Below are positions 1 through 64,000 of a DNA stretch of 64,000 nucleotides, one piece after another. The DNA is from Apoderus coryli (taxonomy: Eukaryota; Arthropoda; Insecta; Coleoptera; Attelabidae), in assembly GCA_911728435.2 (NCBI GenBank), contig OU452204.1, positions 14,942,001-15,006,000 on the forward strand, written 5' to 3'. The translations under genes were made by a program, and so were the position numbers. Under the pieces are notes generated by a model, which had not been told where the DNA came from, made no database searches, and saw only the letters and a program-made list of their open reading frames with translations. Position 1 is the stretch's first letter; every line of letters begins with the position of its first letter.

Positions 1-422
1 GTCACTGTGTACACATTGGTTTCAATATTTAATACTGTTAGAATATTATAATTATGCGAACCACCAGATAACTCTCTAAACCTTATATAAAAACCCTCCA
101 CGTAATCCACTGCACTTAAAATCCACACTAAACGCACTGAACTTGACGATTGCGGCTTGGCATCTTTCAATTCGATTAGTTTCGTACTTAATGCTGTCCT
201 TGCTGTATCCATTTCTGAGCTTGGGAGCGATCGAGAATTTGCCAGAGTTCTTGCAACAGCTGAAACTTGACTTGCTGGGGATATACCGTGAGCATTTTCT
301 GCGCGTACTACAAATACATAGGAACTGTCAGGTTTTAGTTCTCGAACAATCATGTATGGAGTTTGAACACGATGGGCGGCTATTACCCAGCCGGTTTGAA
401 GGTCAGGACTCCAGTATTCCAC
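1..422 (-). CDS. robo: robo exon: second half of FN3-1 and start of FN3-2 (continues off the window)
   Basis: The acceptor is TTTTCAG at 430-423 and the exon begins with a complete codon (VEYWSPDLQTGW). It reads through YVFVVRAENAHGIS, the typical F/G strand region of a fibronectin type III domain. A serine-rich linker follows, then SVRLVWILSAVDYVEGFYIRF, the start of the next FN3 repeat. The frame stays open to base 1, so the exon or gene continues to the left. These extracellular FN3 repeats lie between the Slit-binding Ig domains and the membrane. It joins the 548-786 exon in phase 0. Confidence 0.92.
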   Translation of the reverse strand, partial: MEYWSPDLQTGWVIAAHRVQTPYMIVRELKPDSSYVFVVRAENAHGISPASQVSAVARTLANSRSLPSSEMDTARTALSTKLIELKDAKPQSSSSVRLVWILSAVDYVEGFYIRFRELSGGSHNYNILTVLNIETNVYTV

Positions 423-547
423 CTGAAAACAGGATCGAAGTTGTAATTTTTGGTTCTATACTCAAATAGTTAAAAACTAATAGTTAGAGGATTTGAAATC
501 AGCTATAAAGAGTTATTTCATATTGTATGTACGTGAAACTAGCTTAC

Positions 548-786
548 CGTATAACCAACTAGAGAATTGTCATTCTCTTCAGCGTCCCAGGCCAAGCTAA
601 TGCTGGATTCGGTTGCATTTAATATTTTAGGAGCCACTGGTGCTTTAGGAAATGTTGATGGATCAGGGCTACGATGCAGAGACACGCTGGAGCCTTCTAC
701 GACGTTTAGAGAAGCTGACCATGATGATTCACCACTTTCAGATGTAGCGGAACATGTGTAGAGCCCAGAATCTTCCAGTTGGAGAT
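548..786 (-). CDS. robo: robo exon: end of Ig5 and first half of FN3-1
   Basis: The exon starts after ATTTATAG (acceptor AG at 788-787). It takes one G from the preceding exon to give DLQLEDSGLYTCSATS, which holds the second conserved cysteine of Ig5. A linker (SLHRSPDPSTFP) follows, then the first strands of FN3-1 (PKILNATESSISLAWD). The donor is GTAAGCT at 547. Its 239 bp equal 2 + 79 codons, consistent with phase 1 on the left and phase 0 on the right. Splitting both Ig5 and FN3-1 by introns agrees with the conserved domain order of the family. Confidence 0.93.
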
Positions 787-1558
787 CTATAAATAAATTT
801 CAAAATATAACTAATTAGTTTGCAATAAAAACTTTCAAGAATATAATTGAGTAAAGTAGGATGCTTGCGAGAAATTTTAAACATTATTTTAAATAATTAA
901 ATTAAACATTGTATTCAAGAGGTAGCATTTTAACACGAAATAACGGTAACCTTTTTTTTTTTCACATACCAAAACCAAACTAACTATAACTCATAAAATT
1001 CAAAAGATAATAATATAATATTAGTTACATACTGCCAGGCTCTTTCTCTTCTGAATATATGGAATTATGATAATGGGAATTGATACCTTTACCAGGCTTG
1101 CCAGTATGCCAATCCTTTATATACCAAAGCTTGACAACAACTCTTATTAATAAATACTGTATCATATTACGTAACTGTGTTGTCGTAGGTATTATGAGGA
1201 ATATTATTATTACAGGGACAGTCTCCATCCACAAACTGATATATAATTGATATATTTTCAACTGCTTCCGAATTATTCATAAAGGTAAACGTACAAATTT
1301 GCCTTATGAATAAAATAAGAGGCATGAACGTAACTAGAGGAATTTAAAAAGGACTTGCTGGAAAAAATATTCACAGCAATCTTATGGAATATTATGTATT
1401 TCAGTTTTTGTTGCAGAAGATCAACTTGATACAGAGACTCTACCTGTGATGTTGATATATTTTATTTGCTATTCACGCTGAAACTGTTTGCTTGTGCTTA
1501 TTGTCTGGCAAAACCACTGCAAAACATTTTATGTGTATTGGAAATTGTTGCTGACAAA
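787..1558 (-). other. robo intron sequence, no recognised element
   Basis: AT-rich intron sequence between the Ig5/FN3 exon and a LINE remnant. No coding, repeat or RNA signal was recognised. Confidence 0.6.
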
Positions 1559-2770
1559 TTATTTATTTATTCATTTCTTGCCTAACAGGTTTAACACCCA
1601 ATTACAAGGCAAACTCTTAAAAATTATTGTACATATTTAGGTAATTACTTTACATTATCAATACAATAACACTAAAAATTGTTACCAATACTAAGACAGC
1701 AAACTTAAAAATTCCTGAGTTAAAACTAATGACATCGAAATTAATTTAGGAAAAGAATATGCGTATATAATAAATAAGATCTCACAGTAAGGTAATCTTC
1801 GGAACGATATAGGAGGCGAGACAACTGGGCCCTAAACCCAAGTAGTGTTTGGTCAAAGTAATCGACCTCACTGCTGATCCCTCGTGCATTGCACTCTTGT
1901 AATGCTCTAAACAGAGGTGCCCTATACTCATAGTTGGTACGAAGTGTATGGATATGGAATAACCTAGCATTTCTGGAAAAAAACCGTGGAATGTTGAAGC
2001 CAATCCGCTGCAGCAGCTGAGGACAGTCAATCATACCATTAATTATTTTAAAGGAACACCTGTCCATCATATAATCTACATGTAGCCAAAGAGTTCATGT
2101 TAAATCTGTCAAGGAGCATGCGATGATCATATCCGCGCGACGGAAAATGCCCATCAATTTTGAACGCTAAGTACGAGTACTTGAGAAATCTACGCTGAAC
2201 ACTCTCAACCTGTCTTATATGTACTTGATAGACGGGAGCATACTCAAGCTTAGATCTGATTAACGCATTGAACAAATTGGTCAGACACTCAACGTTGTTA
2301 AATTCTTTAGTTATTCGAAACAAAAAATCAAGCATACGAAAAGAGTCCCATAGTAGGTGATGTGTATGGGTTGTAAATTGTAAGTTGGTGTCCACATAGA
2401 ATGGTATTACATAACCGGTAGGGAAACATATGTGTGCTCTGCGACCTGGAGAATACAGCAAGTTAGCATTTTCCCACATTCAAAGGCAGTTTGTTAGTAT
2501 GGCACCACAGCTCGAGCCTCGACAGATCAGCCTGCAACAATTCGCAATCAGCAAGAGATCGAACAGCTCTGTAAATCTTGTAGTCATCTGCGAAAATCAA
2601 GTAACTGCTCAAAAAGCCTTCCGATATGTCATTAATGAAAATGGAGAAAATAAAGGGAGCAAGACAACTGCCCTGTGGGGCACCACTGGTAGGTATGAAA
2701 TAATCAGACCTATGTCCATTGTATATTCAACGAACTGTTTACGATTAGTTAGGTAAGTATAAAAATTATA
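1559..2770 (-). pseudogene. LINE fragment A1: reverse transcriptase C-terminal part and 3' end
   Basis: This is a 5'-truncated non-LTR retrotransposon on the minus strand. Translated pieces include FRMLDFLFRITKEFNNV, ESVQRRFLKYS and DHRMLLDRFN, the region downstream of the catalytic palm in Jockey/CR1-like reverse transcriptases. The plus strand near 2650-2690 is the complement of the GAPQG block. The minus-strand 3' end runs ...CCTGTTAGGCAAGAAATGAA followed by (TAAA)n at 1559-1575. It is the same family as the plus-strand copy at 32545-34009 and is highly similar over the shared 1.2 kb. Several frameshifts break the reading frame, so it is dead. Confidence 0.85.
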
Positions 2771-3130
2771 GTCATATTACCCAACTTCTCGAAGGTTTTT
2801 GAGACCGCATTTCATGAACGAATGTTTAGGGACCTGTGACCAGTCTGGAGGAATTTTTACATGTTTATCTGGCCCTTAGTAGGGTTCTTTAGATTGATCT
2901 TGTTTTTGTGGATTTTTATAAGGGATTCCATAAGCTGGACCATGGCATTTTGAAACAGAAACCCACTGGATGTTAATTTTGTTTTTTGAATATTATCTTT
3001 TTGGTCGCAGCCTGTTCGTGGAGTTAATTGCAGGTCTTATGAAATTGTTGCAACTCGCGGTACTCCACAAGGAAGCAATTTTGTGGCTTTGATATATTAA
3101 CGAAATGATAGATTATTGTATATAATATAG
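2771..3130 (+). pseudogene. LINE relic: degenerate reverse transcriptase
   Basis: Short blocks in shifting frames match reverse transcriptase motifs in the right order: LPNFSKVFET (palm entry), VDFYKGFHKLDHGIL (a decayed catalytic block A, normally YTDFSKAFDKLDHG) and RGTPQGSNF (block B). It lies tail-away from the minus-strand LINE fragment that ends at about 2770. No FADD block or 3' tail is recognisable. It is old and heavily decayed. Confidence 0.55.
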
Positions 3131-4460
3131 GACCTGGATCTACACCTACAGTCATTGTGTGCCGCTATAGTATAGCCATATACTACATATTCCACTTCAT
3201 ATCAACTGAGGAAATTATAGCGACGAAGGATGAGTATTTTGAAGGTTGCTCGACATCACATTTATCTGAGGGTTTGAGGAAATTGGGGACAATGCCTTCT
3301 TTGGTAGACTAATGAAATTTTGGCAATTAAAATAAAACCTTCTACCAGTGAGTCTAAAAGAATGCAACCCCCAATTAACTGAGTTCATTAAGAATATTGA
3401 GTTGCTGGGTGGGATATGAATTGGTATGAGAGAAAGTTTATATCTGACGAAATATTTTATAAGTTTTAATAAAACCTATGCAGGTATTTAGTGATAAGGA
3501 AACTTCATTAAAACTATTTATCATAGAATGGTTGTTGGGGTTAAATTATGAAGTTATTATGGTTGTAAGTCTTGTAAAAACTTCCGAAGTTTTTAGTGCT
3601 ACTAAATATGTTGCTTAAAATCTCCTGCAATACATACTTTGATGTAAATAGGGGTATTTGTCATGATAATTTTTTGCTACGCTGCTGCTAATAATTGACG
3701 AAAATCCGAAACAGCAAGCACCTAAATTACTGTGTCGTGTTGACCTGAATTTCATTTTAAAATTATAATATACCGGGCATACCGTTTTTCCAGCAAATTA
3801 CCGTAATTATAACGAAACGAAAACCGTATTTAATATATTAGGTAGGTACCTACTGTAGCTATAAACATACACGAGTTCAACAATTTACGAACACAAAAAA
3901 AACATAAATCCAAAAAAATCCAGTAGATAATTATTGGGTATTGTAACAACAAAATTTACATGATCGTTGGCTTGGCTATTTGCTCATTATTGTTATTAGT
4001 AGAAATAATGTGCACATAACCTGAGATTTTGAAAGGTAGATAAGTTTTTAAAATATAGTTAAATAAATATTTAATTGAAATTAAGCGGTCTAATTATTTA
4101 TTTACTTGTTAATAATTATCAATTACTCAATTAGATTGTTACAAACTTACAATGATTTTATCTTAGCCCATTTTAATTTAATTGTTTGAACAGAAGCTTG
4201 TTACGTAACGTATTGAAAATGGCTGTTGAATCTAATCAGATTAGACATCAATTAACAGACTTAAACAATTAAATTACTGTATTTAGTTCGTATATCCATA
4301 GTCGATTTCATTACTTATTAAGTTTGGGCTTGGCTTAAATCCCAAAGAATTAAAATGTTTATCAAGTACCTAAGTACCTACCTATCTACAATGTTTAATT
4401 TGGAATACATTTTTCGCCAATCAATTGCCATAGCGAAACTATTATTTTGAATTTACTTAC
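3131..4460 (-). other. robo intron sequence, no recognised element
   Basis: AT-rich DNA with many short tacctac-type strings. I see no coding signal, hairpin or repeat worth naming. Confidence 0.55.
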
Positions 4461-4677
4461 CATCAATATCAAGCGTGCCACCCGCGTTTAAAGTATATCG
4501 GTCTGGTAAATTTTTCAATGACAGTACTTTGCCATCTTTCAACCATCTAATAACAGGTGGTTCCCCTTCTGGACTAGAAGCTTTGCAATGTAGGGTAACC
4601 ATACTATGTATCGGTAATGTTTGATTTGCTGGACCAATTTGGATAATAGGTGGAGGTTGATCGGCTACTGATGTCAC
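4461..4677 (-). CDS. robo: robo exon: first part of Ig5
   Basis: The exon opens after TTCGTAG with GTG ACA, in phase 0 with the Ig4 exon (...LQ|VTSVAD). It carries the family signature PPPIIQIGPANQTLP, then the first Ig cysteine (VTLHCKAS) and the core tryptophan (IRWLKDG). The donor GGTAAGT follows 4461, and the last base G completes an Asp codon with the 548-786 exon, which supplies the second cysteine. An insertion of a few residues (SSPEGEPPV) between the first Cys and Trp is longer than in the fly proteins as I recall them. Confidence 0.94.
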
Positions 4678-4984
4678 CTACGAATTTTTGAGAATATTAA
4701 ACGATCTACTAGATAAACCTAAATGAAAATTTAATGTCAATGGGATCAGTAAAAGTTGTGAATTAATTTTCTGATTTCTTTTCGCCTATTTCATCTTGCA
4801 TCGACTCCACATTAAGTCATAATCTACCTATACTTATTAGCTAAAACAAAATGTATAAAATAGAAATACATCGTAAAGATCAAATCAATAAAGATCGATC
4901 TTTTCTGAGCAATTTGGTTTTTTAGTCACTTTGAAAACTCACTTATTAAGGAAGTTACAGGGTTTTGTTAAATTTTGATGATGA
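4678..4984 (-). other. robo intron sequence, no recognised element
   Basis: AT-rich intron sequence; nothing recognised. Confidence 0.5.
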
Positions 4985-5225
4985 TTGGGTATGGAGACAA
5001 ATGCCGAATACGAAAGACCAAAGGTCAACCGGAAATTACTGAAGAATAACAATTAACGCTAGAAGAAAATCTTCAAGCAGCACTCAATAAGTCAATAAGT
5101 TCACGAACTTCAAGAGGATGATTTTGACCGCAGAGTTGAGTTTTGTGAATTAATCAAGGCCCAATGTAATAACGACCTCGATACACATTGTTTATTCCGA
5201 TGAAGCTAACTTAATATATTGTGAA
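4985..5225 (+). pseudogene. fragment of a DUF4817-type DDE transposase
   Basis: In shifting frames the plus strand reads HELQEDDFDRRVEFCELI and then SDEANLIYCE. This matches the stretch before and including the first catalytic Asp (FSDEA) of the insect transposases with a DUF4817 N-terminus, where a block like DDFDRRVEFCEW precedes LFSDEA. There are no TIRs and no N- or C-terminal part. It is a decayed fragment within a robo intron, distantly related to the element at 11335-13556. Confidence 0.6.
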
Positions 5226-6716
5226 ATATTGTAATAAGAAAGTTTTAAAAATAAATAGGTACATTTATTTCTCAAGAAATTTGTTATATAACCTATAAAT
5301 CATCTCTTTCAAATGGCGCTATCAAAATTTAAACAAATTACGATAATTTGGGACACCAATGGCGTCACATTTATATGTGGAAATTTGCGCATTACAAACT
5401 TAAGGTTGACGTGTCCGAGCGAATTTTTTTTCTTTGCTTCAAACAGATTTTATTGAATTTGTGCCAACCTTCTCGTGCTCACCGTATATGAGTGAAGTTG
5501 ATTGATTTACATTTGCTCATGCGCCTCGTTGTATTTACACTGCTCGAAGAACAGGACTGCCATGGACGGACGTTGCTATTATTACTTTTTCTATGGCTGT
5601 CTTTAAATGCCTTTATTATATGTTCAATCAGAAATTGAAAATGTAGTACCTACATTGTAATGCTGTTTTTCATTTGCTCAGCAACTAGTGGGAAATATGC
5701 ACAAGTAAATTTACTGGCAATGAGAAAAGTATGAAGTATGAAAAATCGCCACAATACAAACAATCCAAATTGACAGTTTAAATTATTTCGTTAATTTCGA
5801 AGTTTTCAAAGGTATTGATGTAATGAAAAACAGTGATAGTGAATATAGTTTAACACCACCTATTCAATTTAATAACCGGAAGTAATATAAACCCGGAAAT
5901 AGCACATCAATATAGAACCTTTCCGATGTTAGCGAACCCCAAAGTTTCAGTAACATATCTTTCGTAGTTCCCGAGAACCAACCTAGTTATCTAGTTTAAT
6001 TTTCCAAAAATACGATAAAAATTAATTTTTTATAATAAAACAATTTTAAATGTAGAAATAAACATAAATGCCTACTTTCTTGTTGCAACCAACATAAATA
6101 CAAAGCTTAGTTGTAAGAAGCAAAAAAGCACGATCTACTTGATTACTACTACCAGTTTCGAGAAATTCAGTGTAGAATAATATGATGATTATCAATTAGT
6201 TTAAAGGCGGAAATGTTTCTACACGCGCTGACATATCCTATAATTGTTATTTCATATAATAACTTTAGTTATTTATAATTTTTTGCGTTAGGTATGTACT
6301 TATTTCTCTTTTATATCTTTAAACAGATACACTGATTGTACACAGTTACTTTATGCTGTCTAACTGTTACAAATATAATAACAACAATCGGTAGTAGTAG
6401 TAGTTGCTGGTAGTATAATAAAATATAATAAAAACAAGTGTAGCTCTAGGGCAATGTAGAACAATAGCAGTTTACTTTAAGAGTTTGTTCCTCTCGACTT
6501 GTTATTGTTTTTTGTTATTATTTTCTTTTTCTCTAAATCGCAGGAATAATCTACAAGAGATCGGCGGATAGATTAGTAAAATATATTTGTACCACAGGGC
6601 AGAAAATAACGGGTACGTATTCTTATTATAGCAAGATAGTTTTATGTCTTTATTTTCATATGAAATGCATTCTTATGAATTTTAAAACGTTTGCTGTATA
6701 TATTAATAGTCGTTAC
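5226..6716 (-). other. robo intron sequence, no recognised element
   Basis: AT-rich sequence with no coding block, long hairpin or tandem repeat that I could see. Confidence 0.5.
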
Positions 6717-6994
6717 CTGTAAATATGCTCGAACACTACTCGATCCGGCTACACTCAAAGCGTTACACACTAAAAATCCAGCATCCTCACGTTGCACACC
6801 CTGTATACGAAGAGTGCCGTGTGCATTCACATGCATATGACCATTGGAGTTGTCGGAAAACATTAGAATCTGTGAACCTTCTTTACTCCAAAATACTGAC
6901 GGCGGTGGATTACCAGAAGCGGAACAATGGAATTCCACTACTCCATTTAGAGACACTTTTTGGTCCTTCGGACGTTCGATGAAGACTGGTGGAG
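6717..6994 (-). CDS. robo: robo exon: complete Ig4
   Basis: The acceptor is TATTGCAG just above 6994 and the donor is GGTAACG after 6717. After completing a codon with the T from the Ig3 exon (giving NSPPVFIERP), the exon encodes an entire I-set Ig domain: first cysteine in VEFHCSAS, tryptophan in PPPSVFWSKEG, and second cysteine in DAGFLVCNALS. The strings GSQILMFSDNSNGHMHV and VAGSSSVRAYLQV are typical of Robo Ig4. Length 278 bp = 2 + 92 codons, ending in phase 0. Confidence 0.95.
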
Positions 6995-7934
6995 CTGCAA
7001 TAAAGAAAACTAGTGTACAGGCTGATTTTTTTTTGAGTGGCTTAATCAAAAATCTTAAGAACTATGAAAGGTATATTTTTGGACTTTATTTACTAACTTT
7101 ATTATTTTACAAGCGGCCAAGAAAAATTGAGATCGAATGGAATATATCATTACATTTCTTGCATCTCTAATAATGAAAGAAAGAATATATCGATACATTT
7201 CTTGGATCTCTATGACCCAGTTCATTGAACTTTTTTTTATTATTATGAAAATGTGCTGGAATATGTTTATGGTAAAAATCTTCAAACAAAGTGTGGCATC
7301 ACCGAATTTCTCATCTTTTCTTGATTGTTGCCAGATATTGAATGAATTGAATTGAATGAAATAAAAATAATATGGAACCAAATTATTTGAGCAAAAATAA
7401 CAAACTTGGGGGAATAAAGTTTATGTTAAATGAAGCATCTGCGCGTGTATCGGGTGTAAATAGATTTCGTATTAATTACGGTATTGCGCGAATAATGAGT
7501 ACGAGGTGTAGGATAGCGATAATTTAAAAAAACAGTCTGGCAGTACAGTATTGTTAGTTGTGGTAAATTGATATTACTGCTAAGTTTGAAATTTGATAAA
7601 AAGTAACTCTTCCAAATTTGAGACACTTCGGATTCGCGGTTCCTGAGGTAGGTACTTCGTAAAAAGATAATTTTGGGTCTCTTATGTTGAAAAAGTTCCA
7701 TAAATTAAAATTAGTCAAAAATAATATTTTCTAAGATTCTACCAACATAATTGCCGAATATACCCTGTTTATACCTTTTATTGTCCTTTGCAGGATATGT
7801 TATGTAGGTACAATGCTAATTTTGTTAAAACTATTTGGAATTGCTATTGGTAAAAATGTTGATATATGTTTCTTAATCCATCCACTTCTAAAAATTCATT
7901 TTTCAATAAATTAGCAAACTATGTTTTCCACTTA
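6995..7934 (-). other. robo intron sequence
   Basis: AT-rich intron sequence. A diverged direct repeat of about 47 bp occurs at 7140-7220 (the ACATTTCTTG / ATCTCTA segment appears twice). Nothing else was recognised. Confidence 0.5.
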
Positions 7935-8028
7935 AGTAATTCTATAATATAATCGATGAGTAGAACCTTTGGCGTAGAACACTAAACTGACAATCGTTTT
8001 ACCACTTCACCAAAACACTTCTTTTAAA

Positions 8029-8071
8029 TCTCGACGCGCGTTTCGCTAACAATGTTAGCATCCTCAGGAGA
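8029..8071 (-). ncRNA. hammerhead ribozyme motif (left arm)
   Basis: This is the exact mirror copy of the plus-strand motif at 8093-8135: CTGAGGA, a 6-bp stem II, GAAA, the palindromic stem III ACGCGCGT, and a predicted GTC cleavage triplet. Confidence 0.7.
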
Positions 8072-8092
8072 GAATTAAAACTGTTTTAATTC

Positions 8093-8135
8093 TCTCCTGA
8101 GGATGCTAACATTGTTAGCGAAACGCGCGTCGAGA
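8093..8135 (+). ncRNA. hammerhead ribozyme motif (right arm)
   Basis: The core CTGAGGA (8097-8103) fits the hammerhead CUGANGA box. One extra T (8104) precedes stem II, GCTAAC/GTTAGC with a 3-nt loop (8105-8119). GAA (8120-8122) follows, then the self-complementary stem III ACGCGCGT (8123-8130) and C8131, giving a GUC cleavage triplet. Stem I is TCTC (8093-8096) paired with GAGA (8132-8135) and may extend across an internal loop. The short palindromic stem III is the form reported for Penelope-type hammerheads, which are thought to act as dimers. Confidence 0.75.
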
Positions 8136-8194
8136 TTTAAAAGAAGTGTTTTGGTGAAGTGGTAAAACGATTGTCAGTTTAGTAATTCTATAAT

Positions 8195-8699
8195 GGTAAT
8201 GCAAATGCAATTTGTTGAAAATCCATATAAATAATAAATTAATTTCATAAAAATGAAAGCAGTAACGTGTACAATTAATTTCAGTTGAATGGCCACCACA
8301 GAATTTCATTAAAATATAAAACTCACATATGTAGCCATAGACGTAGCAATTAGTAGTTTTTTTTGATCGGTAAATCCAGGGTTAATACCTTAGGAGTGTC
8401 CGAAGACAGTACCAAGATACGTAGTACCTAATCCAAATCTAATCTAGTGTTAAATTCTCGATTTTGTTGATGTTCGAGGTTTCTACGTACGAGAAGTCGA
8501 GATAATAATTTTTTTACGGAACGCCGGGTGTGGACTGCTTGGTTCGCGTAAAAGATCACTTTCCCGCACGCGGTGCGCTAATTTTTTCTATAAGTCAACA
8601 AAGCGGTTTCAAACTGTCAAAGGCGTTGAAGTACTTATGCCTTTTTAGAATCTTTGTAGTATCAAAGCAAATAAATAACATTTTCTACAGTTGTACCGG
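8195..8699 (-). other. robo intron sequence, no recognised element
   Basis: The left part resumes the pre-insertion sequence of the snapback element. Nothing else was recognised. Confidence 0.45.
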
Positions 8700-8715
8700 A
8701 AATATGCAAATATGC

Positions 8716-8803
8716 GAAAACCAAGTTCAGTAGGTTTCTACTGAACTTGGTTGGGTTGGGATTCCATGTCTTGTTTGCACAATATATTAGACATGGAATC
8801 CCA
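8716..8803. repeat. two consecutive perfect hairpins
   Basis: The first hairpin has AACCAAGTTCAGTAG facing its complement across a 4-nt loop (about 8719-8752). The second has GGGATTCCATGTCT facing AGACATGGAATCCC across about 19 nt (about 8758-8803). The two lie back to back. They are shorter than usual animal miRNA precursors, and I see no coding context. Confidence 0.7.
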
Positions 8804-8890
8804 CTCAACTCCTGATTAGCCCTCAAGTTTAGCGATTGCAACCCCCCACACTCAATCTGCGTTTAGTTGGTCTTCTTGAGCAGTGTTTCT

Positions 8891-9013
8891 ATACTATATA
8901 GAGTCTATTGGCATCCAAAACAGCAACGACTCCATCTTCCAGCATCCCCTTAAACAACGAAATGGCAGCATCTGCAATTACGTACTCTTCAAAACGTTTC
9001 CACTGTTCTTTTG
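8891..9013 (-). pseudogene. unrecognised coding fragment (41 codons)
   Basis: The minus strand from about 9013 reads TKEQWKRFEEYVIADAAISL then FKGMLEDGVVAVLDANRLYIV and a stop. The stretch is richer in G/C and codon-like than its AT-rich surroundings, and the composition looks like a folded helical protein. I do not recognise the family. It may be a relic of a retrocopy or transposon protein, or an unpredicted exon. Confidence 0.35.
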
Positions 9014-9200
9014 TAATAAATATTAATAATTAAGATTTAAATTGTTACTTTCTATAAAAAATTTATTAAGTTATGTTCTTGTTGCAGTTTTATCAAGTTT
9101 TGATAAACATAAATATTTATACAAAGAAAGAAAATATTCACTTAAAGTGAGTGAACTTGTCGTTGAATAATTTCTATATATATTATATAAAGCAAATGCC

Positions 9201-9240
9201 CTGAAAGCGTGAGAAGTGGGTTCGATTCCCACCTGAAGCG
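9201..9240 (+). repeat. tRNA-like T-arm / B-box (SINE or tRNA relic)
   Basis: GTGGG TTCGATT CCCAC (9216-9232) forms a perfect 5-bp T-stem with a 7-nt loop and contains a consensus pol III B box (GGTTCGATTCC). No acceptor stem, D-arm or A box is found at the right distance upstream, so this is not a complete tRNA. It is most likely the 3' part of a truncated tRNA or the head of a tRNA-derived SINE. Confidence 0.6.
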
Positions 9241-11334
9241 AATGTTTTTTCCAACTTACAGACGTTCGTTTTCTTCATTGGTTTTTCTATAAATATTTAT
9301 TTTTAGTTGCTTGAAATCTTATATGGTACATTAGATAGCAATTTGTAGTAACTAATGACTATCTAACTCCAGAATACCCAATCGTATCCGACCTCCAACT
9401 GGAAATCAAGGCTATAGATAGCCTATAAATTGCTCAGAGCTAGTGAAACAAAACTTTTGTTTTAGTAGCACAATTAGTTTATTTTACTTTGTTATATATA
9501 TTTTTTACTCCTTAGGAAAATATAATGTGTGTCTTAACTCTTTTGCTATTTTTTAATAGAATATTATATTATTGTGTATTAATGCAAAATAAGATACCGA
9601 TGTTTCAAAATACTAAAAATTACGAGCTTTCCTAGAGCGACAGTCGGTATTATTTTTAAAACAAAAAGTGAAAAATCTGTTATTAATACCCACAAGTGGC
9701 AATGCTGCCCATTTCTTAGCGAGAGTTCAGCCGGTGACAAATAATTGTAATAATTCCGATATAGCAATAAATATATAATTTATATGCATTGTTTTGTATA
9801 TATTATGAGTGGTTAAAAAACTTAATTATTTCGACTTCACCGAATCACAAAAAAGTGTCTTTCAATATTGATCTTTTGTTAGTTGTCGTTAGTTTTTGTA
9901 AAATATTAGTGAATAGAATTAAACTTAAGTACCTCCCTGATTTAATAGCGCAACTAAATTTAAAGCATCCCCACAAGATTTTTTTGGGGTCTTTATATTA
10001 AAATGAAGAAAAATCACACTATAAAACTATACTTATTGCATCTATATAGATATAGGTACATATACAGCTTTATATCAATCAATATTAAAAAATAAAAACA
10101 CTAAATAGACTTATTTTGCACAACAGAATAAAAAAATAAATACAGGAACATCAAAAATAAAACTTAACAAAAGAAAACTTAGATATAAAGAAATAATAAT
10201 AAATAAACTTTTTCTGTGCAACATAATAAAAATAGGATTTAAAAAAATGTATAAGCACAAAAAGTAATGTAAATGTAGCGCTGCTCCTGCCCTGATTCAT
10301 TTAATATGTTGATTAACAACCTGAATTCTGAAATCTGATCTGTCTCAATTCAACATAGTCTATGTATTTATCTTAGATTTTGTAGAAATTATCTTTTAAA
10401 ACACAATTTATGAGGCAGACTGTGAAAGTGGAACCAAACTTATGAATATATTAAGTGGTTAGGCTGTATATCAAATTAAATTAAGTACTTATATGTAATG
10501 GATGTGGAGGAATATCCTGACAGTGTCAAGCATTGGGAATTGAATTTTTAATGCCCAAATAAAATTTGATAAATTTTATGTTAATTTCAGAAGCATAACA
10601 TTGTTTAGTATTTTAAACACAACACAACATGTTTAAGTCTTCTGAAATTTATTTGAATATTTCAAGAAGTAGAATGCAGGCAGTATTCCTCATTTTTACA
10701 AAACAATCTAAACTGGATATATCAACTAAAACGTTTCAGGTACATCAGTGGCATAAACTGAATAGAAATCTAATAAACTTGGCCTCACTATTCAATGTCA
10801 TAATTCCTAATTAACTAAAAGGTCCTCAAATTTATACTAACTAACATTTCGTTGACTATCCTGTCTGCTTCTTCAGAGTAATTTTGTTGTTACGTTTATG
10901 ACCATATGTGCGTGTGTCCGAAACTCTGCACATTATTAGTTTTTATTGATTTTGAAACGGGCGAAATAAACTGGTTAATTTTCTCGTTAGCGGGCGTTAT
11001 TAAAGCGTTATATGAACAAAATAATGATTTTGATTATTATTTTGTTTTCGGTTATTTTACTTGAAATGTATGTTAAACTATATGTATGGAAATACCAATT
11101 TAATGCCATATTTTGTTTTGTAATTATATTACACGCATGTAAACATGTCTGTATTGATAATAGTGGTTCCTGCTTGTCAATTCCATTTTTTAATAACATT
11201 GTTTTCATTATTATTTGTAAACAACATTATCATTAAATCAAAATTAACTCTATGTATTTTACAATCCTATATTTAATATCCTGCATATGTTGCTATTTTT
11301 ATTAACCACTGTAATATAATAATTTTCCCTTATA
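9241..11334 (-). other. robo intron sequence, no recognised element
   Basis: Very AT-rich, with an A-rich stretch near 10080-10260. No coding or structured element was seen. Confidence 0.5.
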
Positions 11335-13556
11335 CAGGGTGATTCATTATGGTTGCAACAAACGAAAACTGGAGATTGCTGAAAGTGATTTAAGCATTTT
11401 TTGCCATCGAACCCATGTCCGCAAATGCTTCGTTCTCGAGATACAGGTTGTCCAAATTTAGTAGTCAAATTAACTTTCTTGTTCATTTCTCAAAAACTAG
11501 CTAACCGATTTCGACAAAATTTTGCATGCATTTGGGAACCGATAACCTAAAATAATCTGCATTATTTTGGCTTTCATCAACTGTTCATTGGGGTAGATAT
11601 AGGGGGCATTTGGGTAAATTTTACACATTAATTAATTAAAGACAGCTTTGACAAGCTTCATTATTTTAAATTATTACTCTTTTAAAAAGAGCAACTTATA
11701 AGCTACAAAAAAGTTAATTACGTGGATGTTGTGATTTGTACCATTTTTATGGAAACCGATAATTTATTTATTTATTTAACTTGCAATTTGCAAGTTAATG
11801 ATAGATTTAAATCAAAATAACGTTTACCAGAAAACCAAATGAAAAATCAAAGTTGCCGTGGAAAACGAATGCCGCAACTAAAAAAAAACTTTGACAGCAT
11901 CAAATTTAAATTAGTTAAAATTGATTTATTATTTCGTAGTTGTTTTTAATATTGCGAATGTTTTTTTCTAAATTAAAATGAGTTTTTCAATTGAAGAATA
12001 TGTTTGTGTAATGCAAATGCAAGAGCAGCGGCCAGAGAATACCAAATTAGGTATCCTAATGTAAGTCATCCATATCACAAAACATGGATGGCTACATTTC
12101 ACAGGCTTAGAACGATAGGGACCATTTTACCTAGAGTTAACAAACGACCGCATCGTCTAAATATTCAAACTAAAGAAAACATAGTGGGTTTAGTTTTAGA
12201 CGATCCGAAAATAAGCACTAGAAGAATACCAACTCAATTGGCGTTACCTCGAACAACTGTTTGGAGACTATTAAATCGAGAAATGCTCTATCTCTATCAT
12301 CATCAAGATGTCCAGGCCCTACATCCTGGAGACCGTGAAAGGCGCCTACTATTTTGTAATTTGGTTCTTGGTAAGCATCAAGAAGATGAAAGATTTTTAG
12401 AGAAAGTGCTCCGGTCAGGTGAAGCAAGTTTTACTAGAGCTGGCATAAATACAAACCATAATGAACATGTATAGTCTTTAAACAACCCTCGTGCTATTAG
12501 GACGCGAAATTTTCAAACACGTTTTAGTATCAATGTTTGGGGTGGCATATTTAACAATAAATTATTGTTGTTGTTCGTAATTAATGGACATTTAAACTAA
12601 AATCGATACAGTCTTTTCCTACACAACCGCCTACCCGAATTTATTGAGGATGTACCTCTGAATATTGTTCAAAACATGTGGTATCAACATGACGGTGCCC
12701 CTACGCACCGTGGTAGACAAGTAACTAAAGTTTTAAATCAACTGTTTGGAAACAATTTTATTGGTTTGGGAGGTTCCATTGAGTGGCCTCCAAGATCACC
12801 GGATCTGAATCCGCTCGACTTCTTTTTATGGGGGTACATGAAACAATTGGTTTACAGTGTACCAATTATAAATGAAAACCAACTACTGGAGATAGTTCAT
12901 GAAGCTGCTAGGAAAATAAGAAACAATCATAATATCCTTATTGGAGCTACAAATTCATTAGTTGAAAGATGTAAAATGTGCATTACTGTCAATGGAGGGC
13001 AGTTTGAACAGTTGTTATTAATTTTCTTATTTTAATTTCGAGTTTAGTTTTTTTATTGTTAAATTTTTAATTGTACTGATAGGCCTTAACATTTGTTGTT
13101 AAGTAATTTCTTATCTTATCGATTTCCACGGCAACTTTGATTTCTCATTATCATTTCTGATAAACGTTATTTTGATTTAAATCTACCATTAACTTGCAAT
13201 TTATCCGTTTCCATAAATATGGTAGAAACCACAACATCCACGTAATTAACTTTTTTGTAGCTTATAAGTTGCTCTTTTTAAAAAAGTAATAATTTAAAAT
13301 AATGAAGCTTGTCAAAGCTGTGTTTAACTAGTTTATGTGTAAAATTTATCCAAATGCCCCCTATATCTACGCCAATGAACAGTGAGTGAAAGCCAAAATA
13401 ATTCAGAATATTTTAGGTTATCTGTCCTCAAATGCATGTACAATTTTGTCAAAATCGGTTAGCTAGTTTTTGAGAAATTAACAAAAAAGTTAATTTGACC
13501 ACTAAATTGGGACACCCTGTATCTCGATAACGAAGCATTTGCGGACATGGGTTTAA
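11335..13556 (+). mobile_element. DNA transposon with TIRs of about 450 bp (DUF4817/Tc1-mariner-type transposase)
   Basis: The left terminus is CAGGGTGATTC after TATA (11331-11334). Long inverted repeats run from about 11410-11864 on the left to about 13123-13555 on the right. Shared blocks include the CCGCAAATGCTTCGTT segment, GTTAATTACGTGGATGTTGTG and the GTTGCCGTGGAAA inner edge. The right repeat lacks the outermost 75 bp present on the left, so the element is truncated on the right. It encloses a broken transposase gene on the plus strand. TIRs this long are unusual for the superfamily. Confidence 0.85.
11978..13035 (+). pseudogene. DUF4817-type DDE transposase, inactivated
   Basis: Cut-and-paste transposase of the Tc1/mariner-related group common in insects. 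The reading frame starts MSFSIEEYVCV at 11978, then shifts frame near 12000 into NARAAAREYQIRYPN, the DUF4817 helix-turn-helix. The next helix block ends near LPRTTVWRLL. The first catalytic block reads RSGEASF where the family has FSDEA, so the first Asp is Gly. A stop at 12472-12474 and others follow. The third-frame C-terminus (12676-13035) keeps WYQHDGAPTHRG (second Asp) and SPDLNPLDFFLWG (third acidic region). Frameshift, stops and loss of a catalytic residue show it is inactive. Confidence 0.85.
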
Positions 13557-13689
13557 TGTAGGCATACAATCTATCCTAATTTCAATTCTTCTAGTCAATA
13601 TTTTGAGTATACTTTTTGTTTTATTTTTAAGAAAACACGCTTAAAACAGAATGACGAATAACATTTACAAAAAAAATCATACAAATCCA

Positions 13690-13905
13690 AATTAATTTTG
13701 AAATGCCTTTAAGAATTTCTTTGCCTTTAATTTAAATGTATTTAGACTATATGAATGAAACTCAATTGGTAACAGATTATACAACTTTACTCCGATATAC
13801 ATAAAACATTTTGTAAAATTCGTTCCTTGAGGAATCCCCAACGACGCTGTGTTAAGATTTGATCTGAATAATTCAACGAATTCAAAGCCATTCAGCTTTT
13901 TATTT
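13690..13905 (-). pseudogene. internally deleted LINE remnant
   Basis: One open minus-strand frame joins a reverse transcriptase block B (LNTASLGIPQGTNF) directly to what looks like the extreme C-terminus of such a protein (FMYIGVKLYNLLPIEF...KKFLKAFQN, stop). The catalytic FADD block and thumb are missing between them. The joint is in frame, so this is a clean internal deletion rather than decay. Confidence 0.6.
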
Positions 13906-15240
13906 ATTTAATATGTTATATGAATATGAAACTTTTACAAATTTATAACACCAAACGAAACAATAAATCGAAATTAAACTTGACAGTGTTCCTGTGCCAA
14001 AATTTACCGTGAAAGTGAAAAGTTTTTAACAGGAAACTTTTTCATGTTTAAACATAACTCCCAATAATACACTCACTTTCCATTTGTATTGAACTTGACA
14101 TTCTCTCTCTGTGTGTGGAGCAAATAAAATTTTAAATTCAATAAGGAAACTTTATACACAATTCACAAAATGTATATACATACAGTAAGTGAGAGTTTGG
14201 CTTTTCGACAGAAAAAGGCGCCAGACTCGTTATTAGGGCCAGCGGCGCACACGAAAAAAAAATCCTCAAACTTATACAATTTTTTCACTGAAAAATGCTA
14301 AATAAAACATCGCGTCTGTTCAGATGTAATACCGGAAGCAGGTGTCAAATTTCAGCACTGAGTGCGGTAAAGTCCAACTTTCCGCACTAAAAAACTTCGG
14401 AAAAGGACAATTTACCGAAAACTCTTAGGAAAAATAACTGGCAGTTTCCTGAACTCTGGGTTGGCTAAATTGGATTCAGTGGCGGCTTGTGGCAGTTTAA
14501 TGTGGTGAAGCATAACAAAAAATAAAGTCATATACTTAATAGGTACCTAAAATTAATAGGGATATCCCTACTTCGTCAACTGCATAAAATATAGGATATG
14601 TTTATAAGTAGGTACCTCACCTAAGTATTGTTTTCTTGAAAACCTTAATTAAAGTGTAATTAGTATCTAGAATACATTTACCTACTTCATAATAATACTA
14701 AATAAAACACATTTTATTCCCGAAAAGTAAATAAAAATAATATTAGCATTTAGCACAGCACTCGAAATTTGCGACTGTGTGATAGAGAAAGATATAATCA
14801 AAATAATAATCGACATATAGGTACAAAACACCCGCCAAGCGTTGTCATATAACCTTATTTTACATTAAATCTCTGCTGCATCTATATGAAGCGTGCTTCT
14901 TATAGTGTTTTTTAATGGCAAGATTCGTATGCTATGCTTAGTACAGTTAAACGCTGGCAACTATGTTTAGACGAAGAGCGATAGGTGGTTGTATAGTGGG
15001 TATATGCCAGATGGCAGTGTTGCCCATTTTTGCTGAATTATAGATGAAAATGCTTTGAGGCACGCTTCATCTGCATAAGAACGTGTATGATAAATAAATA
15101 GGCTATTGGTGTGGCAGAGGACACAAGTACTGGGGTGTCAACTGGCACACACAGGGAAGAGAGAGACCTAAATAGATAATGTTATTACACGAATAAAAAA
15201 AGAGAGAAATACCTATAGGTATGTATATTAAGTATTTTTT
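13906..15240 (-). other. robo intron sequence with a weak MITE-like inverted repeat
   Basis: Mostly AT-rich and featureless. ATGAAGCGTGCTTC (14886-14899) and its near-complement (15057-15070) bracket about 185 bp and could be a small MITE. The evidence is weak. Confidence 0.35.
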
Positions 15241-15326
15241 TTATTCTTTTTTTTTTCTTGGGGTGTAAGGTTCTATTTTATTAGCGATTTTTTTTTTCTT
15301 TTGAAATATTTTTATTTCATGTCAAA

Positions 15327-15364
15327 TAGTACAACGTTTCGGCTTATTCGCCTTCTTCAGGTAC
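15327..15364 (-). ncRNA. hammerhead ribozyme motif
   Basis: On the minus strand: CTGAAGA (15360-15354), one extra A, stem II GGC/GCC with a 6-nt loop, GAAAC (15340-15336), then GTTGTA giving a 2-bp stem III and a GUA triplet. The other arm (15506-15529, plus) keeps CTGAAGA and GAAACGTTGTA but lost stem II. Confidence 0.55.
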
Positions 15365-15505
15365 ATCTCTTTTTCTTACCAACATCGCATGATTCTGTAG
15401 ATTTGTTTGAATGAATGAACATTCATTCAAACAAAATACCCACTAAAAGTGGTACATAGCAAAAAATCTACAGAATCATGCGATGTTGGTAAGAAAAGAG
15501 ATATA

Positions 15506-15529
15506 CCTGAAGAAGGTGAAACGTTGTAC
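15506..15529 (+). ncRNA. degenerate hammerhead motif (stem II deleted)
   Basis: The partner-arm copy has CTGAAGAAGG directly followed by TGAAACGTTGTAC. Compared with the left arm, about 9 nt of stem II are gone, so it could not fold into the ribozyme. Confidence 0.5.
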
Positions 15530-15699
15530 TATTTGACATGAAATAAAAATATTTCAAAAGGAAAAAAAATCGCTTATAAAATAGAACCTTACATCCCAAG
15601 AAAAAAAAAATCAAAAAAAATTGTAAACAAGGTTCAAGAAAAATACAATACAAAAATATATTATTTTATGAAATAATCCATTCAAAGGGGAGCGATGAT

Positions 15700-16053
15700 T
15701 ATACACATTAATAATACGACGTCAGCTCCACAAAACAAATATATTTAATTAAACTATAATCGAGATTTGCCATTAAATAATTTTAATCTCGATTATAGTT
15801 TAATTATTATTTGATTTTGAATTCATAAAACAATGTTTTAACTTTGATTTGTATAAAACTTCACAAACATTTTTCACAAAATGAGTATGTTACATTGTGA
15901 AACTAAATAGTTTGTCTTGTATCCAAATGTCACTGATGATGAGAATTATAAATTTCTCGAAACATGTCTGACTGACATAGGCAATTTGCCGTGTGATTTG
16001 ATATATGAATATATTTGTTTTGTGGAGCTGACGTCGTATTATTTATGTGTATA
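15700..16053 (+). mobile_element. TIR element with a hammerhead motif
   Basis: Imperfect inverted termini of about 45 bp (15700-15744 and 16009-16053) share the ACGACGTCAGCTCCACAAAA segment. Inside is a perfect hairpin of about 21 bp per arm (15750-15806) and one plus-strand hammerhead core at 15929-15972. Compared with the other hammerhead-bearing loci, the right end (TTTTGTGGAGCTGACG) resembles the sequence downstream of the 26.1-kb and 32.3-kb motifs. Confidence 0.7.
15929..15972 (+). ncRNA. hammerhead ribozyme motif
   Basis: CTGATGA (15933-15939), one extra T, stem II GAGAA/TTCTC (15941-15958), GAA (15959-15961), palindromic stem III ACATGT (15962-15967) and C15968, giving a GUC cleavage triplet. 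Stem I pairs GTCA (15929-15932) with TGAC (15969-15972). Every core position is present apart from the extra T. Confidence 0.75.
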
Positions 16054-17046
16054 AAATATATTAAGTATGTTAAATAGGTGTATACGATAAAGCCTGCTTC
16101 AGATGAAGACGAAATTCAAAATTACAGTTTTATGGTAAAGCAGGTTGAAAATTAAGTATACATTAATTTATAGTTTCAATTTTATATGGAGAAAAATAAT
16201 TACACAATAAAATAAAATTAAATACTTATATATTATTAATTTTACTGATTATATAGGTTGCTTCATAGGACAAGCCGTCACTGATTGAATTGGTCCAATT
16301 TAGAAAACTATAATTATTTCTTGTGTTTTTGTTTTTAAATGTGGGAATTCTTGTCAATATGAAGTGCTCCAATATTCAAAATACGTTTTTAACATTATAC
16401 AGTGAGTGTCAAATGCGTGGTCCAATATATGCTACCATGTTTGTTTACTTAGTTCCAGAATTTTTTCCAATAATAGAAAAGGTATAAATTATGGTAAATG
16501 GAGATTGGCGAAGCATATCCTTCCTTTTTAAAGTTTTACGTAACTGAAATAAATAAAGTGGTCCATATATTGCACCAGCTTGAAGGGTTTCGGATTATAA
16601 AACTCTTCAACAAAAAATTCTGAGAAAATAACTAAAAGTGCACAACAATATTAAAGTATTTTGTGTACAAATTTGAAAGTGTTTTGATTTGTTTTCTTAA
16701 AGTTAGAGCGCTAAAACCGAAAACTGGTCCAATATAGGCCACCTTCATCTAAGTAGCTACGTCGTAAAATTTACACCGATTTTGTAGTTTGTAGTAGAGT
16801 AACATAAGATAAATAATATGTATAGCTATAATAACCCACGACCGACTTGGAAATCTGTGTGTAAAGAAATTGGAACTTTACGTACATTATCTAGTGGTAG
16901 CCAAAACCTTGATAGTTACTAAAATATGTAATTTTGACCAATATGTAAAATCACGAAACTTTTAATTGAATGTTGTGCCTAATAATATACCCCGAAGCAC
17001 GAAAAACCAATTGAACATGAATTTAAAATTATATGCAGGTACTTAC
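16054..17046 (-). other. robo intron with a spaced GGTCCAATATA-type repeat
   Basis: The string TGGTCCAATATA or close variants occurs at about 16291, 16424, 16558 and 16723, spaced 130-165 bp apart. Copies 2-4 are followed by a CACC/TACC-type tail. No coding block is seen. It may be a decayed tandem repeat. Confidence 0.45.
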
Positions 17047-17178
17047 AATTTACTACGAGCTGGGCTCTAGCGGAAATTGATCCAACTAAATTATCTGCAG
17101 TACATATGTAGAGGCCTTCATCCGCAGGTTGTACATTATCGATTTGTAATGATTTATCGTCCATTATTGTAGCACGGC
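17047..17178 (-). CDS. robo: robo exon: second half of Ig3
   Basis: The acceptor is TTTTACAG above 17178 and the donor TGTAAGT follows 17047. With the G supplied by the 17346-17480 exon the junction reads KMPIGRATIMDDKSL. The exon carries the second Ig cysteine in DEGLYICTADNLVGSISARAQL. It ends in phase 1 and its T completes the first codon of the Ig4 exon. Confidence 0.95.
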
Positions 17179-17345
17179 CTGTAAAACATTAAATGAATTA
17201 ACAACCGGATTGTTACATTTACATTTACTTTGCATAATTCCAACAGTTTGAATTCCTGCTGCAAAGTGAATTCCTTGGAAAGGAAAATTACAGCAGTGTC
17301 AGTTTTAACTGGTTTTTTACTATAACGTGTAAATTTAGAACTTAC

Positions 17346-17480
17346 CAATAGGCATTTTGCCATCTTCTCGTCTCCACAATACCTTTGGAGTTGGATCGCC
17401 ATCAACTGAACATTTCAAAACCACTTTTTGACCCGCTAACGCTACAACATCTTGTGGTTCTTGATTGAAAAACGGCTTCA
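17346..17480 (-). CDS. robo: robo exon: first half of Ig3
   Basis: The acceptor is GTTACAG above 17480 and the donor GGTAAG follows 17346. It reads (V)KPFFNQEPQDVVALAGQKVV with the first Ig cysteine in LKCSVDGDP and the tryptophan in KVLWRREDG. The Val codon is completed by the G at the end of the Ig2 exon. Only a 167-bp intron separates the two halves of Ig3, and a LINE 3' end sits about 40 bp upstream of this exon. Confidence 0.95.
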
Positions 17481-17519
17481 CTGTAACAACAGATAAATTT
17501 ACGATCATTGCATGTCATA

Positions 17520-17930
17520 CATAAAAATAATAATAGCTTTATTGTCCAACAGAAGATGTTCCATTTACAGGACAATCCAAAACAAACACTACATAATATA
17601 TAAACAAATCTATAGTAAATAGCATGATAAACTAAATAAATTACATAGAAAACATAAAACAAAGTACGGAAACACAAAATACAAACTCATTACTGTGTGT
17701 CCATTACACATTTTGAATTTGGAGAAGACTATTCAAAGAAGAAAAGTGTATATCAGATGTTTGACACAATAAATTAAAATTTCTCATCATAAAGCTGATT
17801 GGAGACTTTAAAAGTAAATTAGTTCTATATATGAATGCATATAAATTTCTATTATTAGTAGCCGTTAGTTCGAAAAACAATGAAGCTTTTAATTCAAATT
17901 TATCATCATCAAAACAAACCACTAAACACT
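17520..17930 (-). pseudogene. LINE 3' fragment
   Basis: The minus strand encodes RTNLLLKSPISFMMRNFNLL, matching the C-terminal RTNVLLRSPVHVM segment of the LINE at 50332-52190. The 3' end is GGACAATAAAGCTATTATTA, ending at about 17525, and closely resembles GGGCAATAAACGCTTTATTT of that element. It is a 5'-truncated copy of a related family, inserted in robo intron 5' of the Ig3 exon. Confidence 0.7.
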
Positions 17931-20900
17931 ATTCTATATTAAGAGAAATTCCCGATGTACTTAATAAATAAAATTATTTATAATATTGACATTTATGTAT
18001 TTATTTACAGAGTAGGTACCTATATTTTCATAAGTTCTTTATATTTTATATCTATTTATAAACTGATTTTATATTTCTATATGCATATACTTAACAAACT
18101 TTTTGAGACTATGTAAATAAGCGATTAAAAGTTATTTAAATAAATAATGATAAAACGGAAATATAAATCTGTTTGTGCTGAACTGCTGCTTGCAAATAAA
18201 ACTAATTGAAACCTTGCTTTTTATTGGAAGTGAAGTTCTTTAAATACGCTAACGGATATATTAGTTCACGGAATTGAGATGAAACTAAATATGTACTACT
18301 TTTACTAAGTTTTTTAAGGGAAATTGCGGCTGGGAGAGATCAAGAACAGATACCGCAAACAGTTTTATACAGAAGGATTTTGCCGTTATAATTTTTTACA
18401 ATCCTAGAAAATTGGTTGTAAATTATATTATTTGTACTTTGATGTTCTACTAAAAACACATTTTTTTATAAAGACCCTGTAAGTTATGATGCAACAATCT
18501 CATAACAAAGTGTAGCAGTAAATCCAAGTTTCAACTTGAAATGTTGTTTATAAAAAAATCGGGCTGACTTCCATCTCCCATGCCTTTTTAAACTAGTCAA
18601 ATCTGCGCGAGAATCAACCAAAATTGTCGCAGAGAATCGGCGAAAACAATGCTCTGTATATTATCCAGGATTTGGTATATTTAAATATTTGGCAACAGTT
18701 TGAGGCATTTTACCAAACTGATGAATTCCTACGACTTGCCACCTTTTCCGTTTTGGTATTTAAAAAAAAAAACGAGAATTTTCGAAATATATTGGCCTTA
18801 ATGCACAATATTTCCTTGAAAGTTCCATGTAGGTATGTCTCATTTATCACACACGATCTGGGCTTTTTAGTTTTATTGTCTGAAATTTGTGTTACCATTT
18901 GGTCACACTGACGTAGTATCGTCCTAATGTGCAATTTTCAAAGAAGTCTGTTTAGAGTACATTATTGCTTAGAAAAATTAATTAAATTAAAAAATTCGAT
19001 AAATATACACTGTTTATTTGCAGTCAGATATCAAGAAAAATGACATTTGATAACGTGTACACATAATAACAAACGCAATCATAATTACAAGGAGCCAAAA
19101 ATAACTGCTAACCCGTACGGAAAAATCAACAATTTATACAACATCTATAAAAGTTCCCGATAATTAACGATTAACAAAATTAATTTGAACAATAATTAAT
19201 ACAAAAAAAAAACAACCAAAACAAAATAAAATTGAATTCGAAATCATAATCACAACACGATAAGAAAATTATATTATTATTATATATTAATGATGGAACA
19301 CAATTTTGATATTACTGATAATATTAAAAGATCAAAAAACATTTAAAAGCGTCGAAAAGCTTGTCAAAATTTATTTCAAAGTTCAAGTAATTTTCTAAAC
19401 CAAAATTACCGAAAGAAAAAAAATAAATTGAAGTTTTTCACATTCACTCATGAAAATTTATCACCCGTTAACAACGCGTTTGCTCAAATATATTTTATGA
19501 GTTGTTTTCATCTTAAGAAAATACAGAAATAAATCCGTTTTTATTGGATCCATATACCCGTAAGAAAATACAACAGTGTTCTTGTTCGAAATCAACGGTA
19601 CGTAAACTCTTAGTGCTGTAGTAATTTATTATTTTTTCTTTTCGTTGAGATATTTTTGTGTCATATGAGAGAAGAATTACAAAAAAATATATAGAATATA
19701 CATGTATCCTTGGAATTTTATTAATAAGATATGTTATGAAGTGTTAAAAAAGTTTCGAAAAATGCCTCCCCTATAGCATGTGAGAAACATAACACAGTGG
19801 TTGTAAATTTTGACATGTGGTTGTCATCAAGACCTCTTAAAATATCTTATCTTAAAATACAAATCACTTTTTATTCCTGACACCTGTCTTCAATATTAAA
19901 AAGAAACATCAGTAGACGTGTAAAATATCATCTCAGTAGCGCCAGTACCGCATCCCATTTTTTCACAATCGTCAAAAATCCGTACACAAAGTTCAAGGCT
20001 ATGTTATATCCAGAAGGGCTGCCATGTCTGCTGAAGGCATCATTAGACCGCGGGGAGAGAAAACAGTGGACGATATTGCAGGAATTTGAACGTTTTAATG
20101 TGGAAACATCGTTTCAATAAGATGAGGTGACCACATCACAAACCAATCGCTTGCGATTGTTCTTTTCTTAGGTAAAAGCGAACTCTCATCGAGCCACCAT
20201 TAACAGGCCTCCGAGAAGCTTCGATCTTCCATCCCTTGGTTTTTTTTATAGGAATCCCTTAAAAAGAAAGTGCATTCAAATAAACAACGGGTGTCACTTT
20301 GAGGAGAGCCAGCAGCGCAAAGGTAAATAGTTGAACAATACAATACCCCAACCATTTCTACAATTTGTTTATTCTTTAGTCGAGCATCTTCCAGCATATT
20401 TTTTTTTTTTTTTTTTGATTTATCGGAGTAGTGTTTCAATAGGCGGGGGTAGTCTTCGAGTGATTCCTTACCGTTCTTAAAAAGCTCATGCCACTGTAAA
20501 TCATTGTATTTCCTCGTAAACCGACAGCATTTCTTCTATAATGGTTTGAGAATATTTTTCTCTTAGACAGAAACTTTATAACGGCCGGTGTTTGATTTTC
20601 TTCGACGATAGTTACGCAGATTAATACCTCGAATAAGATAAAACTATGTACTTATCCAAATGATGAGTTATGACTCATAAAATATGTCACAACTATCTTC
20701 CTCCCCATCATTCCGCAGAATTAAAAGGCCCTAAAATAAGCGAATTCGAATTAAATGTCGACCTCGGTAAAAATAAAAAAGACCTTAAATTTGGGACATA
20801 CATTCAGAAGTATATAAAATAAAGTACAGGAGCCTTAATCTTTCTCTATTTTGGGCTCGGCCATCTTTAAAAAATGTATGAGGACACTGAGAGGGAATTA

Positions 20901-22748
20901 AGTCTCTGACAGGGCGAGCCAGCGGTTTGCAGGTGAATATTTTGTGCTCGAAACGTTACATACGTGAGCCATTTGAAACTGATTAAGATCTCACAAATAC
21001 AGGCATCGTTATGTTTCGGTAGAGGAATTTTACTGATAATGGTACTAAAAAACAAAAACCAAATATGTTTCGGAATTCGTTATAGGCTCATCTACTGTCG
21101 CCTTTAGACTATATGAATTTTCTCTTTAGAATAGTCGATTTTGTTGTTTTGTGTAGTAGATTTATTTTATTTCCCTTTATGAATCTCTCCTCTTTGTTGA
21201 TCCCTCAATTTTCGGACAATCTTTTTTAATGTATATTAAAGACAAGAAGGAAGGTATATCTTCTAATTTCAACGATTATAATATTCAATTTTGTGGAGCA
21301 GAAGTCTTATATTCCTTGCCCAAAATCAAAAACAACAAAAAAATATACGAACTTTACACCCAAAATCACTACTAGAGAGCCTCTAAAACACCCCTATAGG
21401 TATACTGCTTTGAACAACATCTCAATAAAAAGCTTGTAAATTTAATCATCATCCACCATGTTTAATTTAATGTTAAAACTGAGATATGTTTACATTTCAT
21501 TATTTAGAGGCGAGTAATTTTTTTATACCTACGAATATCATACCCAGCCTCATTAAGCAAAAATGGAACATAAAATATAGGTATAATTTCAAGAGAGCTG
21601 CAAGTTTATCCTTATACGCCAGCAGGAAATTCGCTACGACCACGTGAAAAATTGAAAATACCGCCTCATTTTCCTGTTCATTATATACTTTTCCCAAACC
21701 GCGTGGTAGTAGTTAGACAGAGCCAGCAAGATATAGAAAACGTTGCACAAAAGGAAGTAATAAAATTCTATGTTTCTGAAACCCGGCGAACGTTCGAGAA
21801 CAATAGGGTTGAAGCCTCATAGTGGGTACGAAATGAAAAGGGATGTACTCTTTTTTTTCTCTAACTCTTATGCTCTACTGTTTTGTTCGGGAACAGTTCT
21901 AATGTTGTACGACAATGGGAAAGATAAGTAGAAAATCCAGATTTATTAATTCGAATGCAGTTTTACATCTATGGAAAAATGTAGAATGGAATTCATACGG
22001 GCTTATAAATCTGTAATCAAATTTGAAACAAGTTAACTCCGTAAATCGAGTTATACAGATAAAAGATACAAAGAGTCGATATGAAAAAACTGAACCTGGA
22101 TTATTAGAGCTTCTTAGAAGTGTTGACTTTATTTTTGATAGTTTGATTTTGAATGAAAACAAAAATTACATAGTTTCAACTAATAGTAAATAAATCTAAC
22201 AAACTACAAAAGTACCAGAATGCTTAATTCAGAATACCAAATAACCTATAATGGAGCCCATATAACAACACCACAGCTCTAAACAATAACTATACATATA
22301 AACAATAAAAAACAACCAAGTAGAACCCAAACAACAATATCGAAGTTTAATAAAAATTGTTTAAAGCATTTCTTTCAGCGAGTTTATAAATGAAGTGCAC
22401 GTCGGCCATCTCTGCATTTGAATAGTGATTAATGTAACGGGACTTCAACAAATTCGAAAGAATCAAATCATTGGCGCAGTCATATAACATCAGCGTTACT
22501 GAGTTTTGTTGAATTATTCGCAAATATTCCCGGTATATGTTGAAAAACTTGTAGTTTTAGTTGCTTTGTTTCAAGACCATAGCAAAATAAAATTACAGTC
22601 AGTGGCGTACATATATTTAGTCAATAATTTTTATTACGTTGCCCCCCAACGCCACTGGACTTAAAAATTTTGATCTAGTTAGGGCTTTGTAAGTACTACA
22701 TATTTCTAGCAACAACGCTGCTAAATTTCAAAGAAATCGGTAAGGATA
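17931..22748 (-). other. robo intron sequence, no recognised element
   Basis: About 4.8 kb of AT-rich DNA with long A/T runs (e.g. near 20395-20417). I see no coding block, TIR pair or tandem array. Confidence 0.5.
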
Positions 22749-24380
22749 TACACTATTGGACAAAAGTAGAGCAACAAAGTGCTTTTATTTTTTGAATTTG
22801 AAAAACTAATTAAATATTATTGTAATCCCCAGTTAATTTTAATGAAATATTATCCCTAATATTAGTAATATTTCACAATATTTTGGTACACTTTATACGA
22901 AATGCAGGTACAGAAATATATATACTTATAAAGATCGAAGAAATGAAGTGCGACAAAAGTAAAGCAACAAATTGTGTCAACAGTATTTTATTTTACATAT
23001 TACGATAAAAAACATTAAACACATTTAATAATTAAAATAGCTAGAAGTATTATGTTAATAATTAATAGAACATCCATTATTATTTATTATTTGCCAGCAA
23101 CGTCGCAGCATTGAAGCAATCAATTTTTGGGCAGTATTTTCGGAAAGGTTTTTCCAAACTCCATTGATTTTATTTATCAATGATGGTTTATTTCTGAATA
23201 CTTGTGTACGAATTCCACGCTGAACTTCTTCACATAGATTTTAAATAAAATCAAAGGTCTGAGGATATAGTGCCGCCCACTCCAAAACCAGAACGTTATT
23301 TTCTTGAAACCACTCTTAAACAATTCGGAAGTGTTTTGGATCGTTATCCTATTAAGAAATAAAATGCAACGGCAGTTCCCACTCTGCATAAGACAACATT
23401 TAATTTTGCATTAGATCTTTATAGACAAATCGATCCATGGTGTCATTAATGAAGTTTAAAGGAACCACCCCATTCCATGAGAAACAACCCTATGGAAAAC
23501 ACTGCCTTTACCTGTGGGTGTAACGTATTTGGGATGAAATCTTAGATTGATTGGTCGTCTTATTTGCTTCATTCTATCATAATTGAAAATTTTATAACGC
23601 GTTTCATCGCTAAATAACACTTTTTCCCAATCGTCTACTGTCCAATTTAAATGTTCACGTGCAAATTCAAGCCTAGCTACTCCATTTCTTGCCGAAATAA
23701 GCGGCTTTTTAGCCGGGCGTCTATTAAATAACTTTGCGTCTACCACCCTTCTTTGAACTGTCCGTGGACTATCCTCAATTTCGGAAATTTCAGCAATTAT
23801 TCTAGGTGCAGATATCCAAGGATCATTTTGGGAAATTCTTTTAAGGCGTCTGTCTGTCCTAGTTGTTGTTTTTCTCGAGCTTGCCGATTTCGGTATATTC
23901 TCTAAATATCCCCTTTCATTGTAACTTGAAATTATTTTGGATACGCTGTCTCTGGGTAAAAACAAACCGTCTTGCAATTGGGCTTGTATTGTACCTTACA
24001 AGTGTGCAATCACTACTCTCTGTTTTAATTCTTTCGAAATTGGAATACCTCTTGGCATGATTAATCCAGCACAGAAATATTAATTAAACATAAAATAAAC
24101 TCAGCAAAAATATTTTAACCTTTACTGTCACCTTTCTTTTTTAGGCAAATATTAAAATGTTGCTTTACTTTTGACGCATTACAATATTGTATTAAAAGTT
24201 TACGTCAATATCAGTTCATTTGTTTTGATTGTTGGAAAAAGCAGTTGCCGGCGATAATAGCAGCCTACGTTGATATTTAAGACACGACGTATTTAAATAC
24301 GATATCATGCATTTAATATTATAAAATCGAGATTTGTCTAATTTTTCGAAAGTGTTGCTCTACTTTTGTCCAATAGTGTA
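22749..24380 (-). mobile_element. Tc1-like transposon, structurally complete
   Basis: The ends are CACTATTGGACAAAAGTAGA... at 22751 and its complement ending at 24378. Terminal repeats match over about 25 bp and are flanked by TA on both sides (22749-22750, 24379-24380), the normal Tc1/mariner target duplication. At 1628 bp it has the standard length. It encodes a Tc1-type transposase on the minus strand. It sits in the robo intron between the Ig2 and Ig3 exons. Confidence 0.92.
23055..24059 (-). pseudogene. Tc1-like transposase, inactivated
   Basis: The start is MPRGIPISKELKQRVVIAHL at 24059, followed by a stop, then a 173-codon open stretch with the paired-like helix-turn-helix region (VSKIISSYNERGY, SPRTVQRRVV) and the first catalytic Asp (KVLFSDETRYKIF). 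After a frame change the second Asp is kept in DNDPKHFRIV. In the third block the family motif PIENLW reads DFI-stop-NLC, so the catalytic Glu codon GAA has become TAA. The total of about 335 codons equals a full Tc1 transposase. Stops and at least one frameshift make it inactive. Confidence 0.9.
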
Positions 24381-25718
24381 TTTAACTTAAATTAAAAAAA
24401 CTTTAACACCTTGTATCCATGAAATGACCCGAGAAATCTATTGCTATAATACGCTTAACTATTTCCGCGTCTTTTCGAAACACCCTGTGTGTGTGAAAAT
24501 TTTCGATATTTGCTTTTTACCCTGTAGTTCTTTTTAATAATGTATCAATTATATCAACTTTGGGGCTAAATATTGTATTATCCACATTTATTGAAGAGTA
24601 GTTTATTTTGTCCATCTGAAAATATCGCGCCTCGCAGATGAATTCTTTTGTAAACCTGCGAACTTTTTTATGTTTTGTATAAAAAAAAATTCTTTTAAAT
24701 ATAAAAAAGAGAAGCGGAATTAATTAATTTTCTTATGGAACTGTATATTAAAGGAAAAAATACAAGACAAAACTTTTAAATTATAGACTAATTATTAAAT
24801 TTAAAAAAGTTGTCGTCTAGAGTAATCTTTATAATATGACTGAGGTTAGAGATATCCACGTGTCATCACCAGTTCCCCGAATGCGTTCAAGGTATTCCGA
24901 TAATGTAACATTCACAACAAATCACAAGTAAATTAGCGAATATATAATAACATTACGAACCACGTTTTAACACCATTAAATCATCTTTCTTTTTCTTCTC
25001 CTATTTAACGTACTCTCTGCTGTTACAAACTTTATTGCGTCCATATGGTGGTGAATATGCAAACGTCATTTCGAAAAGACTTATTTTCTTTCATAAAATA
25101 CCTTACAAACCAACTTTGAGCCTTAAATCAAGCCAAATACACAAATGTGTATTATAAGTTGAGAAATTGGCTTGGAACTTTTGAAATATGGTTCTTCTTT
25201 CATTATTTGCTTACCTATATAGGATTCACAAACACATATGAACATAAAAGTGATATTGGCATCGAACGATTTTAGATTTATAGTTGTTGGTGTGAGTTAT
25301 TTACATTTTTGAAATGCAGTTTATTTTTTCTTTAATATATTATGGTTCAACTTTCATTAAGTTACCTACGTAGATCGTAGATGACGTTTGAGGTAAACAA
25401 CAATATTCTTGAGCTCAGGGACGTACTTACAGCTTACATATACAGTAATGGTGATAATTACTTCATGTATGTAATATAATTCTTTGAAATTCACACATTA
25501 GAATAGGTATAGTGTTTCTAAAGTTAGTTTAAAATGATATAAAAAACAACAACTCGATATCCCTTTGTAATGTCACACTACCATGCTGATTGATCCACAA
25601 CTCATCAGAGGTGATCGGCAGCCAGTCTGACGATTCAGCACGATCAAAAACAGACCATATTAGAGCTGACATTTTCAATTCTTCATGCAAATATATAAAA
25701 ACTAAACAAAAGACTTAC
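24381..25718 (-). other. robo intron sequence, no recognised element
   Basis: AT-rich; no coding block or repeat recognised. Confidence 0.5.
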
Positions 25719-26000
25719 CATGTACAGTCAAAGTAGCAATCGGTGACTCTCTCGATCCCACCAAATTATCAGCTACACATTGGTACCGACCTTCGTCATG
25801 CTGCCTCACATCTGATATCATCAAATTGCCTCCGTCTACAACTCTAATTCGACGTCCATCTACCTCTAGGAGCTCCTCATCTTTTTTCCATACCAGCCTT
25901 GGCTCAGGATGACCTTTTGGTGCTCCACACTGTAGCAATGCTGTCTCACCAGCTGCTACTCGGGTATCTGTCGGGACTACTCGGAACTCGTCTCGGAGAA
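25719..26000 (-). CDS. robo: robo exon: Ig2
   Basis: The acceptor TTTTTTCAG lies above 26000 and the donor GGTAAGT follows 25719. The exon reads [20 protein letters not shown], then the first cysteine ([13 protein letters not shown]), tryptophan ([11 protein letters not shown]) and second cysteine ([18 protein letters not shown]). Length is 2 + 93 codons + 1, matching phase 1 at both sides. Ig2 lies next to Ig1, the main Slit-binding domain, and is the most 5' exon I can identify. Confidence 0.96.
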
Positions 26001-26085
26001 CTGAAAAAATTAAACAGATTTATAAATTTCACTTCATTTGATTTGATAGTATTTTCAGCAGTAATTATTTTATGTTGTTGCCTTT

Positions 26086-26128
26086 TAGGCTGATGATGGA
26101 GTTGAGATTCCGAAACATGTCCCTGTAA
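26086..26128 (+). ncRNA. hammerhead ribozyme motif next to the robo Ig2 exon
   Basis: CTGATGA (26090-26096), one extra T, stem II GGA/TCC with an internal segment (26098-26111), GAA (26112-26114), palindromic stem III ACATGT (26115-26120) and C26121, giving GUC. Stem I pairs AGG (26087-26089) with CCT (26122-26124) plus a GU wobble. It lies about 86 bp from the Ig2 splice acceptor on the opposite strand. I found no clear inverted partner. Confidence 0.65.
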
Positions 26129-26474
26129 TTGTGAAAGAATCAAGTTTTTTTAATAAATTGGTGGAGACGACATTGTAATTCATAAACATTTTATATTTAC
26201 AAACACATGTCGTGTTAAATCATATCTGATTCTATCATCAACGTCTTAAAAATGTTCGAAGTCGTCGAAATGTTTGAACAAGATAAGAGGAATATTCAAC
26301 TGAATGTGTAGATTTACAAATTATAATATTTCTTACTGATATCGATAAAACCGTCAAAATATTTATCCAAATTTATGACATGTACAAATAAATAAAATGC
26401 AGTACGAATGGGTTGAACTTTATTGAATTTTAATACAATATTTTTAGTCTAGGCAATTAAATTCAATTTAGGAA

Positions 26475-27768
26475 ATATCAGATCCAATAAATATCGTTTC
26501 CGGATTTGCCAATTATTTTCGTAGTGTATATGTTGATTCGATAAGCCAGGAGTTTACTGAGACTTTTAACAGTGATGATCTGGTAGATGTGGGGAGCTTG
26601 GATATGGAAGATGTTCTAAGTGCTCTGAAAAGTCTAAAACCGAAGATGACTGCAGGTATGGATAACCTACCCGCGATGGTGGTTAAAGATTGTGCTTATG
26701 CATTTGTGGAACCATTGTACTACATTTTTAATTTATCCCTGCGGTCCAACTTGTTTTCTAACTACTGGAAGATAGCTCGTATATGTCCTATTCATAAATC
26801 GGGAGATATTAGCAGAATCGAAAACTATCGACCTATTTCAATTCTTCCTAATTTCGCAAAGGTTTTTAAAATTGCTCTGCACAATAAGTTATTTGGGCAA
26901 ATAAAACATATTCTAGTTTACCAGCAAGATTGGTTCATTAAGGGTCGTTCTACGGTGACCAATCTAACCACTTTCCTGCAGGATGTAATTCCGGCTGTCG
27001 GTCGAGGTTTGCAAGTCGACGCAATCTATACCGAATTTTCCAAGGCGTTCGATAAGATTGATCATTCCCTGATTCAACAGAAGATGTGCGACATTGGCTT
27101 CAGCAGGGATCTGATATCTTTTTTTCAGTCCTATCTGTGAGCAAGGCAACAGTTTGTTGAATACAATGGATTCAGTTCAAGTTCATTCACAGCCTCAAGT
27201 GGAACTCCACAGGGCAGTACTTTGGCTCCTCTTCTCTTTGCAATATTCGTAAACGATATTGGCTCTGGTTTCAATTTCAAACTGTATCGCACTGTTGTTT
27301 GTGAGAACGATTACGCACAGCTTGAAACAGATCTGTGTCTGCTCTCCGAATGGTGTGATCTGAATAGATTTCCTCTAAATCTGAACAAATGTAAGTCGGT
27401 GACATTTACAAGACGTTAAGATCCGTTTTTGCGAAACTACATGATCGATAATTCAAATTTGGGACGCTGCTCTTTAATCAAAGATCTTGGTGTATACTTG
27501 GATGGTGATTTATCTTTCAACTACCACATTGAGCAAGTTTCTGCTAATGCTTTGCGAATGTTAGGATTTATTTTTAGACAGACCAGAGAATTCAACAACA
27601 TGGACTGCCTGAAAAGTCTCTATTTCGCCTTTGTTGTGTCTATTTTGGAATTCGCTACAATCATTTGGTCGCCCATCTACCGTGTTCATATACAGAGATT
27701 GGAGATTATCCAACGTAAGTTTTTAAAATATTTGCCATTTAAAATTATTATTATTATTATTATTAAAA
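26475..27768 (+). pseudogene. LINE B: reverse transcriptase, 5'-truncated and internally deleted
   Basis: The non-LTR reverse transcriptase starts SDPINIVSGFANYF and continues through LKPKMTAGMDNLPA, NYRPISILPNFAKVF, GRSTVTNLTTF, the catalytic block A (AIYTEFSKAFDKIDH) and block B (SSGTPQGSTLAPLLFAIFVNDI). A stop (27138-27140) follows FFQSYL. The FADD block is deleted: FKLYRTVVCENDYAQ follows directly. The C-terminal part resumes with DLGVYLDGDLSFNYH and EIIQRKFLKYLPF. The 3' tail is (ATT)n at 27746-27766. It is related to family A (32545-34009). A stop and a deletion of the active site make it inactive. Confidence 0.88.
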
Positions 27769-29110
27769 CGCTTAAAAGCTCTTTTGTTAAAAATTAGGTA
27801 GGTACTAAGAGAATAAACTATAAAATACAGAGATTTCCATTTATAAAAATCATATTTTCCGCCCAAACTCTTAATTCTAATTACCTTAAAGAGCGTTAAA
27901 TGTTTGCTAATTGAAACGATTCTCTATTTTTAATAATAACAAAGTCATGCTCTAGTTGTTGCTCTAAAACATCTAGTAAAACTTTGAGACAGGGTTTATC
28001 CAAAAATGATAAATACATATTATTTATTTTTAGTCCTTATCACGAAAAAATAGCCTTTACCCATCCAATCAATTCTCGATAACATATTCAACCCTCTTAA
28101 TGAATTTTCTGTGTATACAAGCCCATTTTTTTTCGCCTGTTATCTCTCCAAATTCCACGTCCCATATTCTGTTGTTATCATCATTTTTATTAGAGAAAAT
28201 GATATTTCAAAATGTCCCCGAGTGTCAGACAAAACAAAATCACGACCCTTTCACATACAATTTTTTTCTGTTATTCGGTTTTTGGTATTTGAAAATTTCT
28301 ATACTATGGTCAACAATGCTGTCGTTTATAATAAATGACACAACATAACGACAAAAAAGGGTTTTGTGAGTATATACTCGTACGTGGGGGTTAAAAGCGG
28401 TCGTAAAAATCCGGAAAGACATGGTTTGGAAACATGTTATTGGACACTTCAAGTATTTTTATTGATAAAGAATTTGACAATAAATAAAGCGTACTTTAAT
28501 TTACTTCCCGAATATGAGTGAAATTTCAGAAGATTGAATTCCAACATTTAGTACTCTTTTTGGGTAATTCTACATGGTTAAACACATAGAAATTTCGTCG
28601 TCTCATTTTATTTATACAAAAATTTAGTTTTGAATAATTGCTTTTTATTTATTTTTGAATTTGGCTCCAACTTTGATAGAAATAAGGAAATTGCCAAAGT
28701 TGAGTTATATATGCAGAAGAATATTATGTAACTTAAAATATACAGGGATTTGCGGACGCATGACTATGAAATTAAACGAATATTCAGAAAAACAGACACA
28801 AAACAATTACTCTAAAGGCGCAATCGGATTCTCACTATGTTCGCTTGTGTTTTTCACAATTGAATTACACAGAAAAAATAATTTGCTTGGTTTAAATCGC
28901 TAAGTTTCCATTCAAGCATATGTTAGATTTGTATATCCCCGAGAATATATCTATTTCAATGTAGATTATCAAATTCTCAATGGTATTAATTTGAATGGAG
29001 CATATGAATATTTAGTTTTAGGATGCCTGAATACACATTTTAAGAGTAATTACTACTTATTCCAAAAAAATGTAGTCTTAAATTAAATAAACTGGTTACT
29101 CAATCATAAC
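27769..29110. other. no recognised element
   Basis: AT-rich sequence; several short open frames but none with protein-like composition. Confidence 0.5.
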
Positions 29111-29430
29111 ATACAGGGTTTAGAATAAAGTATAGCGTCGGATTACATTGAAAATTTAATATGCTTATATTGAGAATATGAATTCTCAAAGCAAGTATAG
29201 AATTAGCTTATATTAAACATTTGGTATGATTATTTTGAGAATAAGAATTCTCAAAGTAAGTATAGAATTAGATTATATTAAACATTCGGTATGATTATTT
29301 TGAGAATATGAATTCTCAAAGTAAGTATAGAATTAGATTATATTAAACATTTGGTATGACCATTTTGAGAATATGAGCTCATACAGGCTTTAGATTAAAG
29401 TATAGCATCTGATCATATTGAGAATATACG
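29111..29430. repeat. 65-bp tandem repeat, about 3-4 copies
   Basis: The block GAGAATATGAATTCTCAAAG starts at 29172, 29237, 29302 and (partly) 29367, exactly 65 bp apart. Units differ at only a few positions. Each contains a small palindrome, TTTGAGAAT...ATTCTCAAA. The flanks carry a further diverged pair, CATACAGG(G/C)TTTAGA, at about 29111 and 29382. Related GAGAATAT strings occur just upstream near 28941-28975. Confidence 0.88.
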
Positions 29431-30623
29431 TTCGTAAAGAAAATCGATGGATTATTTCAAAAAAAAATTAAAATACGAGTTCAAAATACAAATTTATTAA
29501 ATATACAGAGACACCTCTGAATATATAATAACAATACATATATTAATAACAATAATTATTATATTATATTTGTGTAGGTACCTACTGTACTGTGCCACAC
29601 GATCACAGAAAAAAAAACAAAAAAAAGAAAAAACAACCGTGTTGCGTGTCTTATCTCTAAATTTTTGTATTAATAATTTTTAGGTTTAATAATAAAGTAC
29701 TTATTTACATAATATTTTTGGCTAGTAGCTACAGCACCAATCGACAGAAAAAAACTAACAAAGTAACAAACAAAAAATTCAAAAATAATTCCAACAGTCT
29801 CTAGCCAGATCTGATGTGTTTTGCGTACAAGAACTTGCCCTAGAAGATCTGAAATATAAAATATGTACGTATGAATAGTGCCTCCAAAGAGAAGAAAAAT
29901 GAACAAAACCCGATACAACAAAATAGCTGTCTAAAACAAAACAAAAAATTTATTCAATTTAGATGAATGAGAAATAAGTATCTATTAATAAATCCTAAAT
30001 AAACTTGAATAATATTGCACACAAGAAGTACAGGAAGATCCACTGAGAACAGGAACCTATTTTGCAATTTCCGAGGGAACTATAATAAAAAAACCATGGA
30101 AATACCTATCTACCCATCATTGAAAGTTTTTTTTTTATACCAGCCCAACTCTAAGAACAAACCAAACAAATGCATCATGAAACGGGAATCATTTAACTTT
30201 TCCTTGATAATAAACATATTTTTTGTAATCTTACATGGGAATGGATAAGTAAAAATGAATCCAGTTTAGCCTTTGTTGGGTCAACATGTGTATTAGCATG
30301 TACCTACAAGTTTTACAATACCTACCCACAAGTACCTAGACTTAGATTACTTTATAAAAAGCTCACTTCTTATTTATATAATAATTAATGTTTAGAAAAT
30401 ATAGTTTATTCTGAACGTATAAATTTTGTTATTAGATAGGTAGGTAAACCTACTTCTGGTGTTAAAATGAACTCTTTATAAGTAATCATTAAAAAAAGCC
30501 CCGGGAAACAAATGCCACATTAGATCCGCACATTTAATAATAATTATTGCTACTTGGTAGATAGTGTTTTAAGATACGATACTATAATTTTCATATTCCA
30601 TTGTAAAAACAAAATTCACTTAC
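29431..30623. other. no recognised element
   Basis: A minus-strand open stretch at 29670-29921 follows a plausible acceptor (TTTCAG at about 29852) but its translation is unconvincing. Nothing else was seen. Confidence 0.45.
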
Positions 30624-30705
30624 CTTGGAACACTTGAATTATGGAGTCTGGACAACCCCATTCTTTAAGAAGTACTTCCATTTCCTGAGCGTTTTGTTCC
30701 TCCAT
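30624..30705 (-). CDS. possible first exon of a SAM-like domain protein
   Basis: On the minus strand an ATG at 30705 opens MEEQNAQEMEVLLKEWGCPD then SIIQVFQ, followed directly by a good donor (CAAG|GTAAGTG) in phase 1. The pattern LLKEWG..D.I..F resembles the first helices of SAM-type domains found in insect proteins and some transposon-derived genes. No matching second exon was found to its left. It sits just downstream of a LINE-like tail. Its start codon, donor and amphipathic pattern support a real exon, but the identity is uncertain. Confidence 0.4.
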
Positions 30706-30729
30706 AACACACAATAATATATTTTGATT

Positions 30730-31090
30730 TTTTATTTTATTTATTTATTAATTTAACGGTTATATAGAGGTAAAATTTAAAATGTATTACAAAAACTTGA
30801 GATGATTTTTTAATTCTATAACTAGGTATAATACATCAATAAGAATGCTTCAAATGTTAGTTTCTCAACAAAAACATCAAAGTAACGCCGATATTTTTCA
30901 AGTTGGGACTTCCCCGGTCTACTCGGGAGATCTCGGCTACGAATTATACGTAGGTTAGGTATGCAACTTGCAAAAAATGCATGGTCACAAAATGTAAAAG
31001 CATGGGCCATGTTGCCAGTAGCTCCATTTAAGTTAAATAAACATTGCAAGTACTTTTTTAGATATCTAGGAAGAGGATTCATTCCAAAGG
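30730..31090 (-). repeat. putative 3' end of an unclassified retroelement
   Basis: The minus strand ends in ...CGTTAAATTAATAAATAAATAAA at about 30730, like the (TAAA)n tails of the LINEs here. The upstream minus-strand frame at 30822-31082 (FFASCIPNLRIIRSRDLPSR) is open for 86 codons but matches nothing I know. It is called mainly from the tail. Confidence 0.35.
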
Positions 31091-31800
31091 AATAATTCTT
31101 AGTTGTAATAGTTTTGTATATAACTAAAGCTAAGGTGTAATAACCAAATTAGATTATGTTTGCTAAATACTTCTATTAGTTGTTTTCACACTATTAAAAT
31201 AACAAATTGTCCTCAAACAACAAATAACTTTATGGATACCACTAGCAAAATATGGAGAATCGAATTAATATTGTATGGTTGCAGCAAAATAAATATACCT
31301 ATTTACCTTCTTACATTGTCTTTATAAAAACAATGCTTCTTATTATCACTTAGGGCAACACTGTGCAATATGCTTCATTGGAGAATATAGAGTGCGACCG
31401 AATCTCAGATCAAGGTCAAAATGAAATGACGAATTTTTGAAATGAAAATATTTTATATTTGAATCAAATTTATGGCATATTCAATTTGAGTATACGAATA
31501 TCCTTATTATAAGCTGCTGTGGTCTTATTTAAAGAACACTGAATATTTAATATAAGAAACCATACATTCTTAAATCAAGGAGGTGGGTCATTTAAACAGA
31601 GTATGTTTGAATGTTCTAATGAAAACTATTTATTTAAAGTGAACATTTTTGTTGAATATATGGAAATCTACATTTAAGCATTTCAAAATTTTCAATTTAA
31701 AATATTTTACTTCGAATGAGAATAAAAAGTCTTAGAACAAGTCAAAAAAAATAAGAATATTGAAATGTTTAATTTGAGTATTTGCTTTTTTCTGTGTATG
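31091..31800. other. no recognised element
   Basis: AT-rich; nothing recognised. Confidence 0.5.
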
Positions 31801-31823
31801 AATAGAACGCTGTCTTGCGGTAT

Positions 31824-31866
31824 TCCGCAACTGAAGAGACGAATTGAAGTCGAAACAGTAGAATTA
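31824..31866 (+). ncRNA. hammerhead ribozyme motif (left arm)
   Basis: CTGAAGA (31831-31837), stem II GAC/GTC (38-40, 49-51) with no extra base, GAA, then ACAGTA (31855-31860) giving a minimal stem III and a GUA triplet. Stem I is poor, with no immediate pairing across the junction. Confidence 0.5.
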
Positions 31867-31929
31867 TTGTCTTCTCTAACAGAAAGTGCAAAACTTTGAC
31901 TGGTTAGATATTACTAGTTAGTGTGTAGA

Positions 31930-31972
31930 AAATTCTACTGTTTCGACTTCAATTCGTCTCTTCAGTTGCGGA
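31930..31972 (-). ncRNA. hammerhead ribozyme motif (right arm)
   Basis: Inverted copy of the 31824-31866 motif with the same core and stem II, and the same doubtful stem I. Confidence 0.5.
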
Positions 31973-32322
31973 ATACGGCAAGACAGCGTTTTATTCTTCA
32001 CGCCAAGTAAAAAAAAAATAATCAAATCAACTTTGCATTCCAATAATTGAAGATAATTCGGAGTTTTGCGAGTTTTTCGAAGGATAACTTATGAATAAAT
32101 ATTTCGTACGTGTTCAGAGTTGGACTATTTTGATAAATAATTTTCAATTAAGATACTAAAAAGCACCCTAAAATTATTGAAACCATTACAAGCGAGACAC
32201 CCCCTAGAATAAATTGGTTTCAAAATGTGTATTAAAATATAATTTTGAACAAGTACTCCATAATAGTAAAGGAGGGAAATGGTAGTCAAGAATCCACAGA
32301 ATAAACACATTTTAATCAAATA

Positions 32323-32367
32323 ATCCGCGAGACATGTTTCGGACATACAATGTCAAACTTCAGTGCC
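32323..32367 (-). ncRNA. degenerate hammerhead motif
   Basis: Minus strand: CTGAAGT (the last core A is T), a 5-bp stem II GACAT/ATGTC, GAAAC, palindromic ACATGT and a GUC triplet. The downstream TTTATTCTGTGGATTCTTGAC resembles the end of the 15.7-16.05-kb element. It is probably an inactive relic of the same group. Confidence 0.5.
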
Positions 32368-32544
32368 TTAAATTGCAGCACGCAAATTGTCAATAAACTG
32401 AAATGATCTAATTCAATTTGTAGAAGAAAAACTTATTAACAATAATATTTAAATTATGTTACATTTATAAAACTCATTTAGCTAATAAATAATGTTTAAA
32501 TTACTATTGTTTTTTTTTTTTCTATTTGTATGTCATATTTATTT

Positions 32545-34009
32545 AGCACGCCATCGACTCTAAGCAGCATGGTTTCTTCCAGGGACGATCCACAGTCACT
32601 AATCTAACGTGTTTTTTTCAGGACGTGTTTTACGCTGTCGGTGGAGGCATGCAACTGGATGCTATTTACACCGACTTTTCGAAAGCGTTCGATAAACTTG
32701 ATCACTCCCTGAGTCTGCAGAAGATGTGCAATATTGGCTTTGATGAGGATCTCCTGGTGTTTTTTTATACTTACCTTACTAATCGTAAACAGTTCGTTGA
32801 ATACAATGGACATAGGTCTGATTATTTCATACCCACCCGTGGTGCCCCACAGGGCAGTTGTCTTGCTCCCCTTATTTTCTCCATTTTCATTAATGATGTC
32901 GGAAGGCTTTTTGAGCAGTTACTTGATTTTTGCAGATGACTTCAAGATTTACAGAGCTGTTCGATCTCTTGCTGATTGTGAATTGTTGCAGGCTGATCTG
33001 TCGAGGCTCGAGCTGTGGTGCCATACTAACAAACGGCCTTTCAATGTGAGAAAATGCAAACTTGCTGTATTCTCCAGGTGGCAGAGCACACATATGTTTC
33101 CCTACCGGTTATGTAATACCATTCTTGACTCGTGTGAGGTCGTCAGGGATTTGGGAGTCTATGTAGACACCAACTTACAATTTACAGCACATACACAGCA
33201 CCTACTATGTGACTCTTTTCGTATGCTTGGTTTTTTGTTTCGAATAACTAAAGAATTTAACAACGTTGTGTCTGACCAATTTGTTCAATCAGATCTAAGC
33301 TTGAGTATGGTTCCAATATATGGTCTCCCATATATCAAGTACATATAAGACAGGTTGAGAGTGTTCAGCGTAGATTTCTCAAGTACTTAGCGTTCAACAT
33401 TGATGGGCATTTTCCGTCGCGCGGATATGATCATCGCATGCTCCTTGACAGATTTAACATGAACTCTTTGGCTACACATAGATTATATGCTGGACAGGTG
33501 TTCCTCTTTAAAATAATTAATGGTATGATTGACTCAGCTGCTGGAGCGGATTGGTTTCAACATTCCACCGTTTTTTTCCAGAAACGCTAGGTTATTCCAT
33601 ATCCATACACTTCGTACCAACTATGAGTATAGGGCACCTCTGTTTAGAGCATTACAAGAGTGCAATGACGGGGGATCAGCAGTGAGGTCGATTACTTTGA
33701 TCAAACACTACTTGGGTTTAGGGCCCAGTTGTCTCGCCTCCTATATCGTTCCGAAGATTAGCTTACTGTGAGATCTTATTTATTATATACGCATATTCTT
33801 TTCCTAAATTAATTTCGATGTCATTAGTTTTAACTCAATAATGTTTATGTTTCCTATCTTAGTATGGGTAACAGTTTTTAGTGTTATTGTTTCTTAGATA
33901 ATGTAAAGTAATTACCTAAATATGTACAATAATTTTTAAGAGTTTGCCTTGTAATTGGGTGTTAAACCTGTTAGGCAAGAAATGAATAAATAAATAAATA
34001 AATATTTAA
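32545..34009 (+). pseudogene. LINE A2: reverse transcriptase and 3' end
   Basis: A 5'-truncated copy, inverted relative to A1 at 1559-2770. It reads FFQGRSTVTNLTCFFQDV, block A AIYTDFSKAFDKLDHSL, block B TRGAPQGSCLAPLIFSIF. After a frameshift comes the intact catalytic block FADDFKIYRAVRSLAD, then DLGVYVDTNLQFTAHTQ and FRITKEFNNV, a second frameshift, and the C-terminal tail. The 3' end is CCTGTTAGGCAAGAAATGAA plus (TAAA)n to 34009. Both catalytic Asp residues survive but two frameshifts inactivate it. It shows where the A family's missing upstream part lies relative to A1. Confidence 0.88.
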
Positions 34010-35779
34010 GACTCAGTTAATTAATCATTGAAGAATAATGATGATGATTTATCGAAAACGAAATGTCAAACAAAAAAATTTGTACCTATATGGCATTTTA
34101 TGAGGATTGAATCTTTGAATTTATCCAGGCATTCTAAGGAATGTACCTAGGTAAAGGCGCCAGCAGCAAGACTTTGTAGGAAAATTTTGGCTTGTATTAA
34201 ATTATTCATTTTTGATTGATGACATTTCTATACTGAAGACAACAGAATCATAGACAATCTGAGAATATTGCTACTAATAAAGTGCAGTCTTAAAATATTC
34301 AAATTGCAGCAGTGCGAAATCTGTTCTTTCTGATCCATTATATATTTCAATAAAGCTATAGTTTGTAGACTTCAGTCTTTTTTGACAAAAAAAAGGTACA
34401 CACTTTCACTAAATTTTTCTTACTTATGACTAAGAGCTTTAGAAAGCTCAACTTCCCCGAAAGCTAAAAGGATTCAAAGCACAGCATCAAGAGTTGTAAA
34501 AATGTTCATAATATACCTACTAGTTGTAAATGACGCGATCTGAAATAGATTTATGTACTTACGTACTTCCTAAACATACCCACAAGATCTACTCTAATAG
34601 GAGAGATAATTTATTGGGAAATTGCAATGTGAGCAAAATTTAATTTCAAACTGTTAAGTCTTCACATTTAGTCGTATATATGTCATAAAGTTTTAGGGAG
34701 ATTTCTCAATGTGCTTGTGTGCTATAGATTATGTGGTATGTATAATAAATTTTATGGGAAAAAGCGTTAAATTTCACGACAAAATTGCTTGTTACAAAGG
34801 CTTTTGGGGCGTTATCTAGTATAGTGGCAAGAAAGATTACCAGGAAAAATTGGATACTCAACAAGTAATTCGTTCTAGATTGTTGATAGTATCGATGTCT
34901 TGTTTCCGCTCTTTTATTTGTGAAATGTTAATTATATTTAAACAAATTCAAATAAATAAATGAACACATAATATACGTCAATATAAGATAAACATTCCCA
35001 AAGCAAATTGGTTTTTTTCTTTATAGGTTAATAATACTTACACAGCAACTCAAACACTGGTGCGCCAGATCACCTATCTTAAAGTCCGGTTGCAGACTTT
35101 ACTCTCTCAAATAATTTTACAAGAGCAAGCCGGAATTGACAACGTTTGATTACAGTTGAAACTGAAGAACTACATGTAAGAGTTTTTTTCCCATGTTCTC
35201 GTGAAGTTTGTACTTGGTTTGAAGTACTCGTATAATGGAAGAACGATGGCAAGGGCAAGTTAGACCAGGACCTTTATCGCTGCCGTTTGAACTGAACGGG
35301 ACTAGGGAATAACATAGGGTTTAGGTTGGACCGCGAAGTATGACTTAAAACTCTTTTATTAAAGATAAACTTGTAAATGCATTTGTAAGAAGACTGTAGA
35401 AAAACGCAAATTCTCAATAAACAACAAATCTTGACTTATCATCCCTTAGTATGACCCTACTATATCCCTTATAGAAAAACCACACCAGCATATCAGAAAA
35501 AAGAAACATTAATACATTTCCTTCTGCCACCAGACGTGTCAATTACAGTAGACAGAAGACACAGCAATACGTTTTATCCATTGCATTTGGCATTAGCTCT
35601 AATTGATCTTTCTGCGTGACCATTGTAGCGAATGTAGACCTAATAGCGTTAATCCACTATGTATATAATACAAAACTTTTTGAAGGGGAATGATTTTTTC
35701 CCTTCTTGATATTCAGTGCATTGCCGTAGCAAAAGTTGTCGTTGATATTTGCAAAAGAAAAATATAGTCTGGAAACAGA
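34010..35779. other. no recognised element
   Basis: AT-rich; nothing recognised. Confidence 0.5.
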
Positions 35780-37227
35780 ACTCACGTGTCAAACTACCGT
35801 CCCGTTTGTATATTCTCAACTCGATTCCTAAGCTTTTTGAGAAATTAATAACAAGATACTAAACAATTTTATTTAAGCCAATTATAATCGACGAACAGTT
35901 CGGCTTCCAGTCATGCTTAACCTTCTTGAATATACAAATTATTTGTCAAGAACCTTGGAGGGCGGTTGCTAAGTGCCTGCAATCTCCACCGATTTTTCCA
36001 AGGCTTTTGACTGCGTAAATCACCGGCTCCTCATTCATAAGTTGAAGCGGCTTGGCGTGACAGCACCGATGTTGACATGGTTGGAGGGCTACCTTCGTGG
36101 TAGAACTCAGATAGTTCGTTTCAATGAATTCCTTTGTCTTCCTGTTTTGGTTTCATCCGGTGTCCTCCAGGGTTCTCACCTGGGGTCGTTATTGTTTAAC
36201 TTGTTTGTAAATGATATCAGGCATTGTTTCATTTACAGTGAATTCAGGCTTTTCGCGGACGACCTGAAATGTTACAGACGTATTGGCGGTCCCACAGATT
36301 GTTATCTTCTGCAGGATGATGTTGTGAGATTTGTACGTTGGTGTGAGATACGTGGTATGTCGTTAAATATTTCTAAATGCTTTTGCATTAATTTCAACCG
36401 AACTAGAATACCACTTTTGTATGAACATTTTATGGATCATTCGTCCCTGAAATACAGATCCTCACTCAGGGATCTGGGAGTTTACCTGGACACCTCCTTG
36501 AATTATATCGATCACTTCAGATATTCGACTTCCAGGTCGCTCAAAACGTTGGTCTTCATGAAGCGCTGCTCTGCAGATTTTAATAATGTCAACACTATTA
36601 GAAGTTTGTTCACGACGCACTTTAGCCGCATTTGGAGTATGCTTAGGCGGTTGCGACCCCGTCATACGATTGTCCAGGTCGAGAAAGTTCAGCGCAGATT
36701 CCATAGGTACGCTCACTTCAAGCTTGGTCGTCCGCGACCTATTGATTTTTTGATTGATTACGGTGCTTTGATGGATGAGCTGGGGCTCACAACGTTGAGT
36801 GATCGCAGGGTCGTCAGAGACCTAACAATTTTGTATAAGCTGTTAAACAATTTGTTATCGTCTTCCTATTTGCTGCACAATGTTGGTTTGCACGTGCCAT
36901 CCAGGAATAATAGAGCCTCTCGGCTTTTCCATGAAGAGTTCCACCGTACGAATTACGGACATCATTTTATCCCCAGAGTTATCAGATCGGGCAATTCTCA
37001 CTCTATTTTAAACCTCGTCGCGGTGGCGGTTTGGCGTGATTGGCCGATGGCTGTTTTTTTGTCGTTCCGGTCTTTGCATGCGTCTTGCGAGCGGAACGAG
37101 CAAAATTTTGGAAACTGATCATTGAATTAGATTAATTAAATTATATTATAAGGTTACATTATTGTTTATTATATGTTTTATGTATGCCCAAATAATGGAA
37201 TTTGTCCGTAAATAAATAAATAAATAA
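35780..37227 (+). pseudogene. LINE C: reverse transcriptase with a long open frame
   Basis: Decayed upstream blocks (FEKLIT, IDEQFGFQ) lead into a 381-codon open frame at 35973-37118. It contains block A (STDFSKAFDCVNHRLL), block B (SSGVLQGSHLGSLLFNLFVNDI), the catalytic FADDLKCYRRI, SLNISKC, the DLGVYLDTSLNYIDH block and VEKVQRRFHRY. The catalytic Asp residues are present; VLQG replaces the usual VPQG. A 3' tail of (AAAT)n ends at 37227. The long intact frame makes it the youngest LINE here together with E, though the 5' half is missing. Confidence 0.9.
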
Positions 37228-37260
37228 AAAGTAAATCCTTCGCTTGATGATGAATTAGAC

Positions 37261-37500
37261 AATATGAATCTAATGGCCAGGATTTTCTCGGAAGTAGAAG
37301 AAATCCTGTTGATCTATGACCAAAAATATGTCAATATAACTGCAGGACTACTAGAGTGGTTAAGAATTATTGCTGTGATGGAGAAGAGACAAGGAAAATT
37401 GGTCAACTCGGTGCTGCTTTTGCATGACAATGCATCTGTGCACAATGCGATGGCTGCCATACAATGTGTCAGCATGCAATCCTTGGGACTATCTCTTTAG
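37261..37500 (+). pseudogene. mariner-family transposase fragment
   Basis: A 78-codon open frame ends VMEKRQGKLVNSVLLLHDNA, then SVHNAM. LLHDNASVH is the second catalytic-Asp block of mariner-like transposases (typically LLHDNARPH or HHDNASSH). No TIRs or other blocks are visible. It lies directly after the LINE C tail. Confidence 0.55.
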
Positions 37501-37589
37501 AGTCTAGAATTAGCCTAAAAAATTAAGAAGGAGCTTGTAGGAAAAACATTTTAGGAATTACGAAAATCAATAACTGATGTTATAATATA

Positions 37590-37868
37590 TGCGCCAAGCT
37601 CGCTCGAAGAAACTTTCTATCAAATAGAGTGGTATATGCGTGGAATGATATGTCGGAGGAGGTTGTATCAGCGCCAACAGTGAATAGTTTTAAGAACAGA
37701 CTGGACATTACGCTTAAGGATCGGGGCAGCTGCATGATCCACTACTCGTTATAGTGAATCGTCGTGTTTTTATGCACTGAGCCGAGTTTTATCTTTTACA
37801 AATCGGGCGACAGTCTCATCGGTTTCACCGCTTACTGTCTGAACTAATAATAATAATAATAATAATGT
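37590..37868 (+). pseudogene. LINE 3' fragment: C-terminal end and (TAA)n tail
   Basis: The frame reads RNFLSNRVVYAWNDMSEEVV then SAPTVNSFKNRLD and a stop, the hallmark C-terminus of many insect LINE proteins (RVVNEWNSLP...APSVNSFKNRLD). A perfect (TAA)n tail follows at about 37848-37866. It is a short 5'-truncated insertion. Confidence 0.75.
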
Positions 37869-40800
37869 TGTGAGACGAATTGTTACAGAAATGTTTCGAG
37901 GGAAATGCTTGGAAAGTTTTGGCTACGTGTTCCGCACAACGACGTGGAACGATTAGTATGCTCTAATCTCTCCAAATTAATTTTGAAAAGAAAGCAAAGG
38001 GAACGTGCAAAAATTAATATGTCCCAATCGTTTTGTGAGAATACTAGTAGATTTAAAGAAGTGCTTAAATAGGCAAAAGAAAACAAGGATTCCATTTTAA
38101 TCGATATGATTTCACAAATTTAAAGGCACTCAATCAAACATAATTAATGCTTGAGATATTTTCAATTATTTCATGTAACACCACTGGGATACCACCCTCT
38201 ACATTTTAGTTGTACCAAGCCGCTATAAAACTCCACAGTAATAGTATAGCATCCCTAATATTGTCATTTGGGATTACGATTGGCTATTCCGCTTCTAATA
38301 CATTCAAGGTCTGAGGACTAGCGTAACACAAACAATTTTCACAAGGGGTCCTCCTCGCTATTATTTGTAGGTTTTACTCAATCAGCCCTAAACTAATACC
38401 AAGGCAAATTAGGGGGTGTATGTAGATGGGAATGGAAAAGGTGTGGGAACTGTAATGTATATGAGACTTAGATGGGGGTGGTTATGTAATTAAAACATAG
38501 TAGGTACCAAATGTATTTCAGTATGGAGAAATGATGAGGCAAAGCTTAATTTTGGTATTAAATAGTTTTATGACTGTTAGTTGCAATCATATAAGTATGA
38601 GAGGGATTGGGAACAATAATTTTATGTTGTAGGGGTGTGATACTGATAAATGTTTCACATAAAATAAAGTAATGAAAACTAAAATTGTTGATAGTGCCAA
38701 AATACAACACTAAGATAGTTCCCAGTAAGTTTCATGTTTCATATAACATTATACAACAAGACATAGATTGCAACAAAACTCCATTAAGCACGAAATTACT
38801 TACTACGGATGAGCTAAACTCCTGCGAGCTGTACACTCTGAATATTGCTAACTTCACAACTTCGTATCTGCTATAATATGCTATAGGGTGTTCCTATTAG
38901 AACTTTATATCCGTCCATGGTCAACAACTTGTAGATAAACTAAGTCGAGGTAATTACTTTGAAACCAGAAAATTTTTGCTAGAGCTTGGGAGAAACACAA
39001 TAAGGGATACATAGCGTGTTAACAATATGAAGATGACAGAGAGTTAAGAGTTGCCAGATTTCATAAAAACATTTTTAATTTAAGTGTTTTTGGACCCAAC
39101 CTAGAAAACATCACATTCATATCGCAAAATAATCTTTGAGACTAAAATACAGCTCATTCTGGTGTATTCAGTTAACTTTTTATGAAAAGAGGATGAAACC
39201 GAAAGAGTGGTTTGCATAATTTCTTAAGAGAAGTATTCAAAAACCTCCATAACAGGGGAGTCAAATTAGTTATCAACCTCTAACAGAGCTTTTAGTTAGT
39301 TCATTTGACAACAACGTTTATAGCCAACTTGAATCCATCTCAACAGTGGGAGCAGAATCAGATCATTTTTCCAGTAGAACCGGATCGGTATGGTCTATCG
39401 ACAACTCTAAAATTCTAAGATCCACCAGAAACTGGCTCTGTTACTCGAGGACTCGGTACAATTTAGAGAAACCGGGTTAGTCCTAAGATTTTCGAGAAGG
39501 TTCTTGTGAATTAATGCTGAGACCGATCCAAAATTAAGATGTGACTACGAAAAATCTAAAATTAATTAAATTGCTAGAAAGATCTACTACATTAATTTGG
39601 TTTTTTTCCTTTTTGTAGATCGTTGTCATTCTGTTTTTAATAAACATAGATTTAATCTATATAAACATACATTTAAATACTTCTTTTTTTTTTTGTTTAG
39701 TGAGTAAGTATCTACTACAAATTGTATTAAGTTGTGTTTGATTTTGCATTGCATTGATTGTCTGGTTTTTTGATTTTCATGAGGTTAAGTGTAAAAGTAG
39801 CTATAGCCAAACTGTCGCCTCATAAATTAGATTTATATTACTAGTAGGGTATGTAATGAATATTTAAATAAAGTCGTTTATTATTATTAATATTGGCGTA
39901 AATTAGATGTACGTCCAATTCTTCTTGGATGCAGATTACTCGGCACTCTTCTGATAGGCAGAACTTGGAAACAGCGGGGATAGAGAAGGATGTTACATGT
40001 TCATCATGTCGCATGCTAGAAAAATCAAATATCCTATTGAATGAATTAAATAAACAATTTTGTTTGGATATGTACTATTGGGGAGTCAATAACGCTCTGT
40101 AATACTTTTGATTTTTAAAATTTTTAAATCTAGAACAATCTATTTATTTTATAAGTTGACAATATTTTCCAATAATATACATATTTTCTCTAAACATTTT
40201 GTAATAGACTTGGATAGATTTTTCTTCTTCGAAAACAGTGCTGTATTTAAAAAAACTCAAAGCATGGCCTTTATTTAATTAGACACGATTTTTGTTAAAT
40301 AAAACACAGTGTATTTCATGTTTTTGAGGAATGAATTTTACGTCAAAAAATTTGGAGAATATTTTATGCTTGTCGAACTTTTCATGTCATCGTTTCCGAG
40401 ATAAACGAGCGTTTCTAAGAATGATCCATAAGAGGGGAATCAAATTCAAACCTCTAGTTAAATTGGACGTGTAAGACTGAACGGCGACACCAATTAAACT
40501 GATCAAGTGATATTGTAATTGATTTTTTAGAATCCTTTAAAATTTCTATACATTTTTATACATTCAGTATATTGGCTTTTAGAAAATAATTGTGTTTTTC
40601 AGAGACCTAATCTGCTCACGATTGTAAAATAATAGTAGTAAGAATCGGAACACTTTCCGGAACTATTAAATTTGATGGACGAGGCGCAAGCCGAGTTAAT
40701 AAGCCAGAATTTCGTTAAATTAAAAGGTGGTTTCTAAATCTTTCTTGTACTTAACCCAATTTTTCTTTTAATAAATCGATACATTATTTCTATATATCCC

Positions 40801-41500
40801 ATCTACTACCTTTCTTCTGACATGACTTCGGCCAATTATTGATCAAAACGTATTCTATATCCATGCAAACATAATAACATTCCCTACAAACTCTGCAAAA
40901 GCTTTGTGCCATTATTGGAATTTTACTGGCATTGTCTCCCTTCAACCAAATTATTACCTTTGTGTAGTTAAGAAGACATTTACTATAGGAGGATATGGGG
41001 AAGTGTAATATTTGAGTTTCCGGTTTTAATTACTGTTTCCGTCTAGGTTTCTACACACACACTCAGAATATTAAAACATACTGAGTGTAGTAAATAAGCT
41101 AAATGGAAAATAGTAGAAATATAATTATTGTGAATTTCGTGTCCAAATATTTAGCGGGATTATCTTCATTTGAGGCCAATTTCTACATCAACAAAAGACC
41201 AATCCAACCCAAACAAATTATTGTTTCCTTTTAGTAAACTACCTTAATTTTTATCTCAAATCAAGATTTACCTGAGCTATTTTTCGAAGAGATATAAAAA
41301 ATCCAAAGAACAATATAATTGATAAGAGATCTTTTCAAATTAATATACAGTGTGTCCACTTAAGTTCGCACCATATTATTGACTTTACGAAAACATATAT
41401 TATATTTGTTTGTTTTTTTAGAAATAATTTGTGTTGTTATATTTTTAACTTTTTAATTTGTATTGATATAATTTTGAACTTTCTTGTTATGAACTATAGG
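37869..41500. other. no recognised element
   Basis: About 3.6 kb of AT-rich DNA. AGGGTGTTCCTATTAGAAC at 38886 looks like a lone transposon terminus, but I found no partner. Nothing else was recognised. Confidence 0.45.
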
Positions 41501-41504
41501 CAAT

Positions 41505-41890
41505 TTCTGACGTATACAGTGTCATCATCATCATCTCGAGGTTATACTGCCCACTGTTGAACAAAAAAGCCTCGCTCAAATTTTGCCACGCATTTCGATT
41601 TTGTGCAGATTGGATCCAGTTTCCTGCCACCCGTTTTATGTTATCTGTACATCATGTGGGTGGTCTGCCTCTATTTCTAAAAGCTTCGTCGCCATTCTAT
41701 AATCTTTTTCGCCCATCTATACTATCCCTCATTCTGACCACGTGGCCTGCCCAGTTCCATTTCAGATGTAGAATAGTCTCAACGCGAAGACGTCTTGCAC
41801 TCCTGTTCTGTTTCGTATGGATCGATTAGGGATTTCATCAGAAAGTCTAATTCCTAGCATTGCTCTTTCCTATTTTCGTTGCATCACCTT
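41505..41890 (-). pseudogene. RTE-type LINE 3' end
   Basis: The minus strand translates in broken frames to WAGHVVR, GRPP, AGNWIQSAQNRNAW and EAFLFNSGQYNLEMMMM. This is the standard C-terminus of RTE-clade reverse transcriptase proteins (WAGHVARM...W...A.DR..W..L.EAF.QQW), followed by the ATGATGATGATG tail at 41521-41535. Only the last 350 bp or so remain. Confidence 0.75.
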
Positions 41891-41998
41891 TATTTTGTGA
41901 GCATTTTTATAAATTTATTGTTTCCAATTTTTATATTTTATATTTTCTATATATTCTCTATCTAGATTTTTTGAAACTTTATGACGTGTGTAAACATT

Positions 41999-42150
41999 TT
42001 TTTTATTCAAATTAACCTTTAAAGTGTGGTAACCGGTTTCGGCTTACAAGCCATCATCAGACCTCAGAACGCTTACTATCCGTATCACAGGTCAGTTAAA
42101 TCCCTCATCTCAAATGAGACCACACTTTAAAGGTTAATTTGAATAAAAAA
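41999..42150 (-). mobile_element. small TIR element with hammerhead motif
   Basis: Perfect inverted repeats of at least 27 bp at 42004-42030 and 42119-42145 (TATTCAAATTAACCTTTAAA... and complement) enclose 88 bp holding one minus-strand hammerhead core. The predicted cleavage site lies exactly at the inner edge of the left repeat. Confidence 0.75.
42025..42064 (-). ncRNA. hammerhead ribozyme motif
   Basis: Minus strand: CTGATGA (42060-42054), extra T, stem II GGCT/AGCC with a 4-nt loop, GAA, palindromic ACCGGT (42037-42032), then T42031 (GUU triplet). Stem I pairs GGT (42063-42061) with ACC (42030-42028). Confidence 0.65.
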
Positions 42151-42375
42151 TATTTTATGTGGCGTATGTTTTAGTTGTATTTTGGTTTAAGAGGAAATGC
42201 CACTTCGAAAAATCCTCAACTCTACGAAAACAGAGTTCAAGTCGGTGAAGGATATCTCAAAATCAAAACAAGTGTAAAATATGCAATTACATACATTTAC
42301 ATATTCAACGCAGTGTAACGTTTACTTTTGGTAAGGCTTCTTTGCAGGGAAACATTTTGAAAATGGCTCCCAAAT
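42151..42375. other. between two hammerhead loci, nothing recognised
   Basis: AT-rich. It may be part of the element that carries the 42376-42419 motif, but I cannot define ends. Confidence 0.4.
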
Positions 42376-42419
42376 CGTCAGACATGTTTCGAGGCTCTCA
42401 AGTCTCATCATCAGTGACA
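42376..42419 (-). ncRNA. hammerhead ribozyme motif
   Basis: Minus strand: CTGATGA (42414-42408), extra T, stem II GAG-CT/AG-CTC with one internal mismatch, GAA, palindromic ACATGT (42387-42382) and C42381 (GUC). Stem I pairs GTCA with TGAC, the same 4 bp as the 15929-15972 copy, so the two are close relatives. Confidence 0.65.
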
Positions 42420-44047
42420 AAAAAAAACGTTCCATTATATACAAGCATTTTGTGAAGAAAAATTTTCTTACATAAAAACAAGATTCTTCTAATTGGCTAT
42501 CATTACTATGGTTATAAAATAATATTTTACCACAATGATGTTATGGGTTTTTTGCTTTTTCTTTTTTATCATTACGAAACTAAATATTTGTTGAAAACTT
42601 CTTAAAAAAGATTTTTGCCAGTTCATTATGTGTTGCGTGGAGAATTTTAAAATATGAATCTTAAAGTTCTCTATTGGTCGCTTATATTAATAATAATATT
42701 TGCTATAATCTAGATGATGTTTTAAATTTAAAACTGTTTTATAATTTGGATCCCGTTAAGCTTGTAAAATGCAATATATTTTCCATTAAAAAAAATTTCC
42801 AACCAGAAATCAGTGACCCTTAGATTATGTAGATAAAATATATTATACAAACAGGTGAGGCATTTTTATAAATAAATAATAAATCCAGGTTAAGATTACG
42901 TCAACAAGACCAATGCTCGTAGTCTTCACCACAAAAATATACTATAAAAATAAAAAAAATAAATATACCTACTTACCTTATCTCAAATATTGGCAGAATG
43001 CAGGCGAGCAACCAAATAAATAAGAATCCCCTTGTATTATGTTCACATCAGAGCCGTGTGTGCTCTTTAAACGGGAACTTAAAGCTCTTAAATCCATTAA
43101 AAAATATTGAAGGTTGTAAAAATACGAGGGGCTGGTAAAAGAGCATTTTTTATTATGTTTATTTCTTAACGTAGAGGGTTGGCAGCGAGTGTGCCTCTCG
43201 ATATTTTATCATCTCGCACTTCAACGACTGGATTTAAGGAGATTTAAGTGTTTTAAAAATAAATAATATTTTCGTTGAATTCGAAAAATAAATATTATAA
43301 AAGATAATGCATACAGAGGGTTAGTTAAATGTTATGGAAGAAATCCAGCGATCTGTTTGTCGCTTTTATTTTGTTTAGAACTTTATTAATCTGTTAAAAA
43401 TCTGGTACTTTTTTAGTCAGTACAAATTTAATTTACAAAAAGCTACCACAGTTAAAATAATAGACAGTTAGTTCTCTTCGTGTCGGTGCGTCTGATATAC
43501 ATGGGTACATGAGTCGATGCCGTTTTCAGCGTCAAGTCAATCTTCTTGTCTATAGTTAATAGTCGATGCCTTTACTGCAGTAAAGAGAGAGTTTGGGGGT
43601 ACCTATATCTGCTTTTTTCCATTCTTTATGTTTTTTGGGGCACTGACTCCGAATCCGAGGTTTGACAAAAAAATTTCGTGACGCAAGATTGAAAAAAATA
43701 CAAAAAAAAACTCAAAAAAGGTAATTTTGGCCGTGTTTTGCTTAAATCTGAAAAACTATGAGCTACATCTTTAATTTTTTTATTGTAGGACGAACCGTTT
43801 GGGCTCAAGCTTTGGTATAAAAGACTTTGGTATAAAAGACGGAATAAGCCTTTGTTCCAACAAGTAGGTTAAGTAATTTGAGATTTCCTGAGACTTGACT
43901 GACCTGGAACTCGTATGTCAAAATCTTCAAAGAAGCGGCAGATATACCACACCTGATCGATTGGTTTAAAGTCGATTTCACTTAGATCTTAGCTAATTTG
44001 GGGACTATTAGACTTGACTCACTGAGAACAAATCCATAAAAAGTATC
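42420..44047. other. no recognised element
   Basis: AT-rich. A 17-bp direct duplication (CTTTGGTATAAAAGA) lies at 43809-43841. Nothing else was recognised. Confidence 0.45.
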
Positions 44048-44258
44048 TAAGGAAAGGCAGATAAATCCCTGATACTCTGATGGTATAATCAGCAGGGTAT
44101 ACCATCATTCGATGCTGGCATATAAAATTCCAAATTAAGCAACTTCTTCATTGGAATTTTATATGCCAGCATCGAATGATGGTATACCCTGCTGATTATA
44201 CCATCAGAGTATCAGGGATTTATCTGCCTTTCCTTATCCAAATTAAGCAACTTCTTCA
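44048..44258. repeat. perfect 86-bp inverted duplication with a 22-bp direct repeat
   Basis: Arms 44048-44133 and 44151-44236 are exact reverse complements over 86 bp, with a 17-nt loop. The loop and arm edge, TCCAAATTAAGCAACTTCTT (44129-44150), are repeated directly after the right arm (44237-44258). This fits an inverted copy inserted by replication template switching rather than a transposon. There is no hammerhead core in it. Confidence 0.9.
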
Positions 44259-44374
44259 CTGTCCAAGGACAGTAATCTTAGGTCACGTGAATGCTGATAA
44301 GATCTTCTTTCTTTGCATATCATGACCCTAAATATGTGTAAAAGGTTAAGACCAGGGTTTAAATAGTTAAATTA

Positions 44375-45485
44375 TAGCGCCAAGGGCACTGCGGATGCCA
44401 TATTTTCTTTTCTTGAGAATGTTAATTCCCAACTCAATAATGAGCAGTTGACGGAGTATTTTGCAACTTTTCCAAGGCATTTGATTGTGTAGATCACAGC
44501 AACTCTTCTCAGGAAGCTTGAGTTTTATGATGTTATGGGTGTGCCTTTAGACTGGTTTCGTTCTTATTTGACTGACCAGAGGCAAATGATCAAGTGTGGG
44601 AGTAGTATTTCTGAGAGTATGTGTGTGCCTTGCGGAGTACCGCAGGGGTCTGTTTTGGGTCCTATTCTTTTTCTTCTTTATATTAACGACATTAGCACTA
44701 TTAGACTCACAGGAAGCTTTACGTTATTTGCAGCTGCTACGATACTCCTTTGGCATGATAAAGATGCTGATGCTGTCAAAGAAATCATTCGAAATGATTT
44801 GGGAAATATGAAGGAATGGTATGATTCGAATTATTTCTCATTTAATTATTTATCAAAAACACATAATATATTATCTTTTAATTTTAAATTTGATGATATG
44901 CTATTTGAAAATAACCCTATTAATAGTCCTAATTGTGTTAAATTTTTGGACTCCAAATTGATTTAAAGCTTAAGTTACTGCTAAAAGTTAAAAGTTTCAT
45001 CTGGGTGTTATGCTTCCAGAGTTGTATCAGGGGCTTTTGGTCTGAAAGTTGCAGGAAATGTGTATTTTTCTGTAGTGTTTAAGCGTATATTTACACTGCA
45101 GAAGTGAGCTGTTCGTTATATGTGTAAAGCAGATTTTACTGTAAGTCGTAGAGAATTATTCAAAAAACACCGAATATTGACTCTTACATCACTTTTCATT
45201 TTAGAACTAATATTTTTTTGTTCTGTTATTTGCATATTTATTGGGGTATCTTATTGTCTTGTTATTTACATATTTTACTTTGTGCATGTTTGGTGGATTT
45301 GTAATTTTATTCTTTGCCTTCCTACTAAGTTCGACAACATAATGTAGAGTAGCATTCCTGGTTTACGTATGTATTTTAAAATATTTTTGTGATATTGTAT
45401 TTGTATACGCCTTTATTATATATTATTTTAAATATGCCTTTGTCTACAAGAACTTTTGTAATTGTTTTATGACAATAAAGTTATA
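44375..45485 (+). pseudogene. LINE D: reverse transcriptase and 3' UTR
   Basis: Upstream blocks (DAIFSFLENVNSQLNNEQ, then a frameshifted FSKAFDCVDH) lead into a 143-codon frame with VPLDWFRSYLTDQRQ and block B CGVPQGSVLGPILFLLYINDI. At the catalytic site it reads FTLFAAATILLW where the family has FADDT, so both catalytic Asp residues are lost. The 3' end is TTTATGACAATAAAGTTATA at about 45465-45485. This family is distinct from A-C. Confidence 0.82.
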
Positions 45486-46147
45486 TTTAAAAACATATTT
45501 TCAAAAAAAAGCAATATTTTATAATGTGTCTGAGAGATTTGCGGTAATCTTTCTTCGGATCTAGGCATATACAACTAATAAATCCATACTTATTATTTGC
45601 CTTGTTATAATGGATAATCACCTCCTGCTCCGATGAAATAGGAAGCAAACAATTCCACAAAATAAATTCTCACATTACCCTCGTTACAAAGTAGCGAAGA
45701 ACAAAATACGCGATGCTATTAGCAAAGATTAATCTACACAATAGATAGTCAGCCCAATGCATTAAAATGAGAACATCTCTAAGTATGCCAGCCACTACGT
45801 GGCGTAGACTAGCGTGTAAAGCATAGAGCAGTATTGTCACAGCCAGAAACCGTTTTGTAGTTTATTAATATCAGAAACAAAACGCAACGTATAACAATTA
45901 TTTACATCATTTGCAACAGTTATGCACCGACAATGCTGTATTGTCAGAGAGAGAGATTGATGAAATTCTGTATTAATCTGGAGGGGATACGTAGGGAGGG
46001 TAGAAAAAAAAACAAGCGAATGTGGTGTGTGTCGTGCTGTTGCCGATTCGTCGGTAAAAGAAACACACAGGGTGATTTATTACAAGTACAGTATTGAAAT
46101 AAAAGCCTTATCTCTATGAATTAAATTTAATATAATAATATTTAATC

Positions 46148-46194
46148 CATGTCATACATGTTTCAAGACTAGACCAGTCCCATGATCAGTGGCG
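46148..46194 (-). ncRNA. degenerate hammerhead motif (left arm)
   Basis: Minus strand: CTGATCA (core G replaced by C), stem II GACT/AGTC, GAAAC, palindromic ACATGT and a GUA triplet. Stem I is only about 2 bp. Probably inactive. Confidence 0.45.
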
Positions 46195-46322
46195 AACAAT
46201 CATTAAATGAAAAGCTTTTAGATAGAAACATACTTCTGGCTCCATTGTAATAATTTGTTGATGTATATAAAAAAATCTAAATATCTAAAAGCTAAAAGCT
46301 TTTGATTTAATTATTGCTCGCC

Positions 46323-46366
46323 ACTGTTTATGGGACTGGTCTAGTCTTGAAACATGTTGTATGGCA
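46323..46366 (+). ncRNA. degenerate hammerhead motif (right arm)
   Basis: The partner copy has the core eroded to CTGTTTA, while stem II GACT/AGTC, GAAAC and ACATGT are kept. Confidence 0.4.
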
Positions 46367-46860
46367 TGGATTAATGATTATTAGGTATATTAAATTTATT
46401 TCGTGGATATTAGACTTTTATACCAATACCGAAATCAAGTAGGTATTAATGTACATTATTCTTTGTCAAAATTATAACTCCACTTAAGAATTGACTAGAT
46501 ACTTTTTCAATTTATTACATATATTTTAAATATTTCACGTAGACAATGTGGCAAAGATGTAACAAGATTGTTGTAGATCTTATAATACCTATAATAAAAA
46601 AATTATCAGTGCTACCTATATTATATTAGGTATACATATTATGGTTGTTTTCATACCTACTGATTTTGTTTTGAAGAGAATTACCTAATATATTAAATTA
46701 AATTTAATCTTTGGCTGCGTAGTTATTTTTTTTGTGAATATTTTTTAACTTATTTTGTGTTTTTCTAATTTTAGACTAATTATATTATTTTGTGTTGTGT
46801 TTTTTTTTTATTTGAGAAACTTCCTAGTTAGTGACTAAATAATTTTTGTGTTTTGTGAAA

Positions 46861-47002
46861 ATGGAAAGAAACAATTCGAAATTAAGTCGTAACCAATGTG
46901 CTTTTCGAAATTGTAACAACAGTTACAGAAACAATCGAGAGGTACATTTCTTTCGATTTCCTAAAGAAGAAGATCGATGCAGAAAATGGGTTATAAATTC
47001 AG
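46861..47002 (+). CDS. THAP zinc-finger exon (N-terminal half) of a P-like transposase
   Basis: An ATG at 46861 opens a 47-codon exon ending at a donor (TCAG|GTATAAGT) in phase 1. It encodes a basic leader, then CAFRNC (the first zinc pair, C-x4-C), REVHFFRFPKEEDRCRKWVI with the conserved FP and W of THAP domains. The second half (C-x2-H and AVPTIF box) should be in a later exon, which I do not find. THAP domains bind DNA and form the N-terminus of P-element transposase and THAP9. Position inside the 45723-49288 TIR element supports transposase origin. Confidence 0.75.
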
Positions 47003-47920
47003 GTATAAGTTCCACTTTATAGGTTTAGGTACTTAAATTTTACCTCTTTTTAATGTTTCTTCGGGTAAATAATAAGTTCGGTAGGAATAGGGCTTTGGGT
47101 ATCAAACAAAAAAGATAGAAAATAGAAATTTGACATAGGGGTAGTTCTAAGCATTTACAAGTTTGTGACGTGTAGCGATTTTCGATGCCGCCCCCGGAGG
47201 TATACATGAGGGCGGCGCAATGCCGTTTTAAATATCTCGTTTCGCTTTCTTGGAAAATAAAAAATTATAACTGATAACTGACACTTAGTACTTAACCCAT
47301 TAATCCCCAACGTTGCGTAAACGAAACATTTTTTAATTTTTTTTTCCAATGTGCCAGTAAAAAAAATACTTGTGTTGGCAATAGGATATAATCAGTTGTT
47401 ACTTCTCGTCCGGCCATCGTCTATCAACTTTCTCTCACCGGGCATATTGCCTGCTCACACTAGATGTCTGCGTAAAATTAAATGTATCCGTTTGGTGGGT
47501 AGTTTTGATTACAATAAGTCGGTGCCAAGCCCAAGCTCGAAACAAAATAAATCTATATTTACCTACTACCTATTTGGCTTGGTACCGACTATTATGTGCA
47601 TTGTTGTCTTTTGAATGATATTTGTATTTTGTTATTTTTCGTATTTTTTATTAGTTCTTTTGACAGCTCTGGTGTCATCAATACACCTGTATCCCGAATT
47701 GCACCAAATTGCGATGCTATTGAACAAGCATATAATCCTAAATATAATATTATTTTTGAACTTTGAATGTACATATGAAATTTGTATCTTAAAATTAGTC
47801 AAAGAATCACCCTTTAAAGTTTGTACAAGTACTTATGCAACACCCTGTATACATAGATACTTTGATTTGCAATTTGCAAATCTGTTAAACTAGGTAATGC
47901 TGTTTTTTTTTATTTACTTT
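47003..47920 (+). other. interior of the P-like element, no further exons seen
   Basis: AT-rich. One near-perfect hairpin pairs AGTCGGTGCCAAGCC (about 47516-47530) with GGCTTGGTACCGACT (47577-47591). A lone terminus-like CACCCTGTATA lies at about 47840. No THAP second half or RNase-H-like transposase block was found. Confidence 0.45.
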
Positions 47921-48800
47921 CAAATATGGTGTTATGTAATTGTATTCAAATTAAATGTTTGGGGATGATATTTACGAGTTTTATTTTTTTATATAGAGAA
48001 ACTGTTATTCAGTTTTTAAGGATCAATCTGAAGCAGACGATTGTACTTGTTAAAACATGAAAAAAGTTATTGTCGTGATACTTTTAACACCCTGTTGGTG
48101 GGTTTTTAAAGCTTTTTACGAAACGTGTTAACAATACAATCTACATAAATCGTTATTTTTTTAAAGTTTTATGATCATTGCACAAAAACCAATATTAGGG
48201 AGACTGTAAGTTTTTTTTCAATTCGGCGTTGCAGAATTTGAACCTAATTGTGATAATTGTGTTATTTTACTAGTATAGATATTTTTGAGTAAATTAATTC
48301 GGTTATAATCGATGAGTAGAATCTTTGGAGTAAAATACATTTCACAAAAACCCTGAACCATGTTTCTCAATAGATTTAAATTTTCATTAAAAACAGATTA
48401 AAAATTCTAATTTTTTACATCCTGCATTTCGAAACCGTATTTTTTTAAATAATTATTGTCATGCTGGAAATTTCAAACCTTATTTACTTCAGCAACTTGT
48501 AAAAAGCACAGCCTTTTTAATATTAACATTTCTTAAAATCGATAATACGCGATAACGATGACTTTCTATCAATATCACAGAAGGATACATTTATTACGTA
48601 TATAATTTGTTAGATTTTACATCTCCGAATTGAAACACACGCAAAAAATGTGCATAAAAAAGTTAGGGTAGCATTTCACGCCTGTATGAGTCTGAGATTT
48701 ATTTTTTCATAATGTTAACAAGTTGAATCTGCTGTTTGAGTTTGATCCTTAAAACTGAATCAGATAATAAGCGGAAGTCCTATCTATAACGCCAAATTTC
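47921..48800. mobile_element. imperfect TIR element nested in the P-like element
   Basis: TTCAGTTTTTAAGGATCAA (about 48009-48027) and the following 25 bp recur inverted at 48715-48760. Weaker inverted similarity extends outward to about 47921 and 48800. No coding capacity was seen. Probably a non-autonomous DNA transposon. Confidence 0.5.
48303..48380 (+). repeat. relic sharing the terminus of the 8-kb snapback element
   Basis: ATAATCGATGAGTAGAATCT at 48304 matches the unique left terminus of the 8-kb element (7949, ATAATCGATGAGTAGAACCT) over about 30 bp. A similar CACAAAAAC/CACCAAAAC segment follows in both. A CATGTTTC near 48360 may be the rest of a hammerhead. Confidence 0.5.
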
Positions 48801-48845
48801 GTTAATTTAAATATAACTTTTTGATGCATCCTTATATCCGAAATT

Positions 48846-48893
48846 TAAAATTAAATGACTAAAATAATATTATTTTAGTCATTTAAAATTATT
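48846..48893. repeat. 48-bp near-perfect palindrome
   Basis: AAATGACTAAAATAATATTATTTTAGTCATTT forms the core, extended by A/T-rich partly matching flanks. AT-rich and cruciform-prone. Confidence 0.75.
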
Positions 48894-49295
48894 GTCTAAA
48901 ACATTTAATGAACCAGCCCTGTATATTTATACTATTATAGTAATTTCTTTTATTTTCGTCCATACACATTAATCTTTGCGTAGATAGGTGTACGTATACC
49001 ATATAATTTTATATTAACCGACAAAAAACACTGCTGCACAGTAGTACATATATGATACCTATAATATAAAAACAAACTCCCACCTCGTAGGGGAAAGTAT
49101 ACTCGTCCTTGTCTAACATTGCCCATATGATTATTTTATTTCAACACAATACATATAACACCATCTACAATTTCCATAATTTCCATGGTTACATGTTTTT
49201 CTAATAGATGTAGCTCGTGTCGAGACAGTTTCAATTTTTGTTTTCTTTCCCATATACGCTGACTATCTATTGTGTAGATTAATCTTTGCTATTAG

Positions 49296-49839
49296 GAACT
49301 TTGCCAACGTATATGGTTGTCGGTTGAACAGAAAATACGGAAAAACCCGTATTTAATTCATATGTTTACACTTCGTTTTTATGATGTACTGAAATGTATC
49401 CAAGAGCCAATTTTAAATGTTAATTTAGTAGATTTAATGATGCGAAAATTGTGATCTTAGATTTTTTGAACTGGCTTGAAGTTGTCGGTGTGCTAACAAA
49501 AATACGAGATTCTATATATTTATTGTGGAAATTTCATCACTGAAATTAATATTAGAATTATGGAATTTATCGTTGACGCTTTTACTTATTTATTTGTGAA
49601 GACGTTCAACTCTATCTATTAAACACGTCCGTTCTGTAAGTGGTGTGGGTCGAACTGAGATACACAGTACATAATTTGTAATAACTTAGAAATAGTCAAG
49701 TACTACATTATTGTAATCAACTAGAAAGAAGGCAAAAGAAATATATAGCCAACTTACAAAAGAACTACATGTCCATATATTATAATTTATAAAATTAAGG
49801 AATACGTGATGTAAGAAGCATCCGAAAGTCTATCTTCCA
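49296..49839. other. no recognised element
   Basis: AT-rich; nothing recognised. Confidence 0.45.
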
Positions 49840-50331
49840 TCGAGAACCAGCCTGAATAAGCTTCTCAACATTAAAATGGCTTAGCACCACCAAAGAATCT
49901 ATCAATTTAAGTTTAATGCATTGACACAAAATATTACTATGTGGTACACCATTTTTAATCCTGCATATCCTTTACTTATAAATACAGAGATGTGATCCAT
50001 AAAACGAGGTTCATTATCCATTTGCAATTCCGAAGTTTTGGCGACATTCCTGTATGTTAAAGACACATTATTAAGTGATACTTTTAAATTTTGTTTGATA
50101 AAATGTTTATCCTTTCCAAATAATAGTACTTTCGTATTGCTTGTACTTACTAATATCCAGTTGATGACTTTCAACGCGATTGCAATAAACTTGAAATTCT
50201 CGATAATATATGAAGCAATTACCAAATCATTATGATGAAATGAATATTTAAAGTTAAGACCAGAAGACAAATCAGAAATACATATTGAAAAAAACAGAGG
50301 CTCCAATATAGACCCTTGCGGCACAGCGAAA
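49840..50331 (-). pseudogene. LINE F: reverse transcriptase fragment
   Basis: The minus strand reads AVPQGSILEPLFFSICISDL, then FHHNDLVIASYIIENF (decayed FADD block) and YRNVAKTSELQMDNEPRFMD (YVKDLGVTMD-type block). It belongs to the same broad family as LINE G at 59590 (MDCDLRFSEHISGCISKSY). Its 5' side stops exactly where the 3' end of LINE E begins, so E probably inserted into it. The other half is not recognisable beyond 52190. Confidence 0.7.
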
Positions 50332-52190
50332 CAAATAAATAAAGCGTTTATTGCCCAACAGTTTCCCATTTAAAGGACAATATTACAAATTAAATGCTTA
50401 AATAAACTTATGAATACTAATTTATAAATCCTAATTAATTCCGCACACATACACACACCTAAACCACAAATTTCTCTGCAGCTACTATTTTCAAGTGATT
50501 GATTGTAGTTGTAAAAATGTCACACCTATCAGAAACTCTATTAAAGTTAGAACACATGACATGAACAGGTGATCTTAACAGTACATTGGTTCTAGCTCTG
50601 TGTAAGTGAAATGTTACATTCGATCTGGTATTTAACCTAGGAACTAACAAATTCAAGCAAGATAGCAGAAAAGAGCAGTCGATTTTTTCTATAAGCAATT
50701 TATATAAGATGGTTAATGAGCTCTGAATTCTTCGGTACTCCAGACTCTGAACGTCAAAACGTGATAGTAACAATTCATGATCGAAACTGGATAAGCACCA
50801 TCGGTTCTAAAAACAAAATATTGCAAAAATCTACGTTGAATTTGCTCGACCTCTAGTTTATGAATATTATACTGAGGATACCAGATGATGGAAGAATACT
50901 CCAAGTTCGACCTCACATAGGCATTGAACAAGGTGATAAGGGCAGAGGTATTATTGAAGCCTTTGCAGTTACGCATTATAAAGCCATACATGCGAGATGC
51001 CTCACCAATCATTCTTTCTATATGCTCCAAAAACTGGAACCTCTGATCGAAGGTAACACCAAGATCCGTGAATACCCGACATCGTTCAAGTTTATTTGTG
51101 GAGATTGCATATGGATAGTCAATAAACGTTGTTTTACGTGTAAAACTCAGACATGTGCATTTACGAATGTTAAGAGACAATTTGTTACTGTCGCACCACC
51201 TTTCTAGAGCACACAAATCATGCTGCAGGTTTATGCAATCTGCTACTGAATCTATGGAGGCGAAGATTTTCAAGTCATCTGCGAAAAATAGAGTACGCTG
51301 AAGTAAACACGGGTCCAGGACATTGATGAACAGAAGGAACAACAATGGACCTAAGTTAGAACCCTGGGGTGCTCCTGACGTGGCCGAGTAAAAACAAGAT
51401 TTAAAGCCGCTGTAAAAGACATATTGTCTCCGATTATGCAAGTATGAGTTGCATAAAGATATCAAGTCGGAAGGAAATCCATCATACGTATGCAGTTTAC
51501 TCAGCAATATCCCATGGTCTAGCCTATCGAAGGCTTTGGTGAAATCAGTATAGATTACATCCAGTTGACCGTGATCAAGAGTTTCAGAGATACAGTGGGT
51601 AATAACTGACAGATTGGTGACAGTGGACCGGCCACACAGAAAACCATGCTGGTTAGGTGAAATCTGACGTCTCACAGCTGTATAGATCCGATCATATAAA
51701 ATTGATTCAAATAATTTAGAAAAATTGCACAATAGAGAAATTCGTCGATAATTATTAACATGAGACTTTTCGCCGGATTTAAAGACTGGAACAACTTTAT
51801 ATAATGAGCAGTTGATACCTTCCATAGATCCGGATACATTCCCGACTTCAAAATTAGATTGAAAATTGACTGTAATGGAAGAGCTAAGACAGAAATGCAA
51901 TCTCGGACAAAAAAAGAGGGAATATTATCATATTCAGAGGTAAATTTATTTTTAAGGCGTTTAGAAGCTGCAAATATGTCTGACAGCTCAATCTGCCCGA
52001 TATTGACAGTATTAGAGGTTCCAGGAACATTCGGCGCAAGATAACTAGACGATTTAAGAAAAACACTATGGAAGAAGGTAGAAAACCAGTCGACAATGGC
52101 TTGAGGATCAGAATAAGATTGATCGTCCTTCCACATAGTGATAAATAATAACAACATTTGAAGTATCCGTTTCTGTACATACATATCTTC
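50332..52190 (-). pseudogene. LINE E: near-complete reverse transcriptase, two frameshifts
   Basis: The most complete LINE here. From 52184 it reads DPQAIVDWFSTFFHSVF, NIPSFFVRDCISVLALPLQS and GMYPDLWKV. After a frameshift comes a 395-codon frame with VPVFKSGEKSHVNNYRRISL, GRSTVTNL, block A (VIYTDFTKAFDRLDHGIL), block B (TSGAPQGSNLGPLLFLLFIN), catalytic FFADDLKIF, DLGVTFDQRFQFLEH and VEQIQRRFLQY. A second frameshift leads to the C-terminus (50459-50773). The 3' end is GGGCAATAAACGCTTTATTT. Catalytic residues are intact; the endonuclease part is absent. Confidence 0.9.
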
Positions 52191-53000
52191 CGGTAAAATA
52201 ATCTTCTAAAATCCAGAAAACTAACTTTCTGTAACTTAGGATTATTAGGTAATAATTATATCGACTATATTGTCGAATTTCTAGCAAATATTTGTGACTC
52301 ATAAAATCATTGAAATCAACTCCTATATAATGTGCTTCTTAACTAAAGCCTAGGAGTTTCAGTCATGACAGTAGTATACGAAACCTTCCATACCTGGAAT
52401 ATCTGAGTCGGTTTAGATCAAGGATCTAGAAAAATAAAGAGAACAGCGTCAAGCTGAGACAGAAATCCAAAGAAACGACGCGTAACTGAAAATCATCGCG
52501 AAGAAGAGAAAAAATATCGCGATGGAGAAGGAGATTGGAATATCACAATCTTAAAATTTTCTTGCTATACCTGAGTCTGTTTAGATCAATAAGCTAGAGG
52601 AACGAGAAGAACAACGCGGAGAAAAAAGAAAATGAGATGAAGCTGAGAAAGGCGTAAAGAAAAAACTATATATAACTATATAATTTAATACTTAATACTT
52701 CTTTTAAAATGACTAAAACATTATACAACTCAGTGTTTCGGCTGTTCCTAATTAACAGGATAACGTAAATCTCTGCGGCTAATATCAATACACCGCCTAG
52801 TCGGATAACTGTGGAAAAATCTCAGTTTCGGAGCAAGTGATGCTTATTCCTGTGCATGTCGTTTTGTTGGCTCAGTTAACGAGAAAACAAATAATTGTAA
52901 ACTTAAATGAAATACTTTATTTTAATCTAGGTAGATACCTACATTAACTTATACTCAATAAATGAAAACTGGAAAAGCAACTGCATACCCACATATTCTG
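52191..53000. other. unassigned sequence with a diverged direct repeat
   Basis: Two related purine-rich segments of about 60 bp, built around CTGAGTCGGTTTAGATCAA (52403) and CTGAGTCTGTTTAGATCAA (52571), lie about 168 bp apart. No coding function was recognised. Confidence 0.45.
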
Positions 53001-53006
53001 TTACAA

Positions 53007-53463
53007 TAGGGTTATTCTTTCGTAGTGATTGATCTGAACAAGTGAATGTGAATAAACTGAATGTGATTATACTGAACTGAATATTTGGCGAAACCGAAAG
53101 ATCATCTTTTTTGTGATTGTCTTTCACTTAACCTCAAAAACTTGTGAAAACAACCAAATTTGCTCTGAAAACTGGAAAATTATTCCTTCCATGATATTAT
53201 TATCCATATTTTAAACTTTTATAATTTATGGATTTGATTCGAAATCATGCCAATTATTATCTCTCAATATTCAATACTTTTAGAGGTTAACTGTTAACTG
53301 AACGAACTAACCGGTACCTAGAGGTTGATCAGTAAGCGGCAAGGGGGGTAGGAATTTTAATCAGTTTGGTAGAAGTGACCGATGTCGAAAGAATACGCTC
53401 AATCGTGAATGAACTGACAATTTTCAGATTGTTCACTTAGTTCAGTACGAAAGAATAACCCTA
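53007..53463. mobile_element. MITE with 18-bp perfect TIRs
   Basis: GGGTTATTCTTTCGTA at 53009-53024 is exactly complementary to TACGAAAGAATAACCC at 53446-53461, each flanked outward by TA. The 453-bp interior is non-coding. TA target duplications point to a Tc1/mariner-type non-autonomous element. Confidence 0.7.
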
Positions 53464-54389
53464 TAGTTACTTTGTATCTAATTTCACGAGTAATAACTAC
53501 GAACATACTATACTTATTATATGTATTTATTTACCTAAACCCAAAAACCTCTTTAGAGGAACTAATGTGAGAGATAAATGTTTACGTATTTGCTTTTACA
53601 AACGATATGCAGAGCTTATTTAGTCAATATTATTAAATCTGAAGGATTATGTCCTTTAAATCTGACAGGGAAGTTGAGCACTAAATACCATAAACACACT
53701 AAGACCCTGGATATTTATGACATATACAATATTATTGCGCTCTACGTGTGGTCATATACATAATGTAAGAGTATTTGAATTAATTTGATGGCGTTTAAAA
53801 CTAAATTCAGTCGGATATAACTATTATTACGAATAAAATAGAAAATTTATAACTATAATAATAACAAAATTGTGAATATTAAACATAAATTTTAGCTACT
53901 ACAAGGGATACGTAAAATAAATTTATGTGCGAAAGATATACGAATACACTCATTCCATAAATAAAGTTAGGAAAGCGATCTCCGAAATTGACAAAACATG
54001 CATACCAATTATTGATATAGTATAGGATAATAAATTGAAAATATAGATGAAGATTCTTCGATATCATCGACGTATCAGCAATAAAAATTGATTGATGCTA
54101 AAATCGATGTAGATAAAGTATAGTTAAATGGACTACAAAAATTTTGGCAGCTGAAGTCCATGTAGAGGCCTCGCCCATTCAGAATAAAGAGTAATAAACA
54201 CTGTTTCAAAGGAAATGAATTACGGTGAACACTATGAGCTAGCGTGCCAAGATTGGTGAACTTTCCTTATGCTGAAGAGATCATAGCAGGGACCTGAGGT
54301 GTATTTAGATCTCACAACGGAAACTTGGTTGTACCCGGATGTAAAGAATAGTGAATTATTTCCTCCTGACTATCAAGATTAACATTACA
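53464..54389. other. no recognised element
   Basis: AT-rich; nothing recognised. Confidence 0.45.
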
Positions 54390-54810
54390 TATTAACATTA
54401 GTGATGTCTGATACTCGGCGACCTGATGGTCTATTGTGTATCCCGGTCCTGAATTTTGAATTACTTGATCTGTGTCTCTCAAGTTACAACTCTCCATCAA
54501 GTTCTAGAGCTCCTATAAACTCCAGTAAGCTGGTCTCCATCTTGGATCATTTCATGGCTCAAGTGTTCCTTGCGTTGACTTCTAATAGCAGCGCATTCTG
54601 TTACTAGGTGATCAGGAGTTTCTTCCTCCTCTCTACAGACTCTGCATTCGTCGCTCTCTTCTAGGCCTAATATTGCAATATGTTTCATAAGGCGAAAATG
54701 TCCTGTGAGAATACGTAGCCCGTTCTTACACAGATCCAAACAGATTTTGGATCTTTCATGGTTGAAGTTTCCAAGGAATTTCTTGGAGTGTATCAATCTT
54801 GCTGTTTTGC
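54390..54810 (-). pseudogene. R1-type LINE: C-terminal zinc-knuckle region
   Basis: The minus-strand frame reads RILTGHFRLMKHIAILGLEE, CRVCREEEETPDHLVTEC and AAIRSQRKEHL. This is the segment after RNase H in R1/Jockey-type proteins: a TGH block and a C-x2-C...H-x4-C finger. It is a 5'-truncated fragment. Confidence 0.78.
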
Positions 54811-54954
54811 TTTGTCTGTTTTCTCCTTAATTCTGAACTTCTCCTTATACGTGTGCATTAAGCCGTAGAATGATTCAGGTGATACAAAATGGGTTGCTTT
54901 TTTGCTCGAGAATAACTTTTTGAACATATTTAGCTAATTTGTATTTCGCCAATT

Positions 54955-55520
54955 GTAGTTATACGAGGGTTGCCTTTTATATTTCGGGATTTGGCAACCC
55001 TGGTGTTGCAATCTGGCAACTGACAGCTCTATCGTAAAGTTGAACATTTTTGAGGTTATACGTACTCAGAACGTTTTGACATACGAGACTATTTGTGTTG
55101 TTTACAGTAACTTAAAAGATTCATCTCGCTCAAAAAAATGCTCGTGTCGATTGGTCGAAAGAAATGCTCAAAAAATACGGTCGGGGTGCTTCGAAACACG
55201 TCTATGACATCGTGGCAGGTGATGAATCGTGGATTTACGCGTATGAGCCCGAAAGTAAACACCAGTCTATGGGTGTTTCAAGATGAGCCAAATCCAATAA
55301 AAGTTGTTTGCGCACGAAGCACTTCCAAGCAAATGGTCGCCTGTTTTCTCGGAAAAACTGGACATGTCGCAACCGTACCACTAGAACAACGCAGAACAAT
55401 CAATTCTGAGTTGTACACACCCATGTGTTTGCCAGCTGTCTTCCAAGAAATCAGGAAAACCAACCGCCGAAGACGGATCACTCTTAACCATCTATACCGA
55501 ATTCTCAGAGTTTTGCTCCT
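54955..55520 (+). pseudogene. mariner transposon, internally deleted
   Basis: It begins ACGAGGGTTGCCTTTTATAT, a mariner-type left end, followed by about 170 bp of 5' region. The N-terminal DNA-binding part is deleted. Coding resumes in shifting frames with VDWSKEMLKKYGRGASKHVY and DIVAGDESWIYAYEPESK (first catalytic Asp), then WVFQDEPNPIKVV, GHVATVPLEQRRTINSE and EIRKTNRRRRI. It stops before the second catalytic block, and no right TIR is seen. Confidence 0.82.
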
Positions 55521-55624
55521 TGGTTAGAGACAATTTTTGTGGCTTAGATTACAGGAGAGGAGATATTGGACGCTGACAGAAAACTAAACAACAAGTTGAC
55601 TTCATGACCCCATGACGTCGTCGC

Positions 55625-55800
55625 GTCGGGTAGAGAATGAATGTTGTCTATACGGATTTCACAAAGGCATCTGCCGGTGTCACTATGTAGCCTCTTCTGG
55701 TATTCCTCAGGATCCAATTTGAGACCTTTACTATTTTTACTATGTATAAACGACATAGAGAAGCAGGACATTGATATTTGCTGATGATGTAAACATTTAT
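55625..55800 (+). pseudogene. LINE relic: decayed reverse transcriptase blocks
   Basis: In shifting frames: VVYTDFTKA (block A), SGIPQ...LRPLLFLLCINDIEK (block B region) and IFADDVNIYFAIKG (catalytic block) lie within 180 bp, so most of the sequence between A and B is deleted. Old and inactive. Confidence 0.6.
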
Positions 55801-57720
55801 TTTGCAATAAAAGGAATCGATAATTATGTCATATAGAGACGTTTTATATTCCCTCTCCTACCTGGCGCAGTCTTCAATAAAAAATACAGATTTATATTAT
55901 AGACCTGCAACGAAATGTGATAAGTTAGTATCAGTGAAAATCCATTCATGTCCCTTCTCGAATACATTTTGCATTTTATGGTGTACTCATATAACCAAAC
56001 CGGCAGGTTGCACTGTTAATATTAACTTATCTTTATTATTCAAGACAAAGGAACAGTAAAATTCAACGATAAAACTTTACAGCATTAGAGATATAACCCT
56101 ACAGGATGCAATCATCTAGTAATATTGGTTGTATACTTTATTTTACAATTGTTAATTCCATTAAAAGATCGCAGGCTGCGATTCTTATTTATTTAAACCA
56201 AATAACCACTTCGTAATTTAATAATATTATTTATTTATATGTCTAGACCAATTTATTTCTCAAAACTAAACTTCTTTCTCAATCTTTCATACGAGAATCC
56301 GCACGTATATACACGGAAAAACAAACTCCAGTTAAGAACTTTTTCAAAACATTTATTAAACGGTAACTTCTTTGTACTTTAAAGTTTTAAATGCACAAAA
56401 ACTGGATATAAATTAGTTTGGACGCTGCTACTGCAACTGCAAATGCAATTTCAGGCAGAGGAGAAACTGTTTATAAAATAAAGAAGCACAAAAAATGGAC
56501 AACAGAGGAAAGTTAAAAGATTTTGTAAGTTTTTACTTTGTTAAAGGAGTTTGGAATAAGCGTTTTCAACAAGTACAAAGTTGGAAGACAAATGATGTCA
56601 ATTACTGGTGATTACGTATTAATTTAGTAGGTACTTTTGCTTTCTTTTAATTACATTTTTAATAATCAATCTACATAGGTAATTCAAAATAAAAATAAAA
56701 TGACAAAAACTATTGCATGGTAGAGGAATTAATTAAATTTCCAACAAAAAAAACTGTTGCAAATGGCAGTGAAAAGCAGCAGAGTTCGAGAGAAAAGCTC
56801 AATGAAAAAGCAGAGTATAATAAAAAACGCGTAAAAAATCTCAGAGGCGTATCAAGTTACCTATATAATATATCAAACCTATATATTATGCTTTGTGGAG
56901 AACAACTAACAATGTACGACCATTATGTATTATGGACCCTGTGTTTTTGCTTTAGCTGAGTCACATGGTAACATAATACATCCTAATTTGGTTGAAGTTT
57001 TTTCTCTTTGTGTATACATTAAGGCATAATGCCGATACAGGGTAGTGGATACAAGGGCGGGTTCATAATAGAAATTATAAATTACCAAATGTCAGCAAAA
57101 CATTAGTTTTAGAGTGTGGTTAGTGTAATGTTATTGTAGTATTTCAAATGAACTATACTGCCAAAGGAGTATATCGGCTTGAAGCACAGGCTCAGTGCTA
57201 GTAAATAAAGCACTTGTCAGGGTACTTGTAAAAGTGAAGATTTTTTGTAAGTACTGAAACTAAGTCCTTCATCATTTGCGCTAAAGTCATTATTAAGCAT
57301 TGGCTGCATTACGAAATCTGTAACTTTTTGATTTTAAATCTTCATAAGAAAAAAAACATAATATGCTTATTGTTTTTACAACGAAAGTACTTACAACTGA
57401 CTGCAGACTGGAACTCCTAAGTTTGTTTTCGATAAACTCTACGACATACAACGTTCAATATCAACGTACGTTTTCCTAATCCCAAATCATACAACAGAAA
57501 TGTTTAAAAGGTCATTTTCTATAACGTCCCAAAATGCGTGAATTGTTGGTAAGTAAGAACAATGTATTAAAGTTATAATTTTTTAGAATGAAATTATTTG
57601 AAGTTAATGATTGTTTTGGCTAAGTACGAGGTTGTATTTCTTATTTTTTCGTTTTAATTTAGTAAGTGTGTTATAGTGGTGTATGTATTTTTGCTGAACA
57701 GATGATTTCATGTCACTGAC
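55801..57720. other. no recognised element
   Basis: AT-rich; short open frames without recognisable content. Confidence 0.45.
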
Positions 57721-57724
57721 ATGG

Positions 57725-58020
57725 GATTGGAGATGGCACCTAGAGAGAGATAGAAGGTTCAGTGAACATATTTGTAGATGGCTCAAAGACCATACAAGCA
57801 GCAAGTGGAATCTATTCCAGAAGCGCGCCACTAATCATTAAATGGCCTATTAAAAAACTAGCATTATTCGATCAAAATGATTACACTTTACACAGATCGC
57901 AGACAATAAGCATTAATGAACTTCGGGCAACATAAATACACTGTTGGGCCAGCACATGAAAACAGAATACCTGTCAAAAAGAATTCTCATAGCGAAGGCC
58001 ACATAAAGCGAACTGGCTGA
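57725..58020 (+). pseudogene. LINE relic: RNase H domain fragment
   Basis: The frame reads VNIFVDGSKTIQAASGIYSR then SAPLIIKWPIKKLALFDQND. IFVDGSKT is the first catalytic block of the RNase H domain carried by R1/I-type LINE proteins (IFTDGSKT..GAGIY). Only the first third of the domain is recognisable. Confidence 0.6.
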
Positions 58021-58249
58021 CAAAAATGGTGGCCAACTCCACTATAATGGAGTATCACCCATCTAGCATGCCTCCTACACCTCTGACAACGAGGTCAACC
58101 TGTCAGATTGAGAATTGACGAGAGATGCCTTGCACGACAATTAATCGTATGTTTCTGTCAAACTTTTCAAAGATCTTGAAAGAATACTTCATAAAACAGT
58201 TTTCTTCAAAAAACTGTCAACTGTACCTACCGGTGACCAAATGATTACA

Positions 58250-58460
58250 TGCAGACAAAATTTACACTGATTTCTCGAAGTTTGAAGAAAGACGAGAATG
58301 TTTGGATGTCGATTTAGATATCAAGAGTTTTTGGTGTTCAGTGGAGTTTATGCATATGTCAGTGAATAGTTGCGGCTTCTCTTCTTTGCTAATGATTTTA
58401 AAGTACATTACAACGAATCAGTACAAATTTCAAGATTTTCAAGATCATGCAAATTTTTCT
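58250..58460 (+). pseudogene. LINE relic: decayed reverse transcriptase blocks
   Basis: KIYTDFSKF (block A) and, in another frame, LLFANDFKVHYNESVQ (a decayed FADD block, second D kept) occur 120 bp apart. Block B is missing. A probable internal deletion derivative. Confidence 0.5.
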
Positions 58461-59589
58461 ATATGTAGATAAGACAGTCACTGTAACAATCTTTGTAAAT
58501 AAACCTCCTCCAAAATACGGGTTGTACTGCACTGTCAACATACGCACATCCATTAGGCAGAGCAGCGGAAAGGGTGACATTATGCTCGTATGCTCTGTAC
58601 CTCCCTACAGTCCTATTCTATTACTTTTTAAAAACGTCATTTTCAATAAATAGGCGTCATATGCGTATGACTAGTTATAGGGTGAACACTTCAATAGATT
58701 ATTCATGGTGATTTAGAAATGCTTTGCTTTGATATGATTAGGTATATATTATAGAAGGGTCCTTTCTCTTTTGTGCACCATATTTTAATTCAATGAAGTT
58801 CCATAATCTAAAAGCGTTATTAAAGTTTATTATAATAATGAAAGGTGATACATAATGTATCATATTTTATAAGGTATCAGAGCCGCACTGAGAAATATTG
58901 TTTTTATAGATTGCAAATTTAAAAAAATAAGGAACATACTATTTTGTCAATTTTCGGCCCTATATTAAGCCCTCCCCAGAGCAATTATAATAAAAGTAAT
59001 TTATAAATACACTAAATTTGGATTTACGTTACCAATAAGATGTTGTTACTCGCCAATGAAATTTCAGTACCCACCTGCAACAAGAAACAATTTGATATTA
59101 ATTATTCTGTAGTTAAACTTGTAAACATTTAAATGTGTGAAGTTAAAAATTATAACATTATATAACATTTTTTGAATTCATAATAAAGTTAATTATCTTA
59201 ATTTCCTAGAATAACAATGGAATTAAAATTCACTTAAGCTAAAGTAATCCGGTATATTACATTCAAAAGAAATCACAGAATTTTGTATAAGAGATATATG
59301 AGGGTAATAATGAAATGTTTCCCATTTTTGAGTGAACAATTTGATAAAAAATAGTCTCATGTTTCTCTGAAAATTACACCCGAACATCCACCCTTACTTC
59401 AAATTCTGTTATCATCCCTGTAATGAAGTAATAGTCATTTGAAACCAACCCTTTGCTCCATTATTTAAGCCTCATATTTGTCTTTTGTAGAAACGAAAAA
59501 CATCAGTGGCGATAATGTCCGCAGTATCTTTTATAACTTTTTTCGTTAATTCATTCCATTGTTAAGATGTTCGATTCTGACGCTTTAAT
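58461..59589. other. no recognised element
   Basis: AT-rich; nothing recognised. Confidence 0.45.
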
Positions 59590-61215
59590 ACATTTAGTAA
59601 ATGTCATAGTTGCGCAACATCACTGCTGGATATCACGGACAATATTTTTCGTGGTATTGATAATGGCAAAGTAGTATCATTGATCTTAGTTGACTTAGTA
59701 AAGCATTTGACAAAATTAGCCATGAACTTTTGCTAGCAATTCTGAAATACATTGGATTTTCGTCAAATGCTATCGAACTAATTAAAAGATATCTATCCGG
59801 AAGATTTCAATACGTGGAAACTATCAGAGGTTGCTCCACCTCAGGTAGTATATTATGTGGTGTCCCACAAGGTGTCCCACAAGGATCGATTTTGTTCTTC
59901 TCCCAGTAAGTGTTACATTTGGCGATACATTCATGTATGCTGATGTTAGTCAAATAAAGCACTCTTTGTATGCTCATGATTTCGTAGATGCTTGTAGGAA
60001 AATTAGTTTCGATTTGGAAGTACTTTTGGGCTGATCGGAGGGACATCAGCTGTCAATAAATCCTTCAAAGACTCAGGTATTGCTCTCTGGTAAAAATAGA
60101 CAAACCATATCAGATTCTATGCAAATTAAAATTAATGATGTCTCTTTGAAAGTGTCTCAGAGTGCGAGAAACTTGTGATGGATTGTGATTTGCGCTTTTC
60201 AGAGCATATTTCGGGATGCATTTCAAAATCATATTCCTCCTTGAAAACGTTATACCCACACAGCCATATACTTTCAATAGAGCTTAAAACTAAACTAACT
60301 GATGCCTTGGTGCTCAGTAATTTTAATTACTGTGATGTAGTATATAGTCCTAGTTTATTAAATGTTAATAAAAACCGCATCGAACGTGTACAAAAATCTT
60401 GCTTGCGATACATATTCGGCATCAGGAAGTATGACAGAGTAAGCCATAAACTCGTTGATGTCAAGTGGCTCTCCATGGAAGCTCGTAGACATCTTCATTT
60501 AGCGGTTTTATTCCACTCTCTATTCTGACCCGGGGACTGATACCATAAAATCACATTCCGTTCTGACGTTCATAATGTGCATATTAGATACCGTAATCTT
60601 CTTTCACCCCCAGCTCATAGAACTTCAAGTTTCGAGAGATGATTTTCCTTTCAGATATATAAGTTGTATAATAAGATTCAGGATACTTTGAAGTCATTAA
60701 GCCTTTTCACATTCAGAATTCAAAATTGCGTGATCTTTTGTTAAATTCACGCTTATAAAAGATATTGTCAACATTCTTTCTTTGTTATTAACTAGAATTT
60801 TGTTTACATTTTTTTTTATTATTGTTGTAATATTAATTATATTTGTATTTCTTAGTATTCTTGTTACCTGATTAATTAGCCTAAGACTCTGTATGTATTG
60901 TCGTGCTTGCATTCTATTTATTAGGATCTTTTGTTTTTGTTTTGTGGTTTGTATATATTTGTTTACTATGATATATATGTAGGTATTGTGTTATGTTCTT
61001 GGAAAGTAGGGAGCATATTGTAGAATTTTGTATTTTAAGGTACGTACGGTTAGCATAAATTATGTTTTTTTTTCTCGGGCCTAGATTTCAAAATCAGTAG
61101 TTATACTGCCATCTAGACCTTTTTGTAGTTCTAGTTTTTTTTGGTAATGTAATAATTACTAGAGTTGTAACTTGTTTTTTTTTTTAACTGCAAATAAATT
61201 TATTATTATTATTTT
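59590..61215 (+). pseudogene. LINE G: reverse transcriptase with duplicated GVPQ block
   Basis: Frames read HSCATSLLDITDNIFRGIDN, then KAFDKISHELLLAILKYIGF, SGRFQYVETIRG and SGSILCGVPQGVPQGSI, in which a 12-bp unit GGTGTCCCACAA is tandemly duplicated at block B. Later comes a 117-codon frame (60175-60528): MDCDLRFSEHISGCISKSYS, SNFNYCDVVYSPSLL and IERVQKSCLRYIFGIRKYD. The 3' tail is (TTA)n at about 61198-61213. Several frameshifts inactivate it. Related to LINE F at 49840-50331. Confidence 0.85.
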
Positions 61216-64000
61216 AAAAGAAGGATTAGTTATTCTTTTATAATAAAGCATTTTTACAAGTTTATTTTAATTCATAAATTGGGTGGTGTGTTTTCGATTT
61301 AAATATTTTCTATCCAGTTCGTTTACTTTTAAGATCTAGCGAGATTAGCTTTATCTGGGTTTAGAAATTAGGATTGTATTAGAATAGTTATCAAAACGGT
61401 TCTATTGCTGTTGAAAATTGATAAAAATCCAAACGCTTCTTATGTAGTTTAGATTTAAGGAGGAAAATTATACATAAATCATCAGTTATAGGTTCCAACT
61501 ACATAACTGGTGAAATTTTAAACGTAATTTTCTCGAGAATTATGGGAGCAAATATCAAAAGTAACCTATCGTTTTAAAGCAGATAAAAAATGCTTGAAAT
61601 GTTCATCCTAGGACTCCCTCAAATTCATTTCTTGTGCGGGAAAATAAAATATATTTGTTTAGTAATCATAATATGTCCGCAGTGAGCCGTTTTCGCGTAA
61701 AGAAAAAAAACTTAGTACAAATGTTGGGGTTAGTTTTACTGACAAATAAATGATGATTTTCGATAGTTCAAAATATTTAACCATTTGCTTGGTTTTGATT
61801 TGTTGGGGAAAGCGCGTGCCATGCCACTGGACCTCCTCTTCCAATCCCTGGGAAAATTTTGTTAATACTAAATTGTTGCTGGTGTCTTTTAGAGACTTCA
61901 GCGTCAAGATTTAGCTGTTTCTACTACTATAAGATTAACTATCGCGCCGCCTGCAACATGCCTCATCATTTTAAGTCTTATTCACATCATATCATATCAT
62001 ATCAACATTTTGGGAATTGATATAGGATTCATTGAAATATTGAGAAAATTTATTCACAAGTTCTTGCTCATCTTCAACATTATCACCATTGTAATACAAA
62101 TTTCTAAGTAACTGTCCGAATTTTTTTACAAGAATTTATAAAAATGCAAAAATCATTTCGCATTGGTCAAATATTTGTTTCATGTTCAGCACGAATATAA
62201 GTACATACCAACACAAATAGCCATAAGTCTATTGACCGCATAAATCCAAAAATAAAACAATTGACCTTTTATTATAGAGTTCACAAAAATGGTGGGAGTG
62301 TCTATTAAATTGGACACATTGTATCAATATTACTGCATACCGATTCTAACCTGTGCATGCCATCCAGGACCGCATTTAAGTTAATCATAGTTTAAAAAGT
62401 TAAATAATCTCGTTGCATCTGCGAATTGTATACTAAATTGGATACTATGTGTTTATTGTAACACACATAAAACGTACATACCATAGACGTGACTAGAAAT
62501 ATTCTTTAAATGGCAAAGTCAACAAGATTTTTAATACTTTACGTGTAGCAAACGAATTAGGAGACTCTGTGCAGCAATTATAAGAATTTGTAGCCTTCAA
62601 CACGATGATTTGTTGATTAGAAAGTATTACAGTTAATGGCCCCAGTAAAGCTTTTTGCTTGGCAAAGTCAAGCTTGTGTTCATTACTTGGCACAGCACCG
62701 TGAGCAGCTATGGTAGTTCTGGATTGAACTCTCCTTGTAATTGCATCAAACCTACATCTAATCTAATGGCACAGCGATCATAAAGGTCCTGAGCTCATTA
62801 AAATTAATTGTGGGTTTGTCGAAATCGACCCTTAAATATTGGTAAAGACTGAATCGGGATTGCTGACCACTTTGATTTAGGGCGGCCGACACTCTGGTGT
62901 GTGACAGACCTAAATGTAAATTCATTGTACCAGAACATACACCAATCCTTGGATGATGCTAAAGGCTCAGAAGTTTGGACGAAACTATGGAAATCATGCG
63001 GAAATAAAAAAAATTTACAACTTCAAATGGGTTGATATTAATCCTAAATGATCTGCAGTAACATTAAAACTTTGCCAATCTGAACTACAAATCTGTAGCT
63101 ACAATTGCTGCAGTTTTTAAGATTTTACGAAATATATTGTCTTATATAACGGTGTTCAATACACGGACTTGTCGAAGCCGCTGATCTTTTAGTTTTAAGA
63201 TCCAACGGACTTTACCTAAAACCATGTCTAATCACAATCGCAATTATAGTCAGCGTCATCATTCTGGTATTACCGATTATGTATTCAAAAGACTCTCAGG
63301 ATGGTCCAGTTATTGGTCTCCTCAGAACTAGAAATTTAAAATTTTGATAAACCGGTTCTTTTATCACAGAGTCGACCACATTGTCGTTAGGGGTGGATTT
63401 GAATCTCATATCAGGTAAACTGACAAATATCTCACATAACAATTCTAATATTTAAGCTAACTTTATCAAAACCTTGATAATATCACATCAAAACAATTTT
63501 GGACTATCTTGTTTATATACCTGAATAACTTGTACTGCACCACTGCCTTAAATTAAAACGGTGGATGTTATTTTCATCTTACACATCCGCTTATTACATT
63601 TTTTCGCGAAAAATATGTATTTTCAGAGATTGCAGTACGTACATATATGTCCGTAATATAAACACCATATCATACATTGCTCGAAGGTAAAAAAGAAACT
63701 GGATAAGGCTCAAGTTAGAAATTACTATAATCAAAGAAAATAGTATAATGCAGCTTGTTGGTTTACTCGAAAATCCGAAGAAAAAATTGCATGTTTTGTA
63801 CCTAGCATTATGCAAATGATCTAGTTACGAGCATTCAAACTAATTAGTCGGTAATTATATGATGTGCTTAAGAGTTAAGTTAAGAAGTCTAATAACTCTT
63901 AGAACCCTTTCCCTTTTGATTTGGCGTCGATCGGTTGTTGGGCGGATATTTTTTTTTATCATAATGTGGTATATAATGTGATCAGTTCAGATAAATTCAT
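61216..64000. other. no recognised element
   Basis: AT-rich sequence to the window end. Only a short TCATA repeat at about 61986-62003 stands out. No coding block, hammerhead core or TIR pair was recognised. Confidence 0.45.

Follow-up and report, generated by a model that had tools for sequence, protein, structure and literature searches.

Penelope-like retroelements are among the closest described systems to the structures considered here. According to the accessible text of PMC3846280, Penelope pLTRs occur in inverted, usually head-to-head pairs with palindromes at the junctions, one pLTR carries a characteristic 31-bp tail, and the accompanying duplications are 8-10 bp long. The same text describes unrelated cargo mobilized in trans by pLTRs and attributes the inverted junctions preferably to self-priming on an antisense template. 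In the part of PMC11167929 that is accessible, the Penelope protein is reported to cut and extend both strands of its target with a preference for AT-rich sites, and cDNA synthesis begins at either of two internal positions, which set the limits of the tail. The hammerhead residues C3 and G8 precede the start codon there, and the cut lies 26 bp after it. Insertion in vitro persisted in hammerhead mutants, cleavage required an added protein, and that part of the paper reports no RNA reads ending at the cut site.

Minimal type I hammerheads, i.e., those without helix III, are carried by Penelope elements (PMC6155905 and PMC7761336, both in their accessible sections). The latter sections, from a review, count minimal type I hammerheads in the thousands, for the most part scattered through the non-coding DNA of animals. 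Some, but not all, have been placed in Penelope pseudo-LTRs, and their role is called unknown there.

We analyzed a single 64-kb stretch of DNA, called the window below. A preliminary description had listed a dispersed population of hammerhead-like motifs in it. Our main conclusion is that the type I hammerheads of the window probably lie for the most part (four of six loci) in bare pLTR pairs of Penelope-like retroelements, which a Penelope protein would have inserted in trans. The window also contains, at 36 kb, a reverse transcriptase with 194 protein relatives; among the 120 listed, those named by organism are from insects, and one is called transposon X-element.

Hammerhead motifs in the window

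We used CTGANGA-N(4-34)-GAAA as a seed pattern and named each motif by the first base of CTGANGA and its strand. The window holds 13 seeds versus 4.57 expected, and none of 100 shuffles reaches 13. Nine motifs at seven loci are complete hammerheads with stems II, I, and III all paired: 8067-, 8097+, 15360-, 15933+, 26090+, 31831+, 31965-, 42060-, and 42414-. With the same paired-stem filter, 150 dinucleotide shuffles gave a mean of 0.02 complete motifs per window and a maximum of one. The pattern CTGATGATG-N(6-24)-CGAAACATGTC matches three loci and is absent from 100 shuffles. A chance origin of the motifs is excluded by these two comparisons. The preliminary description, which counted about 12 motifs at 9 loci, is thus partly confirmed.

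Four of the 13 seeds (at 5.0, 10.8, 15.5, and 41.8 kb) failed the stem test. Those at 5.0, 10.8, and 41.8 kb were rejected as hammerheads because full stems are missing; the model score of 10834-10880 is 15.4 bits (E 0.16). Among the 13 positions listed originally, nine are complete, and the other four (15.5, 32.3, 46.2, and 46.3 kb) have decayed or lack parts of the motif. The positions at 32.3 kb (11.9 bits, E 1.2) and 46.2 kb (14.7 bits, E 0.23) match the model weakly, and the core at 46.3 kb is broken, with two sequence-profile runs giving no better than E 1.8-2.9. Relaxing the type I scan of the window to permit one core mismatch added no loci.

The nine motifs have the conserved hammerhead core with three helices. 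A whole-window Rfam search returned no hammerheads at gathering scores and none at E up to 10; 31807-31861, the sole locus scanned alone, scored 24.3 bits with RF00008 (E 0.0012), below the gathering score of 48.5. Compensatory differences among loci keep 97.9% of cells paired versus 64.9% in shuffles, with covariation of 0.925 versus 0.175. These values agree with the covariation claimed earlier, but the count is partly circular because the loci were selected by pairing in the first place. A sequence-only profile built with one locus left out recovered the omitted locus, at E 6e-4 to 0.027, in four of six trials; the 14 matches listed include neither E1 nor E2. The spacing between CUGANGA and stem II is one base in all six type I loci and zero bases in E4. 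When E1 and E6 are folded as monomers, the minimum-energy structure is not the hammerhead fold. Two hammerhead patterns searched in viral contigs gave no matches for either.

Inverted elements that carry the motifs

Five of the seven hammerhead loci lie inside short inverted repeats, which cover 5.1% of the window (p 6.8e-6, in a test framed post hoc, after the repeats had been noticed). Six hammerhead-related inverted elements, E1-E6, were delimited. Over the elements as a whole, arm identity runs from 74.6% to 99.5%. Four of them (E1, E2, E3, and E5) are head-to-head, their 3' ends pointing outward, with a junction palindrome, E6 is partly so, and E4 is not, its 3' ends facing inward. Convincing target-site duplications were found in two of the six, E1 and E3, and a one-sided tail could be delimited in the same two. 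Self-comparison at E 1e-4 detected no similarity between different elements; therefore they do not form the single family that had been proposed. Tandem Repeats Finder reported no array at the elements except a 2-copy 20-bp unit at 15289-15328. The inverted-repeat insertions, the duplications, the one-sided tails, and the facing of the type III motifs in E4 are all absent from the preliminary description.

E1 (7935-8194) is a complete insertion with inverted arms, a duplication, and a tail. Its 14-bp duplication, AGTAATTCTATAAT, occupies 7935-7948 and 8181-8194 and was equaled in 0 of 300 and 0 of 200 randomized flanks. A one-sided tail of 32 nt (7949-7980) precedes two head-to-head arms of 101 nt each (7981-8081 and 8083-8183), which are 100% complementary and separated by a 1-nt spacer. 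The left arm carries a type I hammerhead on the minus strand (8028-8071, CTGAGGA at 8067), and the right arm carries one on the plus strand (8093-8136, CTGAGGA at 8097) with predicted cleavage after 8131.

The second complete insertion, E3 (15653-16063), has an 11-bp duplication, AAAATATATTA, at 15653-15663 and 16053-16063 (p about 0.01 versus randomized flanks), a one-sided tail of 35 nt (15664-15698), inverted arms of 47 nt (15699-15745 and 16008-16054), and a junction palindrome within 15732-15817. A large internal deletion distinguishes its two units. The type I hammerhead is on the plus strand (15929-15973, CTGATGA at 15933), with predicted cleavage after 15968. Nearby E2 (15237-15620), an older inverted repeat, is head-to-head; its outer ends are A-rich, and its arms are 81% identical. 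No convincing duplication was found in its flanks. The left arm carries a minus-strand type I hammerhead (15328-15364, CTGAAGA at 15360), and the right-arm copy (15507+) has lost stem II.

E6 has 38-nt inverted arms (41993-42030 and 42119-42156) and a minus-strand type I hammerhead (42026-42064, CTGATGA at 42060); its 9-bp duplication is unconvincing (p 0.12). The first base of the arm, 42030, immediately follows the predicted cleavage site (residue 17 at 42031). This single case is a hint that cleaved RNA served as a template; of the five inverted elements that have type I motifs, E6 alone shows the coincidence, which is absent in E1, E2, E3, and E5. E5 (46091-46429) is an old inverted repeat of 74.6% identity whose arms both hold decayed hammerhead cores, the best remnant being 46150-46193 on the minus strand (14.7 bits, E 0.23). 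The remaining two type I hammerheads, at 26086-26126 (plus strand) and 42376-42418 (minus strand), are solitary, and no inverted repeat was found around either. The palindrome at 44048-44236 was rejected as a member because the hammerhead core is missing.

E4 (31769-32030) is an inverted repeat with two inward-facing type III hammerheads and core arms of 66 nt (31800-31865 and 31931-31996) that are 65 nt apart. The left motif (31807-31861, plus strand) has predicted cleavage after GUC at 31814, and the right one (31941-31989, minus strand, CTGAAGA at 31965) has one mismatch in stem I. Type III motifs occurred once in 400 random windows. A poly-A-like duplication (p 0.01) is unconvincing. The palindromic stem III mentioned earlier is real for the type I motifs. 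E4 does not fit the Penelope-type explanation, being type III and oppositely facing.

Origin of the elements

Since only 232 nt (E1) and 389 nt (E3) lie between the duplications, a coding region within either element was rejected. Neither contains one open reading frame (ORF) with both reverse transcriptase and GIY-YIG, as an autonomous Penelope would. Lacking space for a reverse transcriptase, both are at most non-autonomous derivatives and were likely made in trans, as had been suggested. In five of the six type I loci, the final A of CUGANGA (offset 6) is also the first base of an AUG; E2 has none. The predicted cut lies 24-30 nt past the first base of the AUG. The reading frame from the AUG ends after 10-28 codons; in E1 it ends after 20 although the arms of this element are still identical, which suggests a non-coding source.

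A Penelope protein would cut an AT-rich target on both strands and prime one cDNA on each. Reverse transcription may start at either of two sites that lie about 30 nt from each other, which would make one arm longer by a tail. The two cDNAs would join at their 5' ends, producing the palindromic junction, and repair would leave the duplication. The hammerhead has a stem III too short to close by itself; it would cut as a dimer, releasing RNA of unit length from longer transcripts. The contributors would be several unrelated families of the Penelope type.

Instead of two target-primed cDNAs, a single cDNA (or antisense template) might prime itself at its end and copy itself. This course is supported by the identity of the E1 arms (101 of 101 positions) across a 1-nt spacer, by the junction palindrome of E3, and by the argument for self-priming on an antisense template in PMC3846280. 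However, the arms finish at two different 3' points, as is expected of two separate starts, the two units of E3 differ by a large internal deletion, and the accessible text of PMC11167929 demonstrates extension on both target strands. We regard such self-copying as possible but rather doubtful.

The elements could also be miniature inverted-repeat DNA transposons (MITEs), moved by a transposase and carrying hammerhead sequence by coincidence. They are short, non-coding, and inverted, Tc1/mariner relics exist in the window, and a clear duplication or tail is missing in E4 and E6. A transposase requires both inverted repeats to be terminal. In E1 and E3, however, one copy of the duplication adjoins its arm, and a gap of 32 nt (E1) or 35 nt (E3) separates the other copy from the opposite arm; therefore, only one repeat of each pair is terminal. 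The two duplications are of unequal length (14 and 11 bp), neither matches the 2-bp TA of Tc1/mariner, and hammerheads recur in elements otherwise without sequence similarity. A MITE origin is quite improbable.

Animal retrozymes, small hammerhead repeats spreading via circular RNA, resemble the elements in that the latter are non-coding, short, AT-rich, and hammerhead-bearing. The accessible text of PMC7229834 reports animal retrozymes in insects and gives type III, as in E4, as the main plant form. The animal ones described there are, however, tandemly repeated units of about 300 bp whose type I motifs are classical, whereas the units of the window form no tandem array, are arranged in inverted orientation, and have type I motifs without a normal stem III. 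This makes a retrozyme origin very unlikely.

The host locus of the window is likely an insect gene. Exons of a Roundabout-like gene lie on the minus strand and five of the nine motifs are in its sense, but selected intronic ribozymes acting on its transcript are hardly credible, given the mixed orientation, the spread of arm identity (74.6% to 99.5%), and several decayed motifs, as for neutral insertions.

Comparison with described systems

The elements described here would supply dispersed hammerheads with a concrete insertion unit consisting of a duplication, a tail, and a junction. A broader reading, which we consider unlikely as a whole and offer only tentatively, is that dispersed minimal animal hammerheads are largely arms of palindromic, coding-free pLTR-pair insertions, that the hammerhead works in vivo, the arm start of E6 reflecting run-off of reverse transcriptase on self-cleaved RNA followed by a jump, and that E4 is a further undescribed kind of element. 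Hammerhead cleavage is not required for retrotransposition in vitro, according to the accessible text of PMC11167929. With the E6 arm at the cleavage site, genome-wide junction positions could test whether cleavage has any part in Penelope retrotransposition.

MITEs share short non-coding inverted repeats with the elements studied here, whereas E1 and E3 have a one-sided tail and duplications of 11-14 bp. Retrozymes (PMC7229834 and PMC4918200, in their accessible parts) are likewise non-autonomous retroelements with hammerheads, and the type III motifs of E4 are typical of plant retrozymes; however, retrozymes are tandem or LTR-flanked, in contrast to the inverted pairs with minimal type I motifs found here. 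The short, non-autonomous Penelope elements reported from heliconiine butterflies (PMC6685494) are also insect elements, likened here through a brief description that gives neither structure nor hammerhead. In the literature searched, of which coverage was partial, we found no account of inverted pLTR pairs that bear hammerheads and lack a coding region, and we do not claim priority.

Unlike the Penelope-like elements in the accessible literature, E1 and E3 hold no coding region, and their duplications are 14 and 11 bp rather than 8-10 bp. In agreement with the preliminary description, no GIY-YIG domain was found in the 50 ORFs scanned out of 253 (55 aa or more), and no reverse transcriptase or GIY-YIG sequence linked to these repeats was seen in them. 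The relation to Penelope-like elements mentioned earlier is supported by anatomy. Head-to-head inverted terminal repeats with junction palindromes are common to the window, to the Adineta vaga families (PMC3846280), and to Anolis PAc (PMC11167929), as far as the accessible texts describe them. AT-rich targets and short duplications are shared by E1, E3, and Penelope-like elements. The tails are one-sided in both cases, 32 and 35 nt here and 31 bp in the published elements. Finally, five of the six type I loci and Penelope-like elements have in common a minimal hammerhead that overlaps an AUG and a cut, predicted in the window, about 26 nt downstream.

Type I hammerhead motifs and their structure

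The sequence CTGANGA followed by GAAA is enriched in the window, with 13 occurrences against 4.57 expected. When stems I, II and III were all required, nine motifs at seven loci were obtained, whereas 150 shuffles gave 0.02 on average. Six of these loci are type I, and one, at 31.8 kb, is type III. In six leave-one-out trials, a profile built on five type I loci recovered the omitted locus four times (E 6e-4 to 0.027); E1 and E2, inverted-repeat elements described below, were absent among the 14 rows listed. A covariance model scored all seven type I copies at E <=5.4e-7, these copies being its own training loci (with the two copies of E1 alike), and its best match after them lies at 15503-15530 (E 0.08). 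The count of covariation was made on loci already selected by pairing.

Stem III of all six type I loci is a palindrome of 4 to 8 nt (ACGT, ACATGT, ACCGGT, ACGCGCGT). We infer that it is too short to form an ordinary hairpin and could pair between two molecules. As monomers, E1 and E6 have minimum-energy folds other than the hammerhead. A single base separates CUGANGA from stem II in every type I locus, and in five of the six an AUG begins at the final A of CUGANGA. The predicted cut follows the first base of this AUG by 24-30 nt (E6 24, S26 26, S42 28, E1 29, E3 30). The reading frame from the AUG ends after 10-28 codons. In E1 it stops after 20 codons while the arms are still identical, which suggests that the source of E1 already had no intact frame.

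Inverted repeats and their genomic setting

Self-comparison and an inverted-repeat census placed complete hammerheads within inverted repeats in E1 (7981-8183), E2 (15237-15620), E3 (15699-16054), E4 (31769-32030) and E6 (41993-42156), and decayed ones in E5 (46091-46429). In the census, 13 rows scored above 40 bits and spanned <=800 bp. Without one that is nested in E3, the remaining 12 inverted repeats make up 5.1% of the window and contain 5 of the 7 hammerhead loci (p 6.8e-6 in a test devised post hoc, after the repeats had been noticed). Two loci, S26 (26.1 kb) and S42 (42.4 kb), are solitary. Arm identity in self-comparison ranges from 74.6% (E5) to 99.5% (E1), and the insertions are therefore of differing age.

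In E1, E2, E3 and E5 the 3' ends point outward and the 5' ends inward, with gaps between the arms of 1 nt in E1, 50 nt in E2 and 70 nt in E5. The inverted unit of E3 retains its final 47 nt and a junction palindrome, the middle of the unit being missing. A 14-bp direct repeat flanks E1, abutting the right arm end and lying 32 nt past the arm on the left; it was matched by none of the randomised flanks in two tests (300 and 200 flanks). Similarly, E3 has an 11-bp flanking repeat (p 0.013 and 0.01 with randomised flanks), with the right copy at the arm end and the left copy 35 nt past the arm. E6 has a candidate 9-bp target-site duplication (p about 0.12); none was found in the flanks of E2 and E5. 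The inverted unit of E6 is limited to the region downstream of the hammerhead. It begins at base 42030, which directly follows the predicted cleavage site (residue 17 = 42031).

The window is AT-rich and includes minus-strand exons of a Roundabout-like receptor. A domain scan of 50 of its 253 ORFs found Ig I-set / Fibronectin III ORFs at 3-455, 6645-7061 and 25705-26019, all on the minus strand. The best matches of the last of these are Roundabout 2 (E 1.2e-59) and Roundabout 1 (1.7e-53), so the window probably extends across introns of an insect robo gene. S26 (26070-26130) is on the other strand from the Roundabout-like Ig exon and about 70 bp away from it.

Relics of reverse transcriptase and Tc1/mariner type are dispersed over the window. 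The organism-named relatives of the reverse transcriptase at 36 kb are insects among the matches listed. An insect is also the likely host. A Tc1/mariner-like relic at 11405-13558 has very long inverted repeats (about 360-450 nt), and an inverted 1.2-kb pair of 90% identity (32762-33997 / 1559-2765) covers a reverse transcriptase fragment. A tandem repeat at 29141-29376 (65-bp unit, 3.6 copies) contains a palindrome centred on GAATTC. An inverted 38-bp pair (45716-45753 / 49258-49295; 97% identity, 3.5 kb between) belongs to no obvious element. The inverted duplication at 44048-44236 is perfect over 86 nt and contains no hammerhead; it looks like a template-switch event, because CCAAATTAAGCAACTTCTTCA is found at its centre and again directly to its right. 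The Rfam match to MIR5649 there is spurious, being produced by the duplication.

The type III locus

E4 has stem III CUGU/ACAG, stem II GAC/GUC and a UAUU closing stem I, with cleavage predicted after GUC. Its type III motifs face inward, in 66-nt arms of 97% identity with a 65-nt spacer. There is no clear duplication, a poly-A-like candidate having p about 0.01. A type III motif occurred in 1 of 400 random windows; here there is one locus with two arms. Scanned alone, the locus scored 24.3 bits with RF00008, below the gathering score, and its hammerhead fold, at -13.9 kcal/mol, falls slightly short of the best fold (-15.1) in stability. According to the available part of PMC7229834, the usual animal form is type I, unlike E4, and the plant form is type III. 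E4 may be a different element from the Penelope-like type I elements.

Insertion mechanism and comparison with Penelope

The type I elements are not autonomous Penelope members, because E1 and E3 lack any coding region and the AUG frame stops so early. Insertion in trans by Penelope, with two joined cDNAs, is the most likely mechanism. A Penelope protein would cut an AT-rich site on both strands, reverse transcription would begin on each strand at either of two positions separated by about 30 nt, and the resulting cDNAs would be joined by their 5' ends. In the available text of PMC11167929, both strands are cut and extended, and two internal start sites delimit the tail, the extra stretch beyond one arm. 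The main rival mechanism is snap-back, in which one strand is copied back on itself; PMC3846280, in the part available, favours it, with an antisense template.

As to the role of the hammerhead, the same portion of PMC11167929 reports that core mutants inserted in vitro nonetheless, that cleavage depended on protein and that the cut site was not the end point of any read. The start of the E6 arm at the predicted cut, a single case, points the other way from this evidence.

The type I elements are likely derivatives of Penelope pLTRs (pseudo-LTRs, the terminal repeats of these retroelements), mainly because independent features agree. The available part of PMC3846280 describes pLTRs that are inverted, mostly head to head, with junction palindromes, optionally a 31-bp tail on one pLTR, and duplications of 8-10 bp; solo pLTRs and cargo mobilised in trans are also reported. 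The Penelope hammerhead cut, as given in the accessible portion of PMC11167929, lies 26 bp past the start codon, compared with the 24-30 nt predicted here from the first base of the AUG.
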